Shown here piece by piece: positions 1-64,000 of a DNA stretch of 64,000 bases (the stretch's first letter is position 1; each line of letters starts with the position of its first letter). Where the stretch lies: contig CM073322.1 of NCBI GenBank assembly GCA_037043015.1, positions 2,243,601 to 2,307,600 of the forward strand, read 5' to 3'. The notes beneath the pieces are model-generated. The model saw only the letters and a program-made list of their open reading frames with translations, did not search any database and was not told the origin of the DNA. Source of the DNA: Bryum argenteum. Taxonomy: Eukaryota; Streptophyta; Bryopsida; Bryales; Bryaceae. Made by a program: the position numbers and the translations under genes.

Positions 1-414
1 CAATTACCTAGCTACTGTATCTCTGAATATGCCAATCATAAACCATCAATCAAGTGACGTTGATCCGATGACAACATGCAACCTAATCAGCTCAGTATTG
101 ACATTAAATCGCAACCTAATCAGAGCATGAAAGTTGAATCTCGGGAATGCACCTTTTCTGCAATCCGTTGGCGCGGGAATCCTCTTCAAGCTCGTCCTCG
201 ACGAGCGGCCGAGGATCCGACTTCCCGGAACTCCGCGACATAGTAGACTGGCACGCAGTATTGAGTGGACTCAACAAGGCGCCATGAAGAATCAATACAT
301 GCGAAATTTGAGATTTGAGATTTTCGAGGGATCTCGAGAGTGTGCCTACCTACCGACTTCGTGCAAGGTCGAGATCCGTGAACCCTACAACATCACTTTA
401 AGCTTGGATTCCCA

Positions 415-713
415 CCCCCCTGACTCGGGTCTCTTTATTTCTCCCCTACGAGCGTGGCTCGGATGCCAGGCTCGGTGGGGATCAATTTTCTGGCCCTTCC
501 CGTTTCCCCCATTTGGGGCCATTTTTTGAATTTTTTTTTGCAAAATTTGGGGCTTGGGGCCCCAAATTACCCTTAGAAGCCCCCTTTGTGTTCAAATGGG
601 GCCTAAACAAATTAAAAAATAGGGGCAGATTTTACCCCACCCTCCCCACCCCCACCCGAGCCTGGCATCCAAGCCACGCTCGTAGAGGATATTTAGACAC
701 TCCCCCCTGACTC
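415..713. mobile_element. Small inverted-repeat (MITE-like) element with 12-bp flanking direct repeats
   Basis: The 12-mer CCCCCCTGACTC occurs at 415-426 and again at 702-713. Just inside it the two sides are inverted copies of each other: CTACGAGCGTGGCTCGGATG lies at about 447-466, and a near-identical sequence is found on the minus strand at about 666-686. The inverted arms are about 50 nt long with scattered mismatches. The interior is about 170 nt of low-complexity sequence with no coding potential. This is the architecture of a non-autonomous DNA transposon. A 12-bp duplication is long, closest to Mutator-like elements (usually 9-11 bp), but the C-run inflates the apparent match. Superfamily not assigned. 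Confidence 0.6.
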
Positions 714-3026
714 CGACCTACTTTCGTCGTCTTGTCCATTTTGCCACATCCTCTGAAATTCAACTTTTTCCCAAAAAGTGAAAGTGTCCGGATCTGGATC
801 CCTAAAGGTAAAGTGATGACCACATTCCGGCACAGATATTCAGGATATTCTTTTGCCTATTGAACAAGAGATGGTAAAAGACAAGCTGTTTTTCCTCTTT
901 TTCCTCTTTTCTTTTTTGATAAAGTAATGTATACGCTAGGTTGTGCATTGCTAGGCGCGAGGGCGGGGTTTCATTGACTTTCAAGGGTACACCCAACTAT
1001 GGTGGGGGGTTCTTGGAGCTCGTTGTATGAGTACCTCACAGGCCTTGGGGGATATCACGTTGGGTATCTCTTAGGTAGTGATGGTTAGTTAGGAACTAGC
1101 ATAGTGTTTACTCAGAGAGGAGGTAGTAGTTCAACCATTTGCAGTCATGAGCTCCGAGATATAAGGATAGGTCATATGGACATTGTCTCCATTCACGCCG
1201 GCCTCAAATAGGGTTGGAGTTTTTCTTCTTCTTCTTCATGACCTCCGAGGGCACCCAACATTTTGTTTGATTGGCAATAGAAGTGTTGCGCATTTGGGTT
1301 GCGCCTGACATTTTTTAGGTTAGAGAAAAGAATATACTAGGGTGGGTTAAATGTCGCAATAAGACGCGATTTTTGAATACAAATTAAAACTAAAGTACTT
1401 AAAGTATTATTATTTGTTATGCAGGGTGACACTTTTTGAATATAGAATAATATTAAAAGTCTCTCAAGGTTGAAAAGTATAACATCTTTAAATGCACAAT
1501 ACCTTTCACGTGACCCAAAACCCCCTCAAATTTTTATTATGAAAACTTGAAAAAATTAGTAAGAAAATGTAGGATTTCAAACTACCAAATATAAGATCTT
1601 GAAGTTTATTCACCTATTTATGTGATTGAATTTTTGAATTTAAAAAGTAAACTTATTTACTGAAATTTTACTACTAGTTTAGTGCTTGTTAAGCAAGCAA
1701 GGAAAGTTTTCAAAGTTTGAGGCCCAAAATGAGTGTTTCAACCACAATATCTTGTGATAAACTTCTTTTGGGTCATGTGGATCACATTTTGAACTATGTG
1801 GCATCATAGGTCACAAAATCATAATGTGTTGATACTCCAAAAGATTATAAAAGTTCATGAGTCTCACTTTTGTAGCTAGCATTGTCTTGTATATTACGTA
1901 AGAGTTTCAATTTAGTGACATAGAAACACAAGTAGAAACATTAAAAACATATCACCAAAAAATACTCTAGAGTCATATTGGATACACATAGTGTTCATTT
2001 GCCTAATTAAGGCTGTTAGATAATTATCAGTTAGAATGCTAGTGTGCAGAAATGATGTTTTCTCACACCTCCCTCGAACAAATTCAGCTGTCAATAACGT
2101 CTGTTACACAGTCAGTCATATAAATCGAAGCCTTTTCTCATTCTCTGTTGTTTTCCTTCTTCAGAGAGATGATTGATGTGCTGTACTCTCAATGACTTAC
2201 AGGGCCACCCGCCAAGCCCTGCCTCTGAATGGTAACGACAGTTATTTCGACGATTTCGATTTCCATGCAACATTCTTTGCTGACCAGATTGCTAGCCCAG
2301 ATGAAACCATAAGTATCGAGCACAAGTCTATCTTACATCTCAAAAACCTCACAATTATAGGAATACCAATCATTCTTTATTAGTACTTTCATGGTTCAGG
2401 CAACCTCAAGCGCAAAATCGTGGTCTTGAAAGGTACTTCCGACCACTGATCTCATACAGATACACTCCCGACGCTCGGTACGCATGAGTACTCTGCTCTG
2501 AACAATCAAATCCATCGGCTTTTGTCGAAGTCAACCAATTCATCAGCTACTCGACAGCTGATGTTGTGAACTAACTTGATCACCGATGCTCACTGTCCAG
2601 CCACTCCGCATACTCCGTTCCTGCATTGCAAGTTTCAACTCAAAAAGTCAAAGGTCAATCCATTAAAGTACTTGACCAAAGATGCGGGCCTGCTAATTAG
2701 CTCCTACAGCCCCAAGTGCTATCCAGCTTGCAAGTGCAATCACTTTGACACTTCTGAAAGCTTATCATCACTCATTTGTGCACACACAACGTCATGAAGT
2801 TTGCACAACCGTAGCTATGACCAATAGACGGATCCGGATGTCCGATCCAGCCACCCAAAAGTGGTACTAGCAGACCAACAGTCAAACGGCTACGTCATGC
2901 AGCGAATCGTGAATGTTCACTTGTACTGTGGCAGTGTCAATCAGAATGGCATACGACGAAATCGATGCACCACTACAGATTAGTACTTCAAAAGACAAGA
3001 TCTATTGGGATTCGAGGATGCAGCCG
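714..3026. other. Intergenic, no recognised gene
   Basis: AT-rich sequence with only short open frames (the longest are about 60-75 codons) and no recognised domains or splice-consistent gene model. The part next to the Cys-rich gene (about 2.2-3.0 kb) is less AT-rich and probably includes its 3' untranslated sequence. It could also hold a short extra 3' exon of that gene, because a good splice donor lies at its apparent stop. Confidence 0.5.
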
Positions 3027-3829
3027 TTACCTGCAGATAGGCACGCCGCCAGGCACTGTGGTGGTGCACTTGTTCCCGCACATGCCACAGTTTTGATCAT
3101 CCGTGGTAAGGTCCTTCTCGCAGCCGTTGCTCAACATGTCCAAGTCGCAGTTGCCGCGTCCGGCATTGCACACGGGCTCGAGGCACCTGCTGTTCAGGCA
3201 CTTGGTCTCGGCGAAAGGCACCTGCTGGCATACCTTGCCACACTTGCCACAGTTCTTAGCATCGTTGCCAGTGTTTGTCTCGCACCCGTTGCTCAAGATG
3301 TTCTTGTCGCAGTCTCCCCACCTCGGCCTGCACGAGTAGCGGCAATTGCCTCCCATGCACATTGTCGAAGCGTTCGGCAGAACCTTACACACGATGCCAC
3401 AGTCACCGCAGTTGCGCGGGTCCTTCGTAATGACAGTCTCGCATCCCGGTTTGACTGGGTCGCAGTCTTTTAAGTGCTTGGACTTACATACCTCCGCCTG
3501 AGCGGCGCTACCTGTGCAAGTCAATCAACCACAATCAATGTCTTACAATAAGCATACTTCTCAGTCTGCAGGAATGCATCAGTTCGTGCACTGCTACTAC
3601 ATCAGCAATGTGAATGCTTCCCTGTACTTTTACAAAAGTCACATCTGTTCGAGGCACACATGCAATCGATATGGCCATGAAAGTATCGAGTCGAGACTAA
3701 GGGGTGATTGCACAGGGAAGCACCGCCTTAACACTGATATGATCAAGGAATGCAGGGCGACGACGTACCAATGAAGATCGCCGCAAGGGTGACGGCCACC
3801 AGGAGAAGTTTGGCATTCAAGTTCGCCAT
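3027..3829 (-). CDS. Secreted Cys-rich STIG1-like protein, two exons
   Basis: Two exons: 3829-3769 and 3511-3027, joined in phase 1 by a GT-AG intron. Exon 1 encodes a classic signal peptide (MANLNAKLLLVAVTLAAIF, then SAAQA before a likely cleavage site), so the product is probably secreted. The mature part, about 155 residues, is built from three related Cys-rich modules. Each carries NCGxCGxxC (NCGDCGIVC, NCGKCGKVC, NCGMCGNKC), and NGCE follows in two of them. This resembles the plant STIG1 family of small extracellular proteins, which is named from stigma tissue but occurs widely. No catalytic function is implied. As read, the protein is 181 aa and ends CR-stop. However, the stop overlaps a perfect donor (CAG/GTAACG), and the third module looks incomplete, so a further short 3' exon is possible. 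The family call is from motif recognition only. Confidence 0.8.
3769..3829 (-). other. Signal-peptide exon of the STIG1-like gene
   Basis: This short exon fixes the start. ATG at 3829 is followed by 19 codons rich in Leu, Val and Ala, then ATTG/GTACGT as donor. The acceptor TTGCACAG lies at 3518-3512 and restores the frame as GGT (Gly). Without this exon the downstream reading frame has no secretion signal, so the splice is well supported. Confidence 0.8.
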
Positions 3830-5409
3830 CGCTAGGCTGAGATCAACAGGAGCACACCGAGCTTGAAGAAGCGGGAAGAGCTAGCTTCTACGAGAGCTGC
3901 AGAGCTCTACAACGAGACTCCCAATTGACCACGGACCAGCTGCAGTGAGCCTGTGACAATGTCTGGATCGAGGAGTCCCAACTTAAGTAGTGAATGAGTT
4001 CGAGTGAGCTGGCTAATCTGAATGTAGTAGGTTTGATTTATCGCGGATGCACAGTTCCAATTATGGTCTGATCAACTGTTGTTCATGAGCCGGTAACGAT
4101 CTCCGTTCCGAATTAAAGTTGGACCCCATGCACATCCAGCTTCGAGCGATCGAGGACACAGTGAGGTCATGGTTGAGCGCGCAGTGATGGTTCGATGCAC
4201 TATTCACCACGAGCAGTGATCGAATGAAAAACAGTGCTGCACGTTTACAGATTGCCTCGTTATCGAGCCACTTGTAAACAATGCCGAGCGCAACTTGCGG
4301 ATCGATGTATTTTGCTATTTCATGGTTCTCCAGCGGGGTTTTTCTTAAAAGAAACTACCATTTTCATTTTGGATCCCCCACGTGCAGCCACTTTTGGAGA
4401 TTATGAATTCTTCATCAAGGGACAGCCATCCTGATAAAAAGATCGCAAGGTAGATTACAGCATTTCCGCTTCTTGTGAAGGACACATCCGTACTATCTAG
4501 AGGACTCTTTAAAATGCTGTCATCCGTGGGAAACTGTCATCACATGGCCGAAGATCGAACCTTGCAATCTCATACAATAAGAAATAATCTAATAAAAGTA
4601 CTGACGTAATATGTAGTGAGCGAATTGTGACTGTAACTTGTGACCAGTGGTTAGCCTCCATGTTCTCTGATCGAAGTTCACTACACAAAGAGTTGTTAAT
4701 TAGTGTTAGAGACGTTAATTGCAAGCTGTAACACAAAATGTCACTATATATAGTATTACAACACAAATCATCGTACCATGTACCATAGTACTAGATGTGT
4801 GATCTTGCAGACTTTGGAAAAATTCATTGGTAGTGGTGCGATTGGTGATATTAAAGGGACATTAATTACAATGGCAGCCCAAAGGGAACAGTAATCTCAT
4901 GAGAGTTGAGAAATAGTGTTCTTTACCGGAAGTTACCCGATACACGAAACTCCCCGTAGCAGTAATTAACGACTCTTTGTGCCTTTGTGAAGTGGGGCGT
5001 GCTGTTGAGTATGATGTTGAACAGGGTATACTTTTGGTTGTTGTATTGAATCCGATATGAAAATATCACATCAATAACATCCACTACGCCCTAATTCTGA
5101 TTCTTTTTTCGGAGCCTGGGCGTTAGCTATCCCGATGCTAGTTTCAAAATGCAACCATTTGTGAGAATTGCAAACACTCTCGATCGTCACTGAGACTGTG
5201 GAAGGATCCGTTGTCTATGAGCACGTCGATTTTAGTCATTTTCATTCAGCCTCCTCCCATGGCGTCACATATGAAATAGAAAAATCGTAGGGGTAATCTG
5301 ATTGATTTGTTTTATTTTATCTTATTCTTATTTTTATTAAACTGATCAATGTATAATTGAGAGCAATACAATCAGGCACCTAAGTGCATGTAGTATGCGT
5401 AATCTCGGT
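3830..5409. other. Intergenic, putative promoter side of the STIG1-like gene
   Basis: The first about 200 nt upstream of the Cys-rich gene are mixed-composition sequence that would hold its 5' leader and promoter. I see no convincing TATA box. The remainder is AT-rich with no supported gene. Confidence 0.4.
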
Positions 5410-5772
5410 TTAACTCTTAAACTCCCCTGGGTCTGAAATGGGCAGCCCAAAATTGGATCACATCATCTTTTGGACTTGAGTATCATGAATTGTAAATTTT
5501 TTGAATGAACCAATCAATGATGAGCTTGCAACCTTCTACAAGGTTATGAAGGATTTGGGCAGCCATGTATTGGATCACAGCATCTTTTGCACTTGGGCAT
5601 CATGAATAGTGCACTTTTTGAACTTGGGCATCATGAATGATCCAATCAATGATGAGCTTGCAACCTCCTACAAGTATTGTACAACCCCAACCTACCTACC
5701 ACAATCCTTTCAAAGCACAAAATCACTCATACAAATTGTGATTTGAATTGTAAAATTTCACTTTTTGAATGG
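5410..5772 (-). mobile_element. TTAA-S element, rearranged and truncated copy
   Basis: The segment begins TTAACTCTTAAACTCCCCTG, a decayed version of the right terminus of the 370-bp TTAA-S family, whose intact copies are at 50145 and 50511. It shares the family's body phrases, such as GGGCAGCCCAAAATTGGATC, GAACTTGGGCATCATGAATG and the stretch around AACCTACCTACCACAATCC. The outer part occurs twice (about 5410-5550 and again from about 5553), so two copies or a partial duplication are fused. The other terminus, which carries the palindrome, is missing: homology stops near 5772. Confidence 0.75.
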
Positions 5773-6028
5773 AGAGCAGCTCAGAAGTACAGAAGAGTAC
5801 AAGCTGGAGTCTAAAAATTGAATCGACCGCAACTACCTTAGAATCTCTGAGTAAGGATCTGTGGCTTCGAAGCACATGCAGCTACAGTGCTACACATGTG
5901 GAAATGAGGAAGTCAATTTTCTTTGACTTTGACTTGGCAGTTTCCGATCCAAAGGCGCGAACTTTGAAAGTTTGAAGGCGTAGGGAGCATGTTGGTTGGT
6001 TCTTCCGATTACGGTACCTAGGAGACCC

Positions 6029-6395
6029 TTAATGGTCCTTCCACTCTTCAATGGGCAGCCCGAAATTGGATCTCAGCATCTTTTGGACTTGGGCAACATG
6101 AATAGTGCACTTTTAAAACTTGGGCAGTATGAATGAACCAATCAATGATGAGTTTGCAACCTCCTACAAGGTTTTGTGCAATCCCAACCTACCTACCACA
6201 ATCCTTTTAAAGCACAAATCACTCATACAAATTGTGATTTGAATTGTAGGATTTCACTTTGTAGATGCATCACAAAAAGGTGACCAGAATGATATAAGAA
6301 AATAAGTGAAAAATTGAGAATCAAAAGAGCTATGGGCAAGATTCTGTTGAAAAACAGCCCGAGGGGCTGACACCCTAATCTTCTTTAATTAGGGT
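6029..6395 (-). mobile_element. TTAA-S element, decayed near-full copy
   Basis: It starts with TTAATGGTCCTTCC at 6029, follows the TTAA-S body throughout, and ends at the palindrome CAGCCCGAGGGGCTG (about 6357-6371), which marks the left terminus of the family. The outer edge is scrambled: a perfect hairpin TTCTTTAATTA/TAATTAAAGAA follows at about 6381-6406, and then a second copy of the CAGCCCGAGGGGCTG palindrome. The exact terminal TTAA is therefore uncertain; the end given is approximate. Confidence 0.7.
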
Positions 6396-9300
6396 TAATT
6401 AAAGAAAACAGCCCGAGGGGCTGATCCCTAATTAAAAAAGAAGTTCTACATTGACCTATAGACGGCCATATGTGAAATCCGTGAATGAGTTTTTTTTTTT
6501 TTTTTTTAAGATTTGATATTGGGAAATCCAAGCATAGGATCTTATTTATAACTGTTTAATTAGTCAACTCACCACTTTTTTGTCAAATTCAGTGCATGAA
6601 TCTTGAGTACTATTTAGTCAAAGTTTCAATTCTTGCAAAAAAAACAACATATTTTCTTGTCGTAGATTGTGTGGTCGATAATTTAGGGGTTAAAAATCAC
6701 TCGAATTTCAAATTTGGAGGCTCACTAGGGAGTGGTAAAGGGAATTGGTTGGCAAGTACTTTAGAAGTGGTGCAAAGTATGTAGGGATGTGGATCAAGTG
6801 GAATCATGAAATTTTGGATTCATCTTGAATTGATTATGGATTTTGGAAGTAGATTTTCTCATCTTCACAAGGAGTTCTGACAGGCCAAGGCTGAAGCCAA
6901 TAAAGCTCATGAATCATCACAATTCTAATCACATAGATCGGGGTTTAGAAGCCATATATCTAAAATTTTCGCAGCTTTATCTATACAAAACAGTAGACAA
7001 GAACACGATTCTCTTTCATATAGTAACAATAGTAAGTATGAATGTGTGAACCGCCGAAACGGTTCACGCTTGTGCGAATTGTTTTCTTTAGGCTTTAGTC
7101 TAAGTATTCATATTCTAATTCCCTAAATTGAGACATTTAAGCCAATTCTTCCGGTTCCCGGGAAATCTATATCTCGGATGGAGTTTTGTCTCAAATACCT
7201 TGGTGTTAATCCAATTTTATTCTAATTTAGTAATATTGATGAGTGCCAAAGTATTATGGCGTGTTTTCGGGCATGTTTTATGCCCCATTATTATTCATAA
7301 ATTAGCAAATTTTATACATGTGAGTGCTTAAAGTCGTCCTAATCAATAATCAAGGAACTTAATGAGACCCTGCGGATGAATTTTGTCGGATGAACACATA
7401 TTCATCCGCTGAAACGGATGAACCTTGTACTCCATCCAACTAGGCGGAATTGGGTGGGGAAAGAGAGAGTGAGTTCGCTTTTGAGTGTTGTATGTTTTTT
7501 TGGGGGGGAATGTGTGCATGAGTTGAGATCTAGAATTTTGAGGACATGATGTTTTTTTGAGTGTGCGCGTGTGATTAGGGAGAAAAAATGTTTTGGTGTG
7601 TGTGTGTAGGTGTAGGAGTGTAGATCCGGAGGGTTGGCGGCCGATCAAGTGGAGGTGGGTCTGCTGCGGTGACCGAATTGAAGACCGACTTTGAGGCGAC
7701 ATAGCTCACGTTCTAAGAGGAACCAGAAAACGAGCCTTCGGATCTAGGAGCGTTTCCAAGTGGTCTTTCCAAAAAGATTAGGCTCGACTTCATCGGATCA
7801 AGGACGAGGGACTGCCGGCCGTTTCCGTGGCCAGGGGTCTAGTAGCGGCGGAACCAACGAAGAGGGAGATCTCCTCTTCGTTCTTTCCTACCTCTGTACG
7901 ATTGTGTTCATTCGATTTGGTGTTTTAGAATCCTAATAGTGTAGATTGGAACCTAATATTGAAATGACAATCTAATTGCCCCAAAATTGGGTGGTTGTTT
8001 GGTGGTTGGATGCATGCAATTGGTCATTGTTTGCTTGAAATTTGATGTTTGGTTACTAGTGCATTACCCTTGGATGGTTGCTTGCATATGGGGTGTAGTG
8101 TGGGTTATGGTGCTTGGGTGATTCCATGGTTGGAATGAGTTATACATATGTGTGTGATTGATCTATTGCTTGGAAGACAACTAATTGAGCACACCTTCTC
8201 CCGGCTCAACTTGTGCCCAAGTTCCTTGCAAGAGGGATTTGGTGCCACAGAATGTCTATCCATTCTTATGCACCCAACTGTTCATGATACTTGCTTGGCA
8301 GCATTGGCCATTACAATCTCTACAAACCTTGCTCCATCCATTCTTCAATAACCATGAAGAACTAAAAAAAACATTTAAAATCATTCCCTTCAAGTTATCA
8401 ATTAGAAGAAAAATCTAAAGGAATCAGGAAACAAGAAAAATAAAGAAAACAATACACTAATATATAGCACACTCCAAAAAACACTTTTTTCAAAATCTAT
8501 ACATGCCTCAACACTATTTTTGAAGATCTCACTCATGACTCAACACATATGACTCATAAAGCTCCCTTCATGAGCTGTTCCTTAGATTTTTCAACATTTG
8601 AAAAGCCCCTCTCCTTAACAACGAAGTGCAACATGCTACCGAAGGTCTAGTTCCTCTATCTCAACCGCCAACTCGTGACCTCGCTCTTGCTTCTTCCTCT
8701 GTAAGATCCTTTGCAATTACCATCCAACTCTCGGATATATACGCTCCATCAATCATATCAGGACGAGGGTGCTCAAGATCTCTCTTACCAATCCCAACAG
8801 ATCCTTGGGATGTGGACATCCGTTCTGTTTCAGCCAATACATTCCGGAGCCGATCCAGAGTCGAAGCATTGAAACAAGAAGGACTACATGCATTGTTCAC
8901 AGCCGAAGCATCGTTCCTATAAGGGCACTCAGGGGTACTCAAGCTTTCTCTCGTCTGTCACCTGGACGCGAGAAATTTCCTCTTTCAAAAACTCCTCTTC
9001 GGGTATGGAGGTATATCGTTTATATCGGAAGGTGGGTGTTCAAGAGCTCTGTCGCCAAGTAAATTGCCAATCATATCATATCGAAGCTCATTCTGAGGAA
9101 TCTTCAGAAATTCCTGAAATGAGGACATCCATGACAAAGCTCAAACTACGTGAACGGCGTTGTGGAGACGAAAGAAATCAGCTTCAATGATCTTCAAATC
9201 GATGTCAATGGCCACAAGTACTAAGGCTCAACACATCATAATATTCCTCTGATATGGAGTAATGGTTACATTTGAACCATCAAGCTCTGAAGAAGTCCTG

Positions 9301-9932
9301 CAATCTCTCCCTGCTCAAAATCTTGAGGCCACAACTAACGAGTTGATTCCTTAATTAAAACGACTCAAACCCCTGCTCCCAATTTCAAAACCTCGGAAGC
9401 AATTTGAAAATAACAGATGAATCAAAGAGGAAAATCTTTCCTGTTCAGACAGCTCTATCTATGCATGCACGGACTGTTGAGGACCCGTTCTTGACATCAG
9501 GAAGCATGAAAGGGATTTGCAAATCACATGAAAACCATCCGAAGTACCCAGAAACCCAAAACCTGATCGGGAGCGTCATTTTCTACATCAAAAAATCTAC
9601 TGAAATTTGAGAAAACTCTACGTTCACTTAAGCGTCCATAGTGACTGCGAAAGGTAGACCTCCTTCCACTCGATTGACACTCCTGCCTAAATAATACGAG
9701 AGAGCCAGAGAGCCAGGGAAGGACGAGAAAGTGACAGAGACAGAGCAACAGTGTTTCGACGGAAACGAGGGTTTTGCGGTCACTTTCCGTTCCCTGGTTC
9801 CCACGTTCCCAAGTGGTTTTTGGTATGATTGGCGAGAAGAATCCAATCCGCAAGAGAGCTTGCTTCCGATTCCAATTCTCTCGACCTCGATTGATTGGGT
9901 TAAGCTCAGAGAATTTTCCAAGTGCGGGTACG
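6396..9932. other. Intergenic, no supported gene
   Basis: Mostly AT-rich sequence up to about 8.6 kb, with a run of 19 T at about 6490. Two look-alike short hairpins lie at 7046-7067 and 7401-7422. Between about 8.6 and 9.3 kb base composition becomes more even, and open frames of about 95 codons occur on both strands, but none matches a family I recognise and no splice chain supports them. This could be a decayed gene or element. The last about 250 nt would contain the leader of the downstream glutaredoxin gene. Confidence 0.4.
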
Positions 9933-11472
9933 ATGGCAAGAGCAGTAGCAGGAATGGGGGTTGCGGCGGAGCTATCAACGAAAGCACCGTTTCTAGCCAC
10001 GGCCAATTTGGGTTTGAGTAGCGGTAGTACTGCGAGATTGATGTGTTTAGCTCCTTCGGCTCTTTACAGTTTGAATTCCTCCCCGTATCGTCCCGCGGGA
10101 TACCTTCAATTAGGTCTTTCTGTGTGGAAAAGATCATCCTCCACTCGAGTTGCTACTGCTGCTACTGCTCCACGAGCGGAGTCTGGAAAGGACTTGGAAT
10201 CGTCGATTAAGGAGACTACCTCCAAGGAGCCCGTCGTTGTGTACTCTAAATCTTATTGCCCGTAAGTCCATTGCTCACCCGTTTCGTACATGCAAAAAGG
10301 TGACCTAGATGCAAGGAATGTTGTTGGATGATGGTGCCTTGTGTTGGTGCAGGTATTGCAATCGTGTGAAGAAGCTTTTGGGCAGTTTGGGGTACAAGAT
10401 TGAAGCGATTGAGCTCGACCAAGGCGGTGAGTGGCGCTGTCTCTATTAAGACATAGATACCTTTTCGCATCGGATTTCTGAAATGCTGAGTTGTCTGTGA
10501 CTGTTGCTTTTTCTGTATTAGGTCAACCGGGGTTACAGGACGCTTTGGAGCGAGTTACTGGGCAATACACTGTTCCGAACGTCTTCATCGGTAATACTCC
10601 AACCTCACCCTGTTCGTAGGAATTGTGTGAATGCTCAAGGCAGAGAATTGTATGTTTGCACTTGTAGAAGTATGCTTCTGGAGAGGTTACTTCGGATACC
10701 TGCTGTTTCAGACGAAATTCCCGCACAACTTAATAGTGGGAGGCTTTTTAGTGACAATCAGCAACCCTATTCTCAGGCAAACATCGTCACTCATCTTTAA
10801 AGCTTTACGAGAAAACGAGTACCGTAAAGAGATGGATCAGCATCCTGAAAGTCTACGCATCAAGAGTCAATCTAATCATACGTCATATCCTTGTCCTGTA
10901 GGACTGTTTCTGAAGAGATTACTGTGGGTATCTGAAAATGAGGTTGTAAAACTGACAGTAAGCAACAAAGATTAGTGATATACACTCATCCTCAAATATA
11001 ACGAAGTATACGAGTAAACAAGTACCTGAAGAGATGATTTCTGCTCCTTCAATGTTTTCGCATCAAGAGTAAAGACAGGATCAAGCTCCACTTATCGTCT
11101 ATTTAACAGCTCTTGCCTTGTTTCTGTAGGTGGGAAGCACATCGGCGGCTGCGATGGTAAGCTACAACCCAATTCTCTTCTTACAGATCTGTAATGATGT
11201 ACATTAATACATACACATACATAGATCGGCGAAATTGTAACATCAATAGCATGCCAGCAAGAAGTACTTGGGATTGCATTTGTCAGAGTGAAGTAATTAT
11301 CCTCTTACACATTGGGAGCAAATAAACCGAAGTACAGAATTAGAAAAGATGATAGATATTAAAGAGGTATATCATTGATGGATTATTGATTGCTGTTGCA
11401 GACACGGTGGGTTTGCACTCAAAAGGGCAGCTGGAGCCTTTGCTTCAGAAAGCAGGCGCAAACAAGAAATGA
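9933..11472 (+). CDS. Plastid-type CPYC glutaredoxin, five exons
   Basis: Exons 9933-10261, 10353-10426, 10522-10590, 11130-11156 and 11402-11472 join with consistent phases into 189 codons plus a stop. The first about 80 residues (MARAVAGMGVAAELSTKAP, then Ser/Ala/Arg-rich and poor in acids) look like a chloroplast transit peptide. The glutaredoxin fold follows: active site SYCPYC (Cys109 and Cys112), the TVP glutathione-binding motif in GQYTVPNVF (cis-Pro153), and GGKHIGGCDDT (161-168). These enzymes reduce protein disulfides or glutathionylated cysteines with glutathione. The C-terminal half most resembles the plant GrxC5/GrxS12 group. In the angiosperm members I know, the active site is WCSYC or WCSYS rather than CPYC. 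An in-frame upstream ATG at 9774 would add 53 residues; I prefer 9933 because the transit-like sequence begins there. Confidence 0.92.
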
Positions 11473-13922
11473 GTGTGTTGCTATTGAAGTTGTGGAACGC
11501 TTTTTCGTTCCCTTTGTAACGATTCCGGAAGGTTCTGTACACACCTGAGATTCTTCTGTTCGATAGAATGTTCGATAGCTTGTCCTTGGTTGATCTCTCC
11601 AGCGGAGAAGGCACCTTTCTTTGAATGAGTGTCCTTCTTCTTGTCCGAATTGGGAAATGTAATGTTCCGCGGTGTTGTCAATTGCAAATGCCAAATCGTT
11701 TGTGTAGATGAAATGTATAGAACACTGTCCACGTCGTCTCAAGATTTGTGGAGAAACGTCTTCCAAGATTGTTCAGGAATTGTTGATTCTGTGTAACTTT
11801 AATCGTCTGGTGTGATGTTTTTGATTATCATTTGCAGTTCGATGTTTTCCTTGCCGAAGTGGGAACGTGTTCATAGGTTGTTACCTCCTTGTAATGTTGT
11901 TACCTCCTTGTAATGAAATTGAGACAACCTCTAAGTACTTATTTTGTACACCCTACCCCCAATCTCACTAAAATACTGTGATTTGTTTGAAGAGTTTGTC
12001 GAAACACTTCATGTTTTTGTATGAGCCTCTTAGTTTCAACAAGGAACGGCAAACAATATTGCCCTATCTTGATAGGGCATTTAGTAACCTTCACATGTGT
12101 GCCATTCATGTTGTATAAATCTGCAATGTAGGTTGCATATTGAGGCTCTAAAAGCTGAATTACATTCGCTTGTAATATTGAAATCATGATATTTTAGTGA
12201 GATGAGGGGAGTGTTAGTATAAAGGAAGAATGTATTTGTATGTTCCTATCAATTTTATAACATCATTAGTAGGTCCATACTCAAAACCATGTCATATATA
12301 CGGAAGAAAGTGAAAAAAAATGATTGAACTTTTAAAGCATATGATTGTATTCCCACTATGGTATAGAGCATTTGCAATGCATATTGTTTAAATTTTCCTT
12401 GATTATTGATAATGAGGGTAGATTGTGAACCCTTGATTGTATGGATTCTAGTCATAGTTCTCAACCTTCAATGAACGTCATCTTTCCTTCATTCTCCTTT
12501 CTATATGTGCTTTATTGCACCATAATGGCACTTTAAATCGTCAGTGAACATAACACTAAAGCTTGTATGCAACTAGCATAAATTTTTCAACACTTTGTAC
12601 TTGTAACTGAAGCACTCAAACATTATGCTTTAGAAACCATCACAGGCAGAGTTGTTATCGAGTTCTTAAGCATGCTATTTTCTAAAATGTTGTATCATGC
12701 AAGCAAACCAACATACAACAATATTATGAATTATTTATCATTTGTACATTCACTCATCCATCTATGTATTCAGAAACTTGTTGGCAATGGTTTCCTCTAA
12801 GCAATGATCTATACCAGGTAATGTTCGCAAAAAGAGGGCAAATGGAAAATAAAGACTCACTCAACAAGCTCCACCCTCCTTGTTGGGTGCTTAGTTTTCT
12901 CTTTAGGGAGTATTGCACTATACATAAATTTCCAATTCTTTCTCTTTATACTTTTCCGCTACTGGTCATTGTTATGATTTTCTAACTCACATGTATTTGA
13001 GAGTATTTGAGAGTTTCAGAAACTTCAATCGGTAAAAGACTCAAGGGGCCTTAAAATCAACAAAAGAGAGGAAATCTCTTTTGTGTTGTGGCAAGGTATT
13101 CACCACCCCCGACAAGACTCTCCAACAAGTTTCCACATACAAATCTTCTCGAACGTACTTCCCAAGTACCCTGACTTAGTGCTTTCGAATGACTCCCCCA
13201 CAGACAAGCAAGAAACGTATGTTCAAGCAAGAAACAAGTGTTCAGCTGAAGACTTGTCTACCAGCAGGAACCAAGTGTAACGGACCCAGGTGCAATCAAC
13301 ATGCTCAGGATAAGGTACCCATTTCTCATTTCCGTATTTGTGATAATCATTCTCAAGGCAATAATGTTACATCAGAATGATGAGGCTTTACCAATGACGA
13401 TTTCCGGGTGGCGAGAATCCAACAACAAATCACATCACACAAGTTTTCAAAAAGCTCTAGAAATTCCAATAAGCCATCGCGGGTACTGTCCACCGCTTCA
13501 GATATTCACACTCCATTGGCGGTGATCAGATTAGGTCTGCACTGTTCTCACCGCAATGAATCGTACTGTAAGGGAAGGTTTAAGTTACAGCAGGAGTGAA
13601 AAATGGGCTAGGGTGGAAAAACCATTGTGAGATCATCAATTGGAGCACTGACAAGGAGACGACATATACAACTTTGTCAGATAGAGCGCCATTGATGAGA
13701 ACGTGTTGACCATGTTTTGATTGAATCATCTTTACTATGACAGGAATTGGAGTGATTGGGATATTTGTGCTACCAAATAATTCACAAAATTCCAGAGCGT
13801 TAGCTGGATCGAAAGGTAAACATAATCACGAGAGAACGTACTGGCTCACCAACCATGCAAAAAGGCTGCAATTGATCACAGACTCATTGATTGATCAAAG
13901 ACTTATTGGATGAGGATGTTCA
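11473..13922. other. Intergenic between glutaredoxin and aspartic protease
   Basis: This contains the 3' untranslated sequence of the glutaredoxin gene (moderate GC to about 11.9 kb) and, towards 13.9 kb, that of the minus-strand protease. A direct repeat GTTGTTACCTCCTTGTAATG occurs twice in tandem near 11.88-11.92 kb. No other supported gene or element was found. Confidence 0.45.
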
Positions 13923-15604
13923 TCAACATTGAGTGACGGCAAAGCCGATTTTCTTGGCTTGCAGATCGTAGATGACGAGATGATTCATCTGTTGAATGTT
14001 GCCGATAATGCTGAAGCCTTGGCTTCCACCCATCGCCAAGCAGAGCGTCGTTAGTCCAGCATCGACGATCACGAACAGATTCTCAGCAAGTAACTGATAA
14101 TCTGCTCCTTGGAACTTGAACACCATGTCTGGGACCCGAGGCTCCGCCACTCCGGCGATGTTGAAGCAGAGATCCAGACCGAACGAGGATCCGTCAATAA
14201 CCGGATACGGGACCATCGTCTGGTAAGCGCGGAGAACTGCGTTGTAGGCCGGCAATGTGAGCATGGTAATCGTAGTGCCAGAGTCGAGGATCGTTCCGCC
14301 CCGGCCAGTGGATTGATCAATGGCGAACACACTCGGTGCTAAGTTTAGTGGCTGTCCACCCACTTCGATCCCGTTCAGTTGCATGTAGTAGTACGTCGGG
14401 TGCCTTGGGTTTGCCACAATTGGCGTGTACTGGATGTTGGCTGCCGTGGCGACCGCGCCGAACGTAAGTGAGCTCGCCGCTTTCGAGTCCAAGCTCACGA
14501 GACAGTACGAGAATTTGTTCGCGAATGATGATGACAGCTGCGAATTTAGCGATAGAGGACCTTGACCGAGCCCCACTAAACCTCCTGCTCCGGCGAATGT
14601 GCCCAAGTTCCGCGTGCCGCATCCAAATGCGAAGTTCGGCACGGTCGCAGTGCCCCCACCGTCGTTAAAGGAGATGGACTCCAACGCCAGGTCGCCGTTC
14701 GTATTACTCTGATCGCCATAGCTGTACTGGTACTGGCACGTTCCACTCGCACCGCAGGCTTTCACCGGAAGAGCCTGCAATAGCACATTCAAGCTCTTAG
14801 CCAGTGGAGTCACTGTAGCAAGCCCGGACAAGAGTGCGAGGAATTGATCTTACATTGCACAAGTTGTTGGTACAAGCCGCCTTTTTAAAGGTCGACGATT
14901 TCGAAGGGTCGAATTTGGGAGTCGGCTGTTGGTAACAGACTTGGCACGGCATGCACTGCACCCAGTTAAGGTCGCTACCAGTGTCGACAATCACAGAAAA
15001 CTGCTGCGGTGGCGTCCCGAGCGTGAGCGTCATGAGATACTCGCCAGCTCCTGCTCTCACGGGACTTTGAAACGCCTCAGCCCCGAATTCCGCATTAGGG
15101 CTCAACTTTTGAGCCAAGTACGCTGCTCGGTCACGACCCCTCTGCACCGCCTCTGTAAACCTCTGCTGCGTCGATTTCCCCTCCGAGGCGCTCTGCACTT
15201 CCTCATGATGTTGATCTCTCCGCAGCAAATTCACCGTAAAGCCCTGCGCACACACACCAATCAGCCTCCTGATCCTTAATTCCCACTGCCACCACAATCC
15301 CCAAACACTCACGGCCACCATGATTCCAAACACTCACTGTCACCGAAATAGAGCCATAGATACAGCAAGAGTGCAAAAATTTCAAAAACTTCAGTAGCTA
15401 GCTCGATCTTACCTTGTCCTGAGCACTGATATCGAGATGCTCCACCGTTGCAACAACGCCACTGGCGCCATGAGGAAAGCTCATGGACTTGAAGTACTTG
15501 GCATACTGAACTTCTGATGCAACGAGCTCCAGTGAAACGAGCAGGAGAACTACAGCAACGACGACCTGAACGGCCGGCCGTAGTCCCATCTTCGCTCGCT
15601 TCAA
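13923..15604 (-). CDS. Secreted nepenthesin-like aspartic protease (A1B), three exons
   Basis: Exons 15604-15413, 15243-14854 and 14774-13923 are all joined in phase 0 and give 477 residues. A hydrophobic signal peptide (about residues 11-29, AVQVVVAVVLLLVSLELVA) directs it to the secretory pathway. A propeptide of about 90 residues precedes the mature N-lobe. The two catalytic motifs are intact: DTGSDLNW (Asp151) and DSGTTITM (Asp358). Between the lobes lies a Cys-rich insert (CMPCQVC, then CGASGTCQYQYSYGD) typical of plant atypical or nepenthesin-type enzymes. The protein ends in the usual hydrophobic-ψ loop region, SIIGNIQQMNHLVIYD, and FAVTQC. It should be an acid endopeptidase acting in the apoplast or vacuole. 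Intron 2 is only 79 nt; its splice is required to keep the insert in frame. Confidence 0.93.
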
Positions 15605-16717
15605 ACACTCGTTTCGCTACAATTCAGCTCGAGGTCCGTCTACATATACGTTAATTGCGACAAATCCTAACAAGCGAGAATGATTGTTCGCAAGCAAACA
15701 AACAGGGGACTGAGAGAGGAACGAAGGGAGCGAGGGGGTAAGGACTGCTGTAGCTAGCAATCAGGCCATGCCAGAGAGCAGTGAGGAGTCGATCAAGTAC
15801 AGAATCAATAAAACGACTGCAATGCATGCGGTAGATGTCAGAGGAGTCTTAAAGGGCGAAAAAATTAGCTGACCAGATCACTCCTGCAAGTGGAGCGGGG
15901 GTCAAATCACTGCCTAACTTCCGTAATGACCTGACCTGTGAGAATTCAAGAGCCTCGCCGCTCCTCTTTAATGCCACACCTCCAAGGCTCGTATTAATAA
16001 TCAATCTAGCTACTGTAAGTTATCACTGTCTCTCTCCCCCACAAAAGTTTGAAAGTTTCGTACTCGGCCCACTGTGGGTGCCCCACGTTAAGTTGTGTTT
16101 GCGTTCATTATGCCACTTTCTACTGAAATGATTCATGAAGCGGTGCTAGCTACCCGTAATTTTTGTAGGTGTACAATTTGGAAGCGACAGACTGCCGTCA
16201 GTTTTGTTGTTGTTTCTGCAGAATTCGAGGAAGTTGACACTCTCCTGCCTGCCTGACAGTGTGCACGTGTGTACACTGATAGCTCCTTCTCGCCTTTTCA
16301 CCATCACTGTATCCAAAATACCATCCCAATTGTACTCCAACATACTCATACATTGTGTGGCGAGAGTTTCTTGTGCGCATGATGTTAAATTGTGTACGAC
16401 AATGATGCATTCTCCTTTCACACACATGGAATGCAATTGATTAGCATTCTTTTGTGGGAGCGCATTTAAGGTAGACAATACTTAAACCGTGCATTTAAGA
16501 ACTACACACTATAGTTGGAAACTTGGAATATGCAAATCAATCTTTCTCGATCATAAATATGAAGAAGTTTCCATATTTTTGTAAAAGAAATTGAGCACTC
16601 ATAAAATTAAATAAAAAATTTAGAAGTGGCATGTACCACATTACCTAAAACTGCGCATATGGGGTATATCCTTCTACATGAAATCTAGAAAGTAGGCAAG
16701 AATCTAGAGTGGGCAGT
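15605..16717. other. Intergenic, protease promoter side
   Basis: This is the upstream region of the protease gene, with short open frames but nothing recognisable. On the minus strand an AACGTATATGTAG stretch lies about 35-45 nt upstream of the protease ATG. It could be a TATA box only if the leader is extremely short, so I do not call it. Confidence 0.35.
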
Positions 16718-16757
16718 TTAACCCCTAAAGGCCCAGGAAAGCCGAATCGGCGTTTTG
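16718..16757 (+). repeat. Left terminus of piggyBac element 1 (TTAA, TIR, palindrome)
   Basis: TTAA at 16718-16721 is followed by CCCCTAAAGGCCCAGGAAA and then the palindrome GCCGAATCGGC (16741-16751), followed by GTTTTG. The same order of TTAA, CCC(C/T)TAAA, 17-19 nt spacing, palindrome is seen in the two short TTAA families. Known piggyBac ends also carry a short TIR plus an internal inverted repeat bound by the transposase, so the palindrome is a candidate binding or processing site (inference). Confidence 0.85.
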
Positions 16758-17257
16758 CAGTTTTGGGCACCTTAGATGAGAGGTCAAATTTTGGTGTTTT
16801 GGGCTGTAATTTGGTGTGTGTGTCGGGAAACATAGTAATTGTGTGTGGTAAAATTTGCAAAGTAAGATTCCAATTTTAGTGCCTTGTAGAGCAAATTTTT
16901 GATTTGGAGTTGAGAAAGGGCAGAACGGGTTGTTGTTGTGGCCACTAAGGAACAAGGTGGAAATGGGGGCAGTTGCGAGGGTCACTCGAGAAAACTCCAG
17001 AGGGGCAGGGGTTCCAAGCAGGGTTTTGGAGGACCCAACATTCGGCAGAATTGAATGCTTTGGGACTGGCCAAAGATTGACGCCCCCTCAAATACATGTC
17101 ATAACTACAAACTTCGTGAAACTGGCGGCTGAGAACACACTGACATGGGGCGATTCAAATTTCAGAATTTGAATGAGAAACTCATGGAAAGATGTTGGGA
17201 ACAACAAACAGCATACATCAAATCCAAAGCATATTTCAAAAGTAACAAAAATCCATT

Positions 17258-17752
17258 ATGGCTAGTTTTGCAAATTCTTTGGACGGGGTTCCTGTGACTG
17301 CTGCCATCATTTCACTAGCAACTACCGATTCGAGAGAGGCGAGTGCAACAGTAGGAGAAGGATTCATCGAGGTGCCAGTATGGACCGAAAATGATCAGAG
17401 CACTGAAAATGGTGATTACGCAGTAGAGTCTTCGGCCAGGGAGATCGAACAGCTCCTTCGTGGTCCAACTGTACTTGCCGCCGAGGTTGAGCTTCAGCGA
17501 GAGGAATCGGCGGCGAACTGTACGTGCCAGGGAGGTCGACGAGTTCCTTCGGAGGCGTACTGCAGCTGCCTCCGACCGTCCAGCTTCAAGGTCGCCGCTG
17601 CATCAAGTTCGGCAGCCTGCAGATCATCACCAACTTCGGCAGCCCATGCGCCAGTGAGCGATCAGATGATTGCACAGATCGAGGAGCGATCACATCAACG
17701 GGTTCGAATACATGAACATGAACTTGGTTTGCATGTGGAACTTGCATGGTAA
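17258..17752 (+). CDS. First open frame of piggyBac element 1, unknown function
   Basis: A 164-codon open frame beginning MASFANSLDGVPVTAAII, acidic and Ser/Ala-rich, 540 nt inside the left end. No domain is recognised. It is probably a 5' exon of the element's transcript or a separate small protein: GT dinucleotides near its end and the acceptor ATATGCAG at 17784-17791 could link it to the next exon. I could not find a donor with the right phase that I trust. Element 2 has a frame in the same position (60452-61033) but with little visible similarity. Confidence 0.45.
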   Translation: MASFANSLDGVPVTAAIISLATTDSREASATVGEGFIEVPVWTENDQSTENGDYAVESSAREIEQLLRGPTVLAAEVELQREESAANCTCQGGRRVPSEAYCSCLRPSSFKVAAASSSAACRSSPTSAAHAPVSDQMIAQIEERSHQRVRIHEHELGLHVELAW

Positions 17753-17791
17753 ACTGACATCACATCAACTGACTAATATGACCATATGCAG

Positions 17792-18226
17792 GAACCCAAT
17801 ACTGCGGTTGTGAGTGTCGGAAACTTGCAGCCACTTCTTATTTCGACATTGCCGCCTCCATCTGCCGATCCAGAAGCTCGCCTTCGTTCCTGGGCTGTAC
17901 GCAAACACCTTCGAGCACATCAGATTCATGACCTCCTTTCACTGCTTGATCAAAAACATTTGCGCAGTTTACGCGTTCGTAAGAAGTCCAAAGCTTGGCC
18001 AAGAAATCCACAAGCAAATAATTTCCGACACCATTTCTACAGGCAAGCCGCACATATTCTAGGGTGGGTTGATCAACACGCTTTTGAGCAAGAATTTCTT
18101 GATATTGTCAAATCTACTTGGCCCGATACAAGCAATGCCTCCACGTCGATCATGGAAGAAGTCAAAGGAGGTGAGTATCTCTTGTGTAACATGTACCTAA
18201 ATTTCATAGTTGAGAGTTATGAGTAA
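17792..18226 (+). CDS. Conserved N-terminal module of piggyBac element 1
   Basis: This frame, open from 17786, encodes a region clearly homologous to one in element 2 (61189-61581). Shared features are LLSLLDQKHLRSLRVRKK versus LLCLLDSVRLRSLSVRKK, then a shared FYRQ-AHILGW-DQ block and a shared IV-S-WPD ending. I do not recognise the domain. The basic RVRKK stretch and conserved aromatics would suit a nucleic-acid or protein-binding role. It lies immediately upstream of the transposase frame. A GTGAGT donor at 18171 pairs with the acceptor just before the transposase ATG, but the phase does not match, so either this copy is mutated or the two frames are separate proteins. Confidence 0.6.
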   Translation, partial: EPNTAVVSVGNLQPLLISTLPPPSADPEARLRSWAVRKHLRAHQIHDLLSLLDQKHLRSLRVRKKSKAWPRNPQANNFRHHFYRQAAHILGWVDQHAFEQEFLDIVKSTWPDTSNASTSIMEEVKGGEYLLCNMYLNFIVESYE

Positions 18227-18247
18227 TGTCTAACTTGGAGAATACAG

Positions 18248-20895
18248 ATGGAGTGGGACAATATTCCAATGAGAAGGAGTTCACGTCTACAGACACAACC
18301 GGAACCAACTACGGTTCCTCCAAGCCCACCATCTAGTCCTGAAGCAATATTACCTCCTCAACATCAAGAATTGCCAGATCTAGGACCTGGAGTTGAGCTC
18401 ATGACCTTCCCTGATACAGATGTTGGCTTCAACGGCGAGTACTTGAATTCGCAATCTCCAGTGCATGCGTATTACCCAAGCTCAGAAGAATTGTGTAATG
18501 AAGAAGGAGAAGATGATAGTGGTATGGAGAGAGCTGCAAGTCTTGAGGATATCCTCTGGCCACCTGAAGTCTTGCTTGCAGCAATAAACTTTGGCCGAAG
18601 AGGACGGAAGAGAGGTGGTGAGATCTACAATGCTGGACCTGATCCCGAAGAAGCAAGCGGGAGTGGTGAGATGCACGGACCAGCGCTGCAGCTAGGCGTC
18701 GACCAAGATTGCGGTGATGCAACGGCGTTGCGACTAGTATGGGACTCAAGCCGGCGGACTGCGGGCTGGCACAGCGCCGCGGCCACGAGGTCGGGCCACG
18801 TCGGCGAGTCAAGCGCGTCGGCTGCCAGCTGGGGTCCGGCGCCGAGCGCAGCGGGGCATCTCCAGCCGAACAGCAGCAACGGCCGGCACGCCTGCTTACC
18901 CGGGCACCAGGGCCTTCCTGTGGCGGGTGCATCGCCTTCTGGCCTTCCCCTTACAGGCCATACGCTTGGGCTACAAGGGCAACCAGTAGTTGTGACTTCA
19001 GAAGAAAATATTGGTCAATTCACATTGCAGCCAAATATTTTTATTGGGGAGAGAAGTACTGGTATTGGGCCTGGAGAATTCTATGGCAATGATACTGAGG
19101 GCGGTAATAATAATATGGAGTGGGATGATGATGTTGAGGAAGAACATATAATAAGAAGGAGAATGACACGCAATGGTGTGAGGGATGATTTGGGTGGGAA
19201 TGATAGTGAGGACTTACCCAATTTTGAAAGTGCCTCTGATAGTGATGGAGATAATCGTAACGATGGGTTACCCCATCAACAAGAGGATATTAGGTGGCAA
19301 TTTAGGAATGAGACTTGGGGAAACCCAAGTATTATGTATAATCCAATGCCGATATCATTTTTGGGGAAACCCATGGGTCCTTCTCGTCATCATCGTGGTA
19401 TGCCAAGTTTTATGGATTTATTTGGCCTCTTTTGGACTCCACACATGTTGGCCACTATTGTTCAAGAAACTAATCGGTATGCAAATGCTCCTTTAGATGA
19501 GCATGGAAATACCAAAGGTGGTCCTACTTGGGAGAATATGACAATTTCGAGCCTCAAAGCATTTATGGCCTTAGCCATATATATGGGGTTGAGGGTTCAA
19601 CCTAATGTAAGAACATATTGGATGCGTGATGACCTCTTTGGATGCCCAAGTATTTCAAATATATTTACACGGGCCCGATTTCAAGACATTAGGAGATGTC
19701 TCCATCTTACAAACATGGAAGGACAAACTAGAGGGGACCCGGTTATGACAAAATCGGTCAAACAAGATGGTTAGTCAATGCTATGAGAGATCAATGTAAA
19801 AAGGCATGGTTTCTTGGAAAATATTTGACCATTGATGAAATGATGATTCGCTATAAGGGGACATATTCACCGATACGTCAATATATGCCTAAGAAGCCTC
19901 AAAAGTGGGGCTTGAAGGTTTGGTGTTTGGCATGCTCGATTTCAAAGTTCGTATGGAATTTCGAGATCTATTGTGGAAAAGACAATATTGTAGCCCCCCT
20001 TCCCATAGAACAACCTAATATTGTTCTTGGCGATGCTCGATTGGCCCATAATGTAGTTATGAGGTTAGTGGATGGCCTTTGGAACTTAGGCCATTGCGTG
20101 ACAATGGATAATTACTTCACTAGTTTTGGACTTTTCACAACTCTTTTATCACGGGAAATGTATGCATGTGGGACAATAAGGGCAAACCGGGTTGGTCTTC
20201 CCTTAGATTTGAAAAACACCAATTCTTTCAAAAATGTGCCTCAAGGCACAACTTTATGGAAAATGCATGACACCCGCACGATATCATGTGTTATGTGGAA
20301 GGATAAGAAGCCCGTGCTTCTTATTTCCACTCATTATTTGCCAATTCAACCCCCATGTGAGAAGGTAGTAACGGTCCCTCGGCGAAATGGTGCAAGTCGT
20401 GAAATGATTCTAACATCCCCGATTTTGAAAGAATATACAACTCACATGCGAGGTGTAGATGTTGCCGATCAACTCCGAGCATCCTATTCATGCCAAGTGC
20501 GGAGCCACAAGTGGTGGCACCGTATTTTTTCTTCTTATTGGATGTCTCGATTGTCAACATGTATATATATTATTTGGAGTGTGTGAAACACTATCGATAT
20601 AACCGCACGCCGATGACACACCTTCAATTCAAGAAGGGCTTATGTGAAGCCCTTCTTCAAGGGTGGCCTATGAGAGATTCACACCCCGCGGATATTCCTC
20701 GAGCAAGGAACACGCCATTGATTTGTGTACCCACATATACAAAATTACGACGTCGGTGTGTGGTTTGCCAAAAATTTGAACCACATTATTACTGCCGGAA
20801 GTGTGGAGACAAATGGATGTGTCTCAATCGAGGTTGCTTTGAGAAGTGGCACACGAGATATTGCCATACGACGCCAACGCCATATGTGAGTGAAT
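18248..20895 (+). pseudogene. piggyBac transposase (element 1), two 1-nt deletions
   Basis: ATG at 18248 is immediately preceded by a splice acceptor (ATACAG). The order is: a basic RRSSRLQT motif; a PDLGPGVELM block; an acidic region; a GC-rich low-complexity stretch (about 18660-18960); the piggyBac core starting PSFMDLFGLFWTP; then a C-terminal Cys-rich finger (CVVCQKF, CRKCGDKWMC, CFEKWH; about 20757-20860). The catalytic Asp residues are present: IDEMM (19834), TMDNYF (20107) and GVDVADQ (20458). Compared with element 2, one base is missing near 19740 (after GGGGACCC). One T is missing from the T-run at 20525-20530, where the frame moves before the last helical segment. Both breaks are single-base, so assembly error in the second (homopolymer) is possible. 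Otherwise the gene is inactive. Confidence 0.9.
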
Positions 20896-20955
20896 GTAAG
20901 TATTTCTTTTTGCATACAAAGAGGAAGCTCAAGTTTGTTACCCCACATTTTGCGC

Positions 20956-21285
20956 ATATAGTACTTTGCTTGTGAATAATAGTACTTTCCTTGTGAATAA
21001 TACTTTGCTTTATTTCAACCCCACAAACAAACGTTAGTAATAATAATATGAATAGTACTTTGCTTGTGAATAATACTTTGCTATGTTTTTTATCCCACAA
21101 ACAAATATGAATAGTAGTTGAGTTATGAATAATACTTTGCTTTATTTCTTACCCCACAAACAAATGACACCACAATAATTTGAATATTGCTTGTGAATAA
21201 TTCTTTGCTTTGTTTCTTACCCCACATACAAAAGTTAGTAATAATACTATGAATAATACTATGCTTATGGATAATTTATTTTTTA
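20956..21285 (+). repeat. Degenerate tandem repeat inside piggyBac element 1
   Basis: About four imperfect units of roughly 75-90 nt are built from AATAATACTTTGCTT, then TTTC or TTTT, ACCCCACAAACAAA and TTAGTAATAATA. They lie in what would be the last intron or 3' region of the transposase gene and have no coding content. Confidence 0.75.
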
Positions 21286-21335
21286 TTAGTTACATTAGAA
21301 TTCTTGTAAATTGATAAATTTTGGTGATTTTGTAG

Positions 21336-21604
21336 GTGTTCGGCAATCCCTGGAGTCCTTTCTCCAGTTAGGAGAATTCTATTTTGTGCCCTGGAGAACG
21401 ACTTCGCAAAGGGGGCTTCAATCAGTGCGCCTACTGCACGGTACAAGTGGTGGCCAGGGACGGCAGCAAGGCGGGCCAGCTCCTCCAGCTCGGCTCTTTC
21501 CAGATCACGAAATTCCTGCCACCTCATGTGGCTCCCCAAGGTGCCAGTCAAATCCACTTTGTCGTTGCAAGCGTGGGCCTTTTTGTCAGATCATCTTTTT
21601 ATAG
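21336..21604 (+). CDS. Possible last exon of element 1 transposase, GC-rich
   Basis: A GTAAGT donor at 20896 and a TTTGTAG acceptor ending at 21335 are in matching phase (T + GT). Joining them would replace the short read-through tail with about 90 residues starting VRQSLESFLQLGEFYFVPW and ending CQIIFL-stop. The segment is markedly GC-richer than its surroundings and open in several frames, so coding is plausible but not proven. No domain is recognised. It could be a captured fragment of host sequence. Confidence 0.35.
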
Positions 21605-22402
21605 GGAACTTATAAAGAGCTTAGGGAGCTTAGTAACGGTGGGGAGCAACGGGAAGAAAGCCCTCCCTTTATTGCAAGTGACACATGTCATAGCTATCTA
21701 CATAGAATATTAGGCAAAGTATTTATGGTGGCAGTAGGCTATTCATAGCTCTGCCATATTGCCAGCAATGGGCCCGTAAGATTGAGAATGGGTTCCCATT
21801 CTTCTTTGTTGCCCGTCCATTTACTAATTTGCATATGTGTGTTTATGTTCTCCAAAATTGTCAATAATTGAGATTTTACTTTTTTTCAAATTTTTTTTCC
21901 CCCATGACTCTGATTTGTGTAAAGGAACATTTTCACCGTTCACTTTTGAAAAATTCAAAAAGTTGATGGTGGATTTGTATTAGAACCCCAATTTGTTCAC
22001 TTAGAGTACTTTTTTGCCTCCTTCTAGAAAAAAAATTGTATGAAGGTCCAAAAAGTGGAATGAGTGTCTAAAATTTTGCATGGGTGTGGCCAACTTGATT
22101 TCTAACATGGAAAAAAATACTAGCAAAATGTTTAGGGTAACAATCACCAAGTCTCCCTTTGCACCAAGTAGACTATGTCTTTCGGGCAAGCCACAAAAAA
22201 ATTTCTGCATCAACTTTGAACGTTATGATCTCACAAATGGTGCAGATCCAACGGTTGAGATTTGACATGGTAATCATGGATGAAGTTAGGTTCAAGATCT
22301 TACGGTTGAATGTTCCAGAATACAATAAAAATTTATGCCATACTCCAAACTCCACAATGTGGTCAAAAATCGCAGATTTTGAGATTGGAGGTTGCAAAAA
22401 CG

Positions 22403-22422
22403 CTTGGGCCTTTAGGGGTTAA
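22403..22422 (-). repeat. Right terminus of piggyBac element 1 (TIR and TTAA)
   Basis: Read on the minus strand from 22422 it is TTAACCCCTAAAGGCCCAAG, identical to the left end for the first 18 bases. The right end has no strong subterminal palindrome, so the two ends are asymmetric. Confidence 0.85.
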
Positions 22423-25040
22423 GGAGTTGCACGGATTTAGCATTGTCTACCTTATACCTAAAAATTGAGGAATTCTTTGTAAGGTTAGCGTATTCTCGTG
22501 CACTTAGGAGTTCTTATTGTTTTTTACAGAGTTGGAGTATGATTAATTTTTTTTCTTCCTTCACATAGGAAATACTGTAACATAATGTTTCAAGTTGATT
22601 TTTGGAAATTTTGATACTTCTCTATGAATGAGAGATCTCTAAAGTTGGGGACACGTGGATGCATAAGTTGGGCATGATTCTCATCATGATTTATACATAT
22701 CACATGCTCACCTATTTGTGCACAAAAACCATTCAATGAAATGAAGACACCACGCTTGTGGGTTAAAAACAAACAAGCACTAGCTCCACCATGTATAATA
22801 CGTTGAGTTAAATGTAGAATTATAGAGCTTAAAAGTAGCCAGTATGTGATCAAATAGAGCATGATAATCATATGGATTCCATACATGCTCTTGGAGATGA
22901 TAAGCGTATGAATTCCATACATGCTCTTACAAGAGATAATGTGTTGGTTGTGTCTTAGTAATAGTAAAGCAAACAAGATTGGTACTCCGTAGATTTTCAC
23001 ATGTTGTAAAAGCAAAGGACAAGTGAAGATTATAATAAATATAAGCACATAAAAAATTTAAGTATGCACGTACTCTTCAATCATTATAAAAGAAAAATTG
23101 CACACTAGTTATAAAAGACAAAGGAGAATAAGAGGAACACCATACGCAAAATATAAGATATTCATTTTGAGAAAATGATTTGATTACAAAATCTATGGTA
23201 ATTTTAAGAACACTACTAGAATTTGACTCCATTTGGTACGATTTTGTTCAAATGAATCTTTTGTCAATCTCATAATTAGTTAATTTATCTCAAGAGCCTT
23301 TACAACATAAATTTTGGAGTAACATAATTACTTAGTTTCTAATCAATCCTTTCATATAACAATTCTACTCATAAATTTAGGGAGTAGCTTAAACAACCTT
23401 TTAACACATTTACTGCTACAACGTAGTTTCAAAAAGCTACATTATTTTCAACAAAAATATGTTAAGACATAATTTAAGCTACTCTCCAAATGTGGTTTTT
23501 ATGAAAACTCGAGCGTAGTAAATGGGGTCAAAGTCTAGTAGTGTAAAAGGTAACTTCAATGAAGTTGACTTTAAGTGTTAATATACATTCACTAGTTGGT
23601 ATTTTAGTAAGGCCACATCATTGTGAGGTTTGTGTAAAGGGCCTATAGCTCAAGACTGAGACTTCTATTGGTAAATGTAATGCCAATTGTCCTTAGATTG
23701 AAAATTAGACTTCACATCAATTATTGTTTTAAGTAGAATAGTGATTACCTTAGAGTTTATTGGTATAACAATTTTTTACTCTAGCTCAAGCATGGATAAG
23801 ATTATAAAATTTTTACCTTTATACGGTTTAATTGGAGAGAAATTATTCAATTGGCTTGCCAATTTACTCGCTTATCTATTGTTAAAGTTGACAACCTATT
23901 TGAGTTATTCCAAATGAGTTGTTGGAATCGCTTGCCGAGCAACCGACCAACCAACTTTTTGGTAAGAAATGAAGAATTGATCTATATATGTGGAGGCTAA
24001 ATAAGTTTCAATTGGAGGATAAATAGCTTGTTGACCGACCAACCAACATGTCAATAAGTATTGATATGTATCATGGGTGTTGAACGTATTGGAGCATGAA
24101 AATCATTATACACTATACAAATTAAATAAAGAGGAATACCTCGACTAGCTTGAAGGACCGCCCATCTATCATTGAAGTTGGCGAATTTGTAGACCAATAG
24201 CTCCAATACCCTGCCCTGATCCGGACCAACCAACTTGTCGGCAAGAGTTTTGATTTTGTATAACAGCCTAATTGCCTAATAACTGAACTATGCAACTAGC
24301 TTTTCAACCGGCCATCTACTCTTGAAGTTGACTTTTGGGGTCCTTCAAGACATTCTTTTTCAAGCTTGAACGCTCCCTACATCTTTAAAATGAAACTCTC
24401 AAAAATCTTCAATTTAACAAAATTGTCCTTTATGGAGGTTGACGTGAATAGAGTGTGACTTTGAACTACGTTTGATGTCACTATTTGTACTAGTAATAGT
24501 TGACATTGAATAAAAGTGCAAGTGTTACCATCTTCTCTTATATCCCACTATTTGCTTCTTGCTACAAGATGTAAGTGTTGAATACTAAAATTTCAATGTG
24601 TACCTATTCCATGTACCCCTCTTCATTCTATATCACTTAGTCAACAAAAAGAAGTCTTACTTCATCTAGTTGGAATTCTGTTTTGGAAATGATTTAGTCA
24701 CAACTTCCTAGTTTTCTCAAGAAATCGCTCAATGAAGAGTGTTTTCACCTATGTTGTTGCAAGTCATCTTAAGATTTCTTTATTGTTGCCACATACTTCC
24801 AACTTCAAGCGTCTCCGTCCTACGCCAAGTTTGGATACATTCAAGCCAAAGTTACAATTATGGTCTCTTGCAGATCTACAACAATCACTATAGGCAAATG
24901 TTTCTACCACTTTACAACCACATCTTACACACAACCTTGCAATCATCTAGGTGAAATTTAAACTTTCTTAGGCACACCCAATAATTGAAGAGGCTCCTCT
25001 TAGTAAACCACATTGACATGGGTAGTATTTCGCAGCCCAA
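22423..25040. other. AT-rich intergenic, low-level repeats only
   Basis: No gene supported. An approximately 43-nt direct repeat containing GAATTCCATACATGCTCTT or GGATTCCATACATGCTCTT occurs at about 22862-22930. The phrase GACCAACCAAC recurs three times between about 23.9 and 24.25 kb within loosely similar 100-200 nt blocks, suggesting an old degenerate repeat. Confidence 0.4.
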
Positions 25041-26022
25041 TTAGCCCCTAAACGTCCCTAGTGTCGAAAAACGACATTTTGGATGAAGGGCAGAAACTTT
25101 GAAGAGCCATGACTTCTTCATCCAAACTCATTTTTTGACAAAATCACTTGGGTTAGGTCACAAATCAAGTCTAGTTTATGTGGCAAAAATTACAGACTCA
25201 TAAAATAAAGTATGAAAAAATGGCATGGACTTTAGTGAAGGCAGCTTTTGTTTTTGGGTTTTCAAACATTTGGCATGTTTTACCATTGCAAGCCAATTAT
25301 GTGAAATCTAAAATTGTTTTTCATGAATTTTTTTTCATAGGTTTGATATTTAGATGCATCCCAAAAACTTTGTAGTTGGAAGTTTTTTGATCTAGATAAC
25401 TTTGGTGTTGGCTGTGCAATGATGTTTCTACGATGAAAAAAGTGAAAAAATGGATGAGTTTTGAAGAGCTAGATCTCCTTCATCCACCGTTAGATTTTGA
25501 CTTTATTTTTTGAGATGGATTCCAATTACAGTCTATTTTTAGTGGTAGAAACCTTGACCCAATCGAGGATATATTGAAGAATAGGCATGGGTTTGAGTGC
25601 GAGGGGTCTAGTTTTGGACTATTTTTCCTTTGTAAAATTTTTGGCAGTTTTCACGACTACAAGGCTACTATTTGAGCCAAGATTTTTTTTTGATGAATTT
25701 TTTTAGTACAAGAGTGTCTTTGAGATGAAGATGAACAACTTTCTAGTTGCTGATTTTTTGATTGCAAATTTCATGTTGGTAGTATTTTCACTTCAAAGTG
25801 GAAATGATGGTATTTTGTAGCCTGTTTTGCGAACAAATATGCTATGATCTCGCAATCTATGAGGTCCCATGAGTCAAGTTTTGGTCCTCATGATCTACTA
25901 CAAGTCTATTACAAGTTTGTATGGTTGAGATCTGAATAGCTTATCTTTATTTTCATCTATATCACTTTTTTTGAAGATGAGTTCTTGGCTAAAAATATTC
26001 CAAGGACGTTGAGGGGTTAGAT
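25041..26022 (+). mobile_element. TTAA-L element copy 1, flanked by TTAG
   Basis: Non-autonomous piggyBac-like element, 982 bp, closely related along its length to 46587-47605 (inverted) and 56025-57004. The left end reads CCCCTAAACGTCCCTAG followed by the palindrome TGTCGAAAAACGACA. The right end reads GGACGTTGAGGGG. It is flanked on both sides by TTAG rather than TTAA. No open frame spans it; the longest is 65 codons. Confidence 0.88.
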
Positions 26023-28338
26023 GAACACTTATCATTTCCAAGTGCAAATTGATATTACATACACTTTGCCAACTACTCCTAGTAAGTCCAAGGCAACTAA
26101 GAGTGACATTAACAAAAAATTAATTCATTGATACAAAAAATGTTTAAAGGTTTTTCTAGAATGATGTGCTTGTAATGATGGAAAAGTATCCAATTCAATA
26201 AACATAGGCCAATTTGAGTATTGTCTACTTTAAGATTTTTCAATTTAGAAATATCTAGAAACCGCATATTTGAATGGTCCTCCTAATGATATCAAATTTA
26301 TTCATTGTAGTTGTCACTTTTTTTAAAATTACTACTACTAGACCGTGCAGAATGTCATGTGGATGCATGTTGTGAACCAATATACTAATGGTGCATGGAA
26401 GTCTAAGTGCTCAATTTACTGAACGAGTAATAATACTTAATTGCAAAACAAAGACTTTGAGTGCATAAGTGAGATTCGAATATTTGGTTAATCCTTATTT
26501 GACATCACTATTTTGAGAAAAATGTGACCTCACTGTCCTTTGACCATATTTTAGCATAGATAATTAAATAAATTCGAAAATCCGAAATGGTGAGTGTCGA
26601 GCTAACTTCATTCTGTAAATATTTTATTTTTTTAAAAAACGACCACATCGGGTAAAATCTCAAAATTTGCCACCGTTGAGAGTATGGAAGTTCTTGTTCA
26701 GATTCGAGGACCAATTTGGTCCCTTGTGTCAATAAAGGGTTAATCCCGACAAGAAGGTAGTTTGGTTCTTATATTTTGATGCTTCAAATGTACAACCGCC
26801 CCGGAAAGTTATCAATATCCACTATATGTTTACATGGCATGGCCAACTATATAATACACACAAGTGTGCATTAACAGCTTATAGAATCAACAACAAGTTT
26901 GTATACATTTTCACAAGGATATATCATATGAGGAAATGGAGGTATTGGACTATTGGAGGCACGACTCGAGAACTACGGTCTCGGCTTGTACATTGTATTT
27001 CTAAGCATTTATTGCAACATGCAAAAACTTCCTTCAAAGTGATTTTTTTCCAAACAAAGGTGGAAGCATTCATTTACAACATGCAATTGATGAACAAAAT
27101 TTTAAACAAGAAAGTACAATGATCTCTTCAACATGCATGTGGTCTTGACAATAAACTAATATACACTTGGGTGTTTTTATATAATTGGAAATTTTATGTA
27201 CAACATTATTTGATGAATATGTTTCATTACCACTTATGGTTGTGCTCAAACTAAATCCAATAAAAGGAACGAACATTTTAGCATTGCAACACGTGAATAA
27301 TTTACAACTATCACAATCATCCTTGGAAATTCATCTATATTTCAAGCTACGTTTGGTAACCCAATCTTCAAATATCACGATATTGAAATATTGTGACATT
27401 TTTGTAATTATCTTGACACTGTAATTATTGTGATATAGAGTTGCCAAATTAATATGTAGGTTTGCCATTGAGCATTTTATAATTGGATTCTTGCACTTGA
27501 AGCAAATGACGAGACGTGTTGTGGTGAGGATTCAGTAAAAAAAAAGTTCAAATCTTCCCAATTACCCCTACTTTTGTTATTAAAAAAAAGATCTTTGAAA
27601 AAGTCTTGATTGTATGAATTTGGACATCACGATTATAGAGATTACAAATTACTTTACAAGTGACACATTTGTATATTAAGCAACAGAGAAGAAGGTCTAT
27701 TATTCAGTAGTTCAATGAATATGTGTACACAAATAGAACAAATTACATCAATTTCTGATGTTCTAAAAAAGAACATGTTTCAACGTGCCAAAAATGTTCT
27801 GACATGTATGGGCCCAAATATGACCTTTCAAAGTTTTGGCATGTTCAAGCTAAGTATAAATTTTAATGAAGAGTTAATCCAAGACCAAAGTGAAATCATC
27901 TCTTTATTCTCGTGTAAAATAGTTGATACTTTCATACAACATACACAAATTCCATATTGTTTTTAAAACTTTAGAGCAAAGTTATCCACTCCAAGCACTT
28001 CCTAAAATAAGTGTTATGGAACCACAATGTATGTTTTTCCATGTTTAGTCTCATATGAAAATTGGAGTACATTCTATATGATCTAGTCAATTTGAGATAA
28101 TAAAAGATTAATCTTCTTGGAAAAACTTAAATAGTTGGATGTCATATAATCCCTATGTACGTAATAATTTTTTAAAAACTAACCCAACCATACTAATTCT
28201 AGATAATAAAAGTCAAACACACTCTTATAATTTGAAAGCTCATAACAATTTACAAAAAGTACCTTTATATATATATAATGCTTTTACGTCACTCCAAGTA
28301 TAAGTATATACTTGGAGTATAAGTATATGTACAACTGT
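26023..28338. other. AT-rich intergenic, no gene
   Basis: Very AT-rich. Open frames are 100 codons or fewer and unrecognised. The final about 100 nt before 28339 would be the 3' untranslated region of the polyol dehydrogenase, and contain a duplicated ACTCCAAGTATAAGTATAT-like motif. Confidence 0.4.
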
Positions 28339-31300
28339 TCAAAGATTGAACATGACCTTTATGGCGTTCACTCCATTTGCACTCATTTCAAATGCATCCT
28401 TGACATCTTTTTCAGTGAACTTAAATCTATGAGTAATGAGAGGTTTCACATTCACTCGCCCACTAGCCAATAAACTTATGCACATCGGATATGTATTGCG
28501 ATAGCGAAACACTCCAACAATATCCACTTCCCTGCAAATAAACAATCTTCTCAGAATCATCACCTAAATAAAAATCCTTGCTACTAGAACCTGTTATAAT
28601 CAACATTCTTGTGATAATCAACATTCTAGTGTTGAAGACGAAAAGTTCAATCACCAAACAATATCAATCTACGCATCATTCAAGAAGAAGGCTCTTCCTT
28701 CCATTTACAGGTTCCAATATTAGAGAACAACGAAAAACTCAAACATCCTCACCTATGAGCTTCCATTCATCTAGTCCCCAAAGATATTCTACCTATATGG
28801 TAATTCTAATACTTGACAAACACCCTTCTTGCTACTTTATCAAATCACAAGGCAACCTCCACAACAAAATTCATTGAGTTATTGAACAGATTACCTTGTG
28901 AACTTAAACTAAGAAGTTTCTTCTACAAATATTCCAGTGTATTAAACTCGATTCTGACCTTACAATCTTTCGTAAACCCATTCCAACATTGACACCTTTC
29001 ACAACATTTCAAAATCTTGTATGAATTACAAATGCACAAAAGTGTAAAGAGATGGACCTGGAAACGGCAGCAGTGATAGGCAACATCATGTGAGTTTCTC
29101 GCATTCCCACAAGACAAACACACCCAGCGCTCCTCGTGACCTCCAAACACTGCGACAAGCTCTTGGTATTCCCCACACAATCACAGGAAACATCAATATT
29201 CCCACCCATCTTCTTCTTCATCTCCTCCATCTCCTTCTCACTCTCCTCCTCCTTCCTGGAAATGAGCACAGTCTCATCGGCTCCCAAGTCCTTCGCACAC
29301 TGCAGTCGCTCGGCGTGCGTGTCTGCAACGATGACTCTGGGAGCACCGAAGGCTCGCGCTACCAGGAGGGTGACTAGGCCGATGGCGCCACCGCCCACGA
29401 TGAGTACGGTCGTGTCGGGGCCGACGTGTGCGCGACGGCAGGCGTGCACGCCGACGGATAGAGGCTCGCACATTGCGCCTTCTTCAAGGGAGACGTTCTC
29501 GGGGAGCTTGAAGCAAAGCTCTGCTGGATGGATTATCTGTCATACAACATTGCAAGTGATAAATCAGAACCTGATGTCTGATCCTAATCATCCTGCATTT
29601 GCCGTTAATCCAATGCTATGAAGGCTCAGAAAAACATTGTAGATATACTACCACATCAGTACTCATCTAAGCAATCTACATCCTTGAAATCTGTTAGGAT
29701 TAACATGAACATGTAGAAGAATTCATTCATGTACATCTTGTTTTCAAACTCACTATCTTCCGTTTCATCTTGTAAGACATGTCACGCATTTTATAACCCA
29801 TATGCCACAGGCATCAGTATTACTCCCTCTGTCCACAAATCAATTATTTTTCATGATCCATGACTCGCATGGAAAAAGTACATAACCCAGGATCGCGAAG
29901 CTCTCATATACTACGCATATGATACTCCTTACAGCGTTGCTATTGATTTATGTATGTTGAGCAATCCCCTCCTTGTTGAGATTCACACTCCTTTATTTCC
30001 CACATTGTGAATCGCCCTGAACTTGAAGCTACTGGGTTTCTCAGACACCTAAGAATCATGTATTTCAGCCAAGTGCATATTCAGATGAACATCAACTTAG
30101 CAGTTATTTGATTCGAAGCTATGGAGATATAGAGGAATCGAAGGAGACTGACCTGATCAGCAAGCGAGCCATGGACAGGAGGAGTAGCGAAGAACGCCAT
30201 GTCCGGACACAAGTTGTACAGCCCCGACTTGCAAAACGAGCACGTCCAACACGGCACGCCGGGCTCCATGGCCACACGGTCTCCCACGACCAAACTCTTC
30301 ACGTCCTTCCCGACCTCCTCGACCACTCCCGCGCTTTCATGTCCTATCACCATCGGCGTCTTCACCTCGTACGTCCCCATCTTCATGTGCTGCTCGCCAT
30401 AACATAGAAATTAACACATCATCAACATAGATACTCGCATAATCAACATAGATAATTGCAAATCATCAACATAGAAACCAACACATCATCAACATAGATA
30501 CTTGCATCTTACACAATCACAACATAGATACTTGCATGTACTGTGTGTGCAGCAAAAGCATCTCTAAATTCATGCTCTGGAAGAATCTTGCATACTCACA
30601 GCATAGATGTGACGGAGATTATTCAATACATGCAGAAACCTAGACATGCTTTTTGCAAAAAAATGGTTGAAACACTATCCCCAATAGTGTTCAAAAGTCT
30701 GTACAGTGCTTTAACAAGCATGGATTTACACTAGTCTTGTTCCTTTAGAAAAATCATGTCTAGATTTCTGCATGTACTGTATAAGGTCCATCGATACTGT
30801 GTTGTTAGTGAAATAATTCGCCATCACATAGATGGTATACGTGCACTGAAACCATGACTAGTTCACCTCTGTATCTATGGTTGTTGTGCAAGGACACTAG
30901 GACAGTTCATAAGTTGCCTAACGTCTGCAGATTGAGTTCCTCACTAGTTTGACATCACTAGTTCACATGAAAGAATGATCACAGCAAGATACAACTCCGT
31001 ACTTGTTTCTTTAAAAAAGCACGTCTAGATTTCCGTGTCAGCTCCATTAAAACTGTGTCTCGTCACGCAGACGGTACACTTGCACTAAAAGCATCACTCG
31101 TTCACAACAATCTTTAGTTGTTGTGCAAGGACTCTAAAACAGTTGCCTTATGTCTGCAGAACATGTAACTCCTCGCCTAACATCTACAGTTCACATGAAA
31201 CTATGAACAGGTTGTCGGATTTTCTACTGCAGTTTCAAAACCACATCATAAAATACCCATTCAATGTGCGACTTACCTTGACATAATGGACATCGCTGCC

Positions 31301-31523
31301 GCAGATGCCCACTGCCTTGATGCGCACTCTCACTTGATTAGGTCCTGTGCAATCCATACACACTCGATCAGATGAAACTTCAAGAAAAAAAATCTCCAAA
31401 CTAGCAGATGGTGTGCTGTGGTGTTTTACCGAGTGATTCTGGAAGCTTGTACGTTTGGAGCCTGAGGTCGTCGACGCCGCAAATGTAAGCACCACGATTC
31501 TCCTCGGTAGCTGGGGGCGCCAT
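28339..31523 (-). CDS. Sorbitol (L-iditol/polyol) dehydrogenase, five exons
   Basis: Exons 31523-31430, 31344-31277, 30389-30153, 29536-29058 and 28531-28339 join with consistent phases into 356 residues. This is the full length of zinc-dependent medium-chain sorbitol dehydrogenases, which oxidise sorbitol and related polyols to ketoses with NAD. Catalytic zinc ligands are Cys46 (GICGSDVHY), His71 and Glu72 (GHESAGVV), with Glu157 in [15 protein letters not shown]. The structural-zinc cysteines are 101, 104, 107 and 115 ([15 protein letters not shown]). The NAD fold is marked by [12 protein letters not shown] and the Asp205 in VIVAD that favours NAD over NADP. The C-terminus follows the family ([27 protein letters not shown]). 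A leader intron probably ends at 31533 (TATACAG), 9 nt before the ATG. An in-frame upstream ATG exists at 31973 but lies beyond that acceptor. Confidence 0.95.
30409..30540. repeat. Minisatellite in polyol dehydrogenase intron 2
   Basis: Short tandem units built around ATCAACATAGATA and ACTTGCAT recur about six times, directly upstream of exon 3 in gene orientation. Confidence 0.75.
30735..31205. repeat. Tandem duplication (~250 bp) in polyol dehydrogenase intron 2
   Basis: Two diverged copies, about 30735-30985 and 30997-31205, share ordered blocks. Examples are GTCTAGATTTC, GTTGTTGTGCAAGGAC, AAACAGTTGCC or the matching ACAGTTCATAAGTTGCC, GTCTGCAGA, and AGTTCACATGAAA. It is purely intronic. 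Confidence 0.7.
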
Positions 31524-33217
31524 GTCCGTAATCTGTATACAGCAAACCACAGTCAGTAAGTACAAACCGACAATGAAAAGCAGCAAGTGTAACCATGTAA
31601 TAGAACGAACCTCGGGAGGTATGCCGAAGGATGCAGGGATGCGAATATGTAGCAGTGGAGTCGGAGTCGGTCGATCGAAGTAGGTGAATCCTCGTGAACA
31701 AGTCACCTGCACAATTGAAAGGCTGAGAGACACCACGATTTGCGTTGCAGGGTTGTTGTGATCGTTCAATTTATGTACCCCGGGTACATGAACTGCCACT
31801 TGGCCGTGGACGACACTTGGCGCTTGCACGAACTTTGCTCTTTCGCTTGAACCGTTTGCATGAGCATGCGGCAATCCGATCTGGCATCTGCTTTCATTTG
31901 TGTCTTTCTGCATGACAATTTGATGCTCCATTGCGACAGCTACCTGTTTCTGTTCAGTTAATCGAGATTCCAACTTGCACTGTCACATATTATTTAGTGG
32001 GTGTTTCGAATAAGTTTATTTAGGGTTTAAAGCGGTGACTGAGGGATGTCAAAGCTAGTACAGACCTTCATCGACCCAAACATGTCGTGCACAGTGATTG
32101 AAGAGGATGAAGTGAGCTTTGACACCCTCTGAGTTTTCCTACGTGTTAAAAAACGGCGAACTCCAATTGTTGGAAACAGGGAGTTGTCCCTCTGGTGATG
32201 GAATCAACGATTCAAGTGCAAGTTTCGACGTAGAGCCCCTTTTTTTCGGATGCTTCGTTGATTGCGTTCTCCTCTTGACTCAAGTTCCGAACGTCGATTC
32301 CGTCATATTGGCTGCAGAGCGGCGTAGTTTTAAGCAAAATGTTGCGAAAAAGTGGTGAATTCAAGAGTAGAAGTGACCGAACAAAGTACAGTACAATCAT
32401 TTACACTCTACAGCAATGGCAAGGCATATGAGGTGGTCAGTACGAGGTGCAGGCATCGGATTCCTCAGTTAGATCTGGTAGAGATTGATTCGTCCTAGAA
32501 CGTGAATATTTCTAAGGCAGTGCGACAGTTGCCAGCCAAGACGAGTTGAAGGTGCAATTCGTCAACCCACCGAGCCAGATTAGGGATTTTGAAATGTAAT
32601 AGCGAAAAAATCATATTATATTGTCAACCAGAGATTTGCATTCCTCCGAGTCATCCTATCCCCGACCACCTACTTTCCAAAAGCATGGCGTATAGTCCTC
32701 AGGTTGTTTTGAATTGCAATTGTCGGGAGTACACTTTTCTGTGAAGTAGACCTGTCCTTGAAAGATGCTTTCAGTTGAAAGTGCCCAACACATAGCAGCA
32801 ATCACAACTTTTAGAAGCTAAGGCACATGCAATAATTCTTAATGAATTGCGGAATCCTAGGATGAACTGTTCAGGAGTCACAAAGTGAGAAGTTTACGAA
32901 GACTGCACATAAAACTGCAACTCCCAACTCGTTCACACAAATGTCCACAATTTGTGTACAATCAATATTTTCATTCAATATCCTCTATCCGTAGTAAGAC
33001 AAAGAAGTTGCAATGCAATTCAATTACCGACTGGCTGGTGGCCATATCGAAACACGCCGTATCCCCATTTCTACAACCATCCGAGACCGGATTGCAGCTC
33101 TATTCAACGATTCGAGCATGGGCTAAAATAGACTCGGAACTCGCAATTTACCTTCCTATGTACACAACCGTATTATTAATACAACAATGGAAACAAATCA
33201 CTGAACTGAGCTGCAAT
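31524..33217. other. Dehydrogenase leader and intergenic sequence
   Basis: This holds the presumed leader intron of the polyol dehydrogenase (donor CCCGAG/GTTCGT near 31609, acceptor at 31533), its promoter, and the 3' untranslated sequence of the next minus-strand gene (from 33217 down). No other gene is supported. Confidence 0.45.
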
Positions 33218-34249
33218 TCACTCGTCAGCAGTCGGAGTGACATGATGCAACTTCTGCTTGCTCTCACTGATATCCTCATCGGGAAGCGCCACCAGGAACG
33301 TCGGTACGCCCTCGTGATGCTCACCTTGTTGCGCTTTGCTAAAGACCTCCTCAGAATCAAACTCCCCCGGAGCAGCACGAGAGCTTTCAGCAGCCTTTCC
33401 AGCCGTTTCAGGGGTAGCGCCCTTGTTCACTTCCTGCGGAATCTCCTCGTCCGGCAATGCGACCATGAATGTGGGCACACCGCCGTGATGCTCTCCTTGT
33501 TGCGCGTTGCTGAAAACCTCCTCGGAATCCATCGAATCAGTTGTGGTGTTGGGTTCACGCTCTGGCGCCTCCACGTGATGCAGCTTCTCTTTCTCGGCTT
33601 GGATGTCTGCCTCCGGGAGTGCTACGAGAAATGTAGGCACGCCTTCGTGGTGCTCGCCTTCTTGCGCCTTGCTGAAAACCTCCTCGGAGTCGAAGAACTC
33701 GTTGTTTCCGGCTGAAGGAACCTCCTTGGAATCATAGAACTCGTTTCCAGCTGCACCTTCCTCCGAATCTAGAGCTGGTTTTAAGGAATGAACCTCGGGT
33801 GTCACGTGGTGGAGATGTGATTTTGTTTCTTCGGTTGGGAGGTCTTTCTCTGGCATTTCTGCCAAGAATGTGGGCACTCCACCTTCGGGCAGTCCGCCTC
33901 CGGGCGTCGTTGGCGCTTCCTCCGGCGTCACGTGGTGCAGATGCTGCTTCGTCTCTTCGGTTGGGAGGTCTTTGTCTGGCAAATCGGCCAGGAATGTGTG
34001 CGTTCCACCATGGTGCTCGCCTCCTTCGGGCTTCGTTGGGTGAACTTCTTCCTTCACTGGTGCAGCAGGGAAAGGTGCGGGCTCCGCAGAAGCAGGCTTC
34101 GCCACTGCGTGCACATCCATCGCTGCCACATCATGAGTTGCGGTGGTATCTTTCTCCTTGCTGTTGCCGATGTGAAGCTTGTCTTTCAGCTTCTGCAGAA
34201 ATCCAGGGTGCTCAGCCCCTGAAGCAGTGTCGTCGTGTGCGTTCGACAT
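33218..34249 (-). CDS. Hydrophilic PTFL-repeat protein, stress/LEA-like, unknown function
   Basis: Single-exon frame of 343 residues, very hydrophilic, rich in Glu, His, Pro and Lys, without Cys or Trp. The N-terminus has HPGFLQKLKDKLHIG (14-28), reminiscent of the amphipathic K-segment of dehydrins. Five repeats follow, each with a core like GVPTFLVALPDEDI (about 81-97, 124-138, 203-216, 257-270, 313-327). Each core is usually preceded by DSEEVFSKAQQGEHH and, in all but the fourth, followed by LHHVTPE or LHHVEAP. The profile is that of an intrinsically disordered protective protein, but I recognise no named family beyond the loose dehydrin resemblance. A TACGTGTC (ABRE-type) site upstream and a leader intron would fit ABA or desiccation-responsive expression (inference). 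Confidence 0.85.
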   Translation of the reverse strand: MSNAHDDTASGAEHPGFLQKLKDKLHIGNSKEKDTTATHDVAAMDVHAVAKPASAEPAPFPAAPVKEEVHPTKPEGGEHHGGTHTFLADLPDKDLPTEETKQHLHHVTPEEAPTTPGGGLPEGGVPTFLAEMPEKDLPTEETKSHLHHVTPEVHSLKPALDSEEGAAGNEFYDSKEVPSAGNNEFFDSEEVFSKAQEGEHHEGVPTFLVALPEADIQAEKEKLHHVEAPEREPNTTTDSMDSEEVFSNAQQGEHHGGVPTFMVALPDEEIPQEVNKGATPETAGKAAESSRAAPGEFDSEEVFSKAQQGEHHEGVPTFLVALPDEDISESKQKLHHVTPTADE

Positions 34250-35282
34250 TCTTGCTTAGATTCGGAACCTGCCGAAGAAAATGGAACAAGATCCGTGTCA
34301 TAAATCCAGCACCAAAGGAAAGGGACGAAACTCTATACCACAAATCCAGCATTGAAGTGAATCTTAAAACGGCATCAAATAATTCGGTCGTTGATCTTAT
34401 TAACGTACCACTTGTTCGAACCTCAAAACTAAGAGAAACTGAAATCGCGCACACACAATCATTGAGCACGTATTTCATCACGAACTAGTAAAAGCGTCAC
34501 CAGATCTCTACGAAATGCACAATTCGATAATGCAGGAAATACAAACAAGCAAGAGCTTGTACAAATTTCCAAATCCAAATGCACCTACGCAGAAACCCAC
34601 AACTGCCAGAAACCTGAATCACGCAACTACGAATCATCGAGAACATTCTAGATGGGTCACAATTCTCCGATCGTACACAGATCTTGCGACCACAATGCCG
34701 CGCGATTCCAACCAAACAAGAGCACAAAAAACTGACGAACTAGCAGAAACCTGAACCACACTCCCATGTCGCCGCACGTAATTAATTACTAACTAATCGA
34801 CAATTCTCTAATCTTGTAACTATCCGCCACTAAATGCGCACAGGATCTTGTGATCAACTGGCGCAGGACAAATGTACACAACCAAACAAGTAGAGGAAAT
34901 ATTTGCAACAGACTAAAGGAAACCCGAATCGCGCACCCACAAATCGTCGAGCACACTAAATAGCAAGCAAATCTCCGATCCTCGCGTAATTTCGAAGAAA
35001 CAAGCGAAAACGAGGGTATCACAGATCTGTCCAGCACGTAATCCATCACTACCTGGTAACGGAATCTCCAATCTTACACAAAATGCGCACAGGATCTTGC
35101 AACTATAATGATAACAACCAAACAAGAGCAGAGAAGAACTGCACACAGTAACAGACCTGAATTGCACAACCACGATTCCTCGAGCACGTAATCCACAGTT
35201 CACTAGCAAACAATCCTCCGATGCGAACAAGACAAGCGAACGAGCAATTCAAGGGGATTGAAGAGCAGGGTATTCACTGACC
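34250..35282 (-). other. Leader intron and 5' UTR of the PTFL-repeat gene, with tandem repeats
   Basis: A splice acceptor (TTCGGCAG) ends at 34269, 20 nt before the ATG. A donor CTCCAG/GTCAGT begins at 35281, so a roughly 1-kb leader intron (35281-34269) is likely. Inside it, three to four degenerate tandem units of about 230 nt span about 34490-35230. They share ACCAAACAAGAGCA, ATGCGCACAGGATCTTG, AATCTCCGATC-like and TCGAGCACGTAATCCA-like blocks. Long repeat-bearing leader introns often enhance expression in plants; here that is inference. Confidence 0.6.
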
Positions 35283-35443
35283 TGGAGAGATAGGGTGCTG
35301 TTGCAGGTGCGAATTGGCCGGAAGATCGCAATAAAAAACTACCAGGAGCTAGCGAATGTGGAAATGAGCAGGGGGCGGGGCTACTTGAGGGCGTGGTGGC
35401 CATTGACGCGGTCGGAGGATTGAGGCTCGCCGCGTGGTGCCAG

Positions 35444-35451
35444 TACGTGTC
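35444..35451 (+). promoter_or_regulatory. ABRE-type ACGT element upstream of the PTFL-repeat gene
   Basis: TACGTGTC matches the ABA-response consensus YACGTGKC. It lies about 160 nt upstream of the inferred donor of the leader exon, in GC-rich promoter sequence that also contains CGCGTGG. A single motif of this length can occur by chance. Confidence 0.4.
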
Positions 35452-35683
35452 GCACCGTCAGGGATATGATATCCCAGCAGCTCACTATTGATCCCCTGCT
35501 GCTCCATGGGCCCCATCTCAGACCCTGGGCCCGTTGGAGTGTTGTGCACGATTTTACTGTATCCAAGTCTGTCAGGTTGGCATGCCCTTATCCCAATGCT
35601 GAAAAATTATAGCATAGAATGTTTTCCACCCTTTTGGAATGACAAGTAGAGTGCAGTGACTATCAAACTGAGTCGAAATCTCG

Positions 35684-36105
35684 TAAGAGCTTCTCCAGCG
35701 AAGACTCTGGGAGGCAAGAAAACGGGAACCTGCTGTCAAACTCATAAAAATGAATCGCACCGTCAACTCTGCAACGGTAGCGTGAAACTCGGACTCGGCC
35801 AAGGAGGCCCAGGGCACGGCCAAATTTCAAGATATGCAGAGCTCTGTACGCCGCACTTGATAGCTGGTCAAAGCAAATTTTCCTCGCTTTTGCAGCTGGC
35901 AGTTGACGATGGCAGTAGCAGGGGAGCCGTTTAAGCCGCTGGAGCGTCCGATGTGAGCGATGGTGTCGGGAGGATTGTCTAATGTCTGAGCTCCGGTGGG
36001 TGTGGTGGCACTGGCCCGAAAAATATGGCCTCTGCCACTTTCCGCGAGCTCCAAGGGAGGCTCTGGCAGAGCCATTTCCCAGTGGCACCGTTGGAGATGC
36101 TCTAA
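35684..36105. mobile_element. PIF/Harbinger-like MITE, 416 bp with TAA duplication
   Basis: The left end GAGCTTCTCCAGCG (from 35687) and the right end, read on the minus strand as GAGCATCTCCAACGG (from 36102), are imperfect terminal inverted repeats. Both are flanked by TAA (35684-35686 and 36103-36105). A 3-bp TAA/TTA duplication and GAGCATCTCCA-type ends suit PIF/Harbinger non-autonomous elements. The internal open frames (up to 141 codons) show no domain. Confidence 0.7.
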
Positions 36106-37073
36106 GGCATAGGCCCCACTTGAACCTGATTCAGGAGAATTGCGCGCTCTAGATAGTCGAAGAGGGCAATCCGTTCCGCACCACCCATGTTACTCTTTTG
36201 TGCAGTAAAAACCTCTCCGTCTCTCTTACTCTACCCATTTAAGCTTGCACACATTATCAGCTTTGACATCCAGATGCTATAATTAGTATTTCAAAATTAC
36301 TGGGTACTAATGCTTGGAATCCCACATTGTAAGGAGAACAAGGAAAAGGAAGTGCCATGTTGGAGGAAGTTGTGAAAGTTATTCCCCCTCTCATGTGGTT
36401 TGGGTTTGTGCCTGAAAAAAGCAAACAAAAACCTATGTTATACATCACGGTCATAGGTTTAGTAGATGGGTAATTAAACGCTTGGATCACATTCCACAAT
36501 GTAGGATTCTTGATAGTGTAACAAAAAGAAAACAAACCTTCTTGAAATCCAAAGAGCCTCATACTGAGCAAAGGAAAATGTAAGTGTGGACACGGCAGTC
36601 GATGAGATTGGACCTTTCACAAGTTGATAGGGAATTCACTACATAGCATCCAATGAAACGGGATGAGAATGAGTCACTGGACCTTCCGCATGAGTTGCTG
36701 GGACCAGAGAGCATCCAATAAAGTTGATGGAGGCAGAAAGATGCAAAAAGCATCCGAGAAAAGAAACTGCTCAACATCATGAGGCCATGAACTCATCGCA
36801 TTGTAAGAAAAGTAAAGTATGCAACCCTGCACTCATTGTCGGTGCACAATCGTATGGATGTTATATTGATAATCTGGATTTTCACAGCAGAAAGGGTGTA
36901 AACTAGTTTCACTCAAATAATAATCTGCATAAGTACCCGCCTCAAGAATAATATGATAAAATGCTGTACAGTGTCCTATACCCTTTTTCCCGTAGATTAT
37001 GGGTACATCTCTCATAGTATCACACAACAATAATACTACTACTGAAAAATTGGGTTGATTGGATTAGATCAGA
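36106..37073. other. Intergenic, no gene
   Basis: Short open frames only. The portion next to 37073 would be the 3' untranslated region of the 20-exon minus-strand gene. Confidence 0.4.
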
Positions 37074-40000
37074 TCAATAGAAGAAGAGCGATGACGAGTC
37101 GGTGCCGTTTTGGGCATCTCGTGAGAGCATGGATCGAGCCTCTGCCACCGACCGCGGCGGCTCCAGATCTTTCTCTTGCAGCGCCCGACCCTGCAATCGT
37201 TGCATTTGAGTCGCAAACACATCATCCAAAATCTGCCAACATATCCATCCATCAGTTTGTGACTTGCAAACGTCCACAGCTGGATGATAGATCGGACCCA
37301 TAAATTGCGAACATCCACATATGGATGATAGATCAGGCCCATAACTTGCAAACCTTTACAGATAGATGAGGAATTGAGGCACTTACTCCAAGGGCGAATG
37401 ATGAGCCTTTGTACCACGACCTGTTGCCTTTCCGATTCTCCAGAAAGTGGAGCACGTCCTTCACGCCCACGCATTCAATTAGTATCAGAATGTAAGATCC
37501 AAAAAGCTTCCGTGTTGTGGAAGTATAGTGGCAAGGTAGTTGCTTATATTTGGTCAGCTTCCTAGGTAAGCAGTTCGGATTTTGTGGCCCAGAAAATAGT
37601 GACTCCTGGAATGGGTAGAAGTGATTTGTGCTCTAGACTCGATTTGCTACAGCACTGGTAAAAAATTCAATAAGCTTCTGTACCCTCAGATTAATCCCAA
37701 CAGTTACAAAGTATTGCTAGATTCGTTTCGCAACAGCGCTCTGGATTCACAAAAAGCTTCTGAATCCTCGGAGTTGAAACAGTTACATGACAAAAGTACA
37801 GAGTATTGTTGATCAGCCAGCTAGAAGCAGAAGGTTCGGGTTTATATGAGAAGTATGGAGGTTCATCAGGCAGTGAGTTGAAGTGGATTCGGGAGGGAGC
37901 GAACATACCCTGGCCATGCGGTCCCAGAAGCCACGACAAACGGCAACAAAGACGCGCGTGGTGAAGACATCATGAAGATGAGAGATCGTGTCCACAAGTT
38001 GCGTGTTGAGCGGCTGCATCCGCTCACGAATGTCCGATTCACCCCCAGCCTCTCTCGTATCCTGAAGAATTCTCTTCAGTTTCGTTGTCCGGTTCAACCG
38101 TGCCTGTCAAATGCGCGAAAACCAACTCAGTCACAGCTCTTCAAACCAAACAACATGTAAGCATGTACGCAAGGACTCGATGCTTACATTGTCGGCAAGT
38201 TTCTCCACGATGGATTGAAGGTAGCTTTTGTACTTGGCTCGAAGCTCAATGGTGACCTCGTTGAGACGCTCGCCAAACACCGCACGGTCAGGTCCACCAC
38301 CTTGCTCAGGAAAACAAGCCACCCATGTCTTCATCTGGGACTCGATCCGGGGCCGTAACGTGTCCAGCAACCGCTTCAGGCTGTTGAGCATCACGCCCAG
38401 TTGGCTAGGCACGCTGTAGATCGTCAGCTTCTGCCGACGAGTGAGCTTTTGCATGTACTGTAGACTGAACTTCTTCGGGATCATCACGTCTTTCAGTGGG
38501 AGCAGTACTTCGGCGTATTGCTTCTCGAGCGCTCCTATCACTGCCCTCTCTACGTCCGCTACCGCCTGCCCACAAACACATCGTCAATCCCTCGGTCCCG
38601 CAGCCAAATCACAACAAAATAAGTAAAAGGCTTACACTTTCAAGAAAATCACCGTCACAACAAAATGAGCCGAAGCGCTTACACTTTCGAGGGCGACGGT
38701 GTACTCAGGCCACCGACTGATAATCACTTCATACTCATTCAGAGTCTCCTTGATGCGGTCGTAGACTTCTTCTACGGACGGCGACGTGGAGTGCTGCGTC
38801 GTCACCCATGTGCATCGTTCCTGCATTGATTCAAACCATGTCAACTCCGGACACTCATAAAACGAATGTACGAGCTTTCAATGGGAGTAGTGCAGTACCT
38901 TCTCAAACTTGCAAAGATCCAACAGATGCAGCCGCTTGTCTTGAATCCACAAAACAATATACAAGTGGAAAAGCTCCTTGGCATTCACTCCTTTTTGTGT
39001 CCTGGAAACCACCACCACAATGATAAGATCTCTTTCTTAGTGCAGTCGATCGACCATAATAAACGAGAAACACTCACCTGATTCGCCATGAGACTAAGTC
39101 CTGCTGGAAGTCGGCAGTCGACAGCATGAGGTCGGCGACGGGTGGCGACGGTGCAGGTGGAGGACACGCCACGAGAAACGCTCGTAGGCGATTTGCGAGC
39201 TCCACGTCGTAGATGCAGGCTGCAATGTTCGGCAAATCGATGGAGCTCGGCAACACATGCTTGTTGTGTATTTCAATATCAGCACGCACTTCACTTCGAA
39301 CATTGAGACACAAAGTGCGCATCTTCTGATACGCGCTCGACATGCTCAGTGGGTCCATCAAAAAGCCTTCACTGTTGCTCGACACAAACTCATCGGTTTC
39401 CATCATCAGCCGCTTGCATCGTTTCATGGCTGCGGTCTGTCACAGCCCACAACTGTTAAACTCCCAATGCAAAATGGCCGACACCAAACCACTCAAGAAA
39501 GTTCGAACCCAAACAGATACGGTTAGACTTTTATAACAGGGTGGTACCTTAAAGTGGTTTCGAAGAGTGTTCTGCGACTCAACCGAGAGTATGTCGTGTA
39601 ACAGAGTGTAAATTTGCACTGCGGGGATCAAAGCGGGTGCCACGGAGCCACGAGTTGGTACAGAAACGTCTGCAAGGCCAGAGACCGCATCTTCATCTAG
39701 CGATTTATAATTCTCGAAGACAACTGCAAGCAATTGCTCCACTTGCTCTTGTACATCCACAAGAAGTCGTTTCTGCAGTCACAAACACCAACCCTTGTCA
39801 GCAATACTAAACTAAATCCATGAGTATTGCGCATTCATTGCAACATCATAAACTAAATCATGAGTTTAGTGGATGTGCTCCATTACCTCCTGTCGATTCA
39901 AAGAGTTTTCGTCACGTGCTTTGATGATCGGACACAAAAGATCGTGGATGAGAACCAGGCAGTCTGCAGTGGGGGTAGCCACCTCCATAATACACACGAG

Positions 40001-43000
40001 GTACCTGCAAACAAGAGCTCCCGGGTTCAGTACTCGAATATTGAATGAAATTACAGCATGACTCGAACAGCCACTTCGATTACCTCAGTTTTGTATAGGA
40101 GACTGACACTCCATAGCAGGAAGCGAACTCAGACATAAGCCATAGCCAATTGCCTTCCAATCGCAATTTGCGACGCTGAAATTGTTGCGCTCTCATGGCA
40201 ACTTCCAAAACAATGTCATATGCTTTCGTCTCCCCCACAGGACCCCACTGCATCCAAGAAAACCACCCGATTAGTTAAAAGGGAACGGATATCCTCTTGA
40301 ATAGAACAACAGAGTGAAGACGATTCTCACCTTGGCAGAGTCAACTTCTCCGGACGTTACAGTGTAGCTCAGAAATAGCTGCACTTTGCCCACACATTCA
40401 TGTTCTGGTTCACTGTAAATGTTATACCAACGCACTCGATCACTCTGCACATCATCGTAAGAATCCGACATTTAGAATGTAGCAATGACCAAGCTGTTGT
40501 ATCCCCACGGCCACATTGGTTGACAAAAACTCTGAAAGGTGTAAAATTGGATACAAAAGCTTGAAGTGCTTACAGGATCATCGCTGATAGAAGCAACGTG
40601 AACGGTCATGCGACCCTGCAGATTCCCCTTCATGTCGTGTAAATCCAACAATAGATCGTCCCCTGGATTCTCAGGCAAACTACACAAAGACACCCTCAGC
40701 TAGAGTACTACGAACCTCAATACATCAAAACAGCAATATTTCGCAAAAATGGGGTAAAATTCAGTAAGATAAGACGGTGATATTACAAGGATAGTGATTT
40801 TCCAGAGAAGCAATGGGTGCTCTGGGGTGCCATTTGGGAAGCATAACCAAATATGACACCAAAATGGCCATTTCAGCGGAATAGCCCATATGGTCGAACA
40901 CTAATACATGGCGATCAAGTTAAAGAATGAGAAGAACGTGTTGTTGCTTACAGAATCGAAGTCTCTCCAGAGCCTGGCTGCAACCTTAGAGCCTCTTGCT
41001 CTGGTGTGCTCTTCAGTCGTACCAGACACGTGAAATTATCTGAAAATAACGTAGTGAAAGGTAAGAGACACAAATTCTTAACCCCAATCACTCATTTACA
41101 CTGAGAGCGCGTGACTAATCATGTATTCCCAGTGAATTAGTACTAATCGTCAGATTCTTCTTAAGAACATCGCATGGAAGTGCCTTTGATAGAAGTGAAG
41201 GAGCGAGGGGTGCACCTTGTGGGACTTCAGAAAGTGTGCTAGTTCGCAGGCTATTCACTTTATCCTTAAGCATGCCGGACACCTGACGCACGTACTGCGC
41301 ACCGGCATTGACATAAGCCATACTACGCTGAGACGAATGAAGCTGCGAGGAACTACCGTTCTGGTTACTGCCACTCCGAACACTCCCACCTTGTTGTTTC
41401 GGCGCCAATCGCAATTTTCTCACAGCAGACCATCCCGAGGATAGTAAAGATCGTTTGTGATGTGTTCGTGATGATCCTTCGAAATCTGCCGCTACTGTGT
41501 TCGTGTCCACCGCCGACAAACTACTGCTCCGAAACGACTGCTGCGGCGGCTTAGCCATAATCTTCAGCTTCCTCACTGTACCATGCTCAAATCAGTATGG
41601 CCCATTGGGTACATTTCATGAGGAGAGCCCATATGGTTCATTCCATGAGGAGAATGTGAATGTAGGGAGAGATGTGTACCTTGGATTTTGACCCTCCCAA
41701 CTGATCGTTTGGGAGCTGCAACTGAGTCTGCAAGCTCCTCACTCACGCCTTTGCGGTTGCCCTCTTCGTGTGGTTGGAGAAGAAGTTGTTGTAATCCAAA
41801 GCAGTTGCGGAGGAGCGAGCATTCGTCGAGGAGAAACTCGGGTGCTTCCATACATCCTCGTGACCATGCTCGGAGACACAGGCGGACACATGCGTCGTAA
41901 GCTACTAGCGCCTGCCATGCCGCTTGTCCACTGCCAAGCAAAACCATGTCAAGCCGTGCACAGAGCCGAATAAGGAAGCGTGATGAGAAGAGGTGAAAAA
42001 GATTACCTATGATAAACAGGAAAAGGAGGTGGAGGGGCTGGAGGAGCTGGCGCATTTCGAGCAGGAGTTGCGGCAGCTCGAGCAGGAGTTGAGGCTTGTC
42101 GAGGAGGAGTTGTGGCCTGTCGAGTGGGTGCTGTGGCTGGTCGAGTAGGAGTTGGGGCAGCTCGAGCAGGGGGAGCGACGGAGCCTCTGTACTGCGATGT
42201 GATACCAGGCTCCTCTGCGGTTGACACAGACCTACAAACACGCAGGTTGCAAACCTGTGAGCGCAAATATCCTCCCATTTTCGAGAAGATTCATGATGTT
42301 TATTTCATGCCATCCCAAGAGAAATAAGTTCTCATCTTCGCAAGAAAAAGTGTCAGTGGTTTGGGTCGTATACAAGCTTCTCATCATCCAAGTCGGAAAA
42401 TAAGAAGCATGCAAGTCAAAACCACAAAGGATGTGAGGATTTGTAAAAACTTGTCATCAAGCAAGGAAATGAAATTTACCGAACACTCGGTTCGCAAGGC
42501 AGGGGTGAAGTGCTGCGCTGCTCGTAACTCGTCACGTAACTTCCACCAATACTGGAATTACCGCCACAAAGAACAGCGGCCTCCGGTGCACCCGGAACAT
42601 CCGAGAACGGTGGCGCACTTGGTGGTCCCGCAGTAGTGTTGATCGGAGCTGGCTCATTCACTCTGTCGCTCTGCATCCATGAAGCACGAGACCACTTCAG
42701 CAAGTGCCTACAATCCTGTGCTTGTCTACAAATGCCCTGATCTTGAAAAGAATCATAAGTAGTCCTATCATTGCAAAGTACAGTCCCGTGCCCGTGGTAG
42801 AGTTTGCACCTGCATCGACATGGCAGTTGTTGCAGGCCGTCGCAGGGCGACGGAAGGTTGATTCTCAACTTCTTTCGGGGCAGGACGGTACTCCTTCTTC
42901 TACATGCCACCATCCAACTCGCGACATCAATACAAAGTTACATATGGAACCTACTCTGAAATGACATTGTAGGGTGGTGGAGCTACTTACAACGGGTTCG

Positions 43001-44047
43001 TAAAGTTCGATTTTGGGGTAACCAGCGCCAGCGTGATGCAGTTTGGTAACCAAAGGGATTCGTCGCTGGGGCAGTTGGCGATCCTCCTCGGATTCTTCAT
43101 CAGTGTCCACAGTATCGTCCGAGAGCTCGGTTGCAGAGGACAGATGTTGATCTTCGGAATTCACATCCTTGCCGTGAGCAGCGCGTCCGTAATCAGGATC
43201 GAACCTTCCACTTCCTGTGTACGCGCCATGGCGCTCCACGGGGGCCTCATCACGGCGCCCGTAGTAGGGGATATCGAATCTGCATAGCTCATATGACATT
43301 GCTCAATTCACCTCGGTCCAGCCATTGCAATTCTAGGGATCGGGGAAAGGTGGTGAGAAGGGTCATTGTACCTGTCAGTGCCACGCAGGTCGAAGCTGTT
43401 CTTGCGGCTGAGGCTGCCATCTTTACGACCCGAGCTGTCGCGGCGCCCAGAGTGGTCTCGCCGCAAGAGGCTGGATTCTTTATAGCTGTTCTTGCGCGAC
43501 AGGGGACCGTCGTAGTAGTCTGCCACTTCCGCATGGTCGGGGAGACGCGGGGCGGCGGCACCGGTCGACGGCGAAGTGTCGTCGGAGGGGGAATAGCGTG
43601 TCGACTCGTGCTCGTCGCCGGAGTCGTAGTAGTCGTCGTAGCCATTACTCCGGCGCGGGTGGTGGTGGTGGCCGCTGATCGAGCCCACGCTTTCTTGCGG
43701 CGACGAAGGACGGAGCGGAACACCGTGCGAGTGTAAGTGCACATTACTCAGCTGCGGTGGAGGTAAGCTTCCTCTTCGCGGCGTGTACCGGGTAATGTCT
43801 GGACTGCCTTTCCCTGACGCCGGCGTGCTGCACGTCCTCGGTGCCTGCTCCTGCAACACAAACACACACCCCCCACATTCGTCATTGCCACCTCTAAAAC
43901 CCCCAAAACCCAAACTCCTCCGCCAAAACGCAATTAGCGTACTACTCAGAACTCAACGCTGCATTGCCCACCGATAAGCGAACAAATTAAGAGAGTTACC
44001 TTGCGGACCCACTGCAAGGCAGACGTATCAAGCCCGTCGGTAAACAT
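37074..44047 (-). CDS. Plant-conserved 1353-aa protein of unknown function, 20 exons
   Basis: Exons: 44047-44000, 43850-43372, 43279-42991, 42670-42480, 42231-42007, 41930-41680, 41575-41216, 41039-40952, 40679-40574, 40444-40331, 40247-40084, 40004-39887, 39772-39548, 39436-39078, 39001-38899, 38820-38683, 38565-38188, 38103-37909, 37458-37387, 37232-37074. All phases agree and give 4062 nt. It begins MFTDGLDTSALQWVRK, the start of a plant-wide family I remember as uncharacterised large proteins of the Arabidopsis At4g24610/At5g65440 type (locus names from memory, unverified). Landmarks: WQALVAYDACVRLCLRAW (exon 6), VNAGAQYVRQVS (7), a C2-like stretch over exons 8-10 (CLVRLKS, DDLLLDLHD, RVRWYNIY), EFVSSNSEGFLMD (14), VEKLADN (17), FVAVCRGFWDRM (18), ALQEKDLEPPRS (20). 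The N-terminal about 430 residues are Ser/Pro/Arg-rich and probably disordered. The acceptor of exon 19 (GTGAAG) is weak. Confidence 0.93.
42057..42181 (-). repeat. In-frame 21-bp minisatellite in exon 5 of the 20-exon gene
   Basis: Five full units plus a partial unit of a 21-nt repeat (plus-strand core TCGAGCAGGAGTTG) encode a Pro/Thr/Ala/Arg heptad such as TPPRQAS and TPARAAA. The 21-nt period keeps the frame, so copy number could vary without breaking the gene. It sits between the variable N-terminus and the conserved WQALVAYDACVRLC block. Confidence 0.85.
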
Positions 44048-46227
44048 ATTGCGCTCCTGCGCGCGCGCGATCACCGAATCATCTATCAAACTAGAGACCC
44101 ACCTGCAAATGCGGCACTTTTGCCTACCCTACAAACTAACAAACCGATTTCCTCGCCAATGCAGCACCTCTCACAACGATCAGAACCAGCTTCGTCGCCA
44201 ATGTAGCAGTTTTGCCTACCCTACGAAGCACCGGAACAATTTTGAAAGGGGAAAAAAGCGGAAAGAGGAATTGCATGGGCTCCCTCCTCACTCACACAGA
44301 GTACACTCCTGAGCTTGCTTTTGTTCCAGGCGGCTGGCTGGCTGCGAGAACTGTCTTACAGTCACAGGAGTCTGACAATGCGACTGACCACCTGACTGAC
44401 CGTTTGGAAGAAGGGTATTGTATCTCTCCGTCTCTCTCCTTGAGCTTCCGTCAGTTACGAAACCTTGATTAGTGGGGGTGATCAAGCTTAGTGATGATGG
44501 AGTTCGCACACTCGATCGCTTTTAGCCATGGAGTGTGCCTGATAAATTGCGCGGCAGTTTCGTTTGCATATTGTGATATGCTATGAATAGAATGGCAACG
44601 GCAACGAGGACCACCACGTTGGCAGTTGAATGGAATCCGAGGAAGCGAGTGAGCAGTGGATGGTCGGTACGCCGCTCATCGATCGGGTGGCGATGAAAGT
44701 CTCCGGCTCGGCCGAGTTCTGCTCTTGCTACATGACAAGGTTTCCCGGTTGTCAATAATGAACAGGCTTGGATGTACGCCAGGTGTACATCTGGGTAGTG
44801 GGTACTTGTTCAATAATATTAAACCTTATTAGAAAAATCAAAGAAAATGATTAAGTAAAAATTGATGTAGGAACAAAAATGGGTACTGAATTTCCAATCA
44901 CATTATTTTGCAAGATCAGGTCTACCTTGATATTATAAGTATAATGAATTAGCTTTGAACCGAAATACTTTCTAAGTATTGAAGTTTTACTATAAAAAGT
45001 GTAGCATTAGATTTGGAACCCTAAGCCGTGATCTTGGTTACTTTGTAAAACATTTGAGATTTGAAGTACGGAAGGTTTAGTTCCAATGCAATGTTTTGCA
45101 TTATGTAGGACACTTGACATACTTTCAACTTGCAACTTCACACAAAAAATATAATAAATTGAAAAAAAAAAAAAAAAAAAATGAGACATGAATAAAAAGG
45201 AGTAAATACAATTTGCAATAGGATAGCGAGCAAGGACACCTTCCAAAGATTTGGTAAATAAGACTACAATATTTACACCTGTTTCAATATTTTACTTATG
45301 GAAGGAAAGTCAAATTGTTTCAATGTAATTATATTTGATAGTTAAGGGTGCTTGCTCAATAATGTATATACAGAAATTCCCTCGTGAGGGTGAAGATAGA
45401 TATAAACTTTTGTCTCTTTCTAAGGGGCCAGCGTGAATAAAGTGTCCGTTCGTAATGCCAATAATTCGATGCCCACTGGACAAGAGGAAATTGGAACAAT
45501 ACTACTTCCCACTTTCAAGGGTGGACAATATAACTACCTAAGATTCTAGCTAGTTACTAGTCCCTTGAAGATACTTGACATAGTATCCCACAAAGGGCTT
45601 TGGGGTACCCAGACAACAAGGTCCAAGGACCTCACCGTAGTTGGGTCGTGAGAGTGAACTTTAGAGCGATGTAGGTTGGTATTTTATGTATATTGTACTA
45701 ACATTGAACATTCTTGACTGTGTCATTTTATATACACTTGCAAGTTAGACTTCCAAAATCATAAAAAAAAATTAAAGTGCCAAAAAGTGACAATTCCTAC
45801 TAAAACCAAACTACGACTTACTTTGCCCATGCACACAAAAATTGCTTGTAGAACTAAACTTCTTACATGTTGAATCTATCATGTTGAAACATGCACCATC
45901 GTAGAGTGGGTTAGCTCAAGATAGAGAATATTAAAATGAATCAAGTCCCATAATGAAGCTCTAAGGATTCTTTACTTTAGGTACATAATAGCTTCCCCAC
46001 GCAATAATACTCACTGCAAACATTATAGGGTGTCACTTTACAAACACATATATTTTCAACTTCAAAAATTCATACCTCATTGTCGAAGAGTTCAAATATG
46101 ATAATTCCACTTGCTCTAGATTTCTACTAACTTTCCCCATGTATGAAAATTGCTTGCACTCGTACCATCTCTATAGATTTCCCGTACTGAAAATTAGTTG
46201 AGCCATTATTGAGCACCTCACTATACC
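44048..46227. other. Promoter side of the 20-exon gene and intergenic DNA
   Basis: The first about 500 nt are GC-richer and should contain the leader and promoter of the minus-strand gene, but no clear TATA box. Beyond 44.75 kb the sequence is AT-rich with a run of 21 A at about 45161 and no recognised gene. A CCCTCGTGAGGG palindrome lies at about 45379. Confidence 0.4.
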
Positions 46228-46590
46228 TTAACTCTTAAAGGTCCTTGGGGTCTTAAACGGGCAGTCTAAAATTGAATCACAACATCTTCTGGACTTAGGC
46301 ATCATGAATAGTGCTATTTTAAAACTTGGGCATTATGAATGGACCAATCAATGATGAGCTTGGAACCTTCTACAAGTTTATGTACAACCCAACCTACCTA
46401 CCACAATCCTTTCAAAGCATAAAATCACTCATACATATTGTGATTTGAATTGTAAAAATCTACTTCTTGAATGAATGAGAAGAAGGTGACCAGTTTCACA
46501 TCAAAATATAAATAAAAAAGTTGAGTACAATGAGAGCTACAAGGCATATTCTGTTGGAAAAAAGCCCCTGGGGCTTACAAGGACCTTTAA
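46228..46590 (-). mobile_element. TTAA-S element copy, abutting a TTAA-L copy
   Basis: Bounded by TTAA at 46228-46231 and 46587-46590. On the minus strand it follows the TTAA-S body, with the palindrome AAGCCCCAGGGGCTT at the left-type end. The right TTAA (46587-46590) is also the first TTAA of the adjacent 1-kb element. One diverged end (AAGGTCC instead of AAACGCC) shows this is an old copy. Confidence 0.85.
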
Positions 46591-47605
46591 CCCCTAAACG
46601 TCCTTGGGGTATTTTTAGCCAAAAACTCATTTTCAAAAAAAATGATATAGATGAAAAGAAAGATAAGCTATTCAGATCTCAACCGTACAAACTTGTAATA
46701 GACTTGTAGTAGATCATGTGGAACAAAACTTGACTTATGGGACCCCATAGATTGCGAGATCATAACATATTAGTGCGCAAAACAAGCTACAAAATACCAT
46801 CATTTCCACTTTGAAGTGAAAATACTACCAACATGAAATTTGCAATCGAAAAATCAGCAACTAGAAAGTTGTTCATCTTCATCTCAAAGACACTCTTGTA
46901 CCAAAAGAATTCATCAAAAAAAATCTTGGCTCGAATAGTCCAAAAATTTTACAAAGGAAAAATAGTCCAAAACTAAACCCGTAGTTGAGCCAAGATTTTT
47001 TTTTAATGAATTTTTACAAAGAAAAAATAGTCCAAAACTAGACCCCTCGCACTCAAATTCATGCCTTTTCTTCAATATATCCTCAATCGGGTCAAGGTTT
47101 CTAGCACTAAAAATAGACTATAATTGGAATCCATCCCAAAAAATAAAGTCAAAATCTAACGGTGGATGAAGGAGATCTAGCTCTTCAAAAATCATCCATT
47201 TTTTCACTTTTTTCATCGTAGAAACATCATTGCAAAGCCCATACCAAATTTATCTAGATCAAAAAACTTCCAACTACAAAGTTGTTGGGATGCATCTAAA
47301 TATCAAACCTATGAAAAAAAATTCATGAAAAAAAAATTTAGATTTCACATAATTGGCTTGCAATGGTAAAACATTCCAAATGTTTGAAAACCCAACAAAA
47401 GCTGCCTTCACTAAAATCCATGCCATTTATTCATACTTTATTTTATAAGTCTGCAATTTTAACCACATAAACTAGACTTGATTTGTGACCTAACCCAAGT
47501 GATTTCGTCAAAAACGGAGTTTGGATGAAGAAGTTATGGCTCTTCAAAGTTTCTGCCCTTCATCCAAAATGTCGTTTTTCGACACTATGGACGTTTAGGG
47601 ATTAA
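46587..47605 (-). mobile_element. TTAA-L element copy 2 (inverted)
   Basis: Starts TTAACCCCTAAACGTCC and ends GGACGTTTAGGGATTAA, 1019 bp. It is the reverse complement of the elements at 25041 and 56025 along its whole length, with the palindrome TGTCGAAAAACGACA at its right side (about 47571-47585). A local duplication of AAGATTTTTT-AATGAATTTTTACAAAG near 46990 explains its extra length. Confidence 0.88.
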
Positions 47606-47649
47606 GGGTTAAATTGAAACTCCCTTCATTTTCAAGTTCAAGTGAGTAC

Positions 47650-48650
47650 AATGATCGAAAACCGACAGCTAGTTCATTATCAACCGATATAAATAACTCA
47701 TTAGCCGGATGATTCTTGAAAACACCAGCTAAAAACCAATGAAGATTACAAGAAATTTTCTATTCTCTACAATTGCCGGAATAGTTCCACCAGAAACCGG
47801 TTGGACAAGAGACCTATATTATCAAGGATGAAATTATTTCCCGAACTCTGGGTAAGTGAGTAACGTACCTTAGGCCGAGCTGGCGTTGTAGATGCCAGAT
47901 GGCGGCCACTGTAGCGGTACAAGTAAGCGGTGCATTGGATACCCTCAACGGTATACAGCTACTCACACACTGTATCCTGCCGGGCAATGGGTGGGTGCAG
48001 ACAAAAAGCTCGGCTCCCTGCAACCATGCACTGGAGGAGAAGGAGGGCGCTTCCATGTAAGCCTTTTCTTTTGCATTTACTGAGAAAAGCGCCTACAATT
48101 GCCTCGGATGCTACTTAATGAAACTCTTACCCTTCCTAGTTTGCCCTCCTACTAGAATTTGTTTACTTGAATGTTGTTAGGCTTTATTAAATGCCTGCAC
48201 TGTTGCGCACTCCACCGCCCATTCTGTTCCTCTCACCGGCCACCTTCTGCTGCTGCTGCTGCTCCTCCCCTGTCTGTCTGTCTGTCATGGCGCTCGCTTA
48301 CATGTCATCCAGCAACGAAAGGTAAGCTCGTCAATGTTATGGTAAATAGTGTAGTTTGACTTGTGTGACAACTACAATTGCAAGCTAAACATGCCACTTT
48401 TAGTAGGCCTGTCATGGTAGCTCTAGGGTTCGGGAAATATTTTCATCCTTAAGGGCTAAAATCTCATAGTTCCTTTGTCCAACCGGATTTAGGTGAAACT
48501 ATCATGGCAATTGCCTCCTTTTGAACTCAGAATAGAAAAATTTCTTGTAATTTTCATAGGTTTTTAGTTGGTGTTTTCAAGAATCAAACGGCTAATGGGT
48601 TATTTCCATGGGCTGATAACAAACGAGCTGCCGGTTTTTCCAGATCATTA
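47650..48650. mobile_element. Foldback element with ~200-nt inverted arms
   Basis: Arms at about 47650-47850 and 48424-48650 are inverted imperfect copies. Shared blocks include TTCTTGAAAACACCA, ATTACAAGAAATTTT, CCGGTTGGACAA and AAGGATGAAA-ATTTCCCGAA. The loop (about 570 nt) is GC-richer, with CTG and CTGT microsatellites near 48250 and 48280. No transposase is encoded. Ends and target duplication are not resolved. Confidence 0.7.
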
Positions 48651-48779
48651 GGTAGCTCATGGGGTAGTAGAAAATTAAGACTTTCGCCTTGAAATTTTAG
48701 CAACTAATTTGAGGCAAATGTGGACTTTCTTTAGACTCCCTTATTTTAGATTGTTGTCGAGTCGACGATAACGTTCCCA

Positions 48780-49722
48780 TGTACAGTCGGGTACAGAAAT
48801 AATTCGAACTGCATTTGAAGGCAGTTTTTGAAAAAACTTTGAAATGTGCCTGTATACTCAAAAATGATCGGAATTGCAATCCGTAAAAGGTATTGGAACC
48901 ACGTCAGAGTGTTTTACACTATCATTGCAAAAGATTGCTTTTTTTTTGTAAACTTGTTCAAAGAACTAAAGCTCTACATGTTCCATTTACAATTGACCAC
49001 TGTCGCTTTGTGCTTCAATTACAATGTTCATTTTCACTTGCAAAATTGATATGAGTGCCATAAGTTGTTATTTAGCTACTTGAGCTCATTTTTGAATGTT
49101 CAAAAATACTTGCTCCCTCTAAACTTTTGAGTTGGAGTAGTTTTGTGATAAGTTTCCAATCAACACTTAAGGTGTGAAATTGAACTTTGATTTAAACTCG
49201 GCGAGAATGCTAAAAGAATTTGAGTTTGGCAATGAGCTTATGAAAGTAATCACCCTAACTTTATCAAACCATCCTTTAAGTCCTTGTAGAACATTTCTAG
49301 TGGTGTGAATGGCTTCACAAAGTTTTGAGAAAAATTGACTATTCACAAGCACATTCTAAGACATTCCTCCTACCCAAGAAACAAACAAGGAACATATCAA
49401 TGATTCAATAGGCATGAGCTCAAGAATCTAAAGAACAACTTATGGCACTCATATCAATTTTGCAAGTGAAAATGAACATTGTAATTGAAACACAAAGCGA
49501 CAGTGGTCAATTGTGAATGGAACATGTAGAGCTTTAGTTCTTTGAACAATTTTACAAAAAAGAAACAATTTTATGCAATGATAGTGTAAAACACTCTGAC
49601 GTGATTCCAATGCCTTTTACGGTTTGCAATTCCGATCATTTTTAAGTATACAGGCACATTTCAAAGTTTTTTCAAAACTACCTTCAAATGCAATTCGAAT
49701 TATTTCTGTACCCGACTGTACA
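48780..49722. mobile_element. Foldback element with ~290-nt inverted arms
   Basis: Arms 48780-49069 and 49433-49722 are close inverted copies, starting TGTACAGTCGGGTACAGAAA and including ATAATTCGAA, GTGCCTGTATACT, TTTTACACTATCATTGCA, AAAGCTCTACATGTTCCATT and AAAATTGATATGAGTGCC. Weaker similarity continues inward past the listed arms. The loop of about 360 nt is non-coding. A transcript across it would form a long hairpin. Confidence 0.82.
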
Positions 49723-50144
49723 GTAAAAAAAGTCAATTACAAATGTAGGATTAGTGAAAAAAAATCAATGAAAAGCATTAAATTGCGATTGTGAAATGTC
49801 TTAATTTAACGAATATGGCCATAGTAGAGTCTAGTTGATGAGCATGACATGGGTACCGTATGTTGTCAAGCACTCATATTTGATATTAAAGTAAAGATAT
49901 GAGTGAGTATGTTACAGTAGGAGTCAGGGCTGTGGTCATGGTGATTGAATATTTCAAATGTGATTTTATCTTAGACCGACCTTCAGTTGCCTGACATGAA
50001 GGTGATTGATTTGTTTGAGTAATGAAGGTGAAGCTGGACTGGGTGTCAGGATTTCGGTGAACATTGGCTCAACATTTCTGCCCCTTACACTGATGTTGCA
50101 TCATTGGCTAAGTTGTATTCAAAGCTTGACCGATCCATATTCTC

Positions 50145-50514
50145 TTAACCCTTAAACGCCCAAGCAAGCCCGAGGGGCATGATTCCAACAGAATCTTCCC
50201 TGTAGCTCTCACTGTACTCAACATTTCACTCATATTTTGATGTCAAACTGGTCACCTTCTTCTGATGCATTCAAAAAGTGAAATTTCACAATTCAAATCA
50301 CAATTTGTATGAATGATTTTGTGCTTTGAAAGGATTGTGGTAGGTAGGTTGGGGTGGTACATAACCATGTAGGAGGTTGCAAGCTCATCATTGATTGGCC
50401 TATTCATGATGCCCAAGTTCAAAAAGTGCACTATTCATGATGCCCAAGTCCAAAAGATGTTGTGATCCAATTTTGGGCTGCCCGTTTCAGACCCCATGGG
50501 CGTTTAAGGGTTAA
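50145..50514 (+). mobile_element. TTAA-S element, intact copy A
   Basis: Left end TTAACCCTTAAACGCCC (50145), right end GGGCGTTTAAGGGTTAA (to 50514): perfect 17-bp inverted ends including the TTAA, 370 bp. The palindrome GCCCGAGGGGC starts 19 nt inside the left TTAA. Non-coding. Confidence 0.92.
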
Positions 50515-50880
50515 CCCTTAAGCGCCCAAGCAAGCCCGAGGGGCTTGATTCCAACAGAATCTTCTCTGTAGCTCTCATTGTACTCAACTTTTCACTGATA
50601 TTTTGATGTCAAACTGGTCACCATCTTATGATGCATTCAAAAAGTGAATTTTTACGATTCAAATCACAATTTGTATGAAGGATTTTGTGCTTTGAAAGGA
50701 TTGTGGTAGGTAGGTTGGGGTGGTACATAAGCTTGTAGGAGGTTGCAAGCTCATCATTGATTGGTCCATTCATGATGCCCAAGTTCAAAAAGTGCACTAT
50801 TCATGATGCCCAAGTCCAAAAGATGCTGTGATCCAATTTTGGGCTGCCCGTTGTAGACCCCAAGGGCGTTTAAGGGTTAA
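50511..50880 (+). mobile_element. TTAA-S element, intact copy B, in tandem with copy A
   Basis: Begins at the same TTAA (50511-50514) that ends copy A and finishes GGGCGTTTAAGGGTTAA at 50880. It has the same orientation and length as copy A with scattered substitutions (for example AAGCGCCC at the left end), so it is not a recent duplicate of copy A. Confidence 0.92.
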
Positions 50881-53800
50881 CACCCGAAGTCGAAATCACC
50901 CACATTGTGTTCGATTTGTTTAAAAAAATATGTTGTTTGTGTAAAATTTAAACTTTGACTTGATATTACTCAAGATCTGTACGGTGGAATTTTAATTTTA
51001 AAAAATCTGAGTGGACTTATGAGACTGTTATAAACAAGATCCTACGATTTGATTTTTAATATAAAAAAAATTTTGTTCACGGATTCTAGGTATAGTCGTC
51101 TTGGAGGTTAGTGTAGGGCTTATCCTTTAGAGATTAGTTTCATGAGTGATTTTTCAAAAGAAAGGTTCCCTTCAATCACAAAACATGTTTTGTCTTTGCA
51201 AGCTAATTGTTAAGGTTTCTTTTTTCTTTTTCTTTTTTTTTTCTTTTTTTTAATCAACTTTTTTTTACATTAGTAGAAGATTAATAATAATATTGAACAA
51301 CAATATAGTCTAGCTTCATTATTGCATCAACTTTGGTACCCGTAACATTTGTATTTATTGTTTTCAATTTAAAACTTGAAAATTTTACGGGGTCTTTTAG
51401 AAAGTGATTCTTCATTATTCACAGTTGGATTTCAATTGTATATGTTATAAGAAACAGTAACTCCACTTTAAACCTATTTTTTGTGGTAAAAGTTAGATTT
51501 TATGGTAGAGTATAATAATTGTTTTGAACATAGTGAAGAAGGTAGCCTTTATATGTTGGTCACGCCAAACTTGCTCAATCTAATTCTTAGCCTCTTCTAA
51601 CCATTGTGCTGTCATCTTCCATTGACATCTGCGTGGCGTCATAACTCCTAATCATTACAATATCTTGATCGATCCAAAATCAGATATGTGTTGTAGCCTT
51701 TAATGGTGTATGTCTCCATTGTACATGGGCATTCTATATCGCTTCTGATGGAAATCTATAATATGTCAAGTCGTGCTACTATTTGCACACGCCATCTTCT
51801 GGAAATCGTCCCAAGAAAGTGTTAGCTCTCATCTAATCCTGAGGAGTGGTGGATGTTAAGAACTTACGGTAATGCTTGATTCTAGAGAAGAAATCTCTTT
51901 TGGACATAGTGATTAGTCAATTGCAAGCGTTTTATTATTTTACATACACTCTATCATGTTGAACTCCCCTCCTATCACCCATTTGAAGTTTACAGGAAAT
52001 TAGTTCACTACAATTGCCATAATTTCTACTTCATCTTACGATGTATTGAAAATAAAAATACTAATGAAATTCAAATACCTACTCAGAAGGTCTTTCAAAA
52101 CAACCGATCTACAAGGTCACAAACTATTTGTTAGGCCAATATTAGGGAAGATAATCGAAAAGACAACAAGATAGCAATGCGACTCTTACCTCCACGCAAG
52201 ACATTAATATCAAGCTGATATCCTATGGTTGTGTCATGGCACCATGTGGTGACACCTCTCTATAGCTCGTTGCCTTTAGGTTGAGCAACATCTCACCTAA
52301 GCTTGTGTCCCTACAAGAAAATTAAATCCAACAAGTGTATAATCCTAATACATTGAGTGATTATACATTCTTCCAAAAATCTGCATACTCTCCACAACCT
52401 TGGAACAATATTTTTTGTCGTTCTCTAGCTATAGAAGGCCTAAGAACCTTTGTGTAAGTTGTGAAGAGACTTTATCTTTAGGAGAGTTTAGATACTTTGA
52501 CCTCAAAGTCCGTGTGAAATTAGTCGTCGCGATCTACTCTTTTGCATTACTTGTCGGCCCTAATCCGTTTCTTGAGTTCTCTTTTTTGGCGTGATGTTGC
52601 ATTTTGATTGTCAGGTAAGCATTTCATAATATTTATTTAAAAATAATGTTCTTGTAGCGTTACATGTGTTTCTATAGAAAATGTAGAATGTAAATTCACT
52701 ACAATTTTCACCTTAAAATGGTACGGATATCACATATCTTTTAAGACATAGTATCAAAAACATATGAAAATCAACGGAAAAATAAATAAATTAAAAATAT
52801 ACTTGAAAAAATTAAAATTTATATTATCATATAGCAGGAAGAACAAACATTGTGGTAATATATATTTTTTAACTGTAATATATTTATTCTTAAAATATTT
52901 TGTACAATAGACAGCTAACAAATCCATGGTTAGTAATATCACAAGCCTAAGAATTATTGTAATCCAAAAAAAAAAAAATTAAAAAAAAATTAAGTTTCAA
53001 TATTAATATAAGAATAACAAAGACATTTGCTTATGTACTAATGTAAAAAATGTCAATATGTAATAATCACATAGACAATATTGTTTATAATTTTATAATA
53101 AATAAATCAAATACTTTATGATAGAAGACAAATGTTTATTTATTATATTATATAATACTTATATACGTATACTATTTGTATTGAAAATTATTGGAAAATC
53201 TACCACTGTTTGGTTCGACATAAATTGGATGTATTTTCCTTTAATTTTTTGTACATCTATATTTTTTGATTTCTTAATCAAATAGGGCAATCGAAACCTG
53301 TAATGTATTAGATGCTTGTAATAGCATGCGTATGAATGTCATGAATGAAAGTCACTTCCTTTTGATACATCATTATTTTTTTTCATGAACTTCAATGTTT
53401 TTTTTCTTCAATTTTTATTTACTCTCTTCCGCCACTTTTTCCACTAAGTTTTTAATTTCATGCTTAGATAATACCTTGGTTCACATTATTTTGAAGGTCT
53501 CAATAATATTTAGCATTCCTATATGTACATCTTCGAAGCCAAATTTTTTCACTTGCTCCATGTTGAAGGTTTCATCCTCTCAAAACTTCTTTATGAATCG
53601 TAAACCACAGATAAAAACAACCCATGCAAAGAGTTTTTTCACAAATTGTTTATAGATTATGCAGTTATAAAAGAACATATTGACACTTCCATTGTGTCTT
53701 GTACTATCCTCTTAGTAAAATCATATAAAATCGATATTCTCAACATCTATTAACTTCTCAATAACTTCATAGGTTTCATCTTCCTTCATGACAATAGGGT

Positions 53801-54063
53801 GGCGTGGGTGAGTGAGAGTTATAGCTTTCACGCTTCCTTCACCAGCTTTCGTCATCGTTTCTTCTCTTATAAACTTTTTAGCTTCTAAGATCTCATTGCT
53901 TCGTCTCACCTGAGCCTCTTCAATCTTCATTCCTTGTGTTGATGCGATTTTTATAAAAAAAACAAAACTCTTCTCTTTGCCTTTCAGTACTCTCATAATC
54001 TTCAATGTATGCCCTTCATTGAAATTGCTCTACAATAGCTTTTTAAAAACTTGTGGCGTCAGC
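50881..54063. other. Very AT-rich intergenic, no gene recognised
   Basis: Low-complexity AT-rich DNA with poly-T and poly-A tracts (about 51226-51270, 52965-52995). A stretch at about 51540-51900 with more even composition could be decayed retroelement coding sequence on the minus strand, but the frames are broken and I cannot assign it. On the minus strand 54005-53721 is an open frame of 94 codons that continues, in frame, an open frame on the other side of the solo LTR at 54064. Confidence 0.4.
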
Positions 54064-54240
54064 TGTCACGGACATGACATACTGGGTATTATCTACACCC
54101 CATGAGTTTACCGTGATCAGCCCTACTTCTCAAAGACTTCCTAAATTTCGTAAATTTTGCAAGTTCAAGTTTTCTGGAAGGTTCTAGACCTTCCACTAGT
54201 TTCCGAAAGCTTCCTCAAGCTTCCGTATAGCTCTAGTAGT

Positions 54241-54363
54241 TTCCGGAAGCTTCCACAAGCTTCCAGATAGTTCTAGTAGTTTCCAGAAGCTTCTCTAAGC
54301 TTCCGGAAGGTCCCAAAAGGATCCAATTGTTTCCGGAAGGTTCCATAAACTTCCGGAAGGTTC
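54241..54363 (+). promoter_or_regulatory. Array of perfect heat-shock elements in the solo LTR
   Basis: Four perfect three-unit HSEs (TTCnnGAAnnTTC) lie at 54241-54253, 54281-54293, 54331-54343 and 54351-54363. Many partial TTCCGGAAG copies occur between about 54170 and 54445, often on a 10-bp period. HSF transcription factors bind such sites; the array ends about 100 nt upstream of the TATA box. This predicts heat-inducible LTR transcription. Confidence 0.8.
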
Positions 54364-54461
54364 CGCTTGACCTTCCTAGATTCCGGAAGCTCCCAAGAGT
54401 CTCCGGAAGGTTCCATAGGAGCTTCTAGGACCTTACTCCGGAAGTTTCTTCTAGCCTAGTG

Positions 54462-54470
54462 TATATAGAG
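54462..54470 (+). promoter_or_regulatory. TATA box of the solo LTR
   Basis: TATATAGAG in the context CTAGTGTATATAGAGAG, placed between the HSE array and a pyrimidine-rich stretch typical of an LTR R/U5 region. Confidence 0.6.
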
Positions 54471-54680
54471 AGTTGAAGGTCGTTGTTCTTCACTCTCTTC
54501 AACACCAGTTGTATCTATTCCTCCTCTTATCAATATTACTTCTTCTTGTCTTCCTTCCAGTATCATCTTGAGTCTTCTGTGAGCAATCCCCTCACTTCTA
54601 GTCTTTCTTGGTCTCCATTTGAGGTCTCCCCTCAATTCTCTGTCGAGTCTTGTCTTTGAGTTGCCGTCCGCAACATCAGC

Positions 54681-55530
54681 ATACCTTTCAGTAAGTCATT
54701 CTTAATTTTCATTTTGAAGTTTACATTACTAAAAATATTGCGAACACTTTTGCAAAATTTCCCAATAATTGTCACATCATCAAGAATAAGAATGAAATGC
54801 TTTAAGCCTTTCAACAAACTAACAGCATGCACTTCGGATTCTAAAAGATAAAATTTGATAATGCAGTTTCATATTCATTTTCTATCATCTTGTTTATCAC
54901 TTGGGCAAACAATGTAAATAGAATCTATAAAATCATCTCCTACAGTAATGTCTATGATATTTAATATTAATATGACTATTTACCTAACCTCATTATGCAT
55001 CAAAGTGTTTCTGAGTTTTACAAAATAGGTTACTACAAATTTTTTTAGAGATAAATATGTTTTTTTAATAATGATGATATTTTGAAGATCTAGGTTATAT
55101 AAAAGTATTACCTTCTCCCCATTCCATGTACTTGAGTATAAAATTTGGAGTGTTTTTAAAAAGACTATCATAACTGTCTTTGCTTCTTTGACATTTTTCT
55201 CGAAAATCCCTTAGTAACAAATGTTTTTTGATGGGTTTTTTGTAGGGTAGCTCATCAATTCCTTCTCTTTAAGCATATAATTTTGTCATTTTTTAAAGCC
55301 GGAGTATTGAAACACTTTTTTTTCTCGACAGTGGCAAAAACTGCCACAGTCAAACGGCAATCATTCGTAGCTCGCAAATCTTCTGCTTGTGAGACTTATA
55401 CCCAAAAACTATTTTATATTTCTTCAAAAATTTTATGGTACAAACATATTACGGTGTTTTTAACTAATTAAAGAAATCTTTGACTTTAACTAAGAATCAA
55501 TGACGAAAGGTACAAGTAAATAGTTGTCAC
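54681..55530. other. AT-rich, remnant open frame flanking the solo LTR
   Basis: Minus-strand frame 54832-54681 (HAVSLLKGLKHFILILDDV) runs into the LTR. With the LTR and one TCAGC removed, it continues in the same frame into 54005-53721, apart from one stop. The product is not recognised. The remainder is AT-rich with no gene. Confidence 0.45.
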
Positions 55531-55539
55531 TTTGCGGTT

Positions 55540-57086
55540 ATTTGTGACCGACTGTGTCCTAGAGGTGTACACTCCATGTTACGTCGGTGTGTCACGGATA
55601 ATGAAATTCCCGTCATCCTTTCTGCATGTCACGATAGTGCATATGGAAAACATTTTTCAGGAATGCTAACCGACCAAAAAGCGTTGGAAGCAAGGTTACT
55701 TTTGGCCAAACATGTTTCAAGATTGCCACACTTATGTTAAAAAGTGTGATGTTTGTGCACGGTAAATAAGAAATGATTTGCAAATAAATTTTCTTTTAAA
55801 TATATCGTTGTCACTAGTAGAAGAATAATGAAAATGAAAAATGGGGAATTGATTATATCAAGAAAATTCACCCTGGTTATTCTCGTGACATGCAACACAT
55901 TGCAGTAGTAACGGAGTATTCAGCGAAGTAGGCAGAGACAAAGGCAGTTAAAACTAATGATGCAAAACATGTTGTTAAGTTCTTTTTCAAACAAGTTATT
56001 ACGCGATTTCGTTATCTTAAGATTTTAACCCCTAAACGTCCCTAGTGTCGAAAAACGACATTTTGGATGAAGGGCAGGAACTTTGAAGAGCCATAACTTC
56101 TTCATCCGGACTCCGTTTTTGACGAAATCACTTGGGTTGGGTCCCAAATTAAGTCTAGTTTGTGTGGTATAAATTGCAGACCCATACAATGAAGTATGAA
56201 TTAATGGCATGCATTTTAGTGACAGCAGCTTTTGGTTTTGAGATTTCAAACATTGGGCATGTTTCACCATTGCAAGCCAATTATGCAAAACAAAAAATAG
56301 TTTTTCATGAATTTTTTTTACATAAGTATGATCTTTAGATGTATTCTAACAACTTTCTAGTTGCAAGTTTTTTGATCCAAATAACTTTGCTAGTGGATTT
56401 GCAATGATGTTTCTACAATGAAAAAAGTGAAAAAATAGATGATTTTTGAGGAGCTAGATCTCCTTCATCCACCGTTAGATTTCGACTTTATTCTATGGGA
56501 TAGATTCCAATCATAGTCTATTTTAAGTGGTAGAAACCTTAACCTTATTGAAGATGTATTGAAGATAGGGCATGGGTTTGAGTGCAAAGGGTCTTGTTTT
56601 GGACTATTTTTCCTTTGTAAATTTTGAGGCAGTTTTCACCATTGGAAGGCTACTATTTGAGCCAAGATATTTTTTTGATGAATTTTTTGGTACAAAAGTG
56701 TTTTTGAGATGAAGATGAACAACTTTCTAGTTGGTGATTTTTTGATTGCAAATTTCATGTTGGTAGTATTTTCACTTCAAAGTGGAAATGATGGTATTTT
56801 GTAGCCTGTTTTGCGCACTAATACGTTACGATCTCCCAATCTATGAGGTCCCATGAGTCAAGTTTTGGCCCACATGATCTACTACAAGTTTATTACAAGT
56901 TTGTACAATTAAGATCTGAATAGCTTATCTTTATTTTCATCCATATCACTTTTTTTGAAAATGAGTTTTTGGCTAAAAATACCCCAAGGACGTTTAGGGG
57001 TTAATTAGCGTTAGAATAAAAGATTTTTCTTGTAAAATGATTGAAGAGCTAACAACATGCGTTAACATCAACCATCGTAAAACGAC
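55540..57086 (+). pseudogene. Ty3/gypsy integrase remnant, split by a TTAA-L element
   Basis: The part at 55540-56024 encodes the integrase zinc-binding H2C2 region. It has the His part in SACHDSAYGKHFSG and the Cys part in KKCDVCAR, followed by the start of the DDE core (WGIDYIKKIHPGYS, VTEYSAK-stop-AETKAVKTNDAK). A frameshift lies between the His and Cys halves and there are at least two in-frame stops. After the inserted element the same frame resumes at 57005 (KMIEELTT, NINHRKTT). It ends at 57086, where an LTR-like sequence begins. It is a dead fragment of a Ty3/gypsy polyprotein; no LTRs belonging to it were identified. Confidence 0.85.
56025..57004 (+). mobile_element. TTAA-L element copy 3, inserted in the gypsy integrase remnant
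   Basis: Bounded by TTAA at 56025-56028 and 57001-57004; 980 bp. Left end TTAACCCCTAAACGTCC and right end GGACGTTTAGGGGTTAA are perfect 17-bp inverted ends. The palindrome TGTCGAAAAACGACA starts 17 nt inside the left TTAA. Removing the element and one TTAA rejoins the interrupted integrase frame (...AAGATTTTAATTAGCG...), which proves the TTAA target duplication. Confidence 0.93.
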
Positions 57087-58065
57087 TGTCACATCCCTTT
57101 TCCGAAGGATGTCCGAACACTGTGGTGAGCCAAGAGGACGTCGGGAGTGACACTCCGAACTTGACAAGGTGAGGTGACCAAGGAAGAACCCCAACAAATA
57201 GTAAGCAATAGCGTTGTACTCGGGAACAACTTGGTAGGGTGTCTTACATAATTGGAAACCTTGTTTAAGCACGCACCCATACATCCAAAAAACGCGCGAT
57301 TTGGAGTTGTGAGTTATGAGATATGGCTCTCTAAAGTCGGAGCGCGTTTGGGACACTCCGAGACTCGGGAGTGTTGCCTTTCGGGACTCAATTTGTCGTC
57401 CCTCGCGGATCGCGGCATGTTGCATGTCGTTGAAAAGCTATGGACAAGAGCTTTAGAAAATACTAAGACTCGTTGAGAACAAAGCAATGCTTTGGGAGAT
57501 ATGACTCTTCAAAGCATTGGGACTTCGGGACTGCTGTCTCCCGCGACTCCCGAATGTTCAGAGGAGCATAGCTCACACATGAAAGCTTCAATTCGGACAT
57601 GTAAAGAGTCGATCGACATCTTCTTGTCTCAAAGAGTAGATGTCGAAAATGGGCTCGCACGGCCCATTTGAGTAACTAAGTCACGAGTCAGCCTGAGAGG
57701 AAGTTACGGCCCGTTTTTAAGGCTAAGACAAAAACGGGTGGTCTTCCAAATAAAAAATGTGTCATGGAAAACACCTCAACACAAGGGGGGGAGGCATCAA
57801 AATACTCTAGAGGGTACTATGAGGAGGGGTGGTCTCCCTTCTCACTTGCACATGGTGCCATGAGGAGCCGGCGTGGCTATAAGGGGTGAGGCTTGGGATG
57901 AAGCCTCACTCCCGCATCTTTGGAAAAATGGAGGGCGCTTTGAAGCATGGGGTTTGGAAGCGCCCCTTTCCAAGTTGGTTCTCGTGATAAGTAGTGCCGG
58001 TTCCCGGTAGTGACCGGGTGTAGTCCGTGTATTTTGCTTAGTTCTGACCGGCATTTACAGAGTGT
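57087..58065 (+). mobile_element. Possible LTR fragment interrupting the gypsy remnant
   Basis: Starts TGTCACATCCC exactly where the integrase frame is lost, continues with even-composition non-coding sequence, and includes a TATA-like GGCTATAAGGGG (about 57871). It may end near CATTTACA (about 58058). No target duplication or partner LTR was found, so the right boundary and identity are weak. Confidence 0.35.
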
Positions 58066-59128
58066 TTGATAATTGCTACCAAATTGTGAGGAAAGTATGT
58101 CATATACTCAGGATTAGACGTCGCCATGCAACTAAAGCAATAGGTAGTTTTAGCACTTTATCTTGATCCACCTCAAGCTTGACGCCCCTCCAAGTAAATT
58201 GTAACTGCAGTAGATGAAATCCAAGTCCAGGCACGTTCTGTACAGAAAGCAACCTGAGTGGGTCCAAGTCCACCAATCTCCAACAACCCAATACTTTGAC
58301 CACCAGTAGGAAGGCATGAGGGACCGATTACAATGTCGTAGGAGTGGTTGATATCCATACCATTTGTACGTATATTCATAAGACAGAAACGTTCTCACTC
58401 AGCATCAGCCCCTTGAAACCATTTTACATAAAATGGATCACCACCTCCAGTACAAGAATTCGATTCCATGCAGTACAAGAACATGTGTAATGAACACCAA
58501 AACCGCAATGAAATCCCCCAAATTTCTTCGAGGATGGTTATGTAAGGGATGCTCAAATGCCTGACGCATCGAATTTGTGACATAGAAGGCTTTGTCCATA
58601 GAAAACTCATTTGGCGAATAAATAGGATGAATTCTATTTCTTCGAAACCAAGGTCACGAGCTTTGTCTCATCCCATGAAAAAGATAAGTATTATCATTCT
58701 CAACCAGCTCCGGGTTATGGTAACCGGCACCAACAGACAGGGAATTTACCAATAATCCTTGAGCATGATCATCAAAAAGGCTTGAACGCTCACCAATCGT
58801 GTGCCTAACCTGAGCCATGGGTAGAATACGCTTATCTGGTATGTGGGAAGGAGGAAGAAGTATATCCACTGATAGAACCCCAAAGAATGCACTGTCTTCC
58901 CTTTCATAATCACTTCCCCTACCGCTCCTTGAGTTTGTTGGAGCTAGAGCGTGGGAGAGGGATTTTCCTTGTTGGAGTTGCTGCGTGCTTGTTGCGTTTT
59001 TCTCAAGATCAACTACCGTAGGAATGTGTGCACAATTGCTATCGGAAGTTGATGTAGGTTTGTGTAGGAGATTGCTAGAAGTTGCTACGCAGATCACTAG
59101 AGGAAAATAGGGTCCTCGGACACTGTTT
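58066..59128. other. Unassigned region with minus-strand open frames
   Basis: Minus-strand frames of 147, 71, 82 and 68 codons lie end to end (58654-59097, 58395-58610, 58150-58398, 58173-58379) in several frames, with protein-like composition. This looks like a decayed gene or retroelement. I do not recognise the product and no splice chain links the frames convincingly. Confidence 0.35.
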
Positions 59129-60240
59129 TTAACGCTGTTTTTAACGCAGTTTAACGTGGTTTAATGCGGACAGGAAAAGTGACGCAAATAAATCGAAAAT
59201 GTCACGGACGTCTTTTGAGTTTAACGTGTAGTGTTAAAAAATGTTTACGGGGACAAATGATTTATGACGCAGTGTTAAAATGACATTTTTCTAGTTAGGT
59301 TAGTTACCGAAGGTCAGTAACTTGGTAAGTAAACTACTTTCCACGTCAGCTTTTCCCGCATTTGTACATGCCAAGTGGGACAAGTTTTCATCCTTGTGAT
59401 GGATGAAATCTGATCTGATGTGCCATCGGAAATCTGACATGGCATTTGAATTTCGATGGCTGAGATCGTGACACGTGGCCACATCCTGGAATGTGAAAGA
59501 AGTTTGGAGTTTGTGTCAAAAGAAACAGGAGATAGTGTCCACATTGATGTTGAGGAACACTTGTGTCCTCTGTTTTAACGCGATTTCCAAAACATCCTTA
59601 GACATTGTTTAATATTGTTAAACACAAATGTCGTTTGTTTTAACGGGTTTTGGATGTGTCTTTAGACGTAGGGTGACATTCACGTTATCAAGTTATGTGT
59701 GAAAAGAAACAGGGCCTCGTGTCAAAGTTGACGCACTTAAACACGAATGTCATGTGTTTTAGCGTGTTTCGAGTAAATGGACAAGATGTAGGATGACATT
59801 CGCCACGTCATCCATTCGACGCAATTCGATGGCAGACGTGTGTCAAAAGAAAGACAACATGACACAATATGACGGAAATGAAAACGTTAAAAGTGACGTT
59901 ACATGACACATTCAATAACGTAAATACAACGTCAAACATAACACACTCTGACAGAAACATACACGAAATGGAGTGCAACATAAAGTTGGTCAGTGCTTTC
60001 GCTGTATTAGATGGAAAATTAGCCACTGATACAAAGTTGCAAGTATTGAGTAGCACAAAGCATAAAGACTACATATATGTGCTATGTGCTAGGGTACTCC
60101 TTGTGTTACACTACGTCAAAAGTAACGCGCTAGCGTTAAACCTGCGTCAATAGTGACGCATTCAAGTACTCTATATGATGACGTCTCTAAAAACAGTGTT
60201 TAACACAACCTATGTCACTTTGACGGGCGCGTCACTTTTT
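59129..60240 (+). repeat. Subterminal TTAACG-rich and ~140-185-nt direct repeats
   Basis: TTAACG occurs at 59129, 59141, 59151, 59221 and near 59573 and 59638. GTGT(C/G)AAAAGAAA recurs at about 59513, 59697 and 59839, within loosely repeated blocks that also share GATGACATTC or GGTGACATTC and GACGCA. It is non-coding. Such repeated short motifs are usual near transposon ends, where transposase binds. Confidence 0.6.
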
Positions 60241-60451
60241 ATGCTGAAACCCTAGCCGCCGTAGAGTGACTTTCTGGGTTTCCTCATGCTCGATATTTCT
60301 TGATCTGCCCAACACACATTACCACGGATTCTAGAGCTCTTACTGACAGGAGTTCAACCACCTAATTATCCTCAATACAAATTTCGTTGGATACGTTTTA
60401 TGAGCACTTGGGGGCTGAAGCTTGAAATTCAAATTTTTGCAACAAACATAG

Positions 60452-61033
60452 TTGAAATCAACCACCGCCAAAATGGCGCTTCATGAATGCAATACAACGT
60501 CTCTCAATTGTGATGCAAGTTCTACTAAGTTTACGAGTGACAGAATTCCACACTTCATTTCTGAAGAGATTGAGCATACTAGTGCGAAAGTAACGCTTCA
60601 AACTAGAGGCGCATCAAGAATCAAGATGAGTGAGGCAATTTGCGTGAGAGAGTGTGAGAAATTGTTGGCAAGGATCTCAGTAGAAGATGCACCAAGCGAG
60701 AGACTAGGGAGATCGAAAAGAAAGCGATGTGCTAGTCATAACGAAGGGGATTTTCATGTTCATGGTGACGGCCAGATTGGTGGTGATGAGCATCGTATGA
60801 GCAGAGGATCCTCAAGTCTAGCAAAGCAACACCCTGCTGGCATCGATAGTTCCCTAATCGCAGTTGCAAGTCACGGCCCTCGACACATCTTGTACACCGA
60901 TGGTGATGAGCGTTGCGATGGGCAGATCGATGGTCACCTGCATGCAATGAGCAAATACGATGGGCAGATCAATGGTCACTTGCATGGAATGAGCAAAGTC
61001 GATGGGAGATCAACGGTCACCTGCATGGAATGA
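60452..61033 (+). CDS. First open frame of piggyBac element 2, with 42-bp repeats
   Basis: A 193-codon frame starting MALHE/KSTTAK in the same relative place as the first frame of element 1. It has a basic stretch (GRSKRKRCASH), then Gly/His/Asp-rich repeats DGQIDGHLHAMSKY encoded by 42-nt tandem units at 60916, 60958 and 61000. The third unit lacks one C (GGGAGATC versus GGGCAGATC), which throws the frame to a stop at 61033. No domain is recognised. Confidence 0.5.
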   Translation: MKSTTAKMALHECNTTSLNCDASSTKFTSDRIPHFISEEIEHTSAKVTLQTRGASRIKMSEAICVRECEKLLARISVEDAPSERLGRSKRKRCASHNEGDFHVHGDGQIGGDEHRMSRGSSSLAKQHPAGIDSSLIAVASHGPRHILYTDGDERCDGQIDGHLHAMSKYDGQINGHLHGMSKVDGRSTVTCME

Positions 61034-61041
61034 GCAAAGGC
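60916..61041 (+). repeat. 42-bp coding minisatellite in element 2
   Basis: Three units begin CGATGGGCAGATC or a variant and encode GHLH(A/G)MSK. The last unit has a 1-nt deletion that breaks the reading frame. Confidence 0.85.
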
Positions 61042-61188
61042 GGTGGTGATGCGCCTCATGTGAACGGAGGATGATCGGCTCCAGTGAAGAAGGGTGCTAC
61101 CAGCATCGACATCCTCCATATTGGTGGCGGAGCCGAAGGCCCTCTGCATCTCGGCCAGATCGGTGTGGCTCAATTGTTAATGTAGGTT

Positions 61189-61581
61189 ATGCAGCCTCTT
61201 GTCATCAGCAACCCGACATCATCAGAGACGTCGAATCAGTGCACCAACTCAAGTGAAGCATGCACTCAGAAAGATCAATCACAAGCTTGGGTGTTATCGA
61301 AAAACTTGCATTCATGTCAAATTCGGCAACTCCTATGTTTGCTAGATTCTGTACGTCTTCGTAGCCTTTCTGTTAGAAAGAAATGTAGGTCATGGCCTAA
61401 GTTTCCGGAATCAAACACCTACAGACACCACTTTTACAGGCAAAGTGCCCATATTCTAGGGTGGATAGATCAAAAGAGTTTTGGGGAAGAATTTGCAAGC
61501 ATAGTTAGGTCAGTTTGGCCAGACAAGAAAGATGCCTCCTCGGAAACACTTATCGTACAAGAGGGACAAACAAGTAGATGA
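61189..61581 (+). CDS. Conserved N-terminal module of piggyBac element 2
   Basis: Homologous to 17792-18170 in element 1: LLCLLDSVRLRSLSVRKK, HHFYRQSAHILGWIDQ and VRSVWPDKKDASS. As in element 1, an ATGCAG acceptor lies just at its start, and a pyrimidine-rich stretch ending in CACAG lies just before the following transposase ATG. The exact donor was not found. The domain is unrecognised but is conserved well between two elements whose neighbouring sequence has diverged, so it is under constraint. Confidence 0.6.
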   Translation: MQPLVISNPTSSETSNQCTNSSEACTQKDQSQAWVLSKNLHSCQIRQLLCLLDSVRLRSLSVRKKCRSWPKFPESNTYRHHFYRQSAHILGWIDQKSFGEEFASIVRSVWPDKKDASSETLIVQEGQTSR

Positions 61582-61684
61582 AACTTGTCACTTGTCACTT
61601 ATCACTTGTAATGAAATATTTGCATCAACTTCATGACTTTCATACCAAGTTTCACAATAACCCTGACTTTTACTTTGTGCACAG

Positions 61685-63912
61685 ATGGAATCGGTTGGCG
61701 TTCATGTCCGGAGAAGTTCTAGATTGCAAACTGTTAGTTTGATCCCTGATCCAACTACACAATTACTACCTCGAGAAGATCAAGAAGGATTACTTACAGA
61801 AAGTCATAAGCTCCCAGATCTGGGCCCAGGTGTCATGCTTGCTATGCTCCCTGAGATGTCCGACGTGTACTTCAACGGCGACTACCTATCTTCACAAGAA
61901 CTTCGGCCACATTACTATGCTAGCGAATTGGAATCAGAAAACTTTGATCATGAGATTTCAAATGGAGGAGGCTTGGAGAGCATTCTCTGGCCACCAGAGC
62001 TCTTACAACAAGCACGCAGTTATGGCAATATGATTGGAAAAAAACGATCGGGAGAGCAACTACAATTTCGTGAACAAAGAAACGAGGGGAGCAGCAGCCT
62101 AGATGCAAGATTTGGAACTGACTTCGAGCCAGATTGGGATGACCGTATAGAGGGCTGCGGGATGTTGTCCGCCGAGGAGCTTCGGAGCAAAGAATGGCGT
62201 GATCGGCGATTGGCCAGCGAAGGCTACAAAAAATCTGTCGATGGGGCCGAGGTTCTAGCTACCGATGGACTGCAGTTGCTCGGCGGTCAGTTGCATCGTG
62301 GCGGGTATGCAACGCATGAGGGTTTCGTAATTGCGAGGGGCGCTCAACGTGGAGGGAGACGTGCAGAGCGGTCCGCGCTACAGCTCCCAGAGAAATTGGG
62401 CGCGGGTTTAGAGGCCTCAGCCATGGCTTTGGGGTGCCGCCCGACATACCAACGGCAAGGCTCTCTATGGGACTCCAGTGACCAGCAAGGCTCTCGAGAG
62501 GCTTCGGGCTCCAGAGGTACGATTCCAGTAGGGCGTGCTTGGGGCTCATTGGCTGTGGATGGTGGGGGAGATAATGGTGCTATTGAAAGTGGTAATCTCA
62601 GTGAGGAAATTCCTAACATACTTAGTGAACCGCATAGTGAGAGTGATAATGAAAATATTGAATCACATCAAAATCAATCTGGTCTAAAGTGGGATTACAA
62701 GGATGAAACATGGAATGACCCAAATTTTGTTTACAATCCTTTGCCAAAGCCTTTTACAGGAAATAGGAGAGGCCCAACAAATAATTACCGGAGCATGCCA
62801 TCATTTATGGATTTATTTGCCTTGTTTTGGACTCCTGCCATTTTGAGTAAGATTGTCATTGAGACCAACCACTATGCCCGTGAACCTCTAGGTGATGATG
62901 GTAAAACTAGAGGAGGGCCAAGTTGGTCGGATTTGACAATCTTGGAACTCCAAGCCTTCATGTCTTTAGCGTTGTATATGATGTTGAAAGTTCAACCTAA
63001 CTATACTCCTTATTAGATGACCACTTCTCTCTTTCACTGCCCAGTCATATCAAGTATATGCACTAGGGCTAGATTCATGGAATTGAGAAGATGCTTACAC
63101 TTGACCAATTTGACAGGGATTTCTAGGAGTGACCCAAGATATGATAAAATTGGTCAGACTAGGTGGTTGTTTGAATCCATTCGTGACAATTGTAAGCTTG
63201 CGTGGCATCTTGAAAGAAACATAACTGTAGATGAAATGATGATAAGATATAAAGGAACCTACTCACCTATCAGGCAATACATGCCTAAAAAACCCCAGAA
63301 ATGGGGTTTGAAATGTTGGTGCCTAGCTGATTCAGTTTCTAAGTATGTCTGGGATTTTGAGATATACTGTGGCAAAGAAGTTGTTGTTTTGCCTCCTCCA
63401 CCATCTACAATAGAACCTGCTACAGATGTACCTGTTGCTATTGATGCTAGGTTGGCTCATAACGTGGTTATGAGACTTGTTGATGGCTTATGGGATGTTG
63501 TCTATTGTGTAACAATGGACAATTTCTTCACTAGCATCAGCCTTTTTATAGCACTCCTTTCTCGAGGCATATATGCATGTGGCACTGTACGTTCTAACCG
63601 CATTGGATTGCCTTCAGCTTTCAAAAATCCAGCTGTGTTCAAAAATGTTCAGCAAGGGACTACACTTTGGAGAATGCACTTGAGTCGAGCTATTTCATCT
63701 GTCATGTGGAAAGACAAGAAGCCGGTGCTTCTACTGTCCACCTCAAGTCCACCAATCCAGGCTCCATGTGAGCGTCCAGTGGTTACAGTTCCAAGGCGTG
63801 ACGGTGCGGACCGGAATTCAGTCCAAACGTCACCTATGTTAGCAGATTACACCACACACATGCGTGGTGTGGACCTCGCCGATCGGCTACGGGCGTCTTT
63901 CACATGCCAGGT
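61685..63912 (+). pseudogene. piggyBac transposase (element 2), one nonsense codon; continues beyond window
   Basis: ATG at 61685 follows the splice acceptor GTGCACAG. The order matches element 1: RRSSRLQT, PDLGPGVMLA, a Gly/Arg-rich variable region, then the core from PSFMDLFALFWTP. The catalytic Asp residues are at 63230 (VDEMM), 63518 (TMDNFF) and 63872 (GVDLADR). Around the first Asp the two transposases differ at only about seven of some fifty residues. The frame is open except for TAG at 63014-63016, where element 1 has TGG (Trp). A CAG/GTGCAA donor at 63912 suggests an intron here that element 1 lacks; the rest lies outside the window. Confidence 0.85.
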
Positions 63913-64000
63913 GCAAATTTAGAACTTCATGTTCTAATTTATTTCATTCATGTTCTAACTTGTTTGATCTATGTCAATTTACAACTTCATGTTCTAACTT
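63913..64000 (+). other. Start of a putative intron in element 2 transposase
   Basis: The sequence after the donor repeats AACTTCATGTTCTAA-like units three times, is AT-rich and has an immediate stop in frame, so it is non-coding. It runs off the window. Confidence 0.5.

Follow-up and report, generated by a model that had tools for sequence, protein, structure and literature searches.

Full-size piggyBac elements and several families of gene-less miniature elements in a plant genome

The window, i.e. the whole 64-kb stretch of DNA analysed here, contains a full-size piggyBac element and copies of two non-coding families, L of ~980 bp and S of ~370 bp, both having ~13-bp inverted tips at TTAA. 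The first-pass annotation regarded L and S as a piggyBac-driven MITE system and matched both families to the ends of the window's own element. The locus raises the question of which full-size elements the miniature ones correspond to: the one in the window, other lineages of the same genome, or all of them indiscriminately.

Elements of the window

The transposase sequences are located as follows.

16718..22422, plus strand: full-size piggyBac element of the GGCCC lineage, 5705 bp, with perfect tips TTAACCCCTAAAGGCCC and PF13843 transposase sequence
18227..19774, plus strand: transposase frame 1, N-terminal part and the beginning of DDE_Tnp_1_7 (PF13843, 1.6e-18)
19732..20586, plus strand: transposase frame 2, remaining catalytic domain (PF13843, 1.3e-47)
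20403..20975, plus strand: transposase frame 3, C-terminal cysteine-rich segment, judged by eye
22301..22308, minus strand: CAACCGTA box of the full element, position 115 counted from the downstream tip
61667..63922, plus strand: second piggyBac transposase, frames 61667-63016 and 63017-63922 with one in-frame stop between them

The tips and the PF13843 sequence confirm the full element of the first-pass annotation. As the transposase domain is split across overlapping frames, this copy is probably inactive. Frame 2 matches the piggyBac and piggyBat transposases of solved structure, and a Pfam search with frame 3 gave no match. For the element with the second transposase, the downstream tip, TTAACCCCTAAATATCC, falls outside the window, and the left end was looked for and not found. 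Neither of the two transposases in the window is intact. Scanning the 64 kb against Rfam and for tRNAs yielded no match.

The miniature elements are the following.

56025..57004, plus strand: L copy, 980 bp, both tips perfect, the CAACCGTA box not conserved
46587..47605, minus strand: L copy, 1019 bp, 85% identity to the 56025 copy, one mismatch in the tip at 47605
46680..46687, plus strand: CAACCGTA box of the L copy at 46587, position 94 counted from the tip there
25041..26020, plus strand: L copy, 89% identity to the 56025 copy, TTAG on both flanks
50145..50514, plus strand: S copy, 370 bp, both tips perfect, a subterminal palindrome, GTCAAACTGGTCA box at 98
50511..50880, plus strand: S copy, 370 bp, one tip with one mismatch
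46228..46590, minus strand: S-type copy, GGTCC tip, one tip eroded
5410..5771, minus strand: S copy, truncated: its tip at 5410 is degenerate and the opposite end absent
6025..6372, minus strand: decayed S copy with no intact tip

Eight copies had been listed initially, as a minimum. Those at 46587-47605 and 56025-57004 (L) and at 50145-50514 and 50511-50880 (S) stand, and the one at 25041 is a real L copy, although flanked by TTAG and not by TTAA. The remaining three fit less well: 46228-46590 is nearest to another subfamily, S2 (88% identity vs 86% to S), and two copies lack intact ends, namely 5410-5772, which is without its other end, since the alignment covers S bases 124-370 only, and 6029-6395, which aligns to S over 6050-6352 and to S2 over 6025-6372. 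A single TTAA is common to the S copies 50145..50514 and 50511..50880, and one TTAA is also common to the L copy 46587..47605 and the S-type copy to the left of it. No stop-to-stop ORF of at least 200 aa overlaps the listed L and S copies, in agreement with the proposed lack of coding capacity.

Genome-wide copies and insertion at TTAA

The terminal inverted repeats (TIRs) of the piggyBac superfamily have been described as 12-19 bp long with a CC[C/T]T terminal motif (PMC2872659). Here they are ~13 bp (17 including TTAA), S-type tips starting with CCCT, as in this motif, and L-type and GGCCC tips with CCCC, which deviates from it. In the whole genome, the tip pattern with TTAA has 7,854 exact matches, compared to 0 for the reversed control; among all thirteen-base tips, 7,854 of 8,806 are accompanied by TTAA, the reversed background being 530. 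The first-pass annotation had named copies lacking TTAA, or an autonomous partner with an unrelated transposase, as evidence against itself; instead, ~95% of tips are flanked by TTAA once the reversed-pattern background is subtracted, and PF13843 transposases are encoded by full elements of both tip types, CGCCC and CGTCC.

The genome-wide count that it suggested gave 767 S copies with two perfect tips; full-length L copies that are 97-100% identical to the window's number at least 40 (the window's own included) and are spread over many contigs. An additional family, XS (268 bp), has 409 intact copies in the genome and no copy in the 64-kb window. Most sampled copies have TTAA on both sides and unrelated flanks, and at 8 of 40 sampled loci the partner tip was lacking. 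Five alignments, covering four insertions, demonstrate empty sites with a single 4-bp target, which is TTAA in three of the five and changed in two; for one S insertion there are nine long uninterrupted matches. We considered another target for S copies ending in TTTT and rejected it, as five such copies have identical flanks and hence represent one insertion copied within a larger repeat; relatives of this repeat without the insert exist. Two L2 copies also have common flanks.

The families thus have the features of MITEs: they are short, lack a transposase, have TIRs and a target site duplication, and occur in many copies. The TTAA target, the single 4-bp empty sites, the piggyBac transposases in full elements with the same tips and the high copy number support a piggyBac-driven MITE system. 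Domains of the LEAFY type point to a plant as the host; its genome has many full-size piggyBac elements and many gene-less miniatures.

Correspondence between MITE ends and full-size lineages

Full-size elements here are 5-6 kb long with ORFs of ~900-1,060 aa, and some transposases elsewhere in the genome have long open frames. A first look yielded 775 transposase candidates. The PF13843 transposases, aligned with 6x67 and 9c0f, contain the conserved aspartates, including the presumed catalytic ones. The transposase of L050, a CGCCC full element, aligns with piggyBat from the catalytic domain through the cysteine-rich domain, to its C-terminal end, and the CGTCC full element has a comparable Cys/His segment, as judged by eye.

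The termini proposed to be shared are so only in part. All MITE families have a common 12-base core, TTAACCC[CT]TAAA, whereas the window full element (...AAAGGCCC), L (...AAACGTCC) and S (...AAACGCCC) all differ in their tips. The tips of L050 are identical to those of S; the CGTCC full element (C2:7740885-7746675) has one tip identical to L and the other with CCCT instead of CCCC; and the window GGCCC element has the same tip letters as XS.

We compared the ends by global alignment of bases 18-92 among four full elements, the only ones with both ends read. A direct origin of L or S from the window element was rejected: against it, the upstream end of L (z 2.2) and that of S (z 0.7) align hardly better than chance, and against other lineages they reach 8.2 and 6.0, respectively. 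The upstream end of L resembles the CGTCC element (z 8.2), S resembles the CGCCC elements (z 6.0 and 4.0), and the upstream end of XS resembles the window GGCCC element (z 6.7). For S, the downstream end and one of the upstream comparisons stay under the best shuffle, and by local alignment of subterminal sequence the best match of L is another lineage (z 3.9), not the CGTCC element. The pairing of XS is mixed, as its downstream end comes closest to the CGTCC element and to others by virtue of the box, with 25 of 26 bases, and L2 has CGCCC tips, yet an upstream end similar to that of the CGTCC element. Thus, the matching of both families to the window's own piggyBac is not supported beyond the shared core; by tip letters and subterminal sequence, L resembles the CGTCC lineage and S the CGCCC lineage.

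In 11 of the 13 upstream ends the best palindrome (tied centres listed) is centred exactly on bp 25, with compensating changes between the arms; its score at bp 25 is 0 in the CGTCC full element, the proposed partner of L, and 3 in the GGTCC form of XS. Single palindromes mostly do not exceed shuffles (p 0.03 to 0.68, one 0.0), only the common position does. Further inside, ~95-118 bases from TTAA, there are boxes: CAACCGTA in 9 of 9 CCCC-type downstream ends at a near-fixed distance (genome-wide, 3,231 matches vs 13 when shifted), and GTCAAAYTGGTCA at the upstream end of CGCCC-type elements.

Proposed end reading and known systems

We consider it quite probable that these are cut-and-paste transposons of the piggyBac superfamily, which also move several MITE families, the reading of the ends included. 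Judging from the sequences, the MITEs would be mobilised in trans by the matching full element. The shared tip would be read by the transposase core, and the bp-25 palindrome of the upstream end by a dimer of the C-terminal cysteine-rich domain, this position corresponding to that of the palindrome bound in T. ni piggyBac; the inner box (CAACCGTA downstream in the CCCC type, GTCAAAYTGGTCA upstream in the CGCCC type) may aid the pairing of both ends, and the choice of MITE by a transposase would be set by the tip letters and the palindrome.

More tentatively, this could be a diversified, recently active plant piggyBac radiation, where the pairing of MITEs with full elements follows a changing address code consisting of the tip letters and the bp-25 palindrome, with arms co-evolving with the cysteine-rich domain, and the inner box lying on one helix face in ~10-bp steps. 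It is rather unlikely, though a serious alternative, that any piggyBac transposase of the genome moves all MITEs via the 12-base core, tip letters and palindromes being mere ancestry; the core common to all families and the mixed ends of XS and L2 agree with that, whereas ancestry alone would not require that the palindrome letters vary while position and pairing are kept. We find it improbable that the palindrome and the boxes are transcription or host-protein signals: given its location downstream of the transposase gene, the CAACCGTA box could be a 3' processing or an antisense signal, but gene-less MITEs retain palindrome and boxes with unchanged spacing to the tip, and the palindrome covers bp 17-33, the segment that a dimer of cysteine-rich domains binds at one end of T. 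ni piggyBac (PMC7351741). Finally, it is hardly credible that L and S are old repeats that multiplied without transposition, when larger repeats were duplicated; this is already disfavoured by the uninterrupted relatives of four insertion sites, by the TTAA at either side and the unrelated flanks of most sampled copies and by the near-identical L copies on many contigs, despite the five S and two L2 copies with common flanks.

MITE families carrying the end signals of different full-size groups allow one to study how these transposons recognize their own DNA. Natural end variants, where the position and pairing of the palindrome are kept and the letters changed, can be used to ask which bases are read, which transposase part reads them, and in what way MITEs remain matched to their helpers; piggyBac is in wide use for genome engineering. 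The plant TIR superfamilies enumerated in a 2022 review of land-plant transposons are six, piggyBac not being among them (PMC9033089), and a repeat table of the fern Ceratopteris has a piggyBac row at under 0.01% (PMC6890710). The literature matches listed contained no description of bryophyte piggyBac elements; we do not claim its absence from print.

T. ni piggyBac similarly has the TTAA target with a 4-bp duplication, a DDD transposase with a C-terminal cysteine-rich domain, and asymmetric ends, one of which has a palindrome at bp 17-33 (PMC7351741). Its transposase, however, is 594 aa long, compared to the ORFs observed here, and the present elements differ in having inner boxes and a palindrome that is upstream only among the ends read and varies between lineages. 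In piggyBat (Myotis lucifugus), with which the L050 transposase aligns as stated above, an imperfect palindrome near the tip is also bound by the element's own cysteine-rich domains (PMC11707139), but it occurs three times on one end, whereas here there is one dominant position, with unrelated sequence. Stowaway and Tourist/mPing plant MITEs are likewise small, non-coding and amplified by a transposase in trans, but depend on Tc1/mariner and PIF/Harbinger. The coral CMITEs are TTAA-flanked, have tips and weak subterminal similarity in common with a piggyBac element, and form head-to-tail copies with a common TTAA (PMC2872659); their host is an animal, whereas here several MITE families face several full-element lineages in one genome.

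Target site and copies in the window

The first-pass annotation had proposed a piggyBac-driven MITE system, and the TTAA target, the transposases with the piggyBac domain PF13843 and the matching tips demonstrate that the kind of system was correctly identified. A 17-base tip pattern including TTAA had 3,949 + 3,905 occurrences genome-wide, and its reversed control had none. With TTAA left off, the 13-base pattern occurred 8,806 times and its reversed control 530 times; once this reversed-pattern background is removed, TTAA is present at about 95% of the real tips.

The joined flanks of four insertions (one full element with CGCCC tip letters, two copies of the L family and one of L2) were compared with uninterrupted relatives, yielding five alignments at ~74–90% identity with four junction bases, TTAA in three cases and altered in two (ATAA, CCAA). 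The joined flanks of one insertion of the S family had nine near-full-length matches (81–90%), six of them without net length change and none of the nine with an element-sized insert. As the empty sites have four bases at the junction, TTAA is the duplicated target, situated outside the tip.

All L and S copies annotated earlier are indeed present in the window, although for some of them the description was wrong. The first five features below have perfect or near-perfect tips; a second transposase is added as the sixth:

16718–22422, full piggyBac element
46587–47605, L copy
56025–57004, L copy
50145–50514, S copy
50511–50880, S copy
61667–63922, second piggyBac transposase, the element extending beyond the window

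Neither transposase in the window is intact. TTAG borders the L copy at 25041 on both sides, as though this copy had integrated at a non-canonical site. The S-type copy at 46228, with its GGTCC tip, is closer to a second subfamily than to S, and truncation or decay has affected the copies at 5410 and 6029. Self-matches in the full element reveal tandem-like repeats of ~60–75 bp at 20978–21275, 3' of the transposase frames. The frame 13923–14849 (-) has TAXi-type aspartic protease domains (PF14541, PF14543, PF00026) and is probably a host gene; the frame 33218–34255 (-) encodes 345 aa with repeated HEGVPTFLVALPDEDI-like motifs, the domain search producing a sub-threshold SelR match and nothing else.

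Abundance and genomic distribution

The assembly comprises 258.8 Mb in 25 contigs, the window being at 2,243,601–2,307,600 of contig C2; C1–C5 and C7–C9 are 44.1, 34.6, 30.6, 28.7, 22.2, 18.7, 18.5 and 17.0 Mb long, respectively. The LEAFY SAM domain is a mark of streptophyte plants. It had five matches above the cut-off (best 1.1e-28), one strong and four weak, at C5:15178943, C9:6647737 and C9:6652751 (5 kb apart), C10:4785982 and C3:17027128. A land-plant host is probable, and it may be a bryophyte having some 11 chromosomes.

Two perfect tips were found in 767 S copies (320–350 bp apart) and 409 copies of the shorter XS family (215–245 bp apart) genome-wide. For L, there are at least 40 full-length copies at 97–100% identity, the window's own included (40 scored of 7,510 candidates), and this similarity suggests a recent spread. 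Among 40 loci, which cover every exact tip among the matches listed for the initial 16.55 Mb of C1, a partner tip with at most two mismatches was observed at 32 (one of them, L015, doubtful) and was absent from eight. Further TTAA-flanked non-coding elements with the same core tips are 354 bp (L013 2807–3160), 550 bp (L021 539–1088; L027 503–1051), 436 bp (L046 477–912) and 80 bp (L032 514–593) long.

Transposase matches, among the best 116 of 775 candidates, are spread over C1–C11. C1, which lies outside the window, makes up 17% of the genome yet is poor in these elements, containing 9 of the 767 intact S copies, 5 of the 409 intact XS copies, 71 of 3,231 tip-plus-box matches and 5 of these 116 transposase matches; it might be a sex chromosome or some other unusual chromosome.

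Full elements and their proposed MITE partners

The matched domain is stop-free in 93 of the 116 scored transposase places (our own row count), which are the top-scoring of 775 and hence flattering for intactness. The CGCCC element at locus L050 (5,199 bp), whose tips are those of S, has an 897-aa ORF with a complete PF13843 domain; its transposase aligns with T. ni piggyBac and with piggyBat, the latter alignment reaching into the cysteine-rich domain. A CGTCC element (C2:7740885–7746675; 5,791 bp) has an ORF of 1,058 aa.

Bases 18–92 of the ends were aligned globally and compared with 1,000 shuffles; just four full elements had both ends read, so a best match is the best of these four. The earlier pairing of L and S with the piggyBac element of the window turned out to be wrong: L was closest to the CGTCC element (z 8.2) and S to the CGCCC pair (z 6.0 and 4.0). 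XS matched the window's GGCCC element (z 6.7), and the CGTCC element was also matched by L2 (z 4.4) and the 436-bp family (z 5.4). For S, the best shuffle scored higher than the downstream end (z 2.8 and 3.6) and than the weaker of the two upstream comparisons. In local alignment, the CGCCC elements were again best for S (z 8.3 and 6.4), the CGTCC element was not chosen for L (z 1.5 vs 3.9 for the best other), and, owing to the inner box, the XS downstream end had the CGTCC element as its nearest match (z 13.9). Among ten downstream flanks from the transposase list, seven had the exact core plus further tip letters (AATCC twice, TGCTC, TGTTT, ATTCC, AAACC, CGTCC), one had a single mismatch, and two were unclear. 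Thus, the core alone is common to many lineages.

End signals and known systems

Of 13 upstream ends, which lie on the side of the transposase N terminus, 11 had bp 25.0 as the untied centre of their best inverted repeat, vs none of 18 downstream ends. The summed upstream profile was 70 at 25.0 vs 18 at the next centre (24 vs 6 with one end from each of four groups, as the 13 are not all independent), and none of 300 shuffles exceeded 28. The score is 0 in the CGTCC full element and 3 in XS of the GGTCC form. It is highest, at 9, in the 550-bp family, whose orientation by this very palindrome is circular for that family. Tested one by one, most palindromes were no better than shuffles (p 0.03–0.68; one 0.0). 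For the S-group palindrome, 15 distinct variants were selected by hand; 93% of their cells pair, and four of seven pairs changed on both sides; sliding the arms reduced pairing to at most 56%. The covariation score was reached by 0/500 shuffles, the count of both-side-changed pairs by 34/500, and that of further pair types by 134/500.

Counting from the first T of TTAA, the exact box CAACCGTA lies at a position between 105 and 116 in nine of nine full-element downstream ends of the CCCC type; it is absent from three CGCCC-type downstream ends (one covering just 96 bases) and from four upstream ends, and occurs within one mismatch in about 10% of shuffled ends. It lies at 105 in XS, at 107 with one mismatch in the 436-bp family, and, exactly, at 94 in 10 of 17 L/L2 copies (AACCGTA in 13/17), the exact box being absent from the L copy at 56025. 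Tip plus CAACCGTA occurs 3,231 times genome-wide at the native spacing vs 13 when this spacing is displaced by 48; the version with the CCCT core gives 50. Positions in 100 listed of the 3,231 are 95–97 (15), 103–107 (48), 114–119 (36) and 122 (1); a step size close to one helical turn is no more than suggestive, given that copies belonging to one family lack independence. In CGCCC-type elements there is a different box, GTCAAAYTGGTCA, 98–99 from the tip. Both full elements carry it without a mismatch at 98; of 19 S-type copies, 12 have it exactly and 18 have it at 98–99 within three mismatches. Its raw genome-wide count is 1,569 matches.

According to a passage on T. ni piggyBac, a CRD dimer sits on bp 17–33 of one end (PMC7351741), the same place as the bp 25 palindrome here. 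Regarding plants, a list of six TIR superfamilies in a 2022 review of land-plant transposons does not include piggyBac (PMC9033089); a passage in another review names PiggyBac among plant superfamilies, giving no example there (PMC10794571), and statements in two animal papers place piggyBac in plants, with no detail at that point (PMC10813416, PMC10140906). A fern genome table contains 1,230 PiggyBac copies (PMC6890710). The kind of system is already known, the closest precedent, as far as the relevant part of that paper describes them, being the coral piggyBac MITEs (PMC2872659); what is new here is the host, the scale of the system, its several paired lineages and an end signal that co-varies while keeping a fixed position.
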